Origin: Daphnia carinata
Taxonomy: Eukaryota > Arthropoda > Branchiopoda > Diplostraca > Daphniidae
Reading direction: 5' to 3'
NCBI RefSeq assembly: GCF_022539665.2
Contig: NC_081333.1
Coordinates: 13,204,971-13,268,970, forward strand
DNA: 64,000 nucleotides
Part shown: one piece after another, positions 1 through 64,000 of the stretch
Layout: each line of letters starts with the position of its first letter
Position numbering within the stretch: the first letter of the stretch is position 1
The notes under the pieces: model-generated
Databases searched by the model: none
What the model saw: the letters and a program-made list of their open reading frames with translations, nothing else
Told to the model about the DNA's origin: nothing
Made by a program: the position numbers and the translations under genes

Positions 1-420
1 AATAAGCCCGACAAAATAAGCCCGACTTTTAGTTTTTTACGTATATTTCAAAAACTAAAAGGCTAATGTGAAAATAAACATGATATTCGTAATCAGCGAT
101 GAATTCTGCATCGATATAACCTATTTCTAATTAAAGATTTCATTTTTTTAATAATACAAAATTTTAAGCCCGACAAAATAAGCCCGACAAAATAAGCCCG
201 ACTTTGAGTAAAACTCTTCAGAATTGAATAAAACACACCTCAATCGACGTAACTTTTAATTTGCGTCGAATGGAACCATTTCCAGCGTTCTATCTCTAAC
301 GGTTCAGGAGTTAGCATTTTTCAGTTTTCAGTGCCCTCTAGCGTTCGCATTTCAAGTTAGAATTAAATAAATTGCATCTCATTCGACGTAACTTTTTTTT
401 CAGAGCCCTCGTTCTGCATT
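1..420. repeat. Remnants of the ~180-bp satellite
   Basis: The stretch contains several copies of the phrase 'aataagcccgac' and 'aagcccgacaaaataagcc', the same signature as the tandem satellite monomers at 5.6-6.1 kb, 20.0-20.2 kb, 46.6-47.3 kb and 49.8-50.5 kb. The monomers here are degenerate and no clean period can be followed. No gene is visible. Confidence 0.6.
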
Positions 421-1175
421 TTAGTATCCCTTCCTCAAAAATTAGCCGCATTTTAGTATCCCTTCCGCAAAAATTTTACCGCATTTAAGTGTTTCTTCCG
501 CAGATCTTTTCCCGCATTTAAGTATACATTCCGCAAAAATTTTCCCGCATTTTAGTGTCCCTTCCGCAGATCTTTTCCCGCATTTTAGAATGCAATCTGC
601 AAAAACTTTCCCGCATTTCAGTTTCCCTTCCGCAAAAGTTTTCCCGCATTTTAGTGTCCTTTCCGCAAATATTTTCCCGCATTTTAGTGTCCTTTCCGCA
701 AACATTTTCCCACGTTTTAGTATACATTCCGCAAACAATTTCCCACGTTTTAGTGTCCTTTCCGCACAAATTTTCCCACGTTTTAGTGTCCTTTCCGCAA
801 AAATTTTCCCGCATTTTAGTATGCATAGCATTCCCCAAACAATTTCCCGCATTTTAGTATGCACTCCGCAAACATTTTCCCACGTTTTAGTGTCCATTTC
901 GCAAATATTTTCCCGCATTTTAGTGTCCCTTCCGCAAAAATTTTCCCGCATTTTAGTGTCCTTTCCGCAAATATTTTCCCACGTTTTAGTAGCCCTTCCG
1001 CAAAAATTTTCCCTCAATTTAGTGTCCTTTCCGCAAATATTTTCCCGCATTTTAGTGTCCCTTCCGCAAATATTTTCCCGCATTTTAGTGTCTCTTCCTC
1101 AAATGTTTTCCCGCATTTTAATGTCCTTTCCGCAAAAAATTTCCCGCAATTTAGTTCCTTTCCGCATTCCGTAAT
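421..1175. repeat. 33-bp minisatellite, about 22 copies
   Basis: The array is made of a 33-bp unit close to 'ttttcccgcattttagtgtc' followed by 'ctttccgcaaata'. Unit starts are 33 bp apart (for example ttccgca at 661 and 694). Because 33 is divisible by 3, long repetitive open frames exist on both strands (11-residue repeats such as MRENICGKDTK). These are most simply a by-product of the repeat, not a gene. Sequence variants (cacgtttt for cgcatttt, 'cattcc' for 'ctttcc') are scattered, so the array is not freshly amplified. Confidence 0.9.
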
Positions 1176-1188
1176 TATTAGCTAACCA

Positions 1189-1370
1189 CCGGTCCCGTTA
1201 ACTGGTGTTCTTACGTTTGTGTACAGTTTACGGTCTTCCCATAAGGTAAAATCTTTTATTTGTATATTGCATACTAAAGACTTAACACAGTGGCAACCCT
1301 TGACGACAAATTAATGGGGGAAAAATTTTTATATTGATGAAACAGTAGCAGGAGTGAAGGTGGGGATGTC
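1189..1370. repeat. Dispersed direct repeat, copy 1 (partner 2,480-2,670)
   Basis: About 180 bp beginning near 'cttacgtttgtgtacagttt' and running through 'aacacagtggcaacccttga' is repeated in the same orientation at 2,480-2,670 with substitutions and small indels. No coding potential was recognised. The 1.1 kb between the copies holds only short open frames, one of them the conserved fragment at 2,053-2,247. Confidence 0.75.
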
Positions 1371-2052
1371 AGATGATCAATGTCCGGCAGATGACGTGGC
1401 AGTTGGGTTATCTGCTCCCAGTGGCAGCTGTCAGTGGGCCAAAGCTTCTTGCAATGTAAACTTTGATTACTAGTCTGCAGCAAAGTTAGAGCATGAACAT
1501 GTATTGGTAATATAACTACTTTCGTTTTCAGACTAGATCAAAGACCGTAATCATAGACTACCAACGTTTCTAACAGTTTGAGTGTGAATGGAGAGAAGAA
1601 CAAAAGGAAGAATTGCCCAAAAAAAAATTCTCCATTACATGCAGAAAAGATGTAAGGTCAGAACAGGTATTAATTAAATATAATATTGATCAAGAAGCCT
1701 AGTACTTCTGCTTTGCTCATGCTAAGGAGAACGTTGACTATCTAACCGAAGATATATAATCACCTGTAAACATCAAGATGGGCACTCACCCATTTTGAAC
1801 TGAAGGGTATGGAAATAATCTTCTCTGAAGTTTATCAGTAACATCTTGATTTTGGTTTAGTGAGAATTCTTTCATCAGAGAAATTTTTCAACCCGGTCAC
1901 AATCGTTTGCATTGTAGGAAAGTGAACTATCGTGAGCTGTGATCTTCATGTCAAGGGATGCTGTGTGTGTCCTCTCAGTGACGCTAGATCAATATTGAGG
2001 GGAACTAATAAAGGTCTGTAATGGTTGCAGAAAAACAAGCCATTTGCTGCAA

Positions 2053-2247
2053 TTACGTGCAGGTTATCTTAAGAGCATTCTTCCATTGAAGTTTCAACCC
2101 ATATTGCCTAGCTCGAACACTTGGCTGGTTACCTGATGCTTGACAAATTAATTTCTTTATCTGTTGCACAGGAGTTGTGTATTCTTGGGATATCGAAACA
2201 CACCTACCGATGTCTGTAAGATGTGGCCTAGCACTTAGCACATTCAT
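2053..2247 (-). pseudogene. Unidentified gene fragment, also found at 44.83-44.96 kb
   Basis: A minus-strand frame of 64 residues contains a protein-like stretch with GNQPSVRARQYG. A related but more degraded copy lies on the plus strand at about 44,830-44,960, where the core 'aagccaagtgttcgagctag' is preserved. Conservation between two distant places in the window suggests a duplicated exon of a real gene. I do not recognise the family. It could be an exon of one of the other fragmented genes here. Confidence 0.4.
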
Positions 2248-2879
2248 ATCATATTGATCCTTACTTTACCAATAGCATTAATGGACAATTGGATCAGATG
2301 TAAGACAAGTAATATTCCAGGAATTTTTTCTCATATGATGTTGAATTTAATTTGTTTTTCTTTTACAGAAGTGTTGATCAACATATAACATAGACGTGTA
2401 CATCAACATATAATGATAAAGATGTACAAGAATGCATCGGAGCCGGGTCGCACATTGGCTACATTATTAGCTAATCATCTGTGCCCTAAACTGGTAGAAA
2501 CACTACGTGCTTACGTTTGTGTACAGTTTACAGGATTCCCAAAAGGTAAAAACTTTTTTTTGTTTATTGGATACTAAAAATTTAACACAGTGGCAACCCT
2601 TGACGACAAATTAATGGGGAAGAAACTGTAATATTTAGAAAACAGTATCAGGAGTGAAGGTGGAGACAAAAGTGTTTTGTAGCAGAAAATTTAGTTTTTA
2701 TGCCCATCATAGTCTAAATTTGAATGTTGTATGAACATGCTGTGGGCTAACCAATTATGGACATCATCAATAGTTTGGTTTACAATTTATTAATTCTTTG
2801 TTTCTTTGCTGGAAATTCAATCTTTATCTGAATGGACAGCTTTTAGGCTATTTAACATTTTTCCTTCATTACAGTTTGC

Positions 2880-4560
2880 TGACAGGTGGCATTTCAAAGA
2901 TTTGCATCCATCTTCAATTCACAAGAGGTACGACAAACTTTTTCACAGGTTAATTGGTTTACGTGATATGTGTTAAATGCCAGCACCTTCTTTTTGTAGG
3001 TTATATCGTGTAACTCTCGTGGTCTGTGCAGCATGGTTTACAGATTGCAGTTGTATATCTCATGGTATTAGGTGTGTTCAGCCTTTTAAGTTATAAAGCT
3101 GTTTGCGGTGGATGAAACTGAACCATTAGAAAGTACTGAATGATAAAAGTGCATTTCAAAGGGAAGTTCTATCAGGTACATAAGTAACATAAAAATAAAA
3201 ACTTTGGAAGTTCCAGACAATGCCCTTGTGCAATGTTTTAATCGTAACATTAATTTTCCCTCTAGTAAGTTGTATGGCATAGTGGTATTATAAAAACAAT
3301 CATTATTTTATGTTTTTTCTTTCAGGTTTTTTTGCTTCAGTTTACTACTGTTGCTGGATGGACAAAGAAAGATCGAATCAACAACATATTAAGCTGGCAG
3401 CGCATGGTCAAACTCATTTGGCATATGAAGGTATCATTTATTTGGGAATATTTGTTCGCTTCAATACAAGTATTCGTGTAGGTTTTCTTCATTGGGGTTT
3501 TAGTCACTAAACATTTTTTCTTCTTTAGGATTTGTTAGATATGGGTGGAAGTGGTTTCAAAAATTTAGATGTAGGAGCTATTAGACTGGTAGTGTTGGCC
3601 CCATGAATCTTATTTTCTTCAAGCATTCACGTATTCCACGATGGAACAAAAAAAACGGAACCAGCGTAATGGTATGAGATGTTTAATAACTAAATTAGTC
3701 TCATTTTATAAAATTCTGTCATGTAGGTTTGGCTTGATAACGATAGTGAGGAATATTAACATGCTGGAAACCTGGTTTTAGCATGCAAGGTAGATTGCAT
3801 GACACTTTAAATTCAGCTTCATGTATTGGGATTGAGACTTCACACTTAATAAGGTATTAGTAACCAGGTTTATTGACAAATATATTTGGAAATGTAATGC
3901 AATGTTGTTGTTTTTGTTTTTTTTACAGATACAACAGAATAACAAAGTTGTTGAATGAACGTGAGATTGGAATGTTGGAGGATGAGACATGGATTTGACC
4001 AAATGGTAAGAAAAAAGATGAACATGAACCAATAAGCTAGAAAAATTGTGGGTTGGCAAAACATTATAATTTCATTTTTCGTAGGATAGTTAATGAAGGA
4101 TGTTGGAAGAAATGCTGATAGATATCCAGTTAGGAATGGTTTATTGCTTTTGTTCTTTCTGTTGCATGTCTGTGGTAAGAAACCTTAAACTTTTGTCCAG
4201 TTTATTTCCTCTTATTAATCTAACAGTTTAAATCAATTTTACAGTGTATACTAACTATTGACAAAGTTCAACAGGCCAGAACATTACTGCGTGTTCATGT
4301 ATAGCAATCAGTCAACACCTGCTGGTATTATATGCCTACTAACTAATCTTAGCATCATCTTACATAATTCTGTTATACAGTTTGGCTTGAATTATTCATT
4401 CATTATTCTACTGAATCAAATCAATGGTATGAATGAAGCTTGGTAAACACTTTTATTTAATTTTCTTTCTGGTTTGGCTTGGTTTGTTTTATGTGTTCCT
4501 TAAATAGATAAAAACTTTTATTTCAGCTGCTGAAGCAGGTGATGAAGCTTGGTAATACAG
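2880..4560 (+). other. Exon-like fragments related to blocks T1/T2, no intact gene
   Basis: Several short exon-like pieces bordered by plausible AG and GT sites can be seen. The piece at about 3,325-3,430 (containing GWTKKDRINNILSWQ) is related at the DNA level to T1 6,360-6,450 and T2 25,730-25,820. The piece at about 3,930-4,005 is related to 33,395-33,475. The frames are interrupted, so this reads as a decayed multi-exon gene copy. I could not name the parent gene. Confidence 0.4.
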
Positions 4561-4807
4561 TTTTAGGATAGGTTTAAGATGCTTGTGTAGTTTAATGTTG
4601 ATTCTCTTTTGATGCCATTTAGTCGATATATTAATTTTTTATTTCGTAGCTTTGTTTTGTGGCTTTGTATTAACCTCTAGGCTGAATGAAAGTAATCAAA
4701 AAAAGATAAAAAGATAAAAAAGGAGGCACTTTACTGTGCCATTGTTTCCACTTTTTTTCTTATTGTGTTTTCTTGCTTGATCATTTTCCAAGTTTACAAT
4801 GAGGAGA

Positions 4808-4975
4808 TGCTATTCACAGTGCATCTTAGAAGCCATTGTGCACACTGGATTTGAAAATAAACAGTGGGAGTTTCTCAACCAAAATATAACTAGCTTGACC
4901 AAAAGAACGAGATAACTGAAAGGTTTTGTATTGCAAGAAACATTTAGCAATGCTGTCAACATGGTGATCGTATAT
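4808..4975 (+). pseudogene. PSMD12: PSMD12 (proteasome Rpn5) exon fragment
   Basis: The plus frame reads CILEAIVHTGFENKQWEF then LNQNITSLTKRTR, a stop, then LK. This follows the Rpn5/PSMD12 segment that in animals runs as A-V-V-x-M-C-x-E-A-K-x-W-x-x-L-N-x-x-I-x-L-L-x-K-R-R-x-Q-L-K. The stop falls where the family has S/R-Q. Rpn5 is a lid subunit of the 26S proteasome. Only this piece is recognisable here, so it is a broken duplicate. A related version of the same exon is in the inverted PSMD12 pseudogene near 37,980-38,060 (minus). Confidence 0.65.
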
Positions 4976-5099
4976 TTACCAAAGAAATAAAGCTTTTCTA
5001 CCTCTGTCTCAACAACTACAGGACAAGGAGGTAAGGTGATAACTTGAATTTTTAATACCAAGGCTGTGTTTGTTGTTCCTGTTTAAGTAATAATTAACT

Positions 5100-5590
5100 T
5101 GGTAAGGATCATACTGTCGGGATAATCCCAAAGATTTGGATGTTATTATCCCGGTTGTAGTGAAGAAAAATATTTATGTTATTATTAAAATGTTACGAAG
5201 TGATTTATATGTCTTGAAGTGCTGATTTATTAGTAGAACTTTTTGGAATTCATTTCCAAGCCATGTGTTTGCCAAGAAGAATCATAGATCACATTCAAAT
5301 GTGGGTCCTAAAGATTATTACGTTAATTTTTTCAAAAATAAAACATCTTTGGACCCACCTACACTGAAGCCAAAGTACACTTCGTGGATTTTCAAAGAAC
5401 TTTTGACATAATGTATAAGATTGTACAGATATCTATATTATCGATCATCTCATCTATGATCGATATGATCTCATCCATGATATCTGATGATAATATAGAT
5501 AATTATAGATGATTTAGATTTAATATTTAACAAAAATCACGAATATTAAATTTGTTTTTCTGTAAACTTCGTGGTTTATGAGATATTTTA
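5100..5590. other. AT-rich spacer with imperfect hairpin
   Basis: No gene is seen. At 5,430-5,520 there is a cluster of short inverted and direct repeats of 'atgatcgatatgatctcat' and 'gatgataatatagat' type that could fold into a hairpin. It leads directly into the satellite monomers that start at about 5,590. Confidence 0.4.
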
Positions 5591-6090
5591 AATATAAAAG
5601 TAGGTACGCTAGAAATTTAAGGCCCGACAAAACAACTAGCCCGACTTTTACCTAAAAAATTAATATCTATAAAACTAGATAACTATACATGATTTAGATG
5701 CTAAATTAAACAAGAATCACGAATATGATATTTGTTTTTATGTAGACTTAATGGTTTTTGAGTTATTTAAAATATAAAAGTAGGTACGCTAGAAATTTAA
5801 GGCCGGACAAAACAACATGCCAGATTTTTACCTAAAAAATTTATATCAATAAAACTAGATAACTATAGATGAGTGAGATGCTAAATTTAACGTTAATCAC
5901 AAATATGAAATTTGTTTTTATATAGACTTGATGGTTTTTGAGTTATTTCAAATGTAAAAGTAGGTACACTAGAAATTTAAGGCCCGACAAAACAACAAGC
6001 CCGATTTTTACCTAAAAAATTAATATTAATAAAACTAGATAACTTTATATGAGTTAGATGCTAAATTTAACAACAATTATGAAAATGAAA
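5590..6090. repeat. ~180-bp satellite, about 3 monomers
   Basis: The phrase 'gtaggtacgctagaaattta' recurs at 5,600, 5,780 and 5,960 (one base changed in the third), giving a 180-bp period. Each monomer also contains 'tttgtttttatgtagactt', 'ggtttttgagttattt' and 'aaggcccgacaaaacaac'. The same family appears in the vasa units. The array abuts the left boundary of block T1 at 6,097. Confidence 0.9.
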
Positions 6091-7629
6091 TTTGTTGTTC
6101 ACCATGTTAAAACGATTAGATAAATAACGGTTAGGCAACGCAGCCTCACTAGTAGTTCCCGCCAATGTTTTCTGCTATGCCAAACTTCAGACGAAGTCCG
6201 GTAGCGAAGGTGTGTAGTCACGTATCTAAAACATCTGAAGTTGTAGAAAATGCTCTTGAGTAATGTAGTAATCGTAACTTTTATTTCCCTTTTATTAAGT
6301 TGTTTGGCATAGTGGTATAAAAAACAATCTTTATCTTATGTTTATCTTTCAGGATTTTTGTTTTGGTTTACTGCTGTTCCTGGATGGACAATGGACGATA
6401 GAAACAACAAAATAGTAAGCTGGCAACTCATTTGGCATGATAAAATGAACAGCCTTTCAATTCCAAACAAAAACGAGTCATGGTAATTGTATGTTTCGTA
6501 TACATTTCTGTATTAACTATCACTTATCTAGATTACTCTTTTGACATGACACTTTATATGGCTGGTCTCGGAGTAGATAATGCTTGTTGTATGCAGAATA
6601 TCTCACTGAGAAGGGGTTCTACTATGGAAGGAGTATCGTGTTTTACTACAGGCTGACCAGAATCACAAGCACATTGATTGGAAACTATTGTGAATTTCAA
6701 GAATTGGTAAGTGAAATATTAATAGTAATAATACGAAATTGTAATAATTTTCTAATGATAAGTAATTACTTTGGATTTATTGTTGGGAAAAGGTGACAAT
6801 TTTTATAATATAAATTATTATTTTGTAACAGGTTAGAAACCATTTTCTAGGCTGTTTATGGTAAAGTATATTATATAAAGCTATGAATTCATGTTATCCC
6901 AACAAATTGTAAACAATTGTACTAATTTTTATCTACCTTTGTCGAAGCTTTGTTAGCTATAGGTCCCTATAGACAAACTTACACTTCAGTTACTAGCAGA
7001 TGAACAGCCTTTCAATTTCGATCAAAAGGAGTTGTGGTAATTTTTATATTATTTTTATTGTTATATTTCATTATTTGTTATTATATTTATAACAGGTGTG
7101 TAAAACAAATTTCTAACCTGTTTGTGGTAAAGTACTTTATTTATCAATTATGAATAATGTTATCCTACTAAATTGAAAATAATTGTACTAATGTTAGGCT
7201 AACCTTGTCGAAGCTTTGTAATCCATAGGTCTCTTACTTTACTTGTCTTTCAGTGATCAGGACAATGGGGCTTAGCGTAACATTTAATAGTTATTCAAAG
7301 TCAGAACAGTTGAAATTTCAAGTAGATTCACATGTGCAGGGAATACTTGTAATAGTATTTTGCAGGTACAAGAATTATACATACATATTACAACTGTATT
7401 GATGAGATTTTCGATGCTTAATAATTTCTATTTCCATTCAGAAGTAACAGGTTATTAATGTGACTTGAAGTACATGATGAATACCAGCAGAGATGAAACC
7501 TAAGAGTAACAACGAACATATAGTATGGTACTATAAATGTTTTAAATAATCAGTGGTACTTAACAATTTTCAGTTCCTCGTTTGATGCAGTTTGAAAGGC
7601 AGCCAGATTAAAAACTTGAGCACCTACTC

Positions 7630-7985
7630 ACACACAGGAGAAGGATGGTGAATTTGGGTATTTGCTGATAGGGATTGGTGTTTCAAACAATGGAAATACT
7701 TGGGAGCCCAAGAAAATCTTTATTGTAACAATTTGATTGCAGCATTCGAAAGCAAATTTCTACCGTTGAATGAGCATCCTGAAAACAAGATAAGCCAAGA
7801 GAAGAAAATTGCGAAGAAAAAAAGAACTAAAGCACAGGTTTGTTTCGTATTCTTAACTAGAAGCAATGAACATCAAGTTGTGGTCAGTAAATCTATAGTT
7901 TTCTCCATGTCATTATGGATGCCCAGTCTTCCAACATGATTTGATCGAAATGTAGAGGCGGAGACAATTTTAGGAGTGAGCAATT
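7630..7985 (+). pseudogene. HP1: HP1 chromodomain/chromoshadow pseudogene (T1 copy)
   Basis: One frame gives KDGEFGYLLIGIG...NTWEPK, and after a one-base shift the next frame gives ENLYCNNLIAAFESKFLP. Together these match the second half of an HP1 chromodomain (family pattern VEYLLKWKGF..ENTWEPEENL.C..LI..F). Downstream, at about 7,915-7,980, MPSLPT-stop-FDRNVEAETILG matches the start of the HP1 chromoshadow domain (TGFDRGLEAEKILGA in Drosophila HP1a). Lesions: the lost base at 'gagcccaagaaaatct', K-W-K replaced by I-G-I, and a stop in place of the Gly of TGFDR. HP1 binds methylated H3K9 in heterochromatin; this copy cannot encode it. Confidence 0.75.
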
Positions 7986-8948
7986 ACTGTAAAGAAACTA
8001 CATAGGTGACTGTTTTGTTTGTGTTTTATTAAAACTACCCCATATCATTTTCAAGAGATATTTTTTTTGTTTTCAGATAGATATACTGACGTGTGAAGAA
8101 GGGTAGTTACAGGGCAGGAGAGTATACCCTTTCATTTATCTAGATCTGTTAATTGGGGAGCTCTATTATGGTAACAGTAGTGTTTTAGTACAACCTGACC
8201 AGAATAACAAACTCATTTTCGAAGTTTTGAACATTTTAGTTTGCAGTATAATACTTTTTCCTTTTTATTGTTATAAATTTTGTCTTTTTAGCTGCTGAAT
8301 GGAACTGGAATAGGAAATACTGGAATTGTAGTGACAGCCCATTGTGTAGTTGGAAAAATAAGAAAGATATTTATTTCTAGGTAATTGAATGTATTGTTTA
8401 ACATTTATCTAGTCTATTGATTGTGAAGGAATTTAATAAAATATTGTTTTATTACAGATCAGATATAAAAATAGTCAGAGGATTGTAAATCATAGATCTC
8501 TCAGTGATCATAGTATTTCAGACCCATCAGACAATTGAATAATTATTCAGTCAGAACATGTTGAAATATTAAATAGAAGCACATGTGCAGAAGATGCCTT
8601 TTAATAATGTGTTGCAAGTACAAGTTTTACATATATATTTTCCAACTGTATTGATAAGATTGTCAATATCTAATAATTTCTATTTACATCCAGGAATTTG
8701 AATTGTTTTGTTGTTGAAATTTGATGCAGTTTTAAAGGCAGCCAGAATAAGCACTTCAGCACCTACTCACATACGGATTGGAAAATGGTCATTCCTTAAA
8801 GAAATGGAATGCTATTGGTAACAGTTTGATTTAATTAAGAATTAGTTTACTAACATAGATTTAGAGCTAATGTAATACGAAACTGATAACCTCTTAGTTT
8901 ATATATTTAAAGAAGACAATGAAGCTAATTAGCATTAATCCAACTTAC

Positions 8949-9180
8949 CTGACAGGCGAATCGATCGACGACGGTATTGATAGTTGTGGTATAATTGTAG
9001 AGGCAAGACTCTGGACGAATGTGAATATTCAGCGTCTAGACGTTGCCTTAAATACTCACAGACACGGTTCACATTACTGCTTTCCCGGAAGTAGAGTGTA
9101 GGGTAGAGGGACCTAACTCTGAAGGTCGATAGGATGAAGGGCAAATTTTTATTTCCAGGTGAGCCCGAGGTTATAGCCAT
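8949..9180 (-). CDS. Conserved unknown first exon (T1 copy)
   Basis: A minus-strand frame starts MAITSGSPGNKNLPF and runs to a good splice donor (CAG|GTAAGT at 8,949/8,948). The same exon is open, with the same start and the same donor, in T2 (28,633 downwards) and T3 (41,403 upwards). It is basic and Ser/Arg/Tyr-rich, with no signal peptide or transmembrane stretch that I can see, and I recognise no domain. Being open in all three copies is notable because neighbouring fragments are all broken. A continuation exon was not identified, so it may still be a fossil. Confidence 0.35.
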
Positions 9181-9924
9181 TCCCCATCGATTTATCCTAC
9201 GTTACTTTGAATTTTTTTTTTTGTGTTTCCAAAGGCCAAAAACAGATGAAGAACCTCGGGCATTCACAAAAAAGGAGGGGGGAGAGGAAGAAAAAAAGAA
9301 TCTAGCAGCTCAGTAGCTCTTTCACCTGCACGCGGTGCACTAGTGTAGATTTGTTGCTTACATCCACGTCTAACTACTCTTAGAACTTTCGCACGTGTTC
9401 TCAGCTTTCACAAATTGTAGATTCATCAATTACGCACTAATAACGCACTGTTTCCGCACCTCGTTTAGCCTTTGCACTGGTTTTGTTTAGTTGGAGTACG
9501 ATAAGTCTAGATAAAATAGATAAACGTAGATTAAGTTTAAGGATAAGTAAATCTAAAGTTTAAATTAAGGCTGCTTTAAGTAAGGCGTAAAGCATAGTCC
9601 ACCTCACTTCGTTACTTATGCACAACACTATCTCAGCCATTTTCTTCCACTGTTTCATGTAATTATTTACCGTAGTCAATTCGCAAATCATTTTTCTACG
9701 AACATTTGTACGTTTCGAATTCGCACAGTTTACACATGCACAAGCCAAACCTAATCCAAACAATCTCCTGACCCTTTATCTATTAATAAACAATTTCTTT
9801 TTTCAGGAACTTTTTATCCAATGTAACTGTAATTTGTGTACTTGATGCCTGTTAGAATTAAGATGATACATGGTGCAGTTCAAATATTCAAAAATTTTTA
9901 TTTTTGTCCCTTCCTTAAATACAG

Positions 9925-11390
9925 GAGTGCAATTTCTGGGGCCGAAGAGGACATTGGGCAACGAGGATAGCCCCGCAGCCACTGGAATATCGCCCAGGAT
10001 TCCGAGGTATATAATAAAATATTTAGTATTTATGTATTTGTTTTAAATCTTATATATCTAGGAGGGCCACATCACCACCAAAGGGGGACCGTTGGGCAAC
10101 GAAGGTCACCGCCAAAATCCTAGCCCATAATCGCAAGGTATTTAACAATTGTAAGTGTTTTACCATGTTCTATGTATTTATCTGTGTCTAGGAGGGCTGG
10201 CAACACTACCGAGGAGGATTATTGGACGCCGGGAATCGCCGCCGAAGTCGCCAAGGGTTACCAGGTATTGCTTTAACAATTTTAAATGTCTAATCGTTTT
10301 TTTCTATGTTTGTAAGGTGGTCCACATCACCGAAGAAAGCGATCGGACAACGAGGTTCGCCGTCGGAGCCACCTTGATCGTCGCCCAAAATTGTCACGTA
10401 TTTCATTAAAAGTTTTAAGTTTTGAACAATGGTTTTATTTTGTTTTTATGGATTTAGGAGGGCAGCATCACCATCGAAGAGGATGCGCGACATCGAGGAG
10501 CGCCGCTGGAGCAACGAGAGGCACGGGTATTGAGGTATTTTTTAAAAAACGTTTAAGTGCTTAATCATGTTTGTTTTTTTATGTATGTAAGAGGGCCTCA
10601 CCACCGCCGAAGAGGATGCTGGACGCCGAACGCCGAAGAGGATGGAGCACCGACATCGTCTTCATAGATGTTACAGGTATATGTGTTACAGGTTTAATTG
10701 ACTAACCATGTTTTTTTTTGTATTTTAGAGGTTTCCATCATCGCTAAGGAGGACTACTGGACAACGAAGTTCGTCGTCGGAGGCATCATAATTGTTGCCC
10801 AAAATTTTAAAGTATTTAATTGAAAGTTTTAAGTTTTACACTATGATTTTATTTTGTTTTTGTGTTTTTAGGAGGGCTTCGCCACCATTGAAAAGGATGT
10901 AGGACGCTGTCGGAGTTACCATGATCGTCGCCCAAAATTGTCATGTATTTATTTGTAAATTTTAAGTGTTACACTATGATCTAACGATGTTTTTATTTAT
11001 TTAGGAAGGCCCTACCACCATCGAAGAGGATGCTGGGCATCGAGGATCGTCGCTGGAGCTATGGTAATTGTTGCCCAAATTTGTCAAGTATTGAATTGAA
11101 AGTTTAAAGTTTTACGCCATGATTTTGTTGTTTTTATGTATTTAGTAGGGTCCCACCACCGCCGAAGAAGACGCTGGAGACCGAAGAGGACCGAGATCGT
11201 CGCCACGGATATTCAGGTGTATTTTTTATTTATTTAGTGTTTAACCATAGTTTTTTTTAATGTATATAGGAGGGCCTCGCTACCACCGAAGAGGACCACT
11301 GGACACCGTGGATCGTCGTTCGAGGAATGAGGGTCGTCGCCCAGCCCCGAAATTCACGCCCATTAGGAAGATGGAAATGAAGATGGTACG
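9925..11390 (+). repeat. Tandem array of 11 exon-like units (T1 copy)
   Basis: Units start at about 9925, 10062, 10191, 10317, 10458, 10591, 10729, 10872, 11006, 11147 and 11270, so the period is 123-143 bp. Most consist of a 70-90-bp GC-richer segment (consensus near 'gagggccacatcaccaccga' plus 'agaggacnnctgganncg') that begins after TAG or AAG and ends before GTAT, then an AT-rich 50-60-bp segment. This is exactly an exon/short-intron alternation (for example exon 10,062-10,137, 76 nt). Exon lengths are not multiples of three and no shared reading frame persists, so a spliced non-coding RNA or decayed repetitive gene is more likely than a protein. Confidence 0.6.
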
Positions 11391-11930
11391 GTTGAGTATT
11401 GCCAAATTGGCTTTTACTTACTTTATTTCGTATTGTGATTTGTGTGATTGATATGTGTTTGCTTCGTTCCTTCTTTATTCCCATTCTTTTCCCTCGAGCA
11501 TTATTGCTTATGGTTTCACCGTTCACTGAGCCTTCAAATTCACTACACCTGCACCCCACAGTTCATTCACGGTTTGTTTGCTATTTTGCACCGGTCGGGA
11601 TTAGTGTTTTAGGTAATGTAGCCCAGCTTACATAGGTTTCACGCTAAGTATTTTTCTGTTGCAAGTTTACGAACACTAACTGCTTAAGTAAAAAAAGGAA
11701 AACAAAATGAATAAATGGGCAACTTATTGTTGTTTTTTTTTATATGGAATAGGATTGAAAAAGTATACAAAAACAATTAATCGCTTGTGATCGGGTTGAA
11801 TACATCGATTGTCAACCCGATAAAAACAGGAAGGGGAAATAACCCGTCTAATCTGCCCCATAAACAGAAATGAATAACCCGCTCAGCAAAACCCGACCCG
11901 GTCGACGTGGGGCTGTGAATCTGACCCAAG

Positions 11931-12633
11931 TCATAGATAAAGACGACTGGTTCGTTATGTCCATAAGAGAAATAACATGGGCTGCTGACGCAAAAATTTA
12001 GGGTACCCTTCCTACGATTTTTTGGATCCTTACTCTGATTGTACTGCCATCTAGTGGAGGTTTTGATCACTACTGAAAGTGTAAGTAGCTTTCCACCAAC
12101 CGCCATTGTTCGTGGCAGTTTGTGGCGTCCTGAAGCTGGATTTGGCTTGAAAATGTCGTTCCCTAAAGAAAATAAGAATAGGATAGGTTTGTACAGTTTG
12201 ATTTATGGAGTGATCTGTTATAATTTTGAATGACCAAAGTAAATAATATTTGAATTTAAAGCTTACAATATGACAGGCAGCTTTGGTAAATGGAAAAAAG
12301 GGAAACAAGAACTTGAAAGTGTCGTGCGTCTAACCAAAATTTGAAGAAAATTGATCCAAAAAATCAAGAGCCTGATAAAAAGCGAGGACCCATTGACATC
12401 GTTTCTCATAAAAAGTAACTCTTCTGAAGGTCTTTTCATTTCTAGCTTGCTAACCAATATTCTAACTCTGGGTGTTTTTATAGTTCAAGATCTCGATAGT
12501 AACAAAGTTGGTGTGGACAACAATAGTTCTACCCAAAAAATTTATACCAGGGACCATACTTCCAATCCTGAAAGAACTGCAAGTTTGTCTAGCAGCTAAG
12601 CTCTCGTAATTCACAGGTATGTGTAAATCTTTA
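11931..12633. other. Spacer between T1 and the kinase paralogue
   Basis: Only short frames are present. A CTCF-like site lies at 12,044-12,057. Upstream exons of the broken kinase paralogue could be hidden here or in the following gap, but I could not align anything here with the intact paralogue at 55 kb. Confidence 0.4.
12044..12057 (-). promoter_or_regulatory. CTCF-like site
   Basis: The minus strand reads CCACTAGATGGCAG, which fits the CTCF core consensus CCASYAGRKGGCR. An identical 14-mer, also on the minus strand, lies at 25,084-25,097. The first is just right of block T1 and the second just left of T2. The match is to a consensus only; occupancy is unknown. Confidence 0.35.
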
Positions 12634-12733
12634 NNNNNNNNNNNNNNNNNNNNNNNNNNNNNNNNNNNNNNNNNNNNNNNNNNNNNNNNNNNNNNNNNNN
12701 NNNNNNNNNNNNNNNNNNNNNNNNNNNNNNNNN
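12634..12733. other. Assembly gap, exactly 100 N
   Basis: A run of exactly 100 N is the conventional marker for a gap of unknown size. It cuts the 5' end of exon 1 of the kinase-ankyrin paralogue, so that gene's start codon and promoter cannot be read here. Confidence 0.98.
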
Positions 12734-14330
12734 TAGGTGGCATCCAATTTGATCGCAATGATCTTTTGGGTAGCGGTGGCTTCGCATCAGTGTATCGTGG
12801 TAAATATCAAGGTAAAAGTATAGCAGTCAAAAGAATTATGAAGGAAAAGGATGGCAGAGATCCAATAGCTGGCAACGAGTTAAAATTTCTGCAGCAGTTA
12901 CGCCATCCCAATATTGTTAAATTGGTCCACTTCACAAGCGATGTCGACTTCACGTAAGATTATTACGTAATAACTTTGAATTTAAAAGAAAATTTCAATA
13001 TGATTTCTGTTATTCAGTTACCTTGCTTTGGAATTGTGCGACGCATCATTGGATCAGGTGTTCCTAAAAAAGGACGATCTTCGGAAATACAAAGGACCTG
13101 CATTACCGAATGATTTCGAGGTTTTCTCCCAATTAGCCACTGGTCTCAGATACATTCATTCACAGCGTGTAATTCATCGGGACATTAATCCGACAAACAT
13201 TCTCATTTCTGTGAAACATACTGACCAAGGTGAAGAAGCAACTATCAAGTGGGCTGATTTTGTATTTGCACGAGAAGTGAGTGAAAGGGGAACATTCACA
13301 ATGAGTGGAGTCAAAGGGACTCTACCTTGGTTCTCTCCCGAAGAGATGGAAATTATGGGCAGAGACCTAAGCATTGAAAAAACTAAAGGCTCTATCAAAA
13401 GCCACGTATTCAAAGAAGGCCTCGTCTTTGGTTATATTCTCTTAAAAGGAAGACATATCTACGGGGAGAATGAGTTGGAAATTAGGAACAACATTATGAA
13501 AAACGAATCAGTCAATATGAGTAGTAAGTTACCTATTGAGGCAGATCATATAACATAAGTATAATAAGCAAATGTATAAAATTTTCTAAAAATAGAAATT
13601 CACCAACAGCATTTAGCTCGTAACTTGATAGAACAAATGCTGATCTACAGACCTGACAATAGAATTACATCTGAAGAAGTTGTTAATCAGCTTGAAGCCA
13701 TAAATATCAAAGTAAGCAATTCACACAAGTTTAACACCTTCTTCGTCAGTGAAATTTTAGTTTTCTAACAAAGGTTTTCCATTTAGCTTAGCGAAAAGGA
13801 AAAACAGCTTCATCAGCTGTCTACATGTCCCACAACAGATTGTAGGAACAAAATCGAATCTTTAATGCAACTCGGTGTCGACTTAAACGCAAAGGATGAC
13901 GATGGATGGAATGCGCTTCATCTTGTGTGTCGAAACAATTCAAGCCCACATTTAATCGATGCGATTAAACTCTTGATCGAACTCGGCATCGACAAAAACG
14001 CAAAAACCAACAATGGATCAAATGCGCTTCATATTTGTGTGAATACAATTCAAGCCCACACTTAATCGATGCAATTAAACTCTTGATCGAACTCGGCTTC
14101 GATAAAAACGCAAAGAACAACGATGGAAAGAATGCCCTTCATCTTTTGTACGAATGCCATTCAAGCCCACAATCATTTCAAGCGATTGAACTCTTGATCG
14201 AACTCGGCGTCGACTTACGCTAAGGAGATTATTCATAGAACCGAATGCACTCGAATTGAGCCGGCGCAAAAAACATCTTACAAACTGCAACGTAGACGAT
14301 ATCTTTAAAAACGGACAAGGTGAATGTTTA
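12734..14330 (+). pseudogene. Broken kinase-ankyrin paralogue (copy A)
   Basis: This is the paralogue of the intact gene at 55,272-57,538, with the same exon plan: (gap)-12,953, 13,018-13,523, 13,596-13,711 and from 13,787. Exons 2 and 3 have exactly the same lengths (506 and 116 nt). The P-loop GSGGFASVYRG, the VAIK-type lysine (SIAVKRI) and HRD are present. However HRDIKPQN of copy B is HRDINPTN, DFG is DFV, and the conserved SDVF is SHVF, so catalysis is doubtful. In the ankyrin exon a one-base loss near 14,030 (in 'catatttgtgtg', against 'catcttttgtgtg' in copy B) breaks the frame after about two repeats. Only three to four repeats remain instead of nine or ten. The poly(A) signal is also altered (AATGAA at 14,383). 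A DIRS element sits 150 bp further on. Confidence 0.85.
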
Positions 14331-14502
14331 AAGAAATTAAGGCTGTTTGCAAGCGGGACAGACAAACAAAACGCTACGTTGCAATGAATGAGATGATCAG
14401 CAAATTACAGCTAACTACGTATTTTCATCAACCACAAACAGCATTAATTACAAATTGAAATATCAACGCGTTTTACGAACATTGTAGTCGAATGTTCGTT
14501 CG

Positions 14503-14603
14503 ACCTGAACTGTGTCGACCTTGTATTCTACAGCTCTTTTACAGCAGACAAAAAAGGTAGTTTAGGAGGGAGGGTTGGTAACCCTTTGGCCTCAGACCTT
14601 TTC
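14503..14603 (+). repeat. DIRS left inverted terminal repeat
   Basis: 101 bp, the exact reverse complement of 18,954-19,054. The 22 bp outside it (14,481-14,502) are unique to the left tip and are copied, reversed, in the internal complementary region. Confidence 0.93.
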
Positions 14604-14624
14604 TAGCTCTGTTACAGCATAGTC

Positions 14625-15245
14625 ATGTCTGATCCTAGCTCTAGTTCCAGCTCAGAAAGTTCAAGTGATAGTGATGTGTCGTCTCGTGGCTCATCTAGGA
14701 GATTGAGAATCAGCACGGCTAGAATTAGAGTAAGCCCCCACGGTTTAGTTCATAGGGACGTTACTCCAGACATTCAAAGAGAAGAAGAGGCCGACGCCCT
14801 GAGGTTAGCCGATCCAGATCAGGACCTTTCGCCGGCTCCCGAGGTTCCCCAGGACCCAAAAGTTCCATTGGAAGGAGAGAGGAAAAGGCGTCCAAGGGAT
14901 GAAGAGAAAGATCAAAACCCGAGGGCAGGGAAACGACATAAAAACGAGGATACGGTTGTAAAATTCAAATTGTCAAAGAGTAGAGGAAAGAGACTGCTAC
15001 GCCCCTTTTTTAGGGGAGTAGGCGCATCAAATTCCAAGGTAACTAAGGGGCGTTACCTGGCTTCCTTTAAAAAGCGCTCAACCGCGTTTAAATGCCCTTC
15101 CTTGGACGACGCTCTCTACCAACGCCTCAAGCAAGTTAAAGGATCGTCGGCTTCAAAGAACACGATCGATCACAACGAGAGGGCCTTGTACTGCGTACAG
15201 CAAAAGATCTTAGAAGCAGCACAACCACTTCTTTTTTTTGTCTAA
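14625..15245 (+). CDS. DIRS ORF1, gag-like
   Basis: A 206-residue frame starts with an ATG 22 bp after the terminal repeat. The N-terminus is a low-complexity Ser-rich stretch (about residues 4-26), followed by an acidic then Lys/Arg-rich region, typical of DIRS gag proteins that package RNA in virus-like particles. The frame stops directly after a run of eight T (15,232-15,239). The next frame (+1) continues with what looks like the rest of the same gag domain (SNEKLDDD... then LLGDSFHEV and RRKNVLRQ). This suggests a single-base slip in the homopolymer, either a mutation, an assembly error or a programmed frameshift. Function is inferred from position and composition. Confidence 0.8.
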   Translation: MSDPSSSSSSESSSDSDVSSRGSSRRLRISTARIRVSPHGLVHRDVTPDIQREEEADALRLADPDQDLSPAPEVPQDPKVPLEGERKRRPRDEEKDQNPRAGKRHKNEDTVVKFKLSKSRGKRLLRPFFRGVGASNSKVTKGRYLASFKKRSTAFKCPSLDDALYQRLKQVKGSSASKNTIDHNERALYCVQQKILEAAQPLLFFV

Positions 15246-17838
15246 TGAGAAACTTGATGACGACTCTCACCGCGAAGCGATTAGTGTAGCTATTCAATTG
15301 CTGGGGGATTCCTTTCACGAGGTTACTCAACAGCGAAGAAAGAATGTACTCAGGCAGACTAGCCCTTCATACCTCTACCTCCTCGACGATCAGGACAACT
15401 TTAACACCAAGGAGGCTAGTTCTCTTTTTGGAAAATCTTTCGTAAAATCTATGGTGAGGTCTTCACAACAACAGACCATGCTAAGCAATCTTCAACCGGT
15501 TCAACGCCTGTCAGGGCAACCTTACCGCAATGGCGGACATCAATTTCGCCATCCTGATGGGCACAACAATAGGCCGTCGGGTCAATCCACCAGCCATCGC
15601 TTTGAATCCACCGACGCCCAGCAGGGTTCGTCGTTCAACAACACACGAGTGGGAGAGGCCAACACCCCCTCGGCTAGACTCGGCGGAGAACGCAGCGCAG
15701 TCGAGTACAACACGACCCAGCAGAGTGCCGGGACACCAAGACACTTCAACAACAGGGGAAGGTACGTGTCTATCGTTAAATCAAACATCGGCAGACCGCT
15801 CTCCCCATCTGGTTCGGAAGTTGCGATAGGGGGCAGGATATCAGCCTTCAAAACGAATTGGTTCAAAATATCAGCTGATCCTTGGATCCTTGAGTTAGTT
15901 TCTAATGGGCTGAGACTGGAATTTTACTCGACGCCTACGCAAGAGAACGTACCGAATAACGCAGCGTTGGGACCGAGTCATTGGGCAATCTGTAATGAGG
16001 AAGTAGAAGACATGATTAAGAAAAGGGCGGTGGTGCGCGCCGAAACGGGGGGTTTCGTTAGTGGCATATTCATCATTCCCAAGAAATCAGGGGGCTTTAG
16101 ACCCGTCATTAACTTAAAAAGGCTCAACACGTATGTTGTGTATAGGCACTTCAAAATGGAAGGGGTCAGCTCAATCAAACACGTAGCCCGCCATAACGAC
16201 TGGATGGCAAAATTGGACCTTAAAGATGCGTACTTCGCAATACCCATCCACAATGAGGACCAAAGTTTTTTACAGTTTAAATGGAAAAACACTCTCTTTC
16301 AATTCACCTGTCTCCCTTTCGGCCTCTCCTCAGCCCCTTGGGCTTTTACTAAACTATTGAAGCCAGTCGTCGCGTATTTAAGACAGCGAGGAATTAGATT
16401 AATAATTTATTTGGATGATATATTAATTCTAAACCAATCTAAGGAGTCGTTAAAAGGGCAGTTAGTGGTAGTCGCCAATCTGCTGGATTCGCTTGGCTTC
16501 ATTATCAATAAAGACAAATCGCATACAACCCCCACACAGGAAATAGAGTTCTTAGGCCTTTTGATTGATTCCACTACTGCTTCCCTTAAACTGCCTGACG
16601 CGAAGCAGGACGTCATCATTAAATTGTGCAAGAATGCCTTAAAAAAAGACTCTTTAACGTTAAGAGAAATCGCCAGCGTTCTAGGAAGGTTTACCTGGGC
16701 CGTTTGGGCTACCCCGTTTTCCCAAGCCCACTACCGTAATATCCAGAATACCTACATTAACGGACTCAAGCTAGACAATGGGGAACTAAAATCCAAAATC
16801 TCACTGAACCGGGAAGCTAGAGAAGACTTGTCATGGTGGACTTCATCGCATAATTTAAAGAAAAAGAAAGCACTGATAGACCCAAGCCCTTCCATAACCA
16901 TCTATGCCGATGCGTCTCTCTCAGGGTGGGGTGCAGTAAGTAACAAAGTAAGGACGGGAGGTCCGTGGACATCAACCGACACCGCCAGGCATATAAACGA
17001 ACTGGAACTTTTAGCAGGCTTCTACGCTCTAAGATGTTTCGCAGAAGAATGTCGTTCCAGTACCGTATTGCTTAAACTAGACAACTCAACGGCAGTGGCC
17101 TATATAAATAAAATTGGGGGTTCCAGATCGGCTAGCCTTAACAAAATAGCGCTAGATATAGCTGGATGGTGTGAGGAACGAGACATCACACTGCAGGCCA
17201 CCCACTTACCAGGGATTTTTAATGGTGTCGCAGATCTGGAATCGAGAGTGAGGAAAGACTGGAGCGATTGGATGTTGAAGAAGGAGGTGTTTCAACTGAT
17301 CCGGAGGAGATGGGAAGTGGCAATCGATCTATTCGCATCCCATTGGAATGCCCAACTGGAAACGTTCTCGAGCTGGAAACCCCAACCGGGAGCGGCGGAG
17401 ACGGACGCTCTCTCATTCAGCTGGCTAGGCCGCAACGGCTATGCCTTTCCCCCATTCTCTCTCATAGAAGACTGCCTGACAAAGATAAGACGAGAGAGAG
17501 CGACACTGATCTTAGTATGTCCGTATTGGCCGAGCCAATCATGGTTTCCAACAGCTCTAGAGCTAGCTTCCGACATTCCAATAGTTCTCCGCGTCTGCCC
17601 GGAACTACTTACGTCCAGTCGGGGGGAACCACACCCCCTGTGCGAATGCAAGAATTTCCAGTTAATCGCTTGGAAATTATCCGGAAACGATATGCAGACC
17701 AGGGCTTTCCAGAACAAGTGGGCCAATTATTGCTGGCCGGCTCACGAGAGTCCACGAGAGATGCGTACCAGTCCGCCTGGCTCGCTTGGTACAATTGGTG
17801 CGGTAAACAAGACCAAAATCCCCTTCGAAATGACCTAA
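15238..17838 (+). CDS. DIRS reverse transcriptase-RNase H polyprotein
   Basis: About 866 codons are open from the frame entry at 15,238 (no ATG there; it probably depends on the ORF1 frame). The first ~180 residues look like the gag C-terminus and a linker. The reverse transcriptase follows, with LDLKDAYFAIP (catalytic Asp), LPFGLSSAPWAFTKL and the YLDD box, and then LGLLIDS. RNase H follows with the Asp of IYADASLSGWGAV, the Glu of INELELLAG, the Asp of LKLDNSTAVAYI and a final Asp in VADLESR. The C-terminal part (IDLFASHWNAQLETFSSW ... YAFPPFSLI) is a conserved DIRS segment. All catalytic acids are present and there is no internal stop, so it could be active. The last 570 nt overlap the recombinase ORF in another frame. 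Confidence 0.92.
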   Translation: MSNEKLDDDSHREAISVAIQLLGDSFHEVTQQRRKNVLRQTSPSYLYLLDDQDNFNTKEASSLFGKSFVKSMVRSSQQQTMLSNLQPVQRLSGQPYRNGGHQFRHPDGHNNRPSGQSTSHRFESTDAQQGSSFNNTRVGEANTPSARLGGERSAVEYNTTQQSAGTPRHFNNRGRYVSIVKSNIGRPLSPSGSEVAIGGRISAFKTNWFKISADPWILELVSNGLRLEFYSTPTQENVPNNAALGPSHWAICNEEVEDMIKKRAVVRAETGGFVSGIFIIPKKSGGFRPVINLKRLNTYVVYRHFKMEGVSSIKHVARHNDWMAKLDLKDAYFAIPIHNEDQSFLQFKWKNTLFQFTCLPFGLSSAPWAFTKLLKPVVAYLRQRGIRLIIYLDDILILNQSKESLKGQLVVVANLLDSLGFIINKDKSHTTPTQEIEFLGLLIDSTTASLKLPDAKQDVIIKLCKNALKKDSLTLREIASVLGRFTWAVWATPFSQAHYRNIQNTYINGLKLDNGELKSKISLNREAREDLSWWTSSHNLKKKKALIDPSPSITIYADASLSGWGAVSNKVRTGGPWTSTDTARHINELELLAGFYALRCFAEECRSSTVLLKLDNSTAVAYINKIGGSRSASLNKIALDIAGWCEERDITLQATHLPGIFNGVADLESRVRKDWSDWMLKKEVFQLIRRRWEVAIDLFASHWNAQLETFSSWKPQPGAAETDALSFSWLGRNGYAFPPFSLIEDCLTKIRRERATLILVCPYWPSQSWFPTALELASDIPIVLRVCPELLTSSRGEPHPLCECKNFQLIAWKLSGNDMQTRAFQNKWANYCWPAHESPREMRTSPPGSLGTIGAVNKTKIPFEMT

Positions 17839-18662
17839 AGCATATTCTATCATTCCTGTCAGAAGCACATTTCGAAGGAAAAGCGTATGGCACAATAAAT
17901 ATCTATAGGTCGATGCTTTCCTCTACCTTACAACCAATTGATGGCCTACAGATCGGGAAACACCCGCTCATTGTAAAATTGATGAAAGGTATATACAATT
18001 CAAACCCTCCTAAACCTAGGTACGAGTTCACCTGGGACGTCAGTATAGTGACCAACCATTTAAGCCAACTTAAAAACGAGGATTTAGCTATCGGCCCCCT
18101 CGCTCGGAAACTGGCTACGCTTCTGGCGTTAGCATCCTTCCTTCGAGCTTCGGAAGTGGCTTCTATCGGGAAAGAGGATCTAAGAATAGGTGAATCCGGT
18201 ATGAATTTCTCCCTCCTAAAACCGAGAAAGGCTCAGAAGGAAGGAGCGCTAAAAACGTTCTTTATCAAAAGAATTCCGGACCCCCGAATTGACCCGGTAT
18301 TTTGCACGGAACACTACATATCTATAACGGAGAAGTATCGCGTGCAATCGAATGATAGGCATCTCTTTATGGGATCAGTGAAGCCGTACAACCCAGTAGT
18401 CGGATCGACCGTAGCGGGTTGGTTAAAGAGACAGCTGCAGGAAAGTGGCGTAGACACAGGCAGATTCTCGGCTCACTCAACAAGAGGAGCGGCTTCTTCG
18501 AAAGCAGCAGCAGCTTCTTCGAAAGCAGCAGCAGCAGGCATCTCTGTCCAAACAATTCTAAACACAGCCCACTGGTCCTCGGAATCAACCTTTACGAGAT
18601 TTTACAGAAGGGATCTGCCCAAAGAACCTTCCGTAGCAGAAGTCGTTCTGAGCATAGACTAA
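17268..18662 (+). CDS. DIRS tyrosine recombinase
   Basis: A 464-codon frame whose first ~190 codons overlap the RT-RNase H ORF. The recognisable recombinase begins at about residue 130 (RYADQGFPEQVGQLLLAG). It carries the catalytic Arg in FLRASEVASI, HSTRG (His-x-x-Arg), the HW pair in NTAHWSSESTF and the nucleophilic Tyr in FTRFYRRDLP. Tyrosine recombinases integrate the circular DIRS intermediate without a target duplication. An unusual 21-bp tandem duplication (ASSKAAA repeated, about 18,489-18,535) lengthens the segment between HSTRG and GISVQTIL. It keeps the frame but might affect folding. The true initiation site is unknown. Confidence 0.9.
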   Translation: MDVEEGGVSTDPEEMGSGNRSIRIPLECPTGNVLELETPTGSGGDGRSLIQLARPQRLCLSPILSHRRLPDKDKTRESDTDLSMSVLAEPIMVSNSSRASFRHSNSSPRLPGTTYVQSGGTTPPVRMQEFPVNRLEIIRKRYADQGFPEQVGQLLLAGSRESTRDAYQSAWLAWYNWCGKQDQNPLRNDLKHILSFLSEAHFEGKAYGTINIYRSMLSSTLQPIDGLQIGKHPLIVKLMKGIYNSNPPKPRYEFTWDVSIVTNHLSQLKNEDLAIGPLARKLATLLALASFLRASEVASIGKEDLRIGESGMNFSLLKPRKAQKEGALKTFFIKRIPDPRIDPVFCTEHYISITEKYRVQSNDRHLFMGSVKPYNPVVGSTVAGWLKRQLQESGVDTGRFSAHSTRGAASSKAAAASSKAAAAGISVQTILNTAHWSSESTFTRFYRRDLPKEPSVAEVVLSID

Positions 18663-18682
18663 ACAAATGTTGGCTTTAAAGT

Positions 18683-18796
18683 CACAGTTCAGGTCGAACG
18701 AACATTCGACTACAATTGTAAATTGATCGAGAGCGCGAAGCGCTATCGACGATCAATTTTGATTGTATAAGAATAAGAGAGAGAGACCTGAACTGT
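18683..18796. repeat. DIRS internal complementary region
   Basis: 18,683-18,716 is the reverse complement of the left tip 14,481-14,514. 18,711-18,796 is the reverse complement of the right tip 19,044-19,129. The two abut at a shared 'tacaat', as expected for the DIRS template that lets the cDNA ends be joined into a circle. About 157 bp of other sequence with (CCCA)n follows before the right terminal repeat. Confidence 0.9.
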
Positions 18797-18953
18797 AACA
18801 TCCACCCACCCACCCAGCTTTCCTATTTAATGAGTTTATAAGCTAATCATTGTTACCCTTTTAAAACGCAGATTCGATCATCGGCGAAGTGGGATCCAAC
18901 AGTTCAGGGGCAGGTATTGACGGATTCCGACGACCACCTAACTCAGATGAAGT

Positions 18954-19129
18954 GAAAAGGTCTGAGGCCAAAGGGTTACCAACCCTCCCTCCTAAACTAC
19001 CTTTTTTGTCTGCTGTAAAAGAGCTGTAGAATACAAGGTCGACACAGTTCAGGTCTCTCTCTCTTATTCTTATACAATCAAAATTGATCGTCGATAGCGC
19101 TTCGCGCTCTCGATCAATTTACAATTGTA
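18954..19129. repeat. DIRS right inverted terminal repeat and tip
   Basis: 18,954-19,054 is identical to the reverse complement of the left repeat. The outer tip to about 19,129 contains a short near-palindrome (gatagcgcttcgcgctctcgatc) and ends in the palindrome ttacaattgtaa, next to host sequence 'cacaagtgaatgg'. Confidence 0.9.
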
Positions 19130-19860
19130 ACACAAGTGAATGGAAGAGTTTGCGGAAACGTAATGAAAATGAACTTATCCTTCTTTTTTAGTAATCACAC
19201 CCTTGATGAGGAATAAATTAGTTGTTTTCGTCCTCTCCAATCGACTATTCCCTTGCCTATCATTGCAAATATCATAAGAAATCTTTTTGCTTTCTACAAT
19301 TAAACGGAAATGTCAAATCTAAGAATTGAACTATCTAACTTAACTGCGGAAAACCCCTTTCTCTGTTTTCTAGACCAACTGTAAAAAGAACGACCACACG
19401 CCCACGAACCAAACTCTGGTATGGTTGGAGATCTCCAATCTAGGAGAAAATTGTACTAGGTAATTAATGGTGTGTTATATGTATGGGAATTAAAGGCCGA
19501 ACCAGTTTTACATCAACAACACGAAGCCAAACGGTATGCAATGCGGCATCCTGATACGCCGACAGTGTACGCACAACAGTTAATGAAATCGAAGTAAACA
19601 TAATAGGCACGTAAAATTATCGAGGAATGCATACTTAACGGGGAAGATAAGCGTGAAATTCAACAACATATAGTCATCATTCTAATTGAAATTTGTCAAA
19701 GTCAAATAAGTAGTGTTTCAAAGGAAATTCAACCGAGTTAGGTTTGTCGTTAATCTAATTACATGATACAGATTGCAACGGAACCTGGAAATGCACTGCA
19801 TATAGTTTTCGTCGAAAGACGGCAATCGGATGGGCAAAAAGTGATGCTAGACCGCAACTT
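19130..19860 (+). repeat. 3' flank of kinase paralogue, duplicated at 57.8-58.5 kb
   Basis: Sequence such as 'agtgaatgg', 'ttagttgttttcgtcctctcc' and 'catcaacaacacgaagccaa' matches 57,818-58,480 in order and orientation with about one change per ten bases by eye. It shows that the duplication of the kinase-ankyrin gene included at least 1 kb of downstream DNA, now split by the DIRS element. No gene is seen. Confidence 0.85.
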
Positions 19861-19999
19861 TATTTTTGTTTTTTACGTTATTTAAAAAACTATACGACCC
19901 GTTTAAAACCAAACTTTATTGCCGTGATCAGCATTCATTTCTGAATAGATTTCATGTATTTGAAGCCAAATTTGACCCAAATTGAAAAAGTCAGTATAA

Positions 20000-20215
20000 A
20001 GCGCTGTAACAAAATAAGCCCGACTTTTTCTATTTAAAAACAATATCGTTAAATCTAGAAAACTATACATGATTTCGATTCAAAATTTAACGAGAAACAC
20101 GAAAATGAACTTTGTTTTTACGTATGATTTATGGTTTTTGAGTAATTAAAAATATAAAAGTAGGGCCGATAGACATTTTAAGCCCGACAAAATTAGACCA
20201 ACTTTTAATGTCTAC
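20000..20215. repeat. Single ~180-bp satellite monomer
   Basis: It contains 'aataagcccgacttttt', 'aactatacatgatttcgatt', 'tttatggtttttgagtaatt' and 'aaaagtagggccgatagaca', the signature of the satellite elsewhere in the window. It is one divergent monomer flanked by unrelated DNA. Confidence 0.75.
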
Positions 20216-20229
20216 AAAAATTGCTTGGT

Positions 20230-23200
20230 AGTTTGCGATGCCTCCGCTAGATGCTTTGATGTGGTACCACAACAAGATTTTTACTGCCTAATCAGCTGAT
20301 TCTTATTGCTTACTTTTATTTTCGTGAATTTGAAAGGTGAAATGTACCAATGTGTTAATGAGGTACCATAGCAATTCAAATCATTTATTTGAACTTGATT
20401 TAAAGATTTCATTTAAAACAATTACTACAATTGGCCAGCAACACAGACCTTCTAAAGTCCTTAAAAGGACATGCCATTAAGTAGCTTTTCACGTTTACTT
20501 GGAAGAAAACAAACTGAAAACAAGACAAACGAGCTCTGTTTGAAGCCATCACTTTAAACAGCAGGGACCACCCGAGTTGAGATTTACGTGCACATTTTTT
20601 GTTGTTGCACACCGTTTGTTTTGCCCGCCCTCTCCCTTTTTTTGTCATTGAGAAGGTTGATGTATTCGTGTGTGTTATTGGTTTTGTTTTCCCATATTTC
20701 TCTCTTATCCTTTCAAACATTTCAATATGCGCACACGTGCAGTTACGTACAGTACAGCAATACGCTGTAAGTCTAAGGCCATATAGGCAATGTCCATATT
20801 TAAAAGGCATTTTTGAAACGTGACCGTTGAGAACCCGTATTTACCGCTGTCAACTGTCAGACATGGGACGTAAAGAAAAAATGGGGACCTGGAACAACGC
20901 AAATCACCCATAGAGACGTTAAACTGCTTGGACGAAAACAAACCCATACATTTCTCAGAATTGTAGGTCTAGGTTTGTTTTAAACAGGTATAACTGAAAC
21001 AGAGCAAATTTAAATACATTTGAATATTTCTCTCACGTATTAGGTATATGGAAATGAGGCCTTAGCAAAACACTTGACCGTATCGGCTGTTTTAAGGGGC
21101 ATTAGGTGAAAACTAATGGACTCGATGGATATATAGTGAAGCAAGAGTCTAGACAGAGCAGGGCAGTTTATTGTCTGGAAGAAGATTACGCAGCTGGAAC
21201 GAATGGAGTTACGTACACAGGGACGCAAAGGGACACGATAAAATATGTGTCAGCTATATCCTGTACGATCACTACAGTCGGCCCATATGAAATATTAGTA
21301 TGTCATTATTGTGTCAGCTGCGGATGCGCTGGATGTAGAGACCACCGGTCACGGTTCGTCGCATTATTATTATTATTGGGCTGTTCAAGTATATAGCAGT
21401 GCGGCTGGCTGCAAATTAACACCCTATATCGCTCTGCGTGTCTCTAGTATATTTCGACTTTCTCTGTGATGAGGGCACATGGACAGGCAGTCGGCCGGAA
21501 GTGGATGATGACTTTCGGTTGGAGAAAAATACTCAGCCCTCATGTGTTGGAAATATAGGCTAATGGAATAGAAGCCCATATAGAGAAAGAAAAAATGCAG
21601 CTGGAAATTGTCTGTTACCCCTGGCACGTCACAAACGTCAAAAATGAGAAAAGAGGGAAGACAGTCGAAAAATAGAATGAAAATGTGCTGATGTCTCTAC
21701 AACTACGTCTGACGGATGGCACTTTTGTGTGTATACACCAGTGAGAATATCATCATGAGAAATTGCGGAAATGTTTGTGCATTGCACACTCTGTGTTGGA
21801 GTACTAAAAAAACAAGACGGATGTATTCAATTAGCGCTTCAGCTAAACCTGCGCTATACCAAGTGTCTGTCCTATACGGTGTATTAAATAGAAGGCAGTT
21901 GAGGGTAGTACTGGGAAAGAGTTCTATAATTTAGATGGCCATACCGCAAGAAAAAAGAAAGGCCTTCCTTTTTCGTATTGAAATGTATTTCAGACATGTG
22001 TCTGAGGACGAAAAGGGGGGGTAGGAAAAAGAGGCCATATCATATCCCCCTTCACACATCCGAATTTATTTTCATAGGGTGCTGCTGCCGTTTTTTTTTA
22101 AAGCCGAAAAAAAAGGATAAAAGAGAACAGAAGCACTTTACAGACACGACGGCAAGTGCTTTTGTCTATAGGCCCCTCTTGTTTGGTTGTTGATGATGAT
22201 GAGCCAACAGCAGCCAAGGACTCTGCTCTTCCTCCCTCTGTGCTGCTGGATGAAAGAAGTGGAAGCGCTTCCAAAAATGGCTGCTGTGTGGGGTGCCAAC
22301 ACATGACAGGAAACAGGTTCCTATAAACATTGGCTGGTCTTCACAGCTTTTTTTCTTTAAAAACAAACCCCATTTTCCTCGGATGCCGGAGACAGAGAGA
22401 CCCACTTTTCCACACCGCAACGAACCTCCTCTTTTCACGCGTTACGCCTCTTTCCGCATCTACTCCCGTGTCCCGTCCTATATACACACATAGTTGTTTT
22501 GTTTGCTTTTTTCTTTGTTGAATAATAATAATAAATAAATAAACACAACAACCGCCGCCTATATAATAACGAAAACACATATCCTTGCACCCGCTTCTAA
22601 GAAGCGGGTTGCACGCGTGTCCCTTTGTGATTACGTGTCGTTCAATCCACTGTCTATATAATGTATCATTGCAACTCGTCGCCTTTTGATGCTGAATTTG
22701 GTAAGCAGTGATTCCTCTCTTTATCACCGTGGTCTGCCATTAGATCGCGTGAGCGGCTGACTCGTGAGGTGATTCGCACCAACGCCCTTATTATTCGATG
22801 AAACTGTTCACACGGGCCTTGTATATTTATGCATCCACTCATGTGGCAGGGGTTTTATTTTCAGCCCGCTTTTATTAGAAGCCTTTGTGTAAGCCATATT
22901 TAATCACCATATCAAATTGAACCAATAACATGGCCAAATTCCATCAATAATTCAATTACACTGTCTCGATATCGTGTAGCTGTGTCGGGATAATGCAAAT
23001 CACATTCAGGTTGGGATTAAGTTGAGAGAAACCTTAAAAAAAAGCATCACATTTAAATCGCTTTAATAATGAAAGGGAAAAAAAATGAGGCAGCCGTATG
23101 TATAAACTGCCTCATCTTTCATGTTGCATCACCCTCAAAAATGTTGATGTCAGAACGCCGAAAGCAAACGCCTGTATGTATACGTACAAGCTATAGGCCT

Positions 23201-24990
23201 GCACGTAATCTACAAAAAAATAAAACCCTAAAAAAACAGCTGTCATTTATAGGTTATGTAGCTACGACGATGTACATCACAAGAATGTGATGCATCACAA
23301 GAATGTGATGCATCACTTGACTGGCTCGCATGATGATGTATTGATTATATATACTGTACGCTCATCATTTCTTCTTCCTCTTATGGCTTACAGCCTAGAA
23401 AATGAGAGGAAATGCAGACATCCAATAACATCATTCCTGTATATTTATGTGAACTATGAGTCTGTATAAATTTAAAACATGGCTCATTCAACGAATGAAT
23501 CAACAAAATAATCATCTCCTTTTCTTTGGAACTCTTTTTTTGCCTTGAAATGATGTGAGATACTGAAATGAAATGGCATATGATTTCAATGTCCTTGATT
23601 CCCCCCTCGTTGTTGTACGGCCGCTCATTCAGCTCAAGATCCATCACCTGTACAGCAGGTGTATGTAGGGTGAGAAAATGAAAATTATTTCAGCTGATCC
23701 GCCCATTTTTCGATATCTACATACGTGGGCCTTAATGTTGATTTCTCTTCCTTTTGTTCCATGAACCACTGCACATTTGTTTGGGATTTTACGTAGGGCG
23801 TTTCGTAATTCAATTGGGTTGTTTGGCGAAATGCCGATATATGTGACGTCATTCTTTCATTTATTTTAGGCAACGCTTTTCTTTCCATTGGCTGTTTTTT
23901 GTTGTTGTGTTGCTTAGCTGAAAAGAAATGACGAAGAACGTACTTAACAATTCAACTATTCATGTCGGTTCAGATTGCATCATTTCAACGTCTTAAACAG
24001 AAAAAATGACTCATCCATTTCGCGGAAAGAAAGGAAAAACCAAATTGGACACTTGGTCATTGTAGCAGACGACGTGATCGTGCAAAGCCAACCAAAGCCA
24101 ACCAAAACGTGCAATTTACGTGTCCAAACATGCTCGAGAGGGAGAGAGAGACGAAAATATAAATAAATAAAAAGATTTAGAAAGTTACGTAAATTCAGAT
24201 CTATGACGTCATACTGCATTCATCATTCAACAGTCACTTGTGTATTCACAGTTCCGGTTCTATTTTTTCTTGTTAGAGGAAAAGAAAAGGGGTGGACGAC
24301 TCTCTTGGGGAGGGGCTTTCTATTTTGTGTTCCTTCTCATTTTTTTGCATCATGACCGGAAATTCGTCATGCAGGTTAAATATATGCATACATACATGCC
24401 TTTTGTTTTTCCCTTTTTCCCCGTTTGTCATCGAGATAATGCGGGCAGTTTGCCACGACTAAATAAAAATAAAACAAAGTTTGCGCAAATATGACGATCT
24501 GGTATCGTCTGCTCCAAGGTTGCCATTATCCGGCCCGGCCCTCCACTTTGACAAATGGCGGCACTATTCTATCCTTTTAAGGCATTCGTTCGAAAAAAAA
24601 CGAGAAATGGAAAAACGAACAAGAAAAAGAAAAGATTTGTCCGTTTATCCCTGCGTTCATTGGCCGTCTGTCTTTTGTTTTGCGTTGCCTACTGCAACAG
24701 AAGCACAAGACAGAATGCCAACGCGAGAGGCCTTTTTGTCGAATACTTGAAGGTGTAGCTGTTCAGCTTGATTAAGAACCGCACAGTCTTCGGACTGACG
24801 TGGAATGATAGTTTTCGTTTGGTGAGCATTGACTTTCTTGGATTGGTCTTGTTGCAGCCAACTGTTGATGTACCAGCAGCAAGTCGAAGTCGCATGACCA
24901 TGTAAAGTCATGTGCCACGTCTTACGTCCTACGCTCGGGTACGTTAGGCTTTCGCAGCTTGACCAAATCAGGCCAATGCTGCACTCTGCA
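20230..24990. other. 4.7 kb without a recognisable gene
   Basis: The longest frames here are short (under about 135 codons), overlap on both strands and show no domain that I recognise. The DNA is AT-rich with many pyrimidine tracts and a 19-bp tandem duplication (agaatgtgatgcatcacaa) at about 23,280. It resembles ordinary arthropod intergenic or intronic DNA and is not repeated elsewhere in the window, unlike its surroundings. Confidence 0.5.
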
Positions 24991-25262
24991 GCAGAATCGT
25001 AGAGGAGATGGTACATCATCTCCATGTTATAACTTCCCATAAGGCAGGGTCCCCAAGACACACGATGTGCCGTGGAAAAAACACTGCCATCTAGTGGCAG
25101 AATTGTGAACTCTACATGATTAACCTTATTGTAATAATAATTACAATGAGGAAAAATGCATCTTTTCCTGTTTTTCTTGGGCATTTTACTTACACAGCCC
25201 CCTACCTTATTAGGAAACAATGTGCTTTCTGGGTTTTTACAATGGCGGAATGAGAATTTCAT
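24657..25262 (-). CDS. Uncharacterised 201-codon open frame
   Basis: A minus-strand frame of 201 codons with several Cys/His (for example RCIFPHCNYYY) but no pattern that I can assign to a zinc-finger family. It runs through the left arm of a foldback repeat (24,992-25,047), which makes a real protein less likely. Listed only because it is the longest frame of the region. Confidence 0.15.
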   Translation of the reverse strand: MKFSFRHCKNPESTLFPNKVGGCVSKMPKKNRKRCIFPHCNYYYNKVNHVEFTILPLDGSVFSTAHRVSWGPCLMGSYNMEMMYHLLYDSAAECSIGLIWSSCESLTYPSVGRKTWHMTLHGHATSTCCWYINSWLQQDQSKKVNAHQTKTIIPRQSEDCAVLNQAEQLHLQVFDKKASRVGILSCASVAVGNAKQKTDGQ

Positions 25263-25450
25263 TATTCAGTTAAACATTTAGTACGTAGGTGGCAGGGTTT
25301 TTTGCACGGGGACCGGTTTTCATTGGCTCTCAAGCGGGTAGGGTGGTTGGAGGGTGGTTGGGAGGAATCGTCAAACTCGGGGACACTTTCGAGAAATTCC
25401 TTATGGCAGTTATAACATGGAGATGATGTACCATCTCCTCTATGACTCTG
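24992..25450. repeat. Small foldback with ~50-bp inverted arms
   Basis: Left arm 24,992-25,047 (core 'agaggagatggtacatcatc', 'tccatgttataac') is the near-perfect reverse complement of right arm 25,399-25,450, with about 350 bp between. The size fits a MITE-like foldback. No clear target duplication was seen. It ends 12 bp before block T2, so it may mark a recombination junction. Confidence 0.6.
25084..25097 (-). promoter_or_regulatory. CTCF-like site
   Basis: The minus strand reads CCACTAGATGGCAG, the same 14-mer as at 12,044-12,057, fitting the CTCF core consensus. It lies inside the foldback, 366 bp left of T2. Confidence 0.35.
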
Positions 25451-26989
25451 TCTATGACTCTGGTTCACCATGTTAAAACGATTAGATAAATAACGGTTAG
25501 GCAACGCAGCCTCACTAGTAGTTCCCGCCAATGTTTTCTGCTATGCCAAACTTCAGACGAAGTCCGGTAGCGAAGGTGTGCAGTCACGTATCTAAAACAT
25601 CTGAAGTTCTAGAAAATGCTCTTGAGCAATGTTGTAATCGTAACTTTTATTTCCCTTTTATTAAGTTGTTTGGCATAGTGGTATAAAAAACAATCTTTAT
25701 CTTATGTTTATCTTTCAGGATTTTTGTTTTGGTTTACTGCTGTTCCTGGATGGACAATGGACGATAGAAACAACAAAATAGTAAGCTGGCAACTCATTTG
25801 GCATGATAAAATGAACAGCCTTTCAATTCCAAACAAAAACGAGTCATGGTAATTGTATGTTTTGTATACATTTCTGTATTAACTATCACTTATCTAGATT
25901 ACTCTTTTGACATGACACTTTATATGGCTGGTCTCGGAGTAGATAATGCTTGTTGTATGCAGAATATCTCACTGAGAAGGGGTTCTACTATGGAAGGAGT
26001 ATCGTGTTTTACTACAGGCTGACCAGAATCACAAACACATTGATTGAAAACTATTGTGAATTTCAAGAATTGGTAAGTGAAATATTAATAGTAATAATAC
26101 GAAATTGTAATAATATTCTAATGATAAGTAATTACTTTGGATTTATTGTTGGGAAAAGGTGACAATTTTTATAATATAAATTATTATTTTGTAACAGGTT
26201 AGAAACCATTTTCTAGGCTGTTTATGGTAAAGTATTTTATATATAGCTATGAATTCATGTTATCCCAACAAATTGTAAACAATTGTACTAATTTTTATCT
26301 ACCTTTGTCGAAGCTTTGTTAGCTATAGGTTCCTATAGACAAACTTACACTTCAGTTACTAGCAGATGAACAGCCTTTCAATTTCGATCAAAAGGAGTTG
26401 TGGTAATTGTTATATTATTTTTATTGTTATATTTCATTATTTGTTATTACATTTATAACAGGTGTGAAAAACAAATTTCTAACCTGTTTATGGTAAAGTA
26501 CTTTATTTATCAATTATGAATAACGTTATCCTACTAAATTGAAAATAATTGTACTAATGTTTAGCTAAGCTTGTCGAAGCTTTGTAATCCATAGGTCTCT
26601 TACTTTGCTTGTCTTTCAGTGATCAGGACAATGGGGCTTAGCATAACATTTAATAGTTATTCAAAGTCAGAACAGTTGAAATTTCAAGTAGATTCACATG
26701 TGCAGGGAATACTTGTAATAGTATTTTGCAGGTACAAGAATTATACATACATATTACAACTGTATTGATGAGATTTTCGATGCTTAATAATTTCTATTTC
26801 CATTCAGAAGTAGCAGGTTATTAATGTGACTTAAAGTACATGATGAATACCAGCAGAGATGAAACCTAAGAGTAACAACGAACATATAGTATGGTACTAT
26901 AAATGTTTTAAATAATCAGTGGTACTTAACAATTTTCAGTTCCTCATTTGATGCAGTTAGAAAGGCAGCCAGATTAAAAACTTGAGCAC

Positions 26990-27345
26990 CTACTCACACA
27001 CAGGAGAAGGATGGTGAATTTGGGTATTTGCTGATAAGGATTGGTGTTTCAAACAATGGAAATACTTGGGAGCCCAAGAAAATTTTTATTGTAATAATTT
27101 GATTGCAGCATTCGAAAGCAAATTTCTACCGTTGAATGAGAATCCTGAAAACAAGATAAGCCAAGAGAAGAAAATTGCGAAGAAAAAAAGAACTAAAGCA
27201 CAGGTTTGTTTCAAATTCCTAACTAGAAGCAATGAACATCAAGATGTGGTCAGTAAATCTATAGTTTTCTCCATGTCATTATGGATGCCCAGTCTTCCAA
27301 CATGATTTGATCGAAATGTAGAGGAGGAGACAATTTTAGGAGTGA
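26990..27345 (+). pseudogene. HP1: HP1 chromodomain/chromoshadow pseudogene (T2 copy)
   Basis: Same content as the T1 copy: DGEFGYLLIRIG..NTWEPK, one-base shift, ENFYCNNLIAAFESKF, then MPSLPT-stop-FDRNVEEETILG of the chromoshadow start. It shares with T1, T3 and the 53-kb copy the missing base in 'gagcccaagaaaat', and with T1 the stop in TGFDR. It is not expected to make HP1. Confidence 0.75.
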
Positions 27346-28389
27346 GCAATTACTGTACTGTAAGAAACTATATAGGTAACTGTTTTGTTTGTTTTTTATT
27401 AAAACTATCCCATATCATTTTCAAGAGATATTTTTTTTTTGTTTTCAGATAGTTCTACGGATGTGTAAAGAAGGGTGGTTACAGGGCAGGAAGGTATAAC
27501 CTTTCATTCATCTAAATCTATTGATAGGGGAGTTCTATTATGGTAGCAGTAGTATTTTAGTACAGCCCGACCAGAATGATAAACTCATTGTTGAAGCTTT
27601 GTACATTTTACTTTATTAAAAATACGTTTTTCTTTTTGATTGTTATAAATTTTGTCTTTTTAGCTATTGAATGGAACTGTATTAGGGAATACCAGAATTC
27701 TAGTGCCAGTTTTGGAAAAAGATATTTATTGTTGGGTAATTGTATATTGTTTAACATTTATCTAATCTATTGTTAGAGAAGGAGTTTTATGATAATAACA
27801 TAGTTGTATTACAGACCAGATATAAAAACAGTTGGACAAATGTAAATCATAGGTTTTTCAGTGATCAGAGTATTTCAGACCCATCAGATACAGTCAGAAC
27901 ATGTTGAATTATTAAATAGACACACTTGTGCAGTTTTTAATAATGTTTTGCAAGTACAAAATTTACATATATACTTTCCAACCGTATTGATAAGATTGTC
28001 GATATCTAATAATTTCTATTTCCATCCAGGAATAGCTGGTCAGTAATGTAAAATCTCGTTCATGATTTCGGGATAACTACCAGCATTAATGAAATTTAGC
28101 AAACACAGTAAACATATAGTATGGTATTATGTTTTAAATAATTAGTGGTACTTAATAATTTTCAATTCCTCATTTGATACAGTTTTACAGTCGGCCAGAA
28201 TAAGTACTTCAGCACCCACTCACACACAGACTGGAAAATGGTCATTCCTTAAAGAAATGGAATACTATTGGTAACAGTTTGATTTAATTAAGAATTAGTT
28301 TACTAACATAGATTTAGAGCTCATATATTACGAAACTGATATCCTCTTAGTTTATACATTTAAAGAAGACAATGAAGCTAGTTAGCACA

Positions 28390-28633
28390 AATCCAACTTA
28401 CCTGACAGGCGAATCGGTTGACGACGGTGTTGATAGTTGTGGTACATTTGTAGAGGCAAGACTCTGGACGAACTACAGCTACTAGCGTCTAGACGACGCC
28501 TTAAATACTCACAGACACGTGTCACATTACTGCTTTCCCGGAAGTAGAGTGTAGGGTAGAGGGACCTAATTCTAAAGGTCGATAGGTTGAAGGGCAAATT
28601 TTTATTTCCAGGTGAGCCCAAGGTTATAGCCAT
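28390..28633 (-). CDS. Conserved unknown first exon (T2 copy)
   Basis: Starts MAITLGSPGNKNLPFNLST and stays open to a conserved splice donor at about 28,400. It differs from the T1 copy by a modest number of residues and is more like T3 at the N-terminus (LGSPGNKNLPFNLSTF, RIRSLYPTLYFRE). The function is unknown. Confidence 0.35.
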
Positions 28634-29384
28634 TCCTTATCAATAGACCCTGCGTTACTTTGATTTTTTTTTGTTTCCAAGTGCCAAAAACAGATGAAGA
28701 ACCTCGGGCATTCACAAAAAAGGAGGGGGGAGAGGAAGAAAAAAAGAATCTAGCAGCTCAGTAGCTCTTTCACCTGCACGCGGTGCACTAGTGTAGATTT
28801 GTTGCTTACATCCACGTCTAATTACTCTTAGAGCTTTCGCACGTGTTCTCAGCTTTCACAAATTGTAGATTCATCAATTACGCACTAATAACGCACTGCT
28901 TCAGCACCTTGTTTAGCCTTTGCACTGGTTTTGTTTAGTTGGAGTACGATAAGTCTAGATTAAAATAGGTAAATCTAAAGTTAAGTTTAAGGATAAGTAA
29001 ATCTAAAGTTAAAATTAAGGCTAGTTTAAGTAAGGCGTAGTCCACCTCTCTTCGTTATTTATGCGCAGCACTATCTCAGCCATTTTCTTCCACTGTTTTA
29101 TGTAATTATTTACCGTAGTCGTTCGCAAATCCTTCTACTAACATTTGTACGTTTTGAATTCGCACAGTTTACACATGAACAAGCCAAACCCAAGCCAAAC
29201 CCAATCCAAACAACCTCCTGACCCTTTATCTATTAATAAACAATTTCTTTTTTCAGGAACTTTTTATCCAATGTAACTGTAATTTGTGTACTTGATGCCT
29301 GTTAGAATTAAGATGAAACATGGTGCTGTTCAAATATTCAAAAATTTTTTTTTTTTTTTTTTCACTCCTCCTTACATACAGGAG

Positions 29385-30990
29385 TGCAATCTCTGGGGCC
29401 GAAGAGGACATTGGGCAACGAGGATAGCCCTGCAGCCACTGGAATATCGCCCAGGATTTCAAGGTATAGAATAAAAATTTTAGTATCTAACTATGTATTT
29501 GTTTTAAATCTTATATATCTAGGAGGGCCACATCACCACCGAAGGGGGACCGTTGGGCAACGAAGGTCACCGCCAGAATCCTAGCCCAAAATTGCAAGGT
29601 ATTTAACAGTTCTAAGTGTTTTATCATGTTCTATGTATTTATCTGTGTCTAGGAGGGCTGGTAACACTACCGAGGAGGATTACTGGACGTCGGGAATCGC
29701 CGCCGAAGTCGCCAAGGGTTACCAGGTATTGCTTTAACAATTTTAAATGTCTAATCGTTTTTTTAAAAATGTATTTAGGGTGGTCCACATCACCGGAGAA
29801 GGCCACCGGACAACGAGGTACGCCGTCGGACCCACCTTGATCGTCGCCCAAAATTGTCAAGTATTTCATTAAAAGTTTTAAGTTTTGAACTATGGTTTTA
29901 TTTTGCTGTTATGAATTTAGGAGGGCCACATAACCATCGAAGAGGATGCGTGACATCCAGGATCACCGCTGGAGCAACGAGAGTGTCGGCACGGGTATTG
30001 AAGTATTTTTTAAAAAACGTTTAAGTGCTTAATTATGTTTCTTTTTTTTATGTATGTAAGAGGGCCTCACCACCGCCGAAGAGGATGCTGGACGCCGAAG
30101 AGGATGCTGGAGCACCGACATCGTCTTCATAGATGTTACAGGTATATGTGTTACACGTTTAATTGACTAACCATGTTTTTTTTTTGTATTTTAGAGGGTT
30201 GCATCATCGCTAAGGAGGACCACTGGACAACGAGGTTTGTCGTCGGAGGCATCATAATTGTCGCCCAAAATTATCAAGTATTTAACTGAAAGTTTTAAGT
30301 TTTGAACTATGATTTTATTTTGTTTTTATGTTTTTAGAAGGGCCCCGCCACCATTGAAAAGGATGTAGGATGCCGTCGGAGTCACCATGATCGGCGCCCA
30401 AAATTGTCATGTATTTATTTGTAAATTTTTAGTGTTACACAATGATCTAATTTTGTTTTTATTAATTTAGGAGGGCCCTACCACCATCGAAGAGGATGCT
30501 GGGCATCGAGGATCGCCGCTGGAGCAACGAAATCGTTGCCATGGATATAGCAGGTATATGTTTACACGTTAAATTGTCTAATCATTTTTTTAATGTATTT
30601 AGAATGGCCTACATCACCACTGAAGAGGGCCACAGGGCAATGAGGTTCGCCGTCGGAGCTACAGTAATTGTTGCTCAAATTTGTCAAGTATTGAATTGAA
30701 AGTTTAAAATTTTACGCTGTTTTTATGTATTTAGGAGGGTCCCACCACCGCCGAAGAACACGCTGGAGGTCGAAGAGAACCGAGATCGTCGCCACGGATA
30801 TTCAGGTATATATTTTTTTTAATTTAGTGTCTAACCATAGTTTTTTTTTTTACGTACCTAGGAGGGCGTCGCCAGAGGGGTACGTACCTAAGAGGACCAC
30901 TGGACGCTGTGGATCGTCGTTGGAGGAATGAGGGTCGTCGCCCAGCCCCGAGATTCACGCCCATTAGGAAGATTGAAATGAAGATGGTAC
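29385..30990 (+). repeat. Tandem array of exon-like units (T2 copy)
   Basis: Same alternation as in T1: units begin with 'agGAGGGCC' after pyrimidine/AT-rich DNA and end at 'GTATTT' or 'GTATAT', with a period of about 125-145 bp. One extra local duplication is seen near the end, where 'tacgtacctaggaggg' and 'tacgtacctaagagga' follow each other (30,850-30,900). Confidence 0.6.
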
Positions 30991-31540
30991 GGTTGAGTAT
31001 TGCCAAATTGGCTTTCACTTACTTTATTTCGTATTGTGATTTGTGTGATAAACAGATGTGTTTCCTACGTTCCTTTTTGAATCCCATTCTGTTCCTTCAA
31101 GCATTATTGCTTATGGTTTCACCGTTCACCGAGCATGCAAATTCACTACACCTGCACCCCACAGTTCATTCAGGGTTTGTTTGCTATTTTGCACCTTGTC
31201 GGGATTAGTGTTTTAGGTAATGTAGCCTAGCTTACATAGGTTTCACGCTAAGTATTTTTTTGGTGCAAGTTTACGAACACTAACTGCTTTAGTAAAAAAA
31301 GGAAAACAAAATGAATTAATGGGCAACTTATTGTTGTCTTTTTAACATGGACTAGTGGATTGAAAAATAAGAATACGAAAACAATTAATCGCTTGTGATC
31401 GGGTTGCATACATCGATTGTCAACCCGATAAAAACAGGATGGGGAAATAACCCGTTTAACCTGCCCCATAAACAGAAATGAACAACCTGCTCAGCAAAAC
31501 CCGACCCGATCGACGCGGGGCTGTGAATCTGACCCTAGTC

Positions 31541-31834
31541 TTTCCTCCTTAACCTCCCCCTTCCTTTTACCAATTCGATGGTTGGCAACGCTGTTTCACA
31601 TTGCTGCACAAGCGCAAATGAAGCTCAGCCTTGTAAGTGCAGAAAGCTTTTAAGTAAACCAAAAATACCGGTATACATCTAAGAATTTCATGTTGACCAA
31701 GTTTTATTTGACATTAAATCCAGCTTTGAAAATGCTAGAATCTTGAAGACTTGCAATGAAGGCTAAGATATGGCAAAATCAAACACAACGCACGAATGTC
31801 GCATCGTTAAAGTCGAAGAGGATTAGAGTTCAAC
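31541..31834. other. Spacer between T2 and the PSMD12 pseudogene
   Basis: No gene is seen. The piece 'caattcgatggttggcaacg' and following bases recur inverted at about 38,440-38,490, so this spacer belongs to the palindrome arms. Confidence 0.55.
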
Positions 31835-33200
31835 ATGGCGACGAGAACACACCAACTTGTAAAGCCAAGACCAGAAGGGAATTTCAACAAAATCCTAGAA
31901 ATTTCCCTCTTGTTCGAAAAATAGACTAGCCCTGTGAGTTGAATTACTGTATCTCTTTGTATCTTACATGATCGTCTGCTTTGCTTACAGGAATCTGCCA
32001 CCATTTGAAGAAGGTGTGTCTTGGAAGCAACTGTGTATATTTTATGCTTTATGTATGCTGAGGAGGCACCTGCCAAGGAAATAAAGAATAAAGTGATTAA
32101 CACGTTCAGTATTGTAACTTCACACAAGGTGTACATGTTTTTCGGCTTTGGTTGCCGTTAATCTTTTTAACATTAAACATTTAATTTTAGGTGTCAAAGT
32201 CCGATGTGCTGAATATGCTCATATTTTTGCACAAATGAAAGAGAAAAGGTGAAGTCCTGCAGCTCTGTGCTAAGAACTTCGGGTCCATGGAAAAGCTGAA
32301 AAATGTAAGAATAATTTTGGTAGATTTTCACTTTAAGTAACTGTCATTCTATCCTTGTTGTCCCATATTGGTAAACAGGTTGAGCTCATCTTGGAACAAG
32401 GACAGTAAACAAGGACTTCTATTTAGGATATTCAAAGAAGATAATGGCCAATTCTTTTGGAAAGGATATGCCAGAATCTTAAATAGAAATTTTACAAGTA
32501 AAATTTCCATTGTTCCATGTCACCTATTTGGGGGGAGGAGATGTTAGTTAATCATATCTCAATTTACAGGTAAAAATTTATGTTGATTAACAAGTTATCA
32601 CATCTTCACATTTACTAACATAATCTAGTATCTGATGGGTTAAAGAGAATGGATCTGACAGTTAGCATGATGATGCAACCTACCAACCTTTACCTTTTGC
32701 TGAGTTCTTTTGATAGCAAACAATTCAATCTCACTTATCGGCTTTCTGAAGGCAAAAGTTGTCGACGATATTCCGAAATGCAAGTCTAAACGGGGAAGTC
32801 TTTACTTAATATATCTATTTTTTTTTTATCTAATCAGTTTCTTTTTCTTTTGGTCTGTCATTGGATTTTTGCAATTGCTCGTCGTTGCCGAGATAATCAA
32901 CTGGGGTAAGCTATGCCTATAGTATCAACTAGCACTTCGCAGGGGACAAGACTCCACTCAGCAACAGACGTCTTTTCCATACGTTAGTTCAGTAAGACAC
33001 ATATGTAGTAAGGAGAAACGGATAATTAACTTTTTTGTACAGGTACTGAAGAAGGTGAATAACATTGGAAAGCTTTCGAAACACGTGTTATTGAGCATAA
33101 TGTCCTCATCGTGGCCAAACACCTTGTGATGATTAATGGATGGCCGCCCACTTTGACTACTTTGTCAACGAAACAGAAGAATTTCAATCCAATTTAATGT
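31835..33200 (+). pseudogene. PSMD12: PSMD12 (Rpn5) pseudogene, left palindrome arm
   Basis: Exon-like pieces follow the order of the proteasome lid subunit Rpn5. 31,835-31,933: KILEISLLFEK-stop-T (family E-x-L-L-x-L-E-K-Q-T-R), ending at a GTGAGT donor. 31,990-32,125: RRCVLEATV joined to YAEEAPAKEIKNKVINTF (family CCTYVEEI.D...K..LIDTLR). 32,190-32,305: AQMKEKRGEVLQLC then FGSMEKLKN (family E-x-G-D-V-x-E-A-A..YGSMEK), then VELILEQGQ at 32,380. 33,043-33,118: TEEGE-stop-HWKAFETRVIEHN (family TEEGEKRWKDL..RVVEHN). Stops and frameshifts occur throughout. Introns are retained, so it arose by DNA duplication, not by retrocopying. Confidence 0.75.
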
Positions 33201-34050
33201 GCTGAAGGACTGACCTACCCTGTAAATTTCACGGATGAACACTTGGTAAATCTGGCTTAACAGTTCGAATAAGATTGTATCACATCTGGAATTTAGCTTT
33301 CTGTAATAGGTTGAACATATCAGCAGCCGTACATTTATTGCCAAAATATTGTTGGAAATGTTATGTATAAATGTGATTAATGTTTTTTACAGATAGACCA
33401 GAATAACAGTCATTGAATGAAATGGGCATTGGAATGTGGGAGAATGAGATATATTGCCATGAATTTGAAGAAATGGTTAGTGAAGGAGATATGAGCTAAC
33501 ACCAATAGTCTATATGATTGAGCGTTGGGAAAAGTTAAAGGCTAGGCAATGAAGTATGTTTCAAAAAGATTGGCTTGATGATTCAATAAGGAATTATAAT
33601 GTTGTTGGTCTGGGGAAAAGTATACTGATTTAGTTTTCTTATTTAGATTTACGTGATAGGTTGTATTCATATTCCTTTCCGATTGGGTTTACTTAATACA
33701 CCAGCCCACGGAAAAGATGTGATAACCCGCGGAATGAAAATAATATGTAAAAAAACAAAGCAATAATAAGCTTTTCCTAATAAGTCGCAATTTAGAAAGA
33801 GGAGATTTGATTTTTGGTTATTAAAAATGGGTTATTTTAACCATAAAATTCGTCAAAAAGATATATTGTAAGAAGTCTAGTAATTTATACATAATATTTA
33901 ACTCAAATGATGTAACGTGGTTATTTTAACAAATGTTTGTGATTAGTTTATCTGGTAATTGCAAATAAATGACTAATTACAACATTATTATTAAGTCAAA
34001 AAATATTATTGCACTAATCAATATTTACATTAACAATGCTATTACGTTTA
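33200..34050 (+). other. Palindrome arm, exon-like fragment and AT-rich DNA
   Basis: An exon-like piece at 33,392-33,476 (after TTTTTACAG, ending at GTTAGT) resembles the one at 3,930-4,005 and is mirrored at 36,770-36,850. The rest is AT-rich and mirrored at 36,130-36,700. No intact gene is seen. Confidence 0.5.
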
Positions 34051-34074
34051 CATCATGTATTACATGACGTCAAA

Positions 34075-34145
34075 TTTTTGGTTTTTGGACTCGATCCTAC
34101 GATCTGTAGCGTCCCATGCCGATACTCTACGTATGGGCCACCATC
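34075..34145 (-). other. tRNA-like sequence (mirrored at 36,055-36,125)
   Basis: The minus strand has an A-box-like TGGCCCATACGTAGAG and a B-box-like GGATCGAGTCC at tRNA spacing. The anticodon stem is poor. Probably a degenerate tRNA or tRNA-derived repeat. Confidence 0.35.
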
Positions 34146-34245
34146 GACATTAACAATTTGGACGGATCGATTAGCATACAGTGTTAACAAGTGAAATACG
34201 AACACACAAATGGACCTGCACGAATGTTTTACAATGATAACCATC

Positions 34246-34318
34246 AATGGCTCAGTGGTAGAGTACTGACTTGGTATTTCATAGGTCCTTGGTTCGAATC
34301 CAAGGTAGGTATGGTTCT
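34246..34318 (+). tRNA. Degenerate tRNA-like gene
   Basis: It has TGGCTCAGTGGTAGAGT (A box and D arm: GCTC/GAGT), and a T arm CTTGG-TTCGAAT-CCAAG with five perfect pairs, including B box GGTTCGAATCC. The anticodon stem and the acceptor stem (CCAT/ATGG only) pair poorly. Its mirror at 35,905-35,972 keeps a better anticodon arm. Either a decayed tRNA gene or a tRNA-derived repeat. Confidence 0.4.
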
Positions 34319-34385
34319 AATAATTCGTAATTCGTACCATGTGAAACTGTTGAATTCCACTGTATAGAAAATTATTAAAAATCAA

Positions 34386-34455
34386 CTTATCCTACTGGGA
34401 GTTGAACTCTCAACCCTTCAGTTACAAAGCTGCTCCTCTACCATTGAGCTACCAT
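34386..34455 (-). other. tRNA-like sequence (mirrored at 35,727-35,797)
   Basis: The minus strand reads GTAGCTCAATGGTAGAGGAGC (A box, D arm) followed at tRNA distance by GAGAGTTCAACTCCC (B box, T arm). The middle, CAGCTTTGTAACTG, may derive from a tRNA-Thr(TGT) anticodon arm but has lost pairing. Confidence 0.35.
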
Positions 34456-34552
34456 TTACACATTCAAATATTATAACTCCGCCAATACCCTAAATTAACT
34501 ATCGCCAAGGTAGCATATGTAAAATGGCACTAAAAATCGAAATGTTGTTTAC

Positions 34553-34627
34553 AAGCAAGTCATGGCACAACGGTTAAGTGCTTGCGTCTGAATACATAGT
34601 ACTGTGGTTCAAATCCCAGACCAACCA
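34553..34627 (+). other. tRNA-like sequence (mirrored at 35,562-35,640)
   Basis: It has TGGCACAACGGTTAAGTGC (A box) and GTGGTTCAAATCCCAG (B box). The anticodon arm is not clear. A further isolated B box, GTGGTTCAAGTCCCAC, lies at about 34,710. Confidence 0.35.
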
Positions 34628-34904
34628 ATGATAATAATTGAAATTCGAATTAAATAATACCATTAAATGGCAGCTGCTGCCCTATACAAAGTGAGTTACA
34701 CGACGGATGTGGTTCAAGTCCCACAGTAAATAAGCGTACCATACCGGCAAATAACCTTCGGCGAAGGAAAAGCCATGATGAAGCCAATGGTAATGTGACG
34801 AAGGCCAAGTCCAGTTGTTTACCAACGAAATGATAACTTTAATAGATGACCACCAACGTGTGACTTGAACTTGAATTTTTTTGAGATATGGGATCCTAAA
34901 TCCC

Positions 34905-35222
34905 GAATTCCATATCCCATATCCCATATCCCATATCCCATATCCCATATCCCATATCCCATATCCCATATCCCATATCCCATATCCCATATCCCATATC
35001 CCATATCCCATATCCCATATCCCATATCCCATATCCCATATCCCATATCCCATATCCCATATCCCGGATCCCATATCCCATATCCCATATCCCATATCCC
35101 GGATCCCATATCCCATATCCCGGATCCCATATCCCATATCCCATATCCCGGATCCCGGATCCCGGATCCCATATCCCGGATCCCATATCCCATATCCCAT
35201 ATCCCATATCCCGGATTCCATA
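34905..35222. repeat. CATATCC heptamer array at palindrome centre
   Basis: About 45 head-to-tail copies of CATATCC. The variant CGGATCC becomes frequent in the right third. The array is flanked by 'gagatatgggatcc' (34,883) and 'ggattccatatctc' (35,214), which are themselves inverted relative to each other. The long open frames across it (IPYPISH / GYGIWDM repeats) follow from the 21-nt (3 x 7) periodicity and are not evidence of a protein. Confidence 0.93.
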
Positions 35223-35560
35223 TCTCAAGGTCGAATATTCGACCTTCAAAATTTTCAAAGTCAAATATTCGACCTTCAAAAATTTCAAGGTCAAACACTT
35301 GCACTTCAGGCTCTGCGATTGTCCTTGACATTTCCTTTGAAGGTTATCAGTTTAGACTTTCTCAGATCTCGAATGTCATTTACCATCAAGGTTATCGTAC
35401 CTTTAAGTTATTCTCCACCTTGATCTTCCTCTAAATTTCAATTACCGTTCAGGTTGTTGCTGTGGGCGTTGAACCAAATATGTCATATTACTCACGCTAG
35501 AGTAAGGGCAACTGCTACTATTGAATCAACCATTAATTCAGATTTGCATTATTTTTTTGG
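35223..35560. other. Right half of the palindrome spacer
   Basis: It contains short repeats of 'aatattcgaccttcaaaa' (35,234-35,290) and no gene. It does not mirror 34,626-34,880 convincingly, so this and the heptamer array form the non-palindromic loop. Confidence 0.45.
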
Positions 35561-35561
35561 T

Positions 35562-35640
35562 TAGTCTGGGATTTGAACCACAGCACTAAGAATTCTGACG
35601 CAAGTACTTTACCGTTGTGCCATGACTTGCTTATAAACAT
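35562..35640 (-). other. tRNA-like sequence
   Basis: Mirror of 34,553-34,627, with TGGCACAACGGTAAAGTAC and GTGGTTCAAATCCCAG on the minus strand. Confidence 0.35.
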
Positions 35641-35726
35641 CATTTCGATTTTTAGAGCATTTTTACGTATGCTAGCTTGGAGGTAGTTAATTTAGTGTCT
35701 TGGAATAGTCATTGATATGTAATGTG

Positions 35727-35797
35727 TCAATGGTAGCTCTGTGGTAGAGGAGCAGTGTTGTAACTGAAGGGTTGAGTGTTCAACTCCAAGTTGGTGG
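35727..35797 (+). other. tRNA-like sequence
   Basis: Mirror of 34,386-34,455. GTAGCTCTGTGGTAGAGGAGC and GAGTGTTCAACTCC form recognisable D- and T-arm segments. The acceptor stem does not pair. Confidence 0.35.
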
Positions 35798-35902
35798 AGA
35801 TTGTAGTAATAGTTATATGGATATTGTATTTGATATAATATTTTTCTAGGCAAATCGAATACAACAGTTGCATTGGTATCAATGCACATTTATTTACACC
35901 AT

Positions 35903-35974
35903 GCTTACCCTCGGAATCGAACCAAGGACCTTTGACACACGAGGTCAGTACTCTACCACTGAGCCATTGATGGT
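35903..35974 (-). tRNA. tRNA-like gene, anticodon region CGT (Thr-like)
   Basis: The minus strand gives TGGCTCAGTGGTAGAGTA (D arm), then TGAC-CTCGTGT-GTCA (a four-pair anticodon stem whose seven-base loop would place CGT as anticodon), then CTTGG-TTCGATT-CCGAG (T arm, five pairs). The outer acceptor bases pair only partly (ACCAT/ATGGT). It is the best preserved tRNA-like unit of the cluster but not a canonical tRNA. Confidence 0.4.
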
Positions 35975-36054
35975 TATCAAAAACATTTGAGCAGCTCTAT
36001 TTCTGTGATCGTATTTCACTTAGGTTAACACTGTATGCTAATCGATCCGTCCAA

Positions 36055-36128
36055 TTTGTAAATGTCGTTGGTGGCCCATATGTAGAGTATCGGCATGGGA
36101 CGCTATAGGTCGTAGGATCGAGTCCAAA
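36055..36128 (+). other. tRNA-like sequence
   Basis: Mirror of 34,075-34,145, with TGGCCCATATGTAGAG and GGATCGAGTCC on the plus strand. Confidence 0.35.
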
Positions 36129-36129
36129 A

Positions 36130-36990
36130 ACCAAACATTTGACGTCATGTAGGACATGTTGTAAATGTAAATAACGTAATAGCATTGTTAATGTAACTAC
36201 TGATAAGTGCAATATTTTTTTACATAATAATAATGTAGTAATTAGTCATTTATTGCAATTTGCAGATAAATTTATCACATATATTTTTATAATAACCACG
36301 TTACATCATTTCAGTTTAACATTATGTATAAATTACTGTACTTCTTACAATATATCTTTCTCACGAATTTTAAGGTTAAAATAATAACCTATCTCCTCTT
36401 TCTGAATAGCGGCTTATCCGAAATAGTTTATTATTCCTTTGTTTCTTTACGTATTATTTTTATTCCGCGGGGTATCATATCTTTTCCGTGGGCTAGTATA
36501 TTAAGTAAACCCAATCGGAAAGGAATATGGAAGAAATATATAAAGGAATATGAATACAACCTATCACGTAAATCTAAATAAGAAAACTAAATCAGTTTAC
36601 TTTTCCCCAGACCTACAACATTATAATTCCTTATTGAATTATCAATGAGCACATTTTGAAACATACTTCATTGCCTAGCCTTTAACTACGCACTTGTAAT
36701 GTTTTCACAACGCTCAATCTTATAGGCTATTGGTGTTAGATCATCTCTCCTTCACTTACCATTTCTTCAAATTCATGGCAATATATCTCATTCTCCCACA
36801 TTCCAATGCCCATTTCATTCAATGACTGTTATTCGGGTCTATCTGTAAAAAAGCATTAATCACATTTATACATAACATTTCCCACAATATTTTGGCAATA
36901 ATTGTACGTCTACTGATATGTTAAACCTATTACACAAAGCTAAATTCCAGATGTGATGCAATCTTATTTGCATAGTTAAGGCAGATTTAC
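36130..36990 (-). repeat. Right palindrome arm, inverse of 33.2-34.05 kb
   Basis: 'gtgggctagtatattaagta', 'aacctatcacgtaaatctaa' and 'catttcattcaatgactgtt' are reverse complements of sequence at 33,400-33,720 with few changes. No gene is seen. Confidence 0.8.
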
Positions 36991-36999
36991 CAAGTGTTC

Positions 37000-38213
37000 A
37001 TCCGCCTCATTCGTGTTATCGAATAACATCGCGATTCTTTAACATGCAAAAAGAAGTTACTTGTACGTTTTGCTCTATTATACATGTGATTTACTGCACT
37101 GACCTCTATTAATGATATCTTTGTCGGGAGGAATGTCTATGCCTTCGCCATACTAGTTGGTACTATTGACAGCGTGTCAACGAAACATCAGCTCGACAAC
37201 CACCAACAATTGCAGAGGCTCTTTCTCTTAGATCACTGTTGTGTTGTACATGGCTTGATTATGTTAACAAATGTAGAGATATAATACCTGTTCTTGTCAA
37301 CATCAGGAATCTACACAACGATGAATAATTCACCAACATTTCCTCTCCACCTTCCCACGCTTAATAAGACAGATGGAACAATTTTAAAGTATTCCTACAT
37401 GAAAATATTTCAATTTAAAACTGAGCACATCTTTCTCTAAAAACAAATCTGACACTTATCTTTTTCAAACTGAACTGAGTGCAGATGCAGAAGAAACAAT
37501 CTCATTCGTTTCAAGATAAGTTCCTTCTGTTCACTGGTATTAGAACATGAGATTGCATGACAGAATTATTTGACCTTAAAACCAAAATTAATATGTCTTA
37601 CATTTTCTAGCTTTTCCATAGAATCACTGGTCTTGAACAGAAGTCCTTGGAGCATGTCTGCAGCTTCAGCAACTTTACCCTACTTCTCTTGCATTATGAC
37701 AAGAAAGTTTGTATCAGCTTCGATTCACTCCAATATAGATCAAAAATAAAATATTTTTTTTTTAAAAAGAATAAGAGAAACTAAAGACCAAATTCGTGTG
37801 CACCTTTCTAACGGGAACAGTTCTGAGTGTCAAATCCAGTAATCATAGATTTGTACATTCATATCCACAACTCGTGACAGAGTGGAGGTCTCTCCCATTC
37901 GCCATACCAGTTGGTACTATTAGACCCGAAGATTTTAGCTTGCTCCATCGTTAGTTCTAGCTTAGGATATTTTCATTGCTAAGGTGCCACTGCTTAATTC
38001 CGAAACTGATCTGGACAATCGGTTCCAAGATGCACCTTGCTGAAATGGTAGCTACCTGTGAGCAAAGCATAGGATCAAGTAAGATACAAAACAATACAGA
38101 AATTCAACTCACAGGTCTTGTATGTTTTTCAAAATCAAAGAGAATTTCTACGATTTCGTTTAAATTCTCTTCTGTGGTCAAGGCTTTACAGGTTGGTGTC
38201 CTATCGTCGCCAT
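37000..38213 (-). pseudogene. PSMD12: PSMD12 (Rpn5) pseudogene, right palindrome arm
   Basis: Minus-strand counterpart of 31,835-33,200. 38,213-38,113: EENLNEIVEILFDFEKHTRP ending at the same GTGAGT donor. About 38,060-37,970: RCILEPIVQISFGIKQWHL (family A-V-V-x-M-C...K-x-W). About 37,690-37,610: GKVAEAADMLQGLLF then SMEKLENV (family G-D-V-x-E-A-A-x-I-L-Q-E-L..YGSMEK). Here the E-A-A helix is better preserved than in the left arm, so the two arms have decayed separately since duplication. Frames are interrupted and no complete protein is possible. Confidence 0.75.
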
Positions 38214-39059
38214 GTTGAACTATAATCCCCTTTAATTTTAACGATGCGACGCTCGTCAGTTGTCTTTGATGCTGCCATATCTTTCCGTTCGCTACACGTC
38301 TTTAAGATTTTAAAATTACCAAAACTGGATTAAATGCCAAATAGAACTTCGCCAATATGAAATTATCAAATATATATACCGGTATTTCTTGTTTGCTTAC
38401 AAACTTTCCGCGCATACAACACTGAGCTTCATGTGCACTTGTGCAGACATGTAAGACAGCGTTGCGAAGTATCGAATTGGTAAAAGGAAAGGGGAAGGTT
38501 AAGAAAGAAAGACTTGGGTCAGATTCACAGCCCCGTTTCGATCGGGTCGGGTTTTGAGCGGGTTGTTCATTTCCGTTTATGGGGCAGGTTGAACGGGTTA
38601 TTACCCCATCATGTTTTTATCGGGTTGTCAATCATTGTACACTAACCGATCACAAGCAATTAATTGTTTTCATATTCCTATTTTTCAAGTCACCATTCAA
38701 TATTCAAAATACAGCAGTAATGTATTTTGTTCTACGATAGCAGTTAGTGTTTTGCAAACCTGCAGAAAACAAATACGCGTGTAACCTATGTAGGTAGGGC
38801 TACATTACCTAAACCACTAATCCCAACCCGGTGCATTAAGTCGAATACAAGCCGTGAACGATCCGTGGGGTGCAGGTGTAGTGAAATTGCGTGCTCAGTG
38901 AAAGGTAAAATCATAAGCAATAATGCTTGAGGGAAAATAATGGGAGGGAAAAAGGAACGAAGCAAACATCTATCAATCACACAAATCACAATACGAAATA
39001 AAGTGAAAGCCAATTTGGCAATACTCAACCGTGCCATCTTCATTTCCATCTTCCTAATG

Positions 39060-40640
39060 GGCGTGAATCTCGGGGCTGGGCGACGACCCTCATTCCTCGA
39101 ACGGCGATCCACGGCGATCCACGGCGTCCAGCGGTCCTCTTAGGTACGTACCCCTCTGGCGAGGCCCTCCTAGGTACGTAAAAAAAAAATATGGTTAAAC
39201 ACTAAATCAAAAAAAATTTATACCTGAATATCCGTGGCGACGATCTCGGTCCTCTTCGGCCTCCAGCGTCTTCTTCGGCGGTGGTGGGACCCTCCTAAAT
39301 ACATAAAAACAACAGGATCATAGCGTAAAACTTTAAACTTTCAATTCAATACTTGACAAATTTTGGCATCAATTACCGTAGCTCCGACGGCGAACCTCAT
39401 TGCCCTGTGGCCCTCTTCAGTGGTGATGTAGGCCATTCTAAATACATTTAAAAGAATGATTAGACAATTTAACGTGTAAACATATACCTGCTACATCCAT
39501 GGCGAAGATTTCGTTGCTCCAGCGGCGATCCTCGATGTCACGCATCCTCTTCGATGGTGGTAGGGCCCTCCTAAATAAATAAAAACAAAGTTAGATCATA
39601 GTGTAACGCTTAAAATTTACAAAAAAATACTTGACAATTTTGGGCGACGATCATGGTGACTCCGACAGCGTCCTACATCCTTTTCAATGGTGGCGGAGCC
39701 CTCCTAAAAACATAAAAACAAAATAAAATCATAGTTCAAAACTTAAAACTTTCAATTAAATATTTGATAATTTTGGGCGACAATTATGATGCCTCCGCCG
39801 ACGAACCTCGTTGTCCAGTGGTTCTCCTTAGCGATGATGCAACCCTCTAAAATACCAAAAAAAACATGGTTAGACAATTTAACGTGTAAAACATATACCT
39901 GTAACATCTATGACGACGATGTCGGTGCTCCAGCATCCTCTTCGGCGGTGGTGCAGCCCTCTTACATACATAAAAAATAAACACGATTAAGCACTTGAAC
40001 GATTTTTAAACAATACCTCAATACCCGTGCCTCTCGTTGCTCCAGCGGCGCTCCTCGATGTCACGCATCCTCTTCGATGGTGATGTAGCCCTCCTAAATG
40101 TATAAAAACAAAATACAACCATAATTCAAAACTTAAAACTTTTAATGAAATACTTGACAATTTTGGGCGACGATCGAGGTGGCTCCGACGGCGAACCGCG
40201 TTGTCCAGTGGCTTTCTTCGATTATGTGGACCACTCTAAATACATAAAAAAAACGATTAGACATCTAAAATTGTTAAAGCAATACCTGGTAACCCTTGGC
40301 GACTTCGGCGGCGATTCCCGGTGTCCAGTAATCCTCCTCAGTAGTGTTACCAGCCCTCCTAGACACAGATAAATACATAGAACATGATAAAACACTTAGA
40401 ATTGTTAAATACCTTGCAATTTTGGGCTAGGATTCTGGCGGTGACCTTCGTTGCCCAACGGTCCCCCTTCGGTGGTGATGTGGCCCTCCTAGATATATAA
40501 GATTTAAAACAAATACATAGATACAAAATTTTTTATTGTATACCTCGGAATCCTGGGCGATATTCCAGTGGCTGCGGGGCTATCCTCGTTGCCCAATGTC
40601 CTCTTCGGCCCCAGAGATTGCACTCCTGTATGTATGCAAG
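39060..40640 (-). repeat. Tandem array of exon-like units (T3 copy)
   Basis: Minus-strand version of the arrays in T1 and T2. GC-richer pieces ending in 'ggccctcct' (plus strand) alternate with AT-rich pieces with ~125-145-bp period, and the AG and GT(AT) borders are kept. Unit order is the same as in T2, so the array as a whole was duplicated; it was not amplified independently. Confidence 0.6.
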
Positions 40641-41402
40641 GGGCAAAAATAAAAAAAAATAAAAATTTTTCGATATTGGAACAGCACCATGTTTCATCTT
40701 AATTCTAACAGGCATCAAGTACACAAATTACAGTTACATTGGATAAAAAGTTCCTGAAAAAAGAAATTTTTTATTAATAGTTAAAGAGTCAGGAGGTTGT
40801 TTGGATTGGGTTTGGCTTGTTCAAGTGTAAACTGTGTGAATTAGAAACGTGCAAATGTTCGTAGTAAAATTATTTTCGAACGACTACGGTAAATAATTAC
40901 ATAAAACAGTGCAAGAAAATAGCTGAGATAGTGTTGCGCATAAATAACGAAGTGAGGTGGACTACGCTTTACGCCTTACTTAAAGTAGCATTAATTTTAA
41001 CTTTAGATTTACTTATCCTTAACATAACTGTAGATTTACTTATCCTAAACTTAATCTACGTTTATCTATTTCATCTAGAATTATCGTACTCCCCAACTAA
41101 ATAAAACCAGTGCAGAGGCTAAACCAGGTGCCGATTCAGTGCGTTATTAGAGCGTAATAGATGAATCTACGATTTACGAGAGCTGAGAACACGTGCTAAA
41201 GTGCTAAGAATAATTAGACGTGGATTGTAAGCAACAAATCTACACCAGTGCACCGCGTGCAGGTGAAAGAGCTACTGAGCTGCTAGATTCTTTTTTTTTC
41301 TTCGTCTCCCCCCTCCTTTTTTTGTGAATGCCCGAGGTTCTGTTTCTAGGCACTTGGAAACAAAAAAAAAAATTAAAGTAACGTAAGGTCTATTGATAAG
41401 GA

Positions 41403-41633
41403 ATGGCTATAACCTTGGGCTCACCTGGAAATAAAAATTTGCCCTTCAACCTATCGACCTTCAGAATTAGGTCCCTCTACCCTACACTATACTTCCGGGA
41501 ACGCAATAATGTGACACGTGTCTGCGAGTATTTAAGGCGTCGTCTAGACGCTAGATATTCACATTCGTACGGAGTCTTGCCTATACAAGTGTACCACAAC
41601 TACAACACCATCGTCGATCGATTCGCCTGTCAG
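41403..41633 (+). CDS. Conserved unknown first exon (T3 copy)
   Basis: Starts MAITLGSPGNKNLPFNLST and is open to the donor CAG|GTAAGTT at 41,633/41,634. After about residue 60 the frame differs from T1/T2 because of a small indel (HNYNTIVDRFACQ). No family recognised. No second exon identified. Confidence 0.35.
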
Positions 41634-43244
41634 GTAAGTTGAATTTATGTTAACTGTCTTTAATTGTAGAAAGTATGAGGATTTTAATTATGATTAAATT
41701 AGTTCTAAATCTATGTTAGTCACCAATTAGTATACCATTATGTTAAGTGTAGTATATCATTATGTTACAATTATGTTAACTGTCTTTAATTGTAGAAAGT
41801 ATGAGGATTTTAATTATGATTAAATTAGTTCTAAATCTATGTTAGACACCAATTAGTATACAAATGTACCACAACTATAATACCATCATCGATCGATTCG
41901 CTTGTAAGAAAAGTTGAATTTATGCTAACATGCTTCATTGTCTTCTTCAGTTGTAGAAAGTAAGAAGAAATCAACTTTGTTTAGGTTAGCTCTAAATCTA
42001 TGTTAGTAAACTATTTTTGAATTAATTCAAACTGTTACCAATAATACTACTTTTCTTTAGGAAATGACGTTTGTTCAGTCGTTTGGCGATTAGGTGCTGA
42101 AGAGTTTACTCTGATTCGCTGTCAAACTGCATTAAGTGAATAATTGAAAATTAAGTTTCAATAATTATTTTAAAAATTTATAGTACCATCTTGTATTCAT
42201 TGTATCTGCTAGATTCATCATTGCTGTTATTCATCCTGAAATCATGTTCGTTAATTCACATCACTGAAATGCTACTCCTGAATGTAAATAAAAATTATTA
42301 AGCATTGACAATCTTGACAATCTTATTTTAATCACCTGCAAATCACTATTAAAATGTATCCTCTGCACATGTGAATCTACCTGATAATTTAAATGTTCTG
42401 ACTTTGATCAAATATTATGCTAAGCAGAATTAATTTGATCATTGTTAAACACCGAGCATTCAAATGTGTTTGTACATCTTGTCGATAACAACACGATTGA
42501 TAGGCTTAGAAAAATCCAATATAAATATAATAATAAATTTTACAGAATAGAAAATAAAACATAATTAATCAGAAATAAAATAACAGATAAAATAAGACAA
42601 TGTATGTTCACAAACTAGTTAATTGTCCAACCAATTACCAACATTGCAATATTTCCTATTAAATATTTATGAAAAGTGCAATAATTCCTGTCGAAGACTT
42701 TAATAATAAAAATGGGGAAAGGCCCCACCTACATTACAATCAAATTCAGTAGGAAAACTACTAAACATTCATAATGACATGTAGAAAAATATAAATTTAC
42801 TAACCTTTAATATTCATTGTTGCTTGTTACAAATTTATAACACATCTATCCTTCCGAAGTAATGTTATGCAAAGCCAAATTATTCTGAGCACTGCGACAA
42901 TGTGTTTGTAATTCTGGTCAGCCTGTAATAAAATATAACAATTTACTTATAATATTACAACTATATTTAGAAATGAATATATAAAATATAAATAAAACTA
43001 GATATAGCAAGCCAAATGTCCTAACATTAAAATTCCAATATTTCATGTTCCAGCTACATTCAGCGGATAAAAAGACAATTTATAATAAAAGTGGAAAGGT
43101 ATTGTATAAAAGAATGACTCTCCTGCCCTGCAACCATAATCTTTACACACCCCTACAACTATCTAAAAGCAAAACAAAGATCTCACTTGAAAATGACATG
43201 GGGAAGTTTTAACAAAAAAAATCAATATGGTTACCTGTATAGTT

Positions 43245-43710
43245 TTGTCATCGCTTGCTCCTAAGATTGTCTCCACTTCTACATTTCGATCAAATCCTGT
43301 TGGAAGACTGGGCATCCATAATGACAAGGAGAAAACTATAGATTTACTGACCACATCTTGATGTTCATTGATTCTAGTTAAGAATTTGAAACAAACCTGG
43401 GCTTTAGTTCTTCTTTCTCCACAATTGCTTTTGAATGGCAATCAAATTATTAGAATAAAGATTTTCTTGGGCTCCCAAGTATTTCTGTTGTTTGAAACAC
43501 CAATCCCTATCAGCAAATACCCATCCTTCTCCTAATATGATATTTCAGATTCAGTTATAATAACAAGACGGTCAATTTATATTAACACATTAAAGTTAGA
43601 TAAATTTCCAAACTAACCTCAGACTGAGAATTTTCCCAACAATGTATTCTTCATCGTCCATGTCACTGAGCGGAGATGAAGCCTGATTTGGCACCTTTTT
43701 TCCTTCATCA
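43245..43710 (-). pseudogene. HP1: HP1 pseudogene with N-terminal exon (T3 copy)
   Basis: Three exon-like pieces read on the minus strand. 43,700-43,620: SSPLSDMDDEEYIVGKIL, the start of an HP1 chromodomain (family EEYVVEKIL), followed by a GT donor. About 43,533-43,405, after an AG: GYLLIGIGVSNN / NTWEPK, then, one base shifted, ENLYSNNLIAIQKQ-like sequence of the chromodomain end. 43,330-43,250: LPTGFDRNVEVETILGASDD, a very good match to the start of the HP1 chromoshadow domain. The lesion at 'gagcccaagaaaatc' is shared with the other three copies. The frame is broken within the chromodomain, so no HP1 is made. Confidence 0.8.
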
Positions 43711-43720
43711 TGTCAGGCGT

Positions 43721-44820
43721 GACAAAAATCACAACACGAAAGTTAACTCTTTTTCGTAATATCCTTCCACGCAACCTGAAAGGTTTAAGTCAGATTAGAT
43801 GTGCGTTACTAATTCCCTGATTCTAGGCGTCACCTGAAGACCCTGGAACAAGCATGGGAAACACAGTAGAAAATGTTTTCAATTAAGTTTCATCTTGCAT
43901 AACAACAGTTCAAAAACGTGGTAAAAGATAAAAATCTATGCTCACCTGCATAACGAAAAATAAAGAAAGTGAGAAATTATTGTTACGGCTTTTTACAGCT
44001 CCAACACGAGCACTTTCTTCGTTCCACACCAGATGGAATTTTGCAGACGCCTGTAGTTCAGTACACAAAAGGTCGTTGGTGATTGGTCGTTCACTGGCAA
44101 TGAGAAGAGAGGAAGCCCAATAGGCGGATTGTTATTAACATCGCCCTGTTGTAAAATTTTGACATGTAAGCCCCAAATCAACGTTTAGTGAATTGAATTT
44201 AAGGCAATAAATTTAGTTCTGATTGGAAATAAATAGACAAAGAATAAGATGACCATATGCAATATGATGGACTGTAAGTTCTCTAAATTTAAGCAAAAAG
44301 TATACCAGCACAGGCAGTTCAGTACTAAACCGCCATTACGCTTCAGTTATGAAGTATACCTGTAGTAACGCCTGCAAATGCTACTAATGTTACTCCAGAG
44401 ATGGCGTTGGCAAATCAATGTTATCTGTATGAAGAACAATTGTCAATATTTGTCGTATTATTCTGGTACTTTAGCATGTAAATACAATTTTTTCTTGGAA
44501 ATGGCGTTGATTTGGTACAAAGCAAAATAACTTATTAATTTAATGAAATAAATTAACTTACTATTATTACTAGGTAATAATAATATTACTAAACAATTTC
44601 GTAACTTAAATGTCCATATCACACAATTACCTATAACGTAACGATTTTATCGAACTTTGTATTATTTAAAAAAAAGAATAATTTTTTATTTACAATATTA
44701 TACAAGAAGATAATATGTTCCGTCATCATTACTTATATACCATTTGATCAAAATTATGTTCAACATTATCAGCAAAGTAGAGATCAATATAATATAAATG
44801 TTTTAAGAACTGAAGGTTTA
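43721..44820. other. 1.1 kb with no recognisable gene
   Basis: AT-rich, with short frames only. It separates the T3 block from the vasa-bearing tandem units. Nothing here was matched to other parts of the window. Confidence 0.45.
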
Positions 44821-44829
44821 CATATTACA

Positions 44830-44960
44830 GATACATCAGCAGGTGACTTGCTATATCCCCTCAACTCCTGCGCAACAGAAAGAGAAAAATGTATCTATCG
44901 ATCATCAGGTAACAAGCCAAGTGTTCGAGCTAGAAAATTATAAAGAAATTCCATTTTAAA
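44830..44960 (+). pseudogene. Second copy of the unidentified fragment of 2,053-2,247
   Basis: The plus strand contains 'aactcctgcgcaacagaaag', 'catcaggtaacaagccaagt' and 'gttcgagctag', which match the minus strand of 2,075-2,200. A stop appears soon after the GN(K/Q)PSVRAR stretch. The parent gene is unknown. Confidence 0.4.
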
Positions 44961-45924
44961 GCTGTTAAAATTACCAGAGTGCAAGTGCAGGACAGGCGAT
45001 TCTAAAGTAAATTAAGTAGTATATATTTAATTTTACATATATTAACTCCTGCCTTTTACCTGATATGTTTTTATACATATTGATGAACTGCATTAACACC
45101 AAAGAACTACCAACTTTTGTTAGTTTCCAACATAACCTGCATATACATTTACGTTCCTATCATTATAATTTAGATACTTACCTGCACATTATGTATGGTA
45201 GAATAGATTTCGCAATACTTACACACTTACCTATTGCATGGAAGAAACATGTGGTAGAAGCGTCAGGGTAGATGTTAACGTTCACTATCCTTAAATCTAC
45301 CCCACCTCACCTTCAGCCTACAAAAGTTGGAAACTTTACTAAATTAACCAACTCCTTAATCCAACATTGCCACCATGCAAGTTACGATTTGATTAGCACC
45401 ACTTACCCCAATCTACCGAACAAATTATTTTCAAGTGTACATCATACTACCCTCCCCCACCCCCTCAACACTCATATCTGTGTAATTTTTTCTAGTACTT
45501 AAAAGCTAATAACTTCACACATTTACGAAGAAAAGCAAATATTAAAACAGATAAGTAACACAAAGCAAAATCGCTAAGAAACGTGCTCAACCATCCTGTT
45601 GCGACAACACAATCCGGAATTGGAAGCGTAAGATGCATATTGCACCATTCGGAAGTTGGGCAGCTGTACTATTCCGTCGTCCACTCTTTCCCATCCATTT
45701 CGCAAATTCGGTGACTTAGAATGGCCAATTCACGAGTGGGTAGCTTCTGGCTTTTGATCCATGGCATGAGACGCAGCATCAACACCTTGTTCTAACAATG
45801 TTCAAAACCGTTCCAAGTACGCCACCTGCATGCAAAAAAATTTTAAATTTTAGATGACTTGAGCAACGAATAGCACAAAGTGTTTGTGGAATACCTTGGC
45901 TGCAAGTGGACCTTGCATTGGTTT

Positions 45925-46145
45925 CAAAATTACTGAGCGTTAATTAATTGGGATTACTGTTTTGCCAGAGCCCGTGACAGCACAACCAATTAAATCTCTT
46001 TTGGCAAGAATACCTGCAACTGAAGCTTTCTTAACAGGTGTTGGTTTTACGTAGCCAGAATTTTTAATGCTTTGAAGTAGTAGATGGCGCAGGCAGGTTT
46101 CTCCGAATGGTGTTACGTATTGAGGTTCATCTTTTCCTGTAACCT
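45925..46145 (-). pseudogene. vas: vasa-type DEAD-box helicase fragment (unit 1)
   Basis: The minus strand reads VTGKDEPQYVTPFGETCL, then LLLQSIKNSGYVKPTPVKK and DLIGCAVTGSGKT. This is the start of a Vasa helicase core: the F....L...I..SGY..PTPVQ region and Walker A (A-x-T-G-S-G-K-T). The invariant Gln of the Q motif is Lys (PTPVKK) and a stop follows ten residues after Walker A. Vasa is an ATP-dependent RNA helicase of the germ plasm and piRNA pathway. The identification as Vasa rather than DDX3 rests on the TG.DVP and IKNSGY..PTPV wording. Confidence 0.8.
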
Positions 46146-46619
46146 AAAGATGACACAATAGAAATGTTAAAATCACGACATGCAGTTTCGAGAAATGGCT
46201 TACCTGAAGGACGAATTTATCAAAATTGTTAAAGCGTTCCCCACAGACGATGCCCCTTAAATTTTGTTTTTTTTTTTCTCAAAAGTGGGATAACCAAATC
46301 TGCCAAAAAGAATTCTGAAAAAAGACAATTAGCCAAGCAAGTAGAAGTAGGATAATGAAGAATTGTCGCATACATATTACCAGAATGTTTTAAGGTGCGA
46401 CGCAACATCTGCACAACAGTCTCTTACAGTGACGATTTTCAGAATGGCGGCAAACAATATCTAGCAAATGCATCGACCACAATGACGGCGAAAAACGCGG
46501 GAATAAGTCCGGTACTTCAGAAGCAAGAGACCCCTTCCCCCCTACTGCAACGTTGCCTATTGGAAAACGGAAAACATTTTTTTAAATATAATTAAACGTT
46601 GTATTATTCAAAATTTTTA

Positions 46620-47345
46620 TTTTTATTTTCAAGAATCATGAATATGAATTTTTTTTGTAGACTTCATGGTTTTTGAGTTATTTCAAATATAAAAGTAGGT
46701 ACAATAGACATTTTCGGCCCGGTCCACAACTTTTACTTCAAAATAATAATGTCAATAAAACAAGATAACTATATATGATTTAGATTGGAAATTTAATAAG
46801 AATCACGAATATGAAATTTGTTTTTATGTAGACTTCATGGTTTTTGAGTTATTTCAAATATAAAAGTAGGTACGCTAGAAATTTAAGGCCCGACAAAACA
46901 CCAAGGCCGACTTTTACCTAAAAAGTTAATATCAATAAAACTAGATAACTATATATGATTTCGGTGCTAAATTTAACAAGAATCACGAATGTGCAATTTG
47001 TTTTTATGTAGACATCATAGTTTTTGAGTTATTCCAAATATAAAAGTAGGTACGCTAGAAATATAAGGCCCGACAAAACACCAAGCCCGACTTTTACTTA
47101 AAAAATTAATATAAATAAAACTAGATAACTATATACGATTTAGATGCTAAATTTAATAAGAATCATGAATATGAAATTTGTTTTTATGTAGACTTGATGG
47201 TTTTTGAGTTATTTAAAATATAAAAGTTGGTGCAGTGGCCCGTTCCAGAACTTTTACTTAAAATCATAATATCAATAAAACTAGATAACTATATGTCATT
47301 TAGATTGTAAATTTAATAAGAATCATGAATATGAAATTTTTGGTT
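46620..47345. repeat. ~180-bp satellite, about 4 monomers (unit 1)
   Basis: 'aaaagtaggtac' recurs at about 46,693, 46,864 and 47,044 and as 'aaaagttggtgc' at 47,224. The monomers alternate between 'ggcccggtccacaactttta' and 'ggcccgacaaaacaccaagc' variants in the same order as in unit 2, which shows that the whole unit, not single monomers, was duplicated. Confidence 0.9.
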
Positions 47346-48409
47346 AGTAAACAGTAACGAAACCTTACTTTAAACATGCTTCGTCCTTAGCCGAGTCTAA
47401 AATGGTTCAACTGAATGTCATACCAATAGATGGCTATACTGTTTGTGGGACGCTTTCTGATAAAAATCCTTTAAGTTTAATTGTTAATCTCTCGCGAGAT
47501 CAAAAAATGCCCATATAATTTCGCTGATTAAAAAATAAAAACATGAATCATTCCGATAGTTTATTTATCTTTTGGCTATAAATTGTCCATTTAAACATAA
47601 TTCAATTTCAATGCTAAGTAAAATGGTAGTCAGTTTATTGTCATGCATGGTTCTAGGGTTAAATACTTAACGAAAGTTTGAAGGGCTGCTCGGAATTATA
47701 GCACTTATATTATGCTTGGATTTAACCTGGAAAAGATAAGGTAATAAGTAAAAATGGCTATACACATTTAAGTGTTACATAAATTAACTATGCGTTTTTA
47801 TACAAATGAATGAAAAACTACCAACGTCAGTGTGCTTAACTTACCAACTTTTGGTTTGTTTTCAACATAACCTGCATATACGCTGCTTTTATTATAATTT
47901 AATTATACTTTTACCTGCACTGTTGTATGGTTTATTTTTTCGTTTAAATTTCGCAATACTTACACACATTTACCTATTGCATGAAAGAAACATGTGGTAG
48001 ATGCGTCGGGGTAAATGATGTTAACGTTCGTTATCCTTGAATCTACCCTACCTCACCTTCAGCCTACAAAAGTTGGAAACTTTACTAAATTAACCAACTC
48101 CCTAATCCAACATTGCCACCACGCAAGTTACGGTTTGATTAGCACCACCTACCTCAATCTACCGAACAAATTATTTTCATATTTACATCACACTACCCTC
48201 CCCCACCCCCTCAACACTTATCTGTGTAATTTTTTCGAGAACTTAAAAGCTAATAACTTCACATATTTACAAAGAAAAGCAAATATTAAAACAGATAAGT
48301 AACACAAAGCAAAATAGCCGAGAAACGTGCTCAACCATCCTGTTGCGACAACACAATCCGGAATTGGAAGCGTAAGACGCATATTGCACCATTCGGAAGT
48401 TGGGCAGCT

Positions 48410-49300
<891 letters not shown>

Positions 49301-49789
49301 AAGATGACCCAATAGATATTTTAAAATCACGAAATACAGTTTCGAGAAATGGCTTACCTGAAGGACAAATTTATCAAAATTGTTAAAGCGTTCCCCACAG
49401 ACGATGCCCCTTAAATTTTATTGTTTTTTTTTCTCAAAAGTGGGATAACCAAATCTGCCAAAAAGAATTCTGAAAAAAGACAATTAGCCAAGCAAGTAGA
49501 AGTAGGATAATGAAGAATTATCGCATACATATTACCAGAATGTTTTAAGGTGCGACGCAACATCTGCACAACAGTCTCTTACAGTGACGATTTTCAGAAT
49601 GGCGGCAAACAATATCTAGCAAATGCATCGACCACAATGACGGCGAAAAACGCGGGAATAAGTCCGGTACTTCAGAAGCAAGAGACCCCTTCCCCCCTAC
49701 TGCAACGTTGCCTATTGGAAAACGGAAAACATTTAAAAAAAAAGTAATGTAATTAAACGTTGTATTATTCAAAATTTGTATTTTCATTT

Positions 49790-50500
49790 TCAAGAATCAT
49801 GAATGTGAAATTTGTTTTTTTGTAGACTTCATGGTTTTTGAGTTATTTCAAATATAAAAGTAGGTACAATAGACATTTTCGGCCCGGTCCACAACTTTTA
49901 CTTCAAAATAATAATGTCAATAAAACAAGATAACTATATATGATTTAGATTGGAAATTTAATAAGAATCACGAATATGAAATTTGTTTTTATGTAGACTT
50001 CATGGTTTTTGAGTTATTTCAAATATAAAAGTAGGTACGCTAGAAATTTAAGGCCCGACAAAACACCAAGGCCGACTTTTACCTAAAAAGTTAATATCAA
50101 TAAAACTAGATAACTATATATGATTTCGGTGCTAAATTTAACAAGAATCACGAATGTGCAATTTGTTTTTATGTAGACATCATAGTTTTTGAGTTATTCC
50201 AAATATTAAAGTAGGTACGCTAGAAATATAAGGCCCGACAAAACACCAAGCCCGACTTTTATTTTAAAAATTAATATAAATAAAACTAGATAACTATATA
50301 CGATTTAGATGCTAAATTTAATAAGAATCATGAATATGAAATTTGTTTTTATGTAGACTTGATGGTTTTTGAGTTATTTAAAATATAAAAGTTGGTGCAG
50401 TGGCCCGTTCCAGAACTTTTACTTAAAATCATAATATCAATAAAACTAGATAACTATATATCATTTAGATTGTAAATTTAATAAGAATCATGAATATGAA
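49790..50500. repeat. ~180-bp satellite, about 4 monomers (unit 2)
   Basis: Same monomer order as in unit 1 with only scattered substitutions, for example 'gtaggtacgctagaaattta' at about 50,033. The segment continues without a break into 'tctctcgcgagatcaaaaaa' and the unit's right end. Confidence 0.9.
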
Positions 50501-50939
50501 ATTTTTTGTTAGTAAACAGTAACGAAACCTTACTTTAAAGATGCTTCGTCCTTAGCCGAGTCTAAAATGGTTCAACTGAATGTCATACCAATAGATGGCG
50601 ATACTGTTTGTGGGACGCTTTCTGATAAAAATTCTTTAAGTTTAATTGATAATCTCTCGCGAGATCAAAAAATGCCCATATAACCTCACTGATTAAAAAA
50701 TAAAAACATGAATCATTCCGATAGTTTATTTATCTTTTGCCTATAAATTGTCCATTTAAAGATAATTCAATTTCAATACTAAGTAAAATGGTAGTCAGTT
50801 TATTGGCATGCATGCTATAAGGTGTTAATACTTAACGAAAATCTGCTGGATTGCTTGTGCAATAATAGCAAATGCTACGTGGATTGAACCTGGAAAACAC
50901 AGCGTAATTAATAAATTTAGGTATATATATCTAGGTGTT

Positions 50940-51600
50940 AAATAAATTAACTACTGCCTTTTCATTTGAATTAATGATAGACATTCAACCTCAATGTTTA
51001 ACTTACCAACATTTGTTAATTTTAAACATAACATGCATGTACGCTGCTATTAATATAATTTAATTACACTTTTACCTGCCCATATTGTATGTTTTCTTTC
51101 GATTAATTTCGCGATACTTACACACATCTACCTAATGCATAAAACAAACATGTGGTAAATGGGCCAGGATACATGATGTTAACGTTCATTATCTTTAAAT
51201 CATCCCCAACTCACCTTTAGCCTACAAAAGTCAGGAACTTTACTAAGTTGACCCAACTTCCTATTCAAACCTAAGCCCCATGCAAGTTAGGATTGATTAG
51301 CACAACCTACCCCAATCTACCTTACAAATTAATTTCATATTTACATCATACTACCCTCCACCATACCCCCCCCTCATTTCTGTGTAATTTTTTTTTTTAG
51401 AACTTAAAAGCTAATTTCACTTTTTTACACTTTTACAAACAAAAGCAAATATTAAAACAGATAAGAAGTAATATAAAGCAAAATCACTGAGAAACGTGCT
51501 CAACCATCTTGTTCCGGGAACACAATCCGGAATTGGAAGCGTAAGATGCATATTGCAACATTAGGAAGTTGGGCAGCTGTACTATTCCCCTTTTTTTCTT
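50940..51600. repeat. Partial third tandem unit
   Basis: Matches the left ~650 bp of units 1 and 2 ('gatgttaacgttcattatc' at 51,176, 'agcctacaaaag', 'caatccggaattggaagcgtaagatgc' at about 51,520) and stops just before the vasa exons. It is more diverged than units 1 and 2 are from each other. Confidence 0.8.
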
Positions 51601-52314
51601 GATCGACGAACTGCGAATAGATTAAATACATTGACCTGCAAATGTATTATCCCACGTCACTGTTTCAGGAATCAGCTCCTAGAAATGATGCTTAATTCAA
51701 CTTATTTGATCATCATTGACATTTATCGAAGTGTTTACCTGTTAAGTCTTCCATACTTTTTAAAAACCCATGTCGACTTTTATTGCCAATTTAGAACAAG
51801 TCAAGAAGAACATTATTGAAATTTTTGTTTCAATGAATTTCAAATTGTTACCCTTTGGTTAAGTGGTTCAAATCATCTATGCAAACTAGTTGTTGGAGAT
51901 TTCATGGGATACAGGTTAGGTGACCTGGACTTGCTACACTGTTCATCTCCGTACTGAGGAAACTGTAGCATTCTGCATTTCTTTTCCTACGATAATTTCG
52001 TAAAGTTAGTAAAAATTTTCTGAACAATTGAAAGATTTCTGAAGCTAACAAAATGAAGTTTTTATACAATCTGACAGTTGTATGAGATCAAATACTCAAG
52101 ATGAGTATTTGCAGCCAGTCGCACAGCTCACCAGTTTCTTTAGATTTGCAGTAACAATCATCACACTTTCCTTACAAAAAAAAATATATTAATCATCAAC
52201 CAAGTAATTTAAATTAAATCATTTTACCTGTTGACATGAGATCACTTCTCATGTTTCCAACAGAAAGATAATAGCATAAAAACTTGGGGGAAAAAATTTT
52301 TCAACAATGATTGT
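51600..52314. other. Spacer with no recognisable gene
   Basis: AT-rich, with one 62-codon frame at 51,631-51,819 that has no recognised feature. It separates the tandem units from the fourth HP1-bearing fragment. Confidence 0.45.
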
Positions 52315-53205
52315 TGAAAGACTGCTGTGACAATGTGTTTGTAATTCTGGTCAGCCTGTAATAAAACACCATACTATTATAATATTACCACTAAATATAG
52401 AAATGAATATAGAGAATATCAATAAAACTAGGCATAGCATGCCAAATGTCGACACTACAATTCCAATATTTCATGTCCCAGCAACATTCAGCGGCTAAAA
52501 AGACTATTTATAATAAAAATGGAAATGGTTTGTATAAAAGAATGACTCTCCTGCTCTACAACCACCATTCCTTACACATCCCTACAACTACCTAAAAACA
52601 AAAAAAATCTCACTTGAAAATGATACAGTAAAGTTTTAACAAAACAAAATGGTTACCTATATAGTTTCTTCACCATCATCACTCACTCCAAAAATTGTCT
52701 CCACCTCTACATTTCTATCAAATCCTGTTGTAAGACTGGGCATCCATAATGACACGTAGAAAACTATAGATTTAATGACCATACTGATGTTCATTGCATC
52801 TAGTTAAGAATTTGAAAAAAACCTGTGCTTTAGTTCTTCTTTCTTCACAATTTTCTTCTCATGGCTTAGCTTGTTTTCAGGATTCTCATTCAACGATAGA
52901 AATTTGATTTTGAATGCTGCAATGAAATTATGACAATAAAGATTTTCTTGGGCTCCCAAGTATTTCTGTTGTTTGAAACACCAATCCCTATCAGCAAATA
53001 CCCATCCTTCTCCTAATATGATATTTCAGATTCAGTTATAATAACAAGACGGTCAATTTATATTAACACATTAAATTTAGATAAGTTTCCAAACTAACCT
53101 CAGACGAGAATTTTCCCAACAATGAATTCTTCATCGTCCATGTCACTGAGCGGAGATGAAGCCTGATTTGACACCTTTTTTCCTTAATTATTTCAGGCAT
53201 GGCAA
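52315..53205 (-). pseudogene. HP1: HP1 pseudogene (fourth copy, T-block fragment)
   Basis: A partial T-type fragment, most like T3. Minus strand: about 53,203-53,100 reads MPEIIKEK, then one base shifted SSPLSDMDDEEFIVGKIL (HP1 N-terminus and chromodomain start). About 53,010-52,850 has ENLYCHNFIAAFKIKFLS and NENPENKLSHEKKIVKK (chromodomain end and hinge). 52,760-52,665 reads MPSLTTGFDRNVEVETIF (chromoshadow start). It shares the one-base loss in 'gagcccaagaaaat'. A mutation at a run of A (about 53,188) also splits the N-terminus. Confidence 0.8.
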
Positions 53206-55195
53206 AAAACACTTGGATTAGGAAGGCTAAGGCGGACGGATCCACATTTTTAAGCTCACCTTGCTTATGCTGGATGTTCATTCAGAGAAGAAAACTGCCC
53301 TTTTGAGTACCATGCTTCATTTTTGTCTGACAAGAGATAAACAGCATTTCTTAGACAGGCCAATGAACGGAAATGACTTGTAGGAATCTACGAGTTAAGT
53401 TCTACGTTAACCCTAACCAATGCTAAGTTACCGGATATTTTTTTTTTCTTACCTCTTGCCTAAAAATTTTGCGCCAGAATGAAGAAAGCCTTTTTCTTTC
53501 TTGTCAGTTAAGCGCCAGAAAATGCCTCATGCTTTGTTGCCATACTTTTCCAAAGCAGCCGTAATGCGAAACGAAAGCAGTAGTCGGGTCTAAACACCTG
53601 ATTGGCTGTGATCCGGGGCTCACCACTCTGCCCCATGCCTGGAATGGGCCATTCACGAGATGACGGAGACATTTTCTACACCGGGGCGGTGGCAAGGCTC
53701 GGTTCCTGGGTCACACCGATCACCCTGTCGTCATTTTAGAAGATGGCGGATTCAATGAAACCACATTATAAAAAAAAGCCAAGGAAACATATTCATTTTC
53801 TCGCCACTTCAGCTGTTGCTGTAACAAACGAAGGAAATGACCATGGGAATTTGTTCGTCTTTTCCTTGCTTGCTGGCTTGAAGAAATAAGCCAAATTACA
53901 TTTATTTGAAATGCAATTATGACTCAAACTGTGGTGCAATAGACAGTGAGCAATCCTATCAAGAGAATAACAACTGGCTGATACGCCCGAGCTTATCTTG
54001 AAACGAAACAAACAAATGTACGGGAAACAAATCCAAACCAAACAGAAATGCTATTATCTGGCCGAACTTGAGTTGAGGTAAGCAACTTGTCAATAAAAAT
54101 TGCGAAACGTGCATTAAAATTAAAGAACCAACGCGTCTTATCTCGAGGCAACGTCGAGTATGTTTGCTTCAGCTAAACACATCCACTCTACCCGTGAGAT
54201 GGGAAAAGTTATATAAATCACCTTCTGACATTTAGGATTTGGTGATAATGTTCATCGTGGCAAATAAGCTGGGAAAATGCGAGTATTGAATTAAGCATTT
54301 ACGGGGCAAATGATTTGGGCTGAGATGACACTGCTGGGCCTGGCTTACGTCTTGCGCATTTTGTACTCAATTTGAATGCGGCCGAAAAGAAGAACTGAAT
54401 GCCGTTTGAAAGAAGAGTTATATTAATTAGCGACTTTGCCGGTACCTCGCTTTTAATGATATCTTTCATGAATCTGGTTGCGCTAGTTGTCCTCCATCTT
54501 CAACAGCTGCGTCTAAGGTAATCAGTGTTGGTTTTATTTGGACCGGATCAAACGAGGCGGTGAACTGAGATTCACTTGTGCCAAACCGATGGTGGGGTTC
54601 GCACGCGACTTCGTCACGCGGCTTTAAGCAAAAATATTTCCAACGGGTTAACCAAAACATTTGTAATTTCAAGTAGTTTTACTTTCCGATTAGCATCACC
54701 TACAGCGCCAACAAATATAATTTAATAAATATCCCAGGTTCATTATAGAAATAAAGCAGACGATATTCACAACATATTTAGATGAAAAGAAAAGAAGGGG
54801 GGAAGCTTCAGGAAAGATAACGAGAAAATAATGCGATAAGGTATACATGTCGAAAGTGAACAGTGCAGAGGGCAATTAGTAAAACTAGGATAAAATGCTT
54901 TACACGCAGAAAGCGTTAAAAGAAACGATTGAGATACACTGAACGAATTATTAATTCGATGCAGATCATTTGACTAGCTCTCGTCAACAAGAAAAACGTC
55001 CCGTAAAAATGATTTGAAGTAATTTTAAGGAGCAAATGAAAAAGCCTTGCTGACATTTCACAGGGATCAACAGGTAGACGACGCGATAGCACATCATTAT
55101 CTGCATTGGACTCGTAAGTTCTACTTTATGCTTTACAGACAGATAAACTGACTGATAAACTCAAAGCGATTTCGGGTTGCAAGTGAGAGTTGTCC
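53206..55195. other. 2 kb upstream of the kinase-ankyrin gene, no gene recognised
   Basis: GC content is somewhat higher than in the repeat blocks, and only short frames are present. It is single-copy within the window. It may include the promoter of the kinase-ankyrin gene; no TATA box was found at a suitable distance from the start codon. Confidence 0.45.
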
Positions 55196-55271
55196 AGTTT
55201 TAAACGGTATTTTCCAATAGCAGCTCGTACAAGTTCTCGTCTCGCTACTTTCGGGTGCAATTAAGTCTAAA

Positions 55272-57538
55272 ATGTCATCAACTACTGCCGTAAATGTAGA
55301 CGGCATCCAATTCGATAGCGATGATTTTTTGGGTAGTGGTGGTTTCAGCTCAGTGTTTCGTGGTACATATAACGGTCAAAGTGTAGCAGTCAAAAGAATA
55401 GAGAAGACAAGTGGCAGAGTTCAAGTAGTTGACAACGAGTTAAAAATTCTGCAGCAGTTAGACCATCCCAATATAGTTAAATTTGTCCACTCTGCAAGCA
55501 GTTCCGATTTCCAGTAAGATTATTACGTGATTAAATTTAAAAGAGAATTTCCATATGATTTCTGTGATTCAGGTTCTTTGCTTTGGAATTGTGCGACGCA
55601 TCACTGGCTCAAGTGTTCCTAAAGGAGGACGATCCTCGGAAATATAAAGGACCTGCATTACCAAATAATTTCGAAGTTTTCTCCCAATTAGCCTCTGGTC
55701 TCAAATACATTCATTCACAGAATGTTATCCACCGGGACATTAAACCGCAAAACATTCTAATTTCTGGGAGACGTACTGCCCAAGGTGAAAAGATAACGAT
55801 CAAGTGGGCTGATTTTGGATTGTCAAGAGCAGTGAATGCAAGAGGAACATTTACAATGAGTGGAATCAGAGGGACTCTACTTTGGTTCTCTCCCGAAGAG
55901 ATGAAAATTATGGGCGGAAACCAACGCATTGAAGATACTAGAGGCTCCACAAAAAGCGACGTATTCGCAGAAGGCCTCGTCTTTGGTTATATTCTCTTAA
56001 AAGGAAGGCATATCTACGGGGAGAATGAGTTGGAAATTATGAACAACATTATGAAAAACGAATCAGTCAATATGAGTAGTAAGTTACCTATTAAGGCAGA
56101 TCATATAACATAACCATCCTAGTTAAATGTCTAAAACTTTTTAAAAATAGAAATTCACCAGAAACATTTAGCACGTAACTTAATAGAACAAATGCTGACC
56201 AGCACACCTGATACACGAATTACATCTGAAGAAGTTGTTAATCAACTTGAAGCCATAAAAATCAAAGTAAGCAATTCACACAAGTTTAACACATTCTTCG
56301 TCAGGCAAATTTTAATTTTCTAACAAAGGTTTTCCATTTAGTTTAGCGAAAAGCAAAAACAGCTTCATCAGCTGTCTACATGTCCCACAACAGATTATAG
56401 GAATAACATCGAATCTTTAATGCAACTCGGTGTCGACTTAAACGCAAAGGATGACGATGGATGGAATGCGCTTCTTCTTGTGTGTCGAAAAAATTCAAGC
56501 CCACATTTAATCGATGCGATTAAGCTCTTGATCGAACTTGGCATCGACAAGGGCGCAAAGATCAACGATGGAGCGAATGCGCTTCATCTTTTGTGTCGAA
56601 ACAATTCAAGTCCACATTTAATCGATGCGATTAAACTCTTGATCGAACTCGGCTTCGACAAGGACGCAAAGGAGAACATGGGATGCAATGCGCTTCATCT
56701 ATTGTGTCGTAACAATTCAAGTCCACATTTAATCGATGCGATTAAACTCTTGATCGAACTCGGCATCGACAAAAACGCAAAGGACAACATGGGATGCAAT
56801 GCGTTTCATTTTTTGTGTTATAACAATTCAGGCCCACATTTAATCGATGCGATTAAACTCTTGATCGAACTCGGCTTCGAGAAAAACGCAAAAACCAACC
56901 ATGGATCGAATGCGCTTCATCTTTTGTGTTATTACAATTCAGGCCCACATTTAATCGATGCCATTAAACTCTTGATCGAAATCGGCATCGACAAAAACGC
57001 AAAAACCAACGCTGGATCGAATGCGCTTCATCTTTTGTGTTATAACAATTCAAGCCCACATTTAATCGATGCGATTAAACTCTTCATCGAACTCGGCTTC
57101 GACAAGGACGCAAAGGAGAACATGGGATGCAATGCGCTTCATTTTTTGTGTTATAACAATTCAAGCCCACATTTAATCGATGCGATTAAACTCTTGATCG
57201 AACTCGGCTTCGTCAAAAACGCAAAAACCAACGCTGGATTGAATGCGCTTCATCTTTTGTGTTATAACAATTCAGGCCCACATTTAATCGATGCAATTAA
57301 ACTCTTGATCGAACTCGGCATCGACAAAAACGCAAAAGCCAACTATGGATGGAATGCGCTTCATCTTTTGTGTGAATACAGTTCAAGTCCACACATAATC
57401 GATGCGATTAAACTTTTGATCGAGCTTGGTATTGACAAAAACGCAAAAACCTCCTTTGGATGGAATGTATACGATTTGAGTCGGCGCAATCCAAATCTTA
57501 AAAACTGCAACCTGTACGAAATCTTTAAAACCGGATGA
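55272..57538 (+). CDS. Protein kinase (IRE1/RNase L-like) with C-terminal ankyrin repeats
   Basis: Four exons: 55,272-55,513, 55,573-56,078, 56,151-56,266 and 56,342-57,538. All borders are GT/AG, phases fit, and 686 residues result. Kinase: P-loop GSGGFSSVFRG (21-31), Lys41 in VAVKRI, Glu56, HRDIKPQN (134-141), DFG (161-163), then GTLLWFSPEEM and KSDVF. ELCDASL and the KSDVF..G.VF.Y.L.KG.H wording resemble the IRE1/RNase L family. Residues ~300-680: nine to ten ankyrin repeats of 37 residues (NALHLLC..NSSPHLIDAIKLLIELG), nearly identical to one another. No KEN nuclease domain, signal peptide or membrane segment is seen, so probably a cytosolic signalling kinase. Substrate unknown. The start was chosen because the ATG opens the kinase domain. 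All catalytic residues are intact, unlike copy A. Confidence 0.88.
56440..57480 (+). repeat. 111-bp coding repeats (ankyrin array)
   Basis: The period is 111 bp; for example 'taaactcttgatcgaactcgg' follows every 111 bp from 56,520. DNA identity between units is very high, including silent positions, and blocks such as 'aaggagaacatgggatgcaa' recur at non-adjacent units (56,670 and 57,115). This indicates recent unequal exchange or gene conversion within the exon. Confidence 0.9.
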
Positions 57539-57589
57539 GGTGAATTTTCGAAGATATTATTTATGGCAATTACAAGGATATCAAGGTTG

Positions 57590-58480
57590 TTTGAAAAGTC
57601 ACAAAACGTGCTACGTTGCAATAAATGAGATTCTCGGCAAAATACAGCTAACTACATAAATTGATCAATCGCAAAGAGTATTTATTTCGAGCTGTAACGT
57701 CAACGCATGTAAGTTAAATAAATTAACACTCGAAAAAATAAGGTTCTGGTCGATGGACTACCTCACAAAGTAAGGCGCATCACATCAGCTAGAACCTGAT
57801 TAAGGCGAAAGTTATAACCTAAGTGAATGGACGTGTTTGAGGAGACGTAACGAAAAATTGATCCCTTTCTTTTAGTAATTACTTCTTTAATAAGGAAACA
57901 ACTAGTTGTTTTCGTCCTCTCCTCTCGATCATTCCCTTGCCTATTATTGCAACCATAATAAGAAATATTTTTGCTTTGCACAATTAAACGTAAGCATTAA
58001 ACTGTCTAACTTGTCTGCGGAAAACAGCTTTCTCCGTTTGCTAAGCCAACTGTAAAAAGAACGACCCCACGTCCACCAACACAACTCTGTTATGGTTGGA
58101 CACCGCCAGTTTGGGAGAAACATGAGTCATTGGTGAGAATGGTGTTATGCATATGGGAACTAAAGGGCAACCCAGTTCTACATCAACAACACGAAGCCAA
58201 ACGGTACGTAATGTGGCATTTTGAAACGCCGACAATTATTCGCAATAGTTAATGAAGTTGAAGCAAACATATTAGGGGCGTAAAATTACCAAGGAATGCA
58301 GACTTAACAGGGAAGATGAGCGTGAAATTTCAACAACAAACACATAGCCACAATATTAATTGAAATTTGCCAAAGTCAAATAAGTAGTGTGGTAAAGGAA
58401 ACCGAGTCAACTTTGTTCTTAATCCATTTACATAATACAGAGTGCAACGAAAGATGGAAAGCGCTCCTCATTTCGTGGCA
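57590..58480 (+). repeat. 3' flank duplicated at 14.34-14.48 and 19.13-19.86 kb
   Basis: 'gctacgttgcaataaatgag' matches 14,373 onwards and 'agttgttttcgtcctctcc' matches 19,219 onwards. Together they show the pre-insertion state of the DIRS target region. No gene is seen. Confidence 0.8.
57620..57625 (+). promoter_or_regulatory. Poly(A) signal AATAAA of the kinase-ankyrin gene
   Basis: AATAAA lies 82 bp after the stop codon. The aligned position in the broken paralogue is AATGAA (14,383-14,388). Confidence 0.55.
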
Positions 58481-59690
58481 AACCGATCAAGCGGCTTGAA
58501 AAGGAACGGAACGGATGATAGGTCTGGGCTTTGTCCCGATTAAATAAACCTTCACTTAAAATATTTGTTTGTAAAAATCCGAGGAAAACGCACAAAAATC
58601 TTACAAGGAAATTGATACTTTATACAATCTAACGCGCGAGCACAGCTCTGAAGTTTTGCAAAATGTAAAGCTTGAATACAAAACTTACCTGGAAATGCAC
58701 CATATATAGTCTCATTGAAAGAGGGTAATCTGCTGGTCACTACACACATTTGAGATTTCGACTCTCCGATTTAAATGATGAACTGATTTGTGGCCCATTG
58801 TCAACTGACGTGTAAACATTCGAGCACTGATGGACAATCAGCGTGTGGTATGACGATGTTTCCATGGTTTAGATTATTGGCCAGTTTCAAAACCAAGTGT
58901 GCCAGTTTCACCACCAGGACTCGTTGCATTCAGCAACAAACTATGCAAAAAAAAATAGGCAAATAAAAAATCATCATTTAGTGAAAAAGAACGACATTAT
59001 AAATATTTAGCTTAATACTACAGGCTAACAAATGATTTGCAGGTGGCTCTTTATTTCTAAAACATTTCCCCTCGCAACAGGCACATGTTGCAAGCAATAT
59101 CGATCCAAAGTTTCCAAGTTTCTTATGATGGCCCATGAATCGAAAAATATTGAAACCACCTTGCAAGCCTAGTCGAATGATCCACACTCTGCCTGAGATG
59201 CAACTGTTTTTAGGACAGAAATGTAACATTTTGCTTTCGCGTCAATAAACTAGTATTGTCTAAACAAATTTACTTCATTGATTGCATGACAAATGTTCTT
59301 ACCTGCTTTTATGTCCTGCAACGAAAAGGTGACAACGCTCACACATACTGGCGAAGAAGCAAACGGAAAAGGTGAATGTTTATGGGACATAAATTCACAA
59401 GGGCACATTGTGGCACTCCACCAGACCAGAGACTAAAGCATGAAGCAGTAAATAAAGAAAAATAAAAAAGAATTAATTTTGATCACAGAAATGATAAAAT
59501 ACAGCAAACCTGAGAATTTCAAGCAGACGAGAAATCGGCGTTTTATGACACTCACGCCATCTATGGGTAAAAAGACGAACCTTACGTCACAGCCGGGGCG
59601 GGTTTTTCATCGATTTCCATGACCGCTCAATCGAGATTTAAAAAAACGAATTCTCGTCGCCAAGGCGATGACAGTGTGAAAACAAACCGA
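58481..59690. other. Intergenic DNA between the kinase-ankyrin gene and CFAP418
   Basis: Only short frames with no recognised domain. It is not repeated elsewhere in the window. The right end leads into the CFAP418 promoter. Confidence 0.45.
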
Positions 59691-59728
59691 TATAAATCTT
59701 GGTCTCTTAGTGAAGAGTAGAGCTTAGA
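59691..59728 (+). promoter_or_regulatory. CFAP418: Candidate TATA box and initiator for CFAP418
   Basis: TATAAATC at 59,691-59,698 is followed by TTAGATT (fits YYANWYY) at 59,722-59,728, a suitable spacing of about 31-34 bp. The ATG is about 230 bp further on. A TATA box is unusual for a cilia gene, so the reading is tentative. Confidence 0.35.
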
Positions 59729-59954
59729 TTTGATCAGTGCTTAATCTCAGTTGTCTTTCGTGGAGGCTTTAATTCAATAGTTTTACAGTGAGTGTGGTAG
59801 AAAAAGTCAAGAAATACACAACATCTAAATAGTTGTGTTGGTGTTAACAAATCACTGAAATCTATTCGTAGATTCTCAGATCGTGACATTCAAAATGGTG
59901 GACTAGATTGCCAGTCATTTGACAAATAGATCGATCGGATAGAATTAAAAAGAC

Positions 59955-61027
59955 ATGGCCGACGATATTGAGGATTTGCTTCGTGAAGTGGAAGAGAAAT
60001 ATTTGCCACGCCCCTTTCATTCGCAGCAGGTTAAACATTCTAAACAACCAATTCAGCCGACAACAAGTGCAATTAGCTCAGAAACTCATGGAGACAAAGA
60101 CGATCGATCGGCCCCGATAGCAGTCGGGGTAACCGGGGCAACCCGAACTACAACAAGGGCTCATTCGTCTGACATTGTGTAAGTTTTGACATTAAAAATT
60201 AAACCAATTCAGCCAATAAATGTTATGATTTACATACGAAGCTGTCGTGAACTGGAAGATGAACTTTCCGATTTGCTGGATGAAGCCGGTGGAATGTCGG
60301 ATGCGGCCACTGTTGGATTGCGTTGCAAACGCAGTCCTCGACGAAGTGCCAGTGCCAGGGAATTGGTTGGTACAAAACCAATCACCGGTGATCGTCTGAC
60401 TTCCACCGACAAACGTCACGACTTTGCTAGTAGTAACAAAAGCGGTGCAGCTGGATTTTCATTGGGAAACAAAGCAATGCTGACGGGGATCCGTTCCGCC
60501 CCGCCATTCGTTCATCATCACAGCAACGTAGAAACGCGTACAACTCACGTTACCATCGATGCTGTCGTAGTTGAAAAACAAAAATGTTTCCCCATCTACG
60601 TGAGTGGCGTCATTGACAGCATAGACACCAGCCACACTGTTAGGTACGAATTTAATTGCATTGAGTACCTTAGAAATTGATTGTAATAATCACATTTGAT
60701 TTGTCAGAGTATGTACCAGTCTCCGATGCACGGGCTGTGATTTCCGAGTCAGCCAATTTGCGTAAGTTTTTATGATTACAGACCTCTATAGAGAAATGTA
60801 GATGAATTAAATGTTAATGCAGACATTACCGATGGAGACCTGGTACGGACTACCTTTTCTTGCGCAACCACATGCCGGAATTCGATCGAGTGCGCGTCAA
60901 ACTAGCCGCAGCCAAATTTTGTCGCGCTTATGCTTGCCAATGCAAATTCGTCACTGTTAAAGATCTGGTTGATTTGAACAAGCTCGGACACGAATTTGCC
61001 TCCAAGTGGATCTGCCTCGGACACTAA
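59955..61027 (+). CDS. CFAP418: CFAP418 (C8orf37) orthologue
   Basis: Four exons: 59,955-60,178, 60,242-60,643, 60,708-60,761 and 60,823-61,027. Phases fit and 294 residues result. The N-terminus MADDIEDLLREVEEKYL parallels the MAEDLDELLDEVE start of the vertebrate protein. ELEDELSDLLDEAGG parallels its second acidic motif. The C-terminal domain is clear: KCFPIYVSGV, LRCTGCDFRV, WRPGTDYLFLRNHMPEF, RAYACQCKF, KWICLGH-stop. The vertebrate protein (207 residues) sits at the ciliary base and supports photoreceptor disc assembly; human mutations cause retinal dystrophy. The extra length here is in the central low-complexity part. The start is fixed by homology. Confidence 0.93.
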
Positions 61028-61760
61028 ATCCCTCTCACCTTCTCTTTGTGTCTATTCTATTCTTTAGCTCGTCTACAAATTATTCGATGGCTAATGATTT
61101 AATCACGCCTTACGATAAAACTCTGCATTTAACTGAAACGTTGAACGTTTTTAGCTGGGTAATAGCATCGTAGCAAATCATGTAGATTTCCGCGCACTGT
61201 CAAAGTGTCGTCTGCAAATCAAGTTATCGCTATGTGATTGTTCGTTTTCACACTAGAGGGCATCACGTAACATCACTGGCTGTCGTCTGCAAATCAAGTC
61301 GATGTGAATGTTCCTATTCACACTAGAAGGCATCACGTAGCATCCCTGGCTGATTATGGTTGACAATGGTAACAAAATGAATACACACATCTACACATGC
61401 AAACTCGTTTTAATTCTCAAATTGCAAATACCTGAAAGAGCATTAAACCGGAAGTTGTGTATTTGTAAAGCCTACACAGGCAAAATTTAGAGACAAATTG
61501 GCAAGCCTGGAAGAGAACGTGTGTCTATAGTTGTGTGATGTGCGGAAGATCAGAGCTTGAGGAATTTCATTCAAATAAAAAAAAAACTAGATTCACGGTC
61601 GTCATTTGAAATGAGTGAATGAACGTAACTTGGCGCAAGCGGAAAATCAAAATATAAAGAAGGAAAAAAGATTAAAAAACAAATTATTATAGAAGAAGAA
61701 TTAAGGATGAACCACACTTTTATCAACAAAGAAAATGTATCGTAATAGACGATTTAGGTT
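61028..61760. other. Intergenic DNA between convergent genes, with a ~70-bp tandem duplication
   Basis: CFAP418 and the Gln-rich gene converge here. At 61,210-61,350 'gtcgtctgcaaatcaagt' and 'ttcacactagagggcatcacgta' occur twice about 70 bp apart. The repeated CACTAGAGGGC/CACTAGAAGGC is CTCF-like. No gene is seen. Confidence 0.55.
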
Positions 61761-61761
61761 T

Positions 61762-64000
61762 TCAGCAAATGGAACAGCAATTTCCTGTCGATTCGATGGG
61801 TACCATTTCGCAAATCTTCGTCCTTTTCACGGGACCGTAGACAATCTGGCATTTCCTTGTGTAACCAGAAGCTTGGCACATTGTCGACGACGACGACGAG
61901 CCTTTATTGGACGAAGACGAGGCCGACATTGAGCTGGACAACAACGAAGACGACATGGAAGGTGAAGAGATAGAAGGCATCATGATGGCCGGCTGGACAT
62001 TGGCTGGTTGACTGCCCATGGGCACGAATCCACTGCTTATGTACGTCTTGGAGTAACTACTGCTCGTTACATGTTTGCTGCCGCTCACTAACTTTGGTTG
62101 AGGCATTTGGGCCGGTCCTGGTTGCGGACGGGCCGGCAAAGTCTGACTGGGTGTCGACGAAGGTTGATTAGCCGTTTGGTGATGAGACGACATAAACGTT
62201 CCGCTTCTGCTGTTGCTATTGGTCACGTGGTCAATCATGGCCGGAATCGGGACGCTGATCATCGACACCTGGTGTTCAAAAATGGAAGATGTGGCGGTCA
62301 TGGATGGACCACCCCCACAACCACCTGTCGTACCGTAGTCTTGATCACCAGGCTGACCTTGTTGTTCATCTTCCTCGCAAATCACTTGGTCCGTTTCTTC
62401 GTACTCGACCGGTTCGCCTCCTGTTGTGCCCACATCAGTCGGTTCTGGTAGATAACCTGGTTCAGTGTCCGGTAATGATTCAGGTTCAGGTGCGTGATGC
62501 TCGGGTTCTGGTTGATAAGGCTCCGGGACGTAAGACTCTGGTTGCCTTTCTGGTTGATAAGGAGCCTCAGGTTCCGGTTGAGTTTCCATTTCAGGTCCTT
62601 CCATGCCAAGCTCCGTTTCACCGCCGAGGTCCGGTTGATGGGCTTCTGGTTCGTGATCGTGCTCAATCGGAATATCAGCTCTACCCGACGGACTCGACGA
62701 AGGTTTGCTGAAAAGGTCCTTAATGTCACCTTCTAGTTGATTCAATTGTTGGCAGGTGTCGCAAGGAGCGTGAGCTTCCGTTTGATGGCTGGTGGCCGAA
62801 GTGGTGACCACCTCAGCGCGGCCATTTCGACCGTTGCCGTTGGTTGCGTGGCCGTTAGCTCCGCGATCGACAAACGCTTGAGTCGAATCTCTGTGACTCC
62901 TCCTAGCGAATTCCCTCTGACTGTTGACGCTCGTGCTGCTGCCATGGCTGCTGCTTTGCTGTTGCGATTGTTGATGTTGTTGAGTGGCAACCGATTGACG
63001 ACCTCCATTGCGATTACCAACCGTCCAGTGATGTTCGCGTCGATGATGTTCCTCTTCAGCCGCTGATTGGTGGCTCTTTTCTTGCTGTTGTTCTTCCATG
63101 ATTTTCAACATAGTCGATTCTTCCATCATGTGTCCGTCTCCCGGCGCCACTTGTTCCCGGTGGACCACTTGTTCTTTATTAATGGATTGATGTGACGTCA
63201 TTTGATGCGATTGTTTTTGTTGATGGTACAATTCTTGTTGGCGTTCGTATTCTTGCATAGCAACGCGTTCCTCTTCTTCCTGTTGTCGCTTCGCCTGTTG
63301 CCGTTTCATCTGTTGACGTTCGTATTCTTCCAATTCAGCGCGACGCTGCTGTTCGATGCGTTGCTGTTCGATTCGCTGCTGCTCGATGCGTTGCTGTTCG
63401 ATCCGCTGCTGTTGCAACTGCTGTTCCCTCTGGCGGATCAACTGCTGTTTGCGCTCGTGTTCCTCCATAGCTGCGCGACGTTGTTGTTCCTCCCTGCGTT
63501 GTTTTTCTTCGGCGGCAGCGCGACGTTGCTGTTCTTCCAGAGCTGCGCGACGTTGCTGTTCTTCCAAAGCGATTCGACGTTGTTGCTCTTCCAAAGCCAC
63601 GCGACGTCTTTCCTCTTCCAATTGCTGCTCTCTCTGACGGGCCAATTCTTGTTGGCGTTCCTCTTCTTCTTGACGAGCGGCTGCCAGTCTTTGTTGTTCC
63701 TCTAAAGCAGCTGCACGTCTTTGCTGTTCCAATTCGATGGCCACACGTCGCTGTTCTTCGATGGCTACTCGACGCTGTTGCTCTTGTTGTTGTTTTTGTT
63801 GCTGCAAAATGCGGCTAGTCGATTGGGATGTTGATTGCTGTTGACGTTGTTGTTCTTGCACTTGATGGACTTGTTGTTGGACTTGTTGTCTCTCAACCTG
63901 ACCGACCATGTGCTGGAAGTCGGGTTGTTGCGGCTGTTGTGGTTGAAGTTGCTGCGGCTGTTGAGGTTGTTGGTATACGACGCGTCGTGGATGTTGGGGC
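61762..64000 (-). CDS. Gln-rich coiled-coil protein, 3' part (gene leaves the window)
   Basis: The frame is open from the stop at 61,762 to the window edge (at least 745 codons). The M at 63,909 is not a convincing start, since Gln/Pro-rich codons continue upstream of it. Residue order: a Gln-rich N-part; a long charged heptad-like segment rich in EEQQRR and EQQRIEQQR (about 63,800-63,200), a probable coiled coil; a Ser/Gln-rich stretch; an acidic Pro-Glu-rich part (EPEAPYQPERQPE); a Ser-rich part; and a Cys-containing tail (GYTRKCQIVYGPVKRTK...GNCCSIC). The final CSIC has the form of a CaaX prenylation box. No family recognised. A structural or adhesion-linked role cannot be claimed from sequence alone. 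Confidence 0.75.
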   Translation of the reverse strand, partial: PQHPRRVVYQQPQQPQQLQPQQPQQPDFQHMVGQVERQQVQQQVHQVQEQQRQQQSTSQSTSRILQQQKQQQEQQRRVAIEEQRRVAIELEQQRRAAALEEQQRLAAARQEEEERQQELARQREQQLEEERRRVALEEQQRRIALEEQQRRAALEEQQRRAAAEEKQRREEQQRRAAMEEHERKQQLIRQREQQLQQQRIEQQRIEQQRIEQQRIEQQRRAELEEYERQQMKRQQAKRQQEEEERVAMQEYERQQELYHQQKQSHQMTSHQSINKEQVVHREQVAPGDGHMMEESTMLKIMEEQQQEKSHQSAAEEEHHRREHHWTVGNRNGGRQSVATQQHQQSQQQSSSHGSSTSVNSQREFARRSHRDSTQAFVDRGANGHATNGNGRNGRAEVVTTSATSHQTEAHAPCDTCQQLNQLEGDIKDLFSKPSSSPSGRADIPIEHDHEPEAHQPDLGGETELGMEGPEMETQPEPEAPYQPERQPESYVPEPYQPEPEHHAPEPESLPDTEPGYLPEPTDVGTTGGEPVEYEETDQVICEEDEQQGQPGDQDYGTTGGCGGGPSMTATSSIFEHQVSMISVPIPAMIDHVTNSNSRSGTFMSSHHQTANQPSSTPSQTLPARPQPGPAQMPQPKLVSGSKHVTSSSYSKTYISSGFVPMGSQPANVQPAIMMPSISSPSMSSSLLSSSMSASSSSNKGSSSSSTMCQASGYTRKCQIVYGPVKRTKICEMVPIESTGNCCSIC

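Follow-up and report, generated by a model that had tools for sequence, protein, structure and literature searches.

Probable decayed copies of HP1, PSMD12 and vasa in two repeat families near a contig end of Daphnia carinata

We analyzed a window of 64,000 nucleotides from Daphnia carinata, located 4.5 kb short of the end of contig C3. The translated search (tblastn) suggested by a first-pass annotation was run with HP1, vasa and PSMD12 proteins as queries, and pieces of each were found. HP1 chromo/chromoshadow matches lie at 7.6-8.0k and 27.0-27.4k on the plus strand and at 43.7-43.2k and 53.0-52.7k on the minus strand; PSMD12/Rpn5 matches lie at 4.8-5.0k (+), 31.8-33.2k (+) and 38.2-37.2k (-), and vasa-type helicase matches at 49.2-48.6k and 46.0k (both -). 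The chromodomain protein matches are weak alone (E 0.09-0.2). Despite weak protein matches, DNA-level matches of the genome's own genes were far above chance. The PSMD12 gene on C9 matched 37220-39901 across 2.8 kb, introns and 5' flank included (E = 0, 68%), and the HP1 gene, also on C9, matched 43425-44274 (E = 6e-139, 71%), with the other three HP1 copies aligned as well. The main aligned stretches of the HP1 and PSMD12 copies are about 67-78% identical to their parents. The vasa gene on C4 (L022) matched 48467-48853 and 49075-49415 at 86-87% and 48861-49073 at 78% (exon and intron together). Both searches bear out the copy counts of the first-pass annotation (four HP1 pieces, two vasa pieces and three PSMD12 loci) and its description of the pieces as intron-bearing and broken; self blastn and tandem-repeat evidence agrees with the inversions and satellites that it described.

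Table 1. Host-gene pieces and repeat structures in the window
Feature	Position	Strand	Evidence
PSMD12 fragment	4752..4995	+	L045 1847-2095, 71.5%
HP1 copy 1, permuted (3' flank piece before chromo-to-shadow piece)	7205..7990	+	L081; HP1 tblastn
Extra HP1 3' flank piece	8504..8793	+	L081 220-412 and 5-102
PSMD12 5' flank without exons, with 133-bp tandem units	10522..11932	+	L045 2492-3896, 69%; tandem repeat 10776-11032
Left side of mirror-image structure	25463..34729	+	Self blastn; aligned arm pieces start about 26.6k
HP1 copy 2, permuted as copy 1	26549..27359	+	L081
Extra HP1 3' flank piece	27892..28246	+	L081 5-366
PSMD12 pseudogene and 5' flank, left arm, type B	30139..33212	+	L045, two main pieces; tree groups with C9 type B copies
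tRNA-like sequence, inner left arm	34248..34304	+	Rfam RF00005, 35.6 bits (gathering 29); ARAGORN tRNA-Thr 34242-34312
Inter-arm spacer	34730..35456		CCATATC array at 34910-35224
Right side of mirror-image structure	35457..44274	-	Self blastn; 35411-39913 vs C1 arm L030, 94.9%
Mirror copy of tRNA-like sequence	35910..35966	-	Rfam RF00005, 35.8 bits; without ARAGORN call
PSMD12 pseudogene and 5' flank, right arm, type A, part of gene missing	37050..39901	-	L045 1209-3886 and 834-1008; shared deletion
Extra HP1 3' flank piece	42059..42407	-	L081 1-370
HP1 copy 3	43246..44274	-	L081 2162-3038 and 1866-2057
Tandem array between HP1 copies 3 and 4; units of about 3.15 kb holding vasa pieces and 180-bp satellite	45108..51588	-	Tandem-repeat evidence; self blastn
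vasa piece, motif I side only	45709..46261	-	Match to L022, intact-looking vasa
vasa piece, about 750 bp missing mid-piece	48467..49415	-	Three stretches of L022; same deletion in L010 and L017
HP1 copy 4	52676..53233	-	L081 1868-2504

Vasa pieces fall into one repeat family and HP1/PSMD12 pieces into another, a division missed by the first-pass annotation, as were the upstream flank of the gene carried within the PSMD12 unit and the genome-wide recurrence of the inverted layout. HP1 and PSMD12 pieces together build a single mirror-image composite, which is seen again at contig ends and in internal clusters; loci on C1, C2, C3, C7 and C9 share its order and have similar spacing. Within the window, self blastn aligned 28302-32034 with 38015-41720 at 86% and 33232-34729 with 35457-37004 at 82%, with other pieces at 71-77%. 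At six palindromes tested elsewhere the arms were 98.85-99.94% identical, as against 86% at best in the window; palindromes lie, for example, at C7:4.67 Mb (C7:4667779-4683657), C2:3.24 Mb and C8:3.00 Mb, the last at the site of a dispersed vasa element (C8:2.997-3.003 Mb). A tree of about 390 columns assigned the two window arms to separate clades and showed the C7 arms to be identical. Among neighbor pairs within 30 kb, not all of which are independent, the ratio of inverted to direct pairs was 10:0 for PSMD12 (9 of 10 tail-to-tail, with gaps of 3.5-5.2 kb) and 9:6 for HP1, which by itself is without clear bias. The same ratio was 1:21 for a kinase family used as a same-genome control; a DIRS retrotransposon was dropped as an orientation control for having too few copies. 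The ends of the C7 HP1/PSMD12 palindrome were found to lack a target-site duplication, which speaks against the composite being a simple transposon.

For each copy list, 40 candidates were scored (of 48, 100, 729 and 714, respectively, the last two for vasa and for the repeat joined to it). The vasa family counts 95 loci, the gene itself included, dispersed over all ten large contigs, and a version of the vasa tandem unit of about 3.48 kb occurs seven times in a row on C47. Besides the gene itself, 39 scored places are 88-91% identical to vasa over 1.3-2.6 kb (40 scored of 729 candidates). In 30 of the 40 scored places (of 729 candidates) the vasa unit ends exactly at query position 1439, a common end point that falls within a vasa exon, and two more end at 1406-1426. 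Three junctions were read, over only about 240 bases beyond the junction, and all join the same unrelated non-vasa repeat, from which a C7 copy departs after about 150 bases. Among the matches listed (40 scored of 714), this repeat also occurs at places without a listed vasa match. Inverted and direct neighbor pairs within 30 kb stand at 11:3 among the 95 loci (random placement, 1.6:1.7) and at 13:12 within 120 kb. As for the parent, the joined exons of L022 gave their highest score against solved structures of Vasa (452 bits versus 396 for DDX3X), and we regard L022 as an intact-looking vasa by its sequence. A locus at C6:3171k was first taken as the parent and then set aside, as by its motifs we take it to be DDX3/belle-like.

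Retrocopies or processed pseudogenes were ruled out since introns are kept in the copies, along with upstream flank. A case for living gene families, in which the copies would still encode working proteins, might be made from one 88-residue exon still open in many vasa-like copies and from six long vasa rows, in which pairs with L022 are richer in third-position change; this constraint, however, is on the L022 side, and the ten pairs among the other five rows are nearly flat. PSMD12 copies differ from one another by.106,.090 and.110 at codon positions 1, 2 and 3 and by.102 in introns (15 pairs, 6 copies). This flat copy-to-copy change over codon positions indicates that no protein is being kept, and a coding gene family was rejected on that ground. 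The copies also carry stops and shared deletions. In a check of 13 loci for open frames of at least 95 residues, 11 had none above 124; L010 has a 161-residue frame running across vasa exon and intron, L054 a 193-residue frame outside the HP1 match, and the window arms, besides the CCATATC array, one of 126 residues at most. We therefore consider protein-coding families highly improbable. The palindromes could alternatively be assembly artefacts, made by fold-back reads or duplicated haplotypes. Some C9 copies may indeed be assembly duplicates, because one C9 palindrome has a 100-N gap beside it and two palindromes on that contig share about 99% identity with each other, and palindrome centers were read in the window only. 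An artefact is nevertheless very unlikely as a general explanation, given the constant order and similar spacing on five contigs, arm differences that vary from 0.06% to 14% or more across loci, arm stretches free of N where checked, and a kinase family that is not inverted in the same assembly.

The first-pass annotation had proposed a locus making small RNAs that act on the parent genes, provided that identity is high enough for pairing. By sequence, pairing is allowed for vasa (the piece at 48.5-49.3k matches exactly over 38 nt, the other piece in the window over 19 nt) and poorly supported for PSMD12 and HP1. The longest exact match to parent exons was 14-23 nt in six PSMD12 copies and 11-17 nt in seven HP1 copies, the latter against only three exon pieces (309 nt). 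A perfect match of at least 21 nt to host exons occurred in 0 of 7 HP1 copies and 1 of 6 PSMD12 copies (23 nt, on C9). Of the parent windows, 0-23% have a near match (25 nt with at most 4 mismatches). If transcribed, the arms would likely give hairpin RNA and small RNAs, among which only vasa-derived ones could pair perfectly with the parent mRNA. Action on HP1 and PSMD12 might be sought in the palindromic arms that bear both genes at several loci and in these near matches; the short exact matches and the low identity of the main stretches make it a very remote prospect. The case for small RNAs acting on parents would thus be weak for these two genes and is allowed for vasa. In a narrowed form of the proposal, vasa-repeat hairpins or clusters would yield siRNAs or piRNAs lowering vasa expression, as AT-chX does in Drosophila hybrids. 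Vasa exons are matched exactly over 32-61 nt by the eight copies tested outside the window and by 9 of 10 overall, whereas base-shuffled copies never fell under 6 mismatches in 25; inverted vasa pairs and the 39 places at 88-91% point the same way. On the other side, the two window copies match exactly only 0-1.6% of the 25-nt windows of vasa exons, and the word vasa is absent from the main text of a piRNA-cluster paper on D. magna, though this is another species. We consider this narrowed form unlikely. A single-locus small-RNA system is unlikely in any case, as the window locus is one of many.

We conclude, with a probability of about 0.72, that the window holds decayed non-coding genomic-DNA copies of three Daphnia genes in two repeat families. 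The mirror-image composite, with HP1 outside, PSMD12 and its 5' flank inside and a short spacer, would have arisen when gene pieces were duplicated and inverted, and PSMD12 copies remain close to their parent on C9. Ectopic exchange may then have carried it to contig ends and internal clusters, and gene conversion or re-inversion may have re-homogenized its arms at some loci. For the vasa-derived dispersed repeat, capture of part of vasa by a mobile element is most likely, because a single exon point ends most of the scored copies and one unrelated repeat follows at all three junctions read. In the window, a truncated branch of this family lies in tandem repeats between HP1 copies.

In flies, vasa-derived repeats are known piRNA sources. 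Tapas is a piRNA factor. The arms of the Drosophila simulans hpRNA hp-ODox1 are reported to carry a piece of Tapas, and the Daphnia loci resemble such hpRNA loci in placing host-gene fragments in inverted arms that could fold into a long hairpin (PMC10317233). They differ in having arms kilobases long, several genes per composite and HP1/PSMD12 arms that match their parents poorly. Like AT-chX, the Daphnia repeats are multicopy, derived from vasa exons and near the identity range of reported vasa-allele silencing; simulans-clade alleles are described as silenced in hybrids at >90% identity and the identity of the melanogaster allele as insufficient (PMC11172174). Against this yardstick the window stretches stand at 78-87% and the 39 dispersed places at 88-91%. 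Unlike AT-chX, the Daphnia repeats are dispersed, intron-bearing, often in inverted pairs and joined to another repeat. In reported plant Helitron/Pack-MULE capture, which brings conflict over silencing, a donor gene piece is likewise fused at a fixed junction to a dispersed repeat, and small RNAs would strike both element and donor (PMC13317346). Here the host is an animal and the donor is vasa itself; among the matches listed, the shared junction and the repeat without a host piece were seen for the vasa family only. Near-identical inverted arms also recall the gene-converting palindromes described for the Y chromosome and some parthenogenetic animals (PMC7953838), whereas the Daphnia palindromes hold decayed pseudogenes instead of active genes and lie on several chromosomes. 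No description of the Daphnia repeats was found in the listed titles and abstract openings of Daphnia, piRNA, vasa, palindrome, genome-assembly and transposon-capture literature.

Vasa is a core gene of piRNA defense, and piRNA clusters have been published for the related species D. magna. It is conceivable, if distinctly unlikely, that a mobile element of D. carinata acquired a large 5' portion of vasa and carried it to many dozens of sites, frequently in mirror-image pairs, so that small RNAs against the element also strike vasa in an epigenetic conflict. If true, the element could not be silenced without harm to the genome's own defense, and the conflict would be aimed at the silencing machinery itself. 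In a crustacean, dozens of vasa-derived copies that match the working gene perfectly over some stretches make the question of an element hiding behind or attacking a silencing gene directly testable, and the recurrent mirror-image repeats provide a natural set for studying arm-to-arm homogenization of non-coding DNA.

Protein and DNA searches recovered in the window each of the broken, in part inverted fragments listed in the first-pass annotation: HP1 at four places, vasa at two and PSMD12 at three. The DNA search aligned the PSMD12 parent gene to the window over 2.8 kb, introns and upstream flank included; the nearest HP1 gene aligned with each copy for several hundred bases, and the intact-looking vasa gene (L022) gave two stretches at 86-87% and a third at 78%, all far above chance. 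In the parent genes, Pfam found the corresponding domains when the exons of PSMD12 and of HP1 were joined, and for vasa a DEAD domain within a single exon. The end of contig C3 lies 4.5 kb past the window end (C1, C2 and so on are contigs of the same genome).

Positions of features in the window and at related loci
Feature	Location	Remark
33-bp tandem array	window 416-1166	open on both strands, >200 codons
Permuted HP1 pieces	window 7205-7639 beside 7637-7990; 26549-27005 beside 27003-27359	
133-bp tandem units	window 10776-11032, 30241-30498, 39543-39797; L045 (PSMD12 parent-gene region) upstream of PSMD12	
100-N assembly gap	window 12634-12733	
Kinase plus ankyrin-repeat gene pairs	window 12739-14469 and 55302-57706	
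DIRS-like retrotransposon	window 14502-19055	
tRNA-like sequences	window 34248-34304 (+), 35910-35966 (-); L030 (C1 palindrome arm) 502-558; L033 (start of C3) 83-139	
vasa gene L022	C4:3565584-3568936	
PSMD12 parent	C9:7182137-7183907	
Nearest HP1 gene	C9:6.760 Mb	

The HP1 and PSMD12 pieces belong to a mirror-image composite repeat, with at least 52 DNA matches to PSMD12 (best 40 of 48 candidates scored) and at least 88 to HP1 (best 40 of 100) genome-wide. Contig ends (C1, C3, C10), small unplaced contigs and internal clusters account for many of these matches. The succession HP1, PSMD12, spacer, PSMD12, HP1 is seen repeatedly, with examples in the window, on C1 and on C7, and HP1 lies within 20 kb of 18 of the 34 merged PSMD12 loci (parent included). 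Counted over neighbour pairs that are partly non-independent, adjacent loci within 30 kb were inverted in 10 cases and direct in none for PSMD12, 9 and 6 for HP1 (25 of the 88 rows dropped), and 1 and 21 for a kinase/ankyrin control family (best 40 of 81 candidates). Nine of the ten PSMD12 pairs are tail-to-tail; 3.5-5.2 kb separate the two copies, and in the window the distance is 3.6 kb. Two of the HP1 copies in the window are permuted, a piece from past the gene's 3' end standing before the gene, a layout such as the junction of a tandem array or a circular intermediate would leave. The 133-bp tandem units resemble small exons repeated along with introns.

Palindromes elsewhere were compared over arm stretches, the centre sequence being read in the window only. 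Identity was 99.4-99.7% on C7, 98.85% at C9:7.38, 99.5% in two further C9 palindromes, 99.6% in a vasa palindrome on C4 and 99.94% between inverted copies 33 kb apart at C2:3.24-3.27; an assembly gap adjoins one C9 palindrome. The window arms are 86% alike over their longest stretch and 71-82% over others. In a tree of the PSMD12 5' part (about 390 columns), the two C7 arms are identical and group together, a likeness for which a fresh inversion at C7 is a possible explanation. In the same tree, the left arm of the window groups with C9 copies of one type (B), but the right arm joins copies of the other type (A) from C1 and C7. The simplest account is that one old palindrome spread and the C7 arms were later made alike. 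In the window's palindrome, each inner arm carries a tRNA-like sequence directed towards the centre. Of 11 other loci searched, 2 (C1 and the start of C3) have one, and further stretches nearby look tRNA-like by eye. Either a role as Pol III promoters or an origin as old SINEs is conceivable.

The vasa pieces belong to a separate dispersed repeat. A protein search of the genome gave at least 174 matches (150 of 260 candidates scored), and at least 95 vasa-family loci, the gene included, were counted among the matches listed. With L022 as query (best 40 of 729 candidates), 30 of 40 places stop exactly at position 1439, inside a vasa exon; two end at 1406 and 1426, and eight, among them the gene itself, run further. 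The three junctions read (C2, C7, C8) all pass into one common non-vasa sequence, followed for about 240 bases, from which the C7 copy departs after about 150. This sequence has 714 candidates in the genome (best 40 scored), with weaker matches at places lacking vasa among the matches listed. It stands tail-to-tail at three loci (C8, C9, C6; outer span 2.3-2.4 kb), the C6 locus having no vasa among the matches listed. Vasa neighbours within 30 kb were 11 inverted and 3 direct (1.6 and 1.7 under random placement), and within 120 kb 13 and 12. The window copies represent a middle-deleted branch common to C47, where seven stand in a row, and C7:4.95 Mb.

No protein is being kept by these copies, which decay neutrally. 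Six type A PSMD12 copies differ by.106,.090 and.110 at codon positions 1, 2 and 3 and by.102 in introns. Six long vasa rows were compared in pairs: those that leave out L022 change nearly equally at all codon positions, and those that include it have a third-position excess. Open frames above 124 residues were absent in 11 of 13 loci checked.

It had been proposed that small RNAs from the locus act on the parent genes. Exact matches to vasa exons reach 38 and 19 nt in the window copies and 32-61 nt in eight copies elsewhere; those to PSMD12 are 14, 15, 16, 17, 19 and 23 nt (six copies). HP1, compared over three exon pieces, gives 11-17 nt in seven copies. After base shuffling, copies came no closer than 6 mismatches to any 25-nt parent window. 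In fly hybrids, one study associates repeats of AT-chX, a vasa-derived piRNA source, with silencing of simulans-clade vasa alleles at >90% identity and describes the melanogaster allele as not silenced (PMC11172174). The proposal therefore survives mainly for vasa and is weak by sequence for PSMD12 and HP1.

The window also holds a DIRS-like retrotransposon with a reverse transcriptase, 102-bp identical inverted ends and a frame resembling a recombinase, which scores 23.2 bits for Phage_integrase against a cut-off of 27.1 and so falls short of it. Its coding part has five full-length matches at 99-100%, the window's own included, and the element was therefore probably active recently. The family of the kinase plus ankyrin-repeat pairs counts 39 loci or more, close neighbours being nearly all direct.

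Beyond the structure and the neutral decay, which the comparisons show, the most likely account is that the repeats spread by ectopic exchange, that conversion made arms alike and that a mobile element captured vasa. A parallel concerns Tapas, a piRNA factor. One study reports a piece of this gene in the hairpin arms of hp-ODox1, a Drosophila simulans hairpin-RNA locus (PMC10317233). Gene-capturing plant transposons illustrate the logic of a conflict over silencing (PMC13317346). Repeats like those in the window may well feed into small-RNA pathways, because in D. magna long non-coding RNAs of fragmented transposons are reported to be the source of most piRNAs (PMC9175491).
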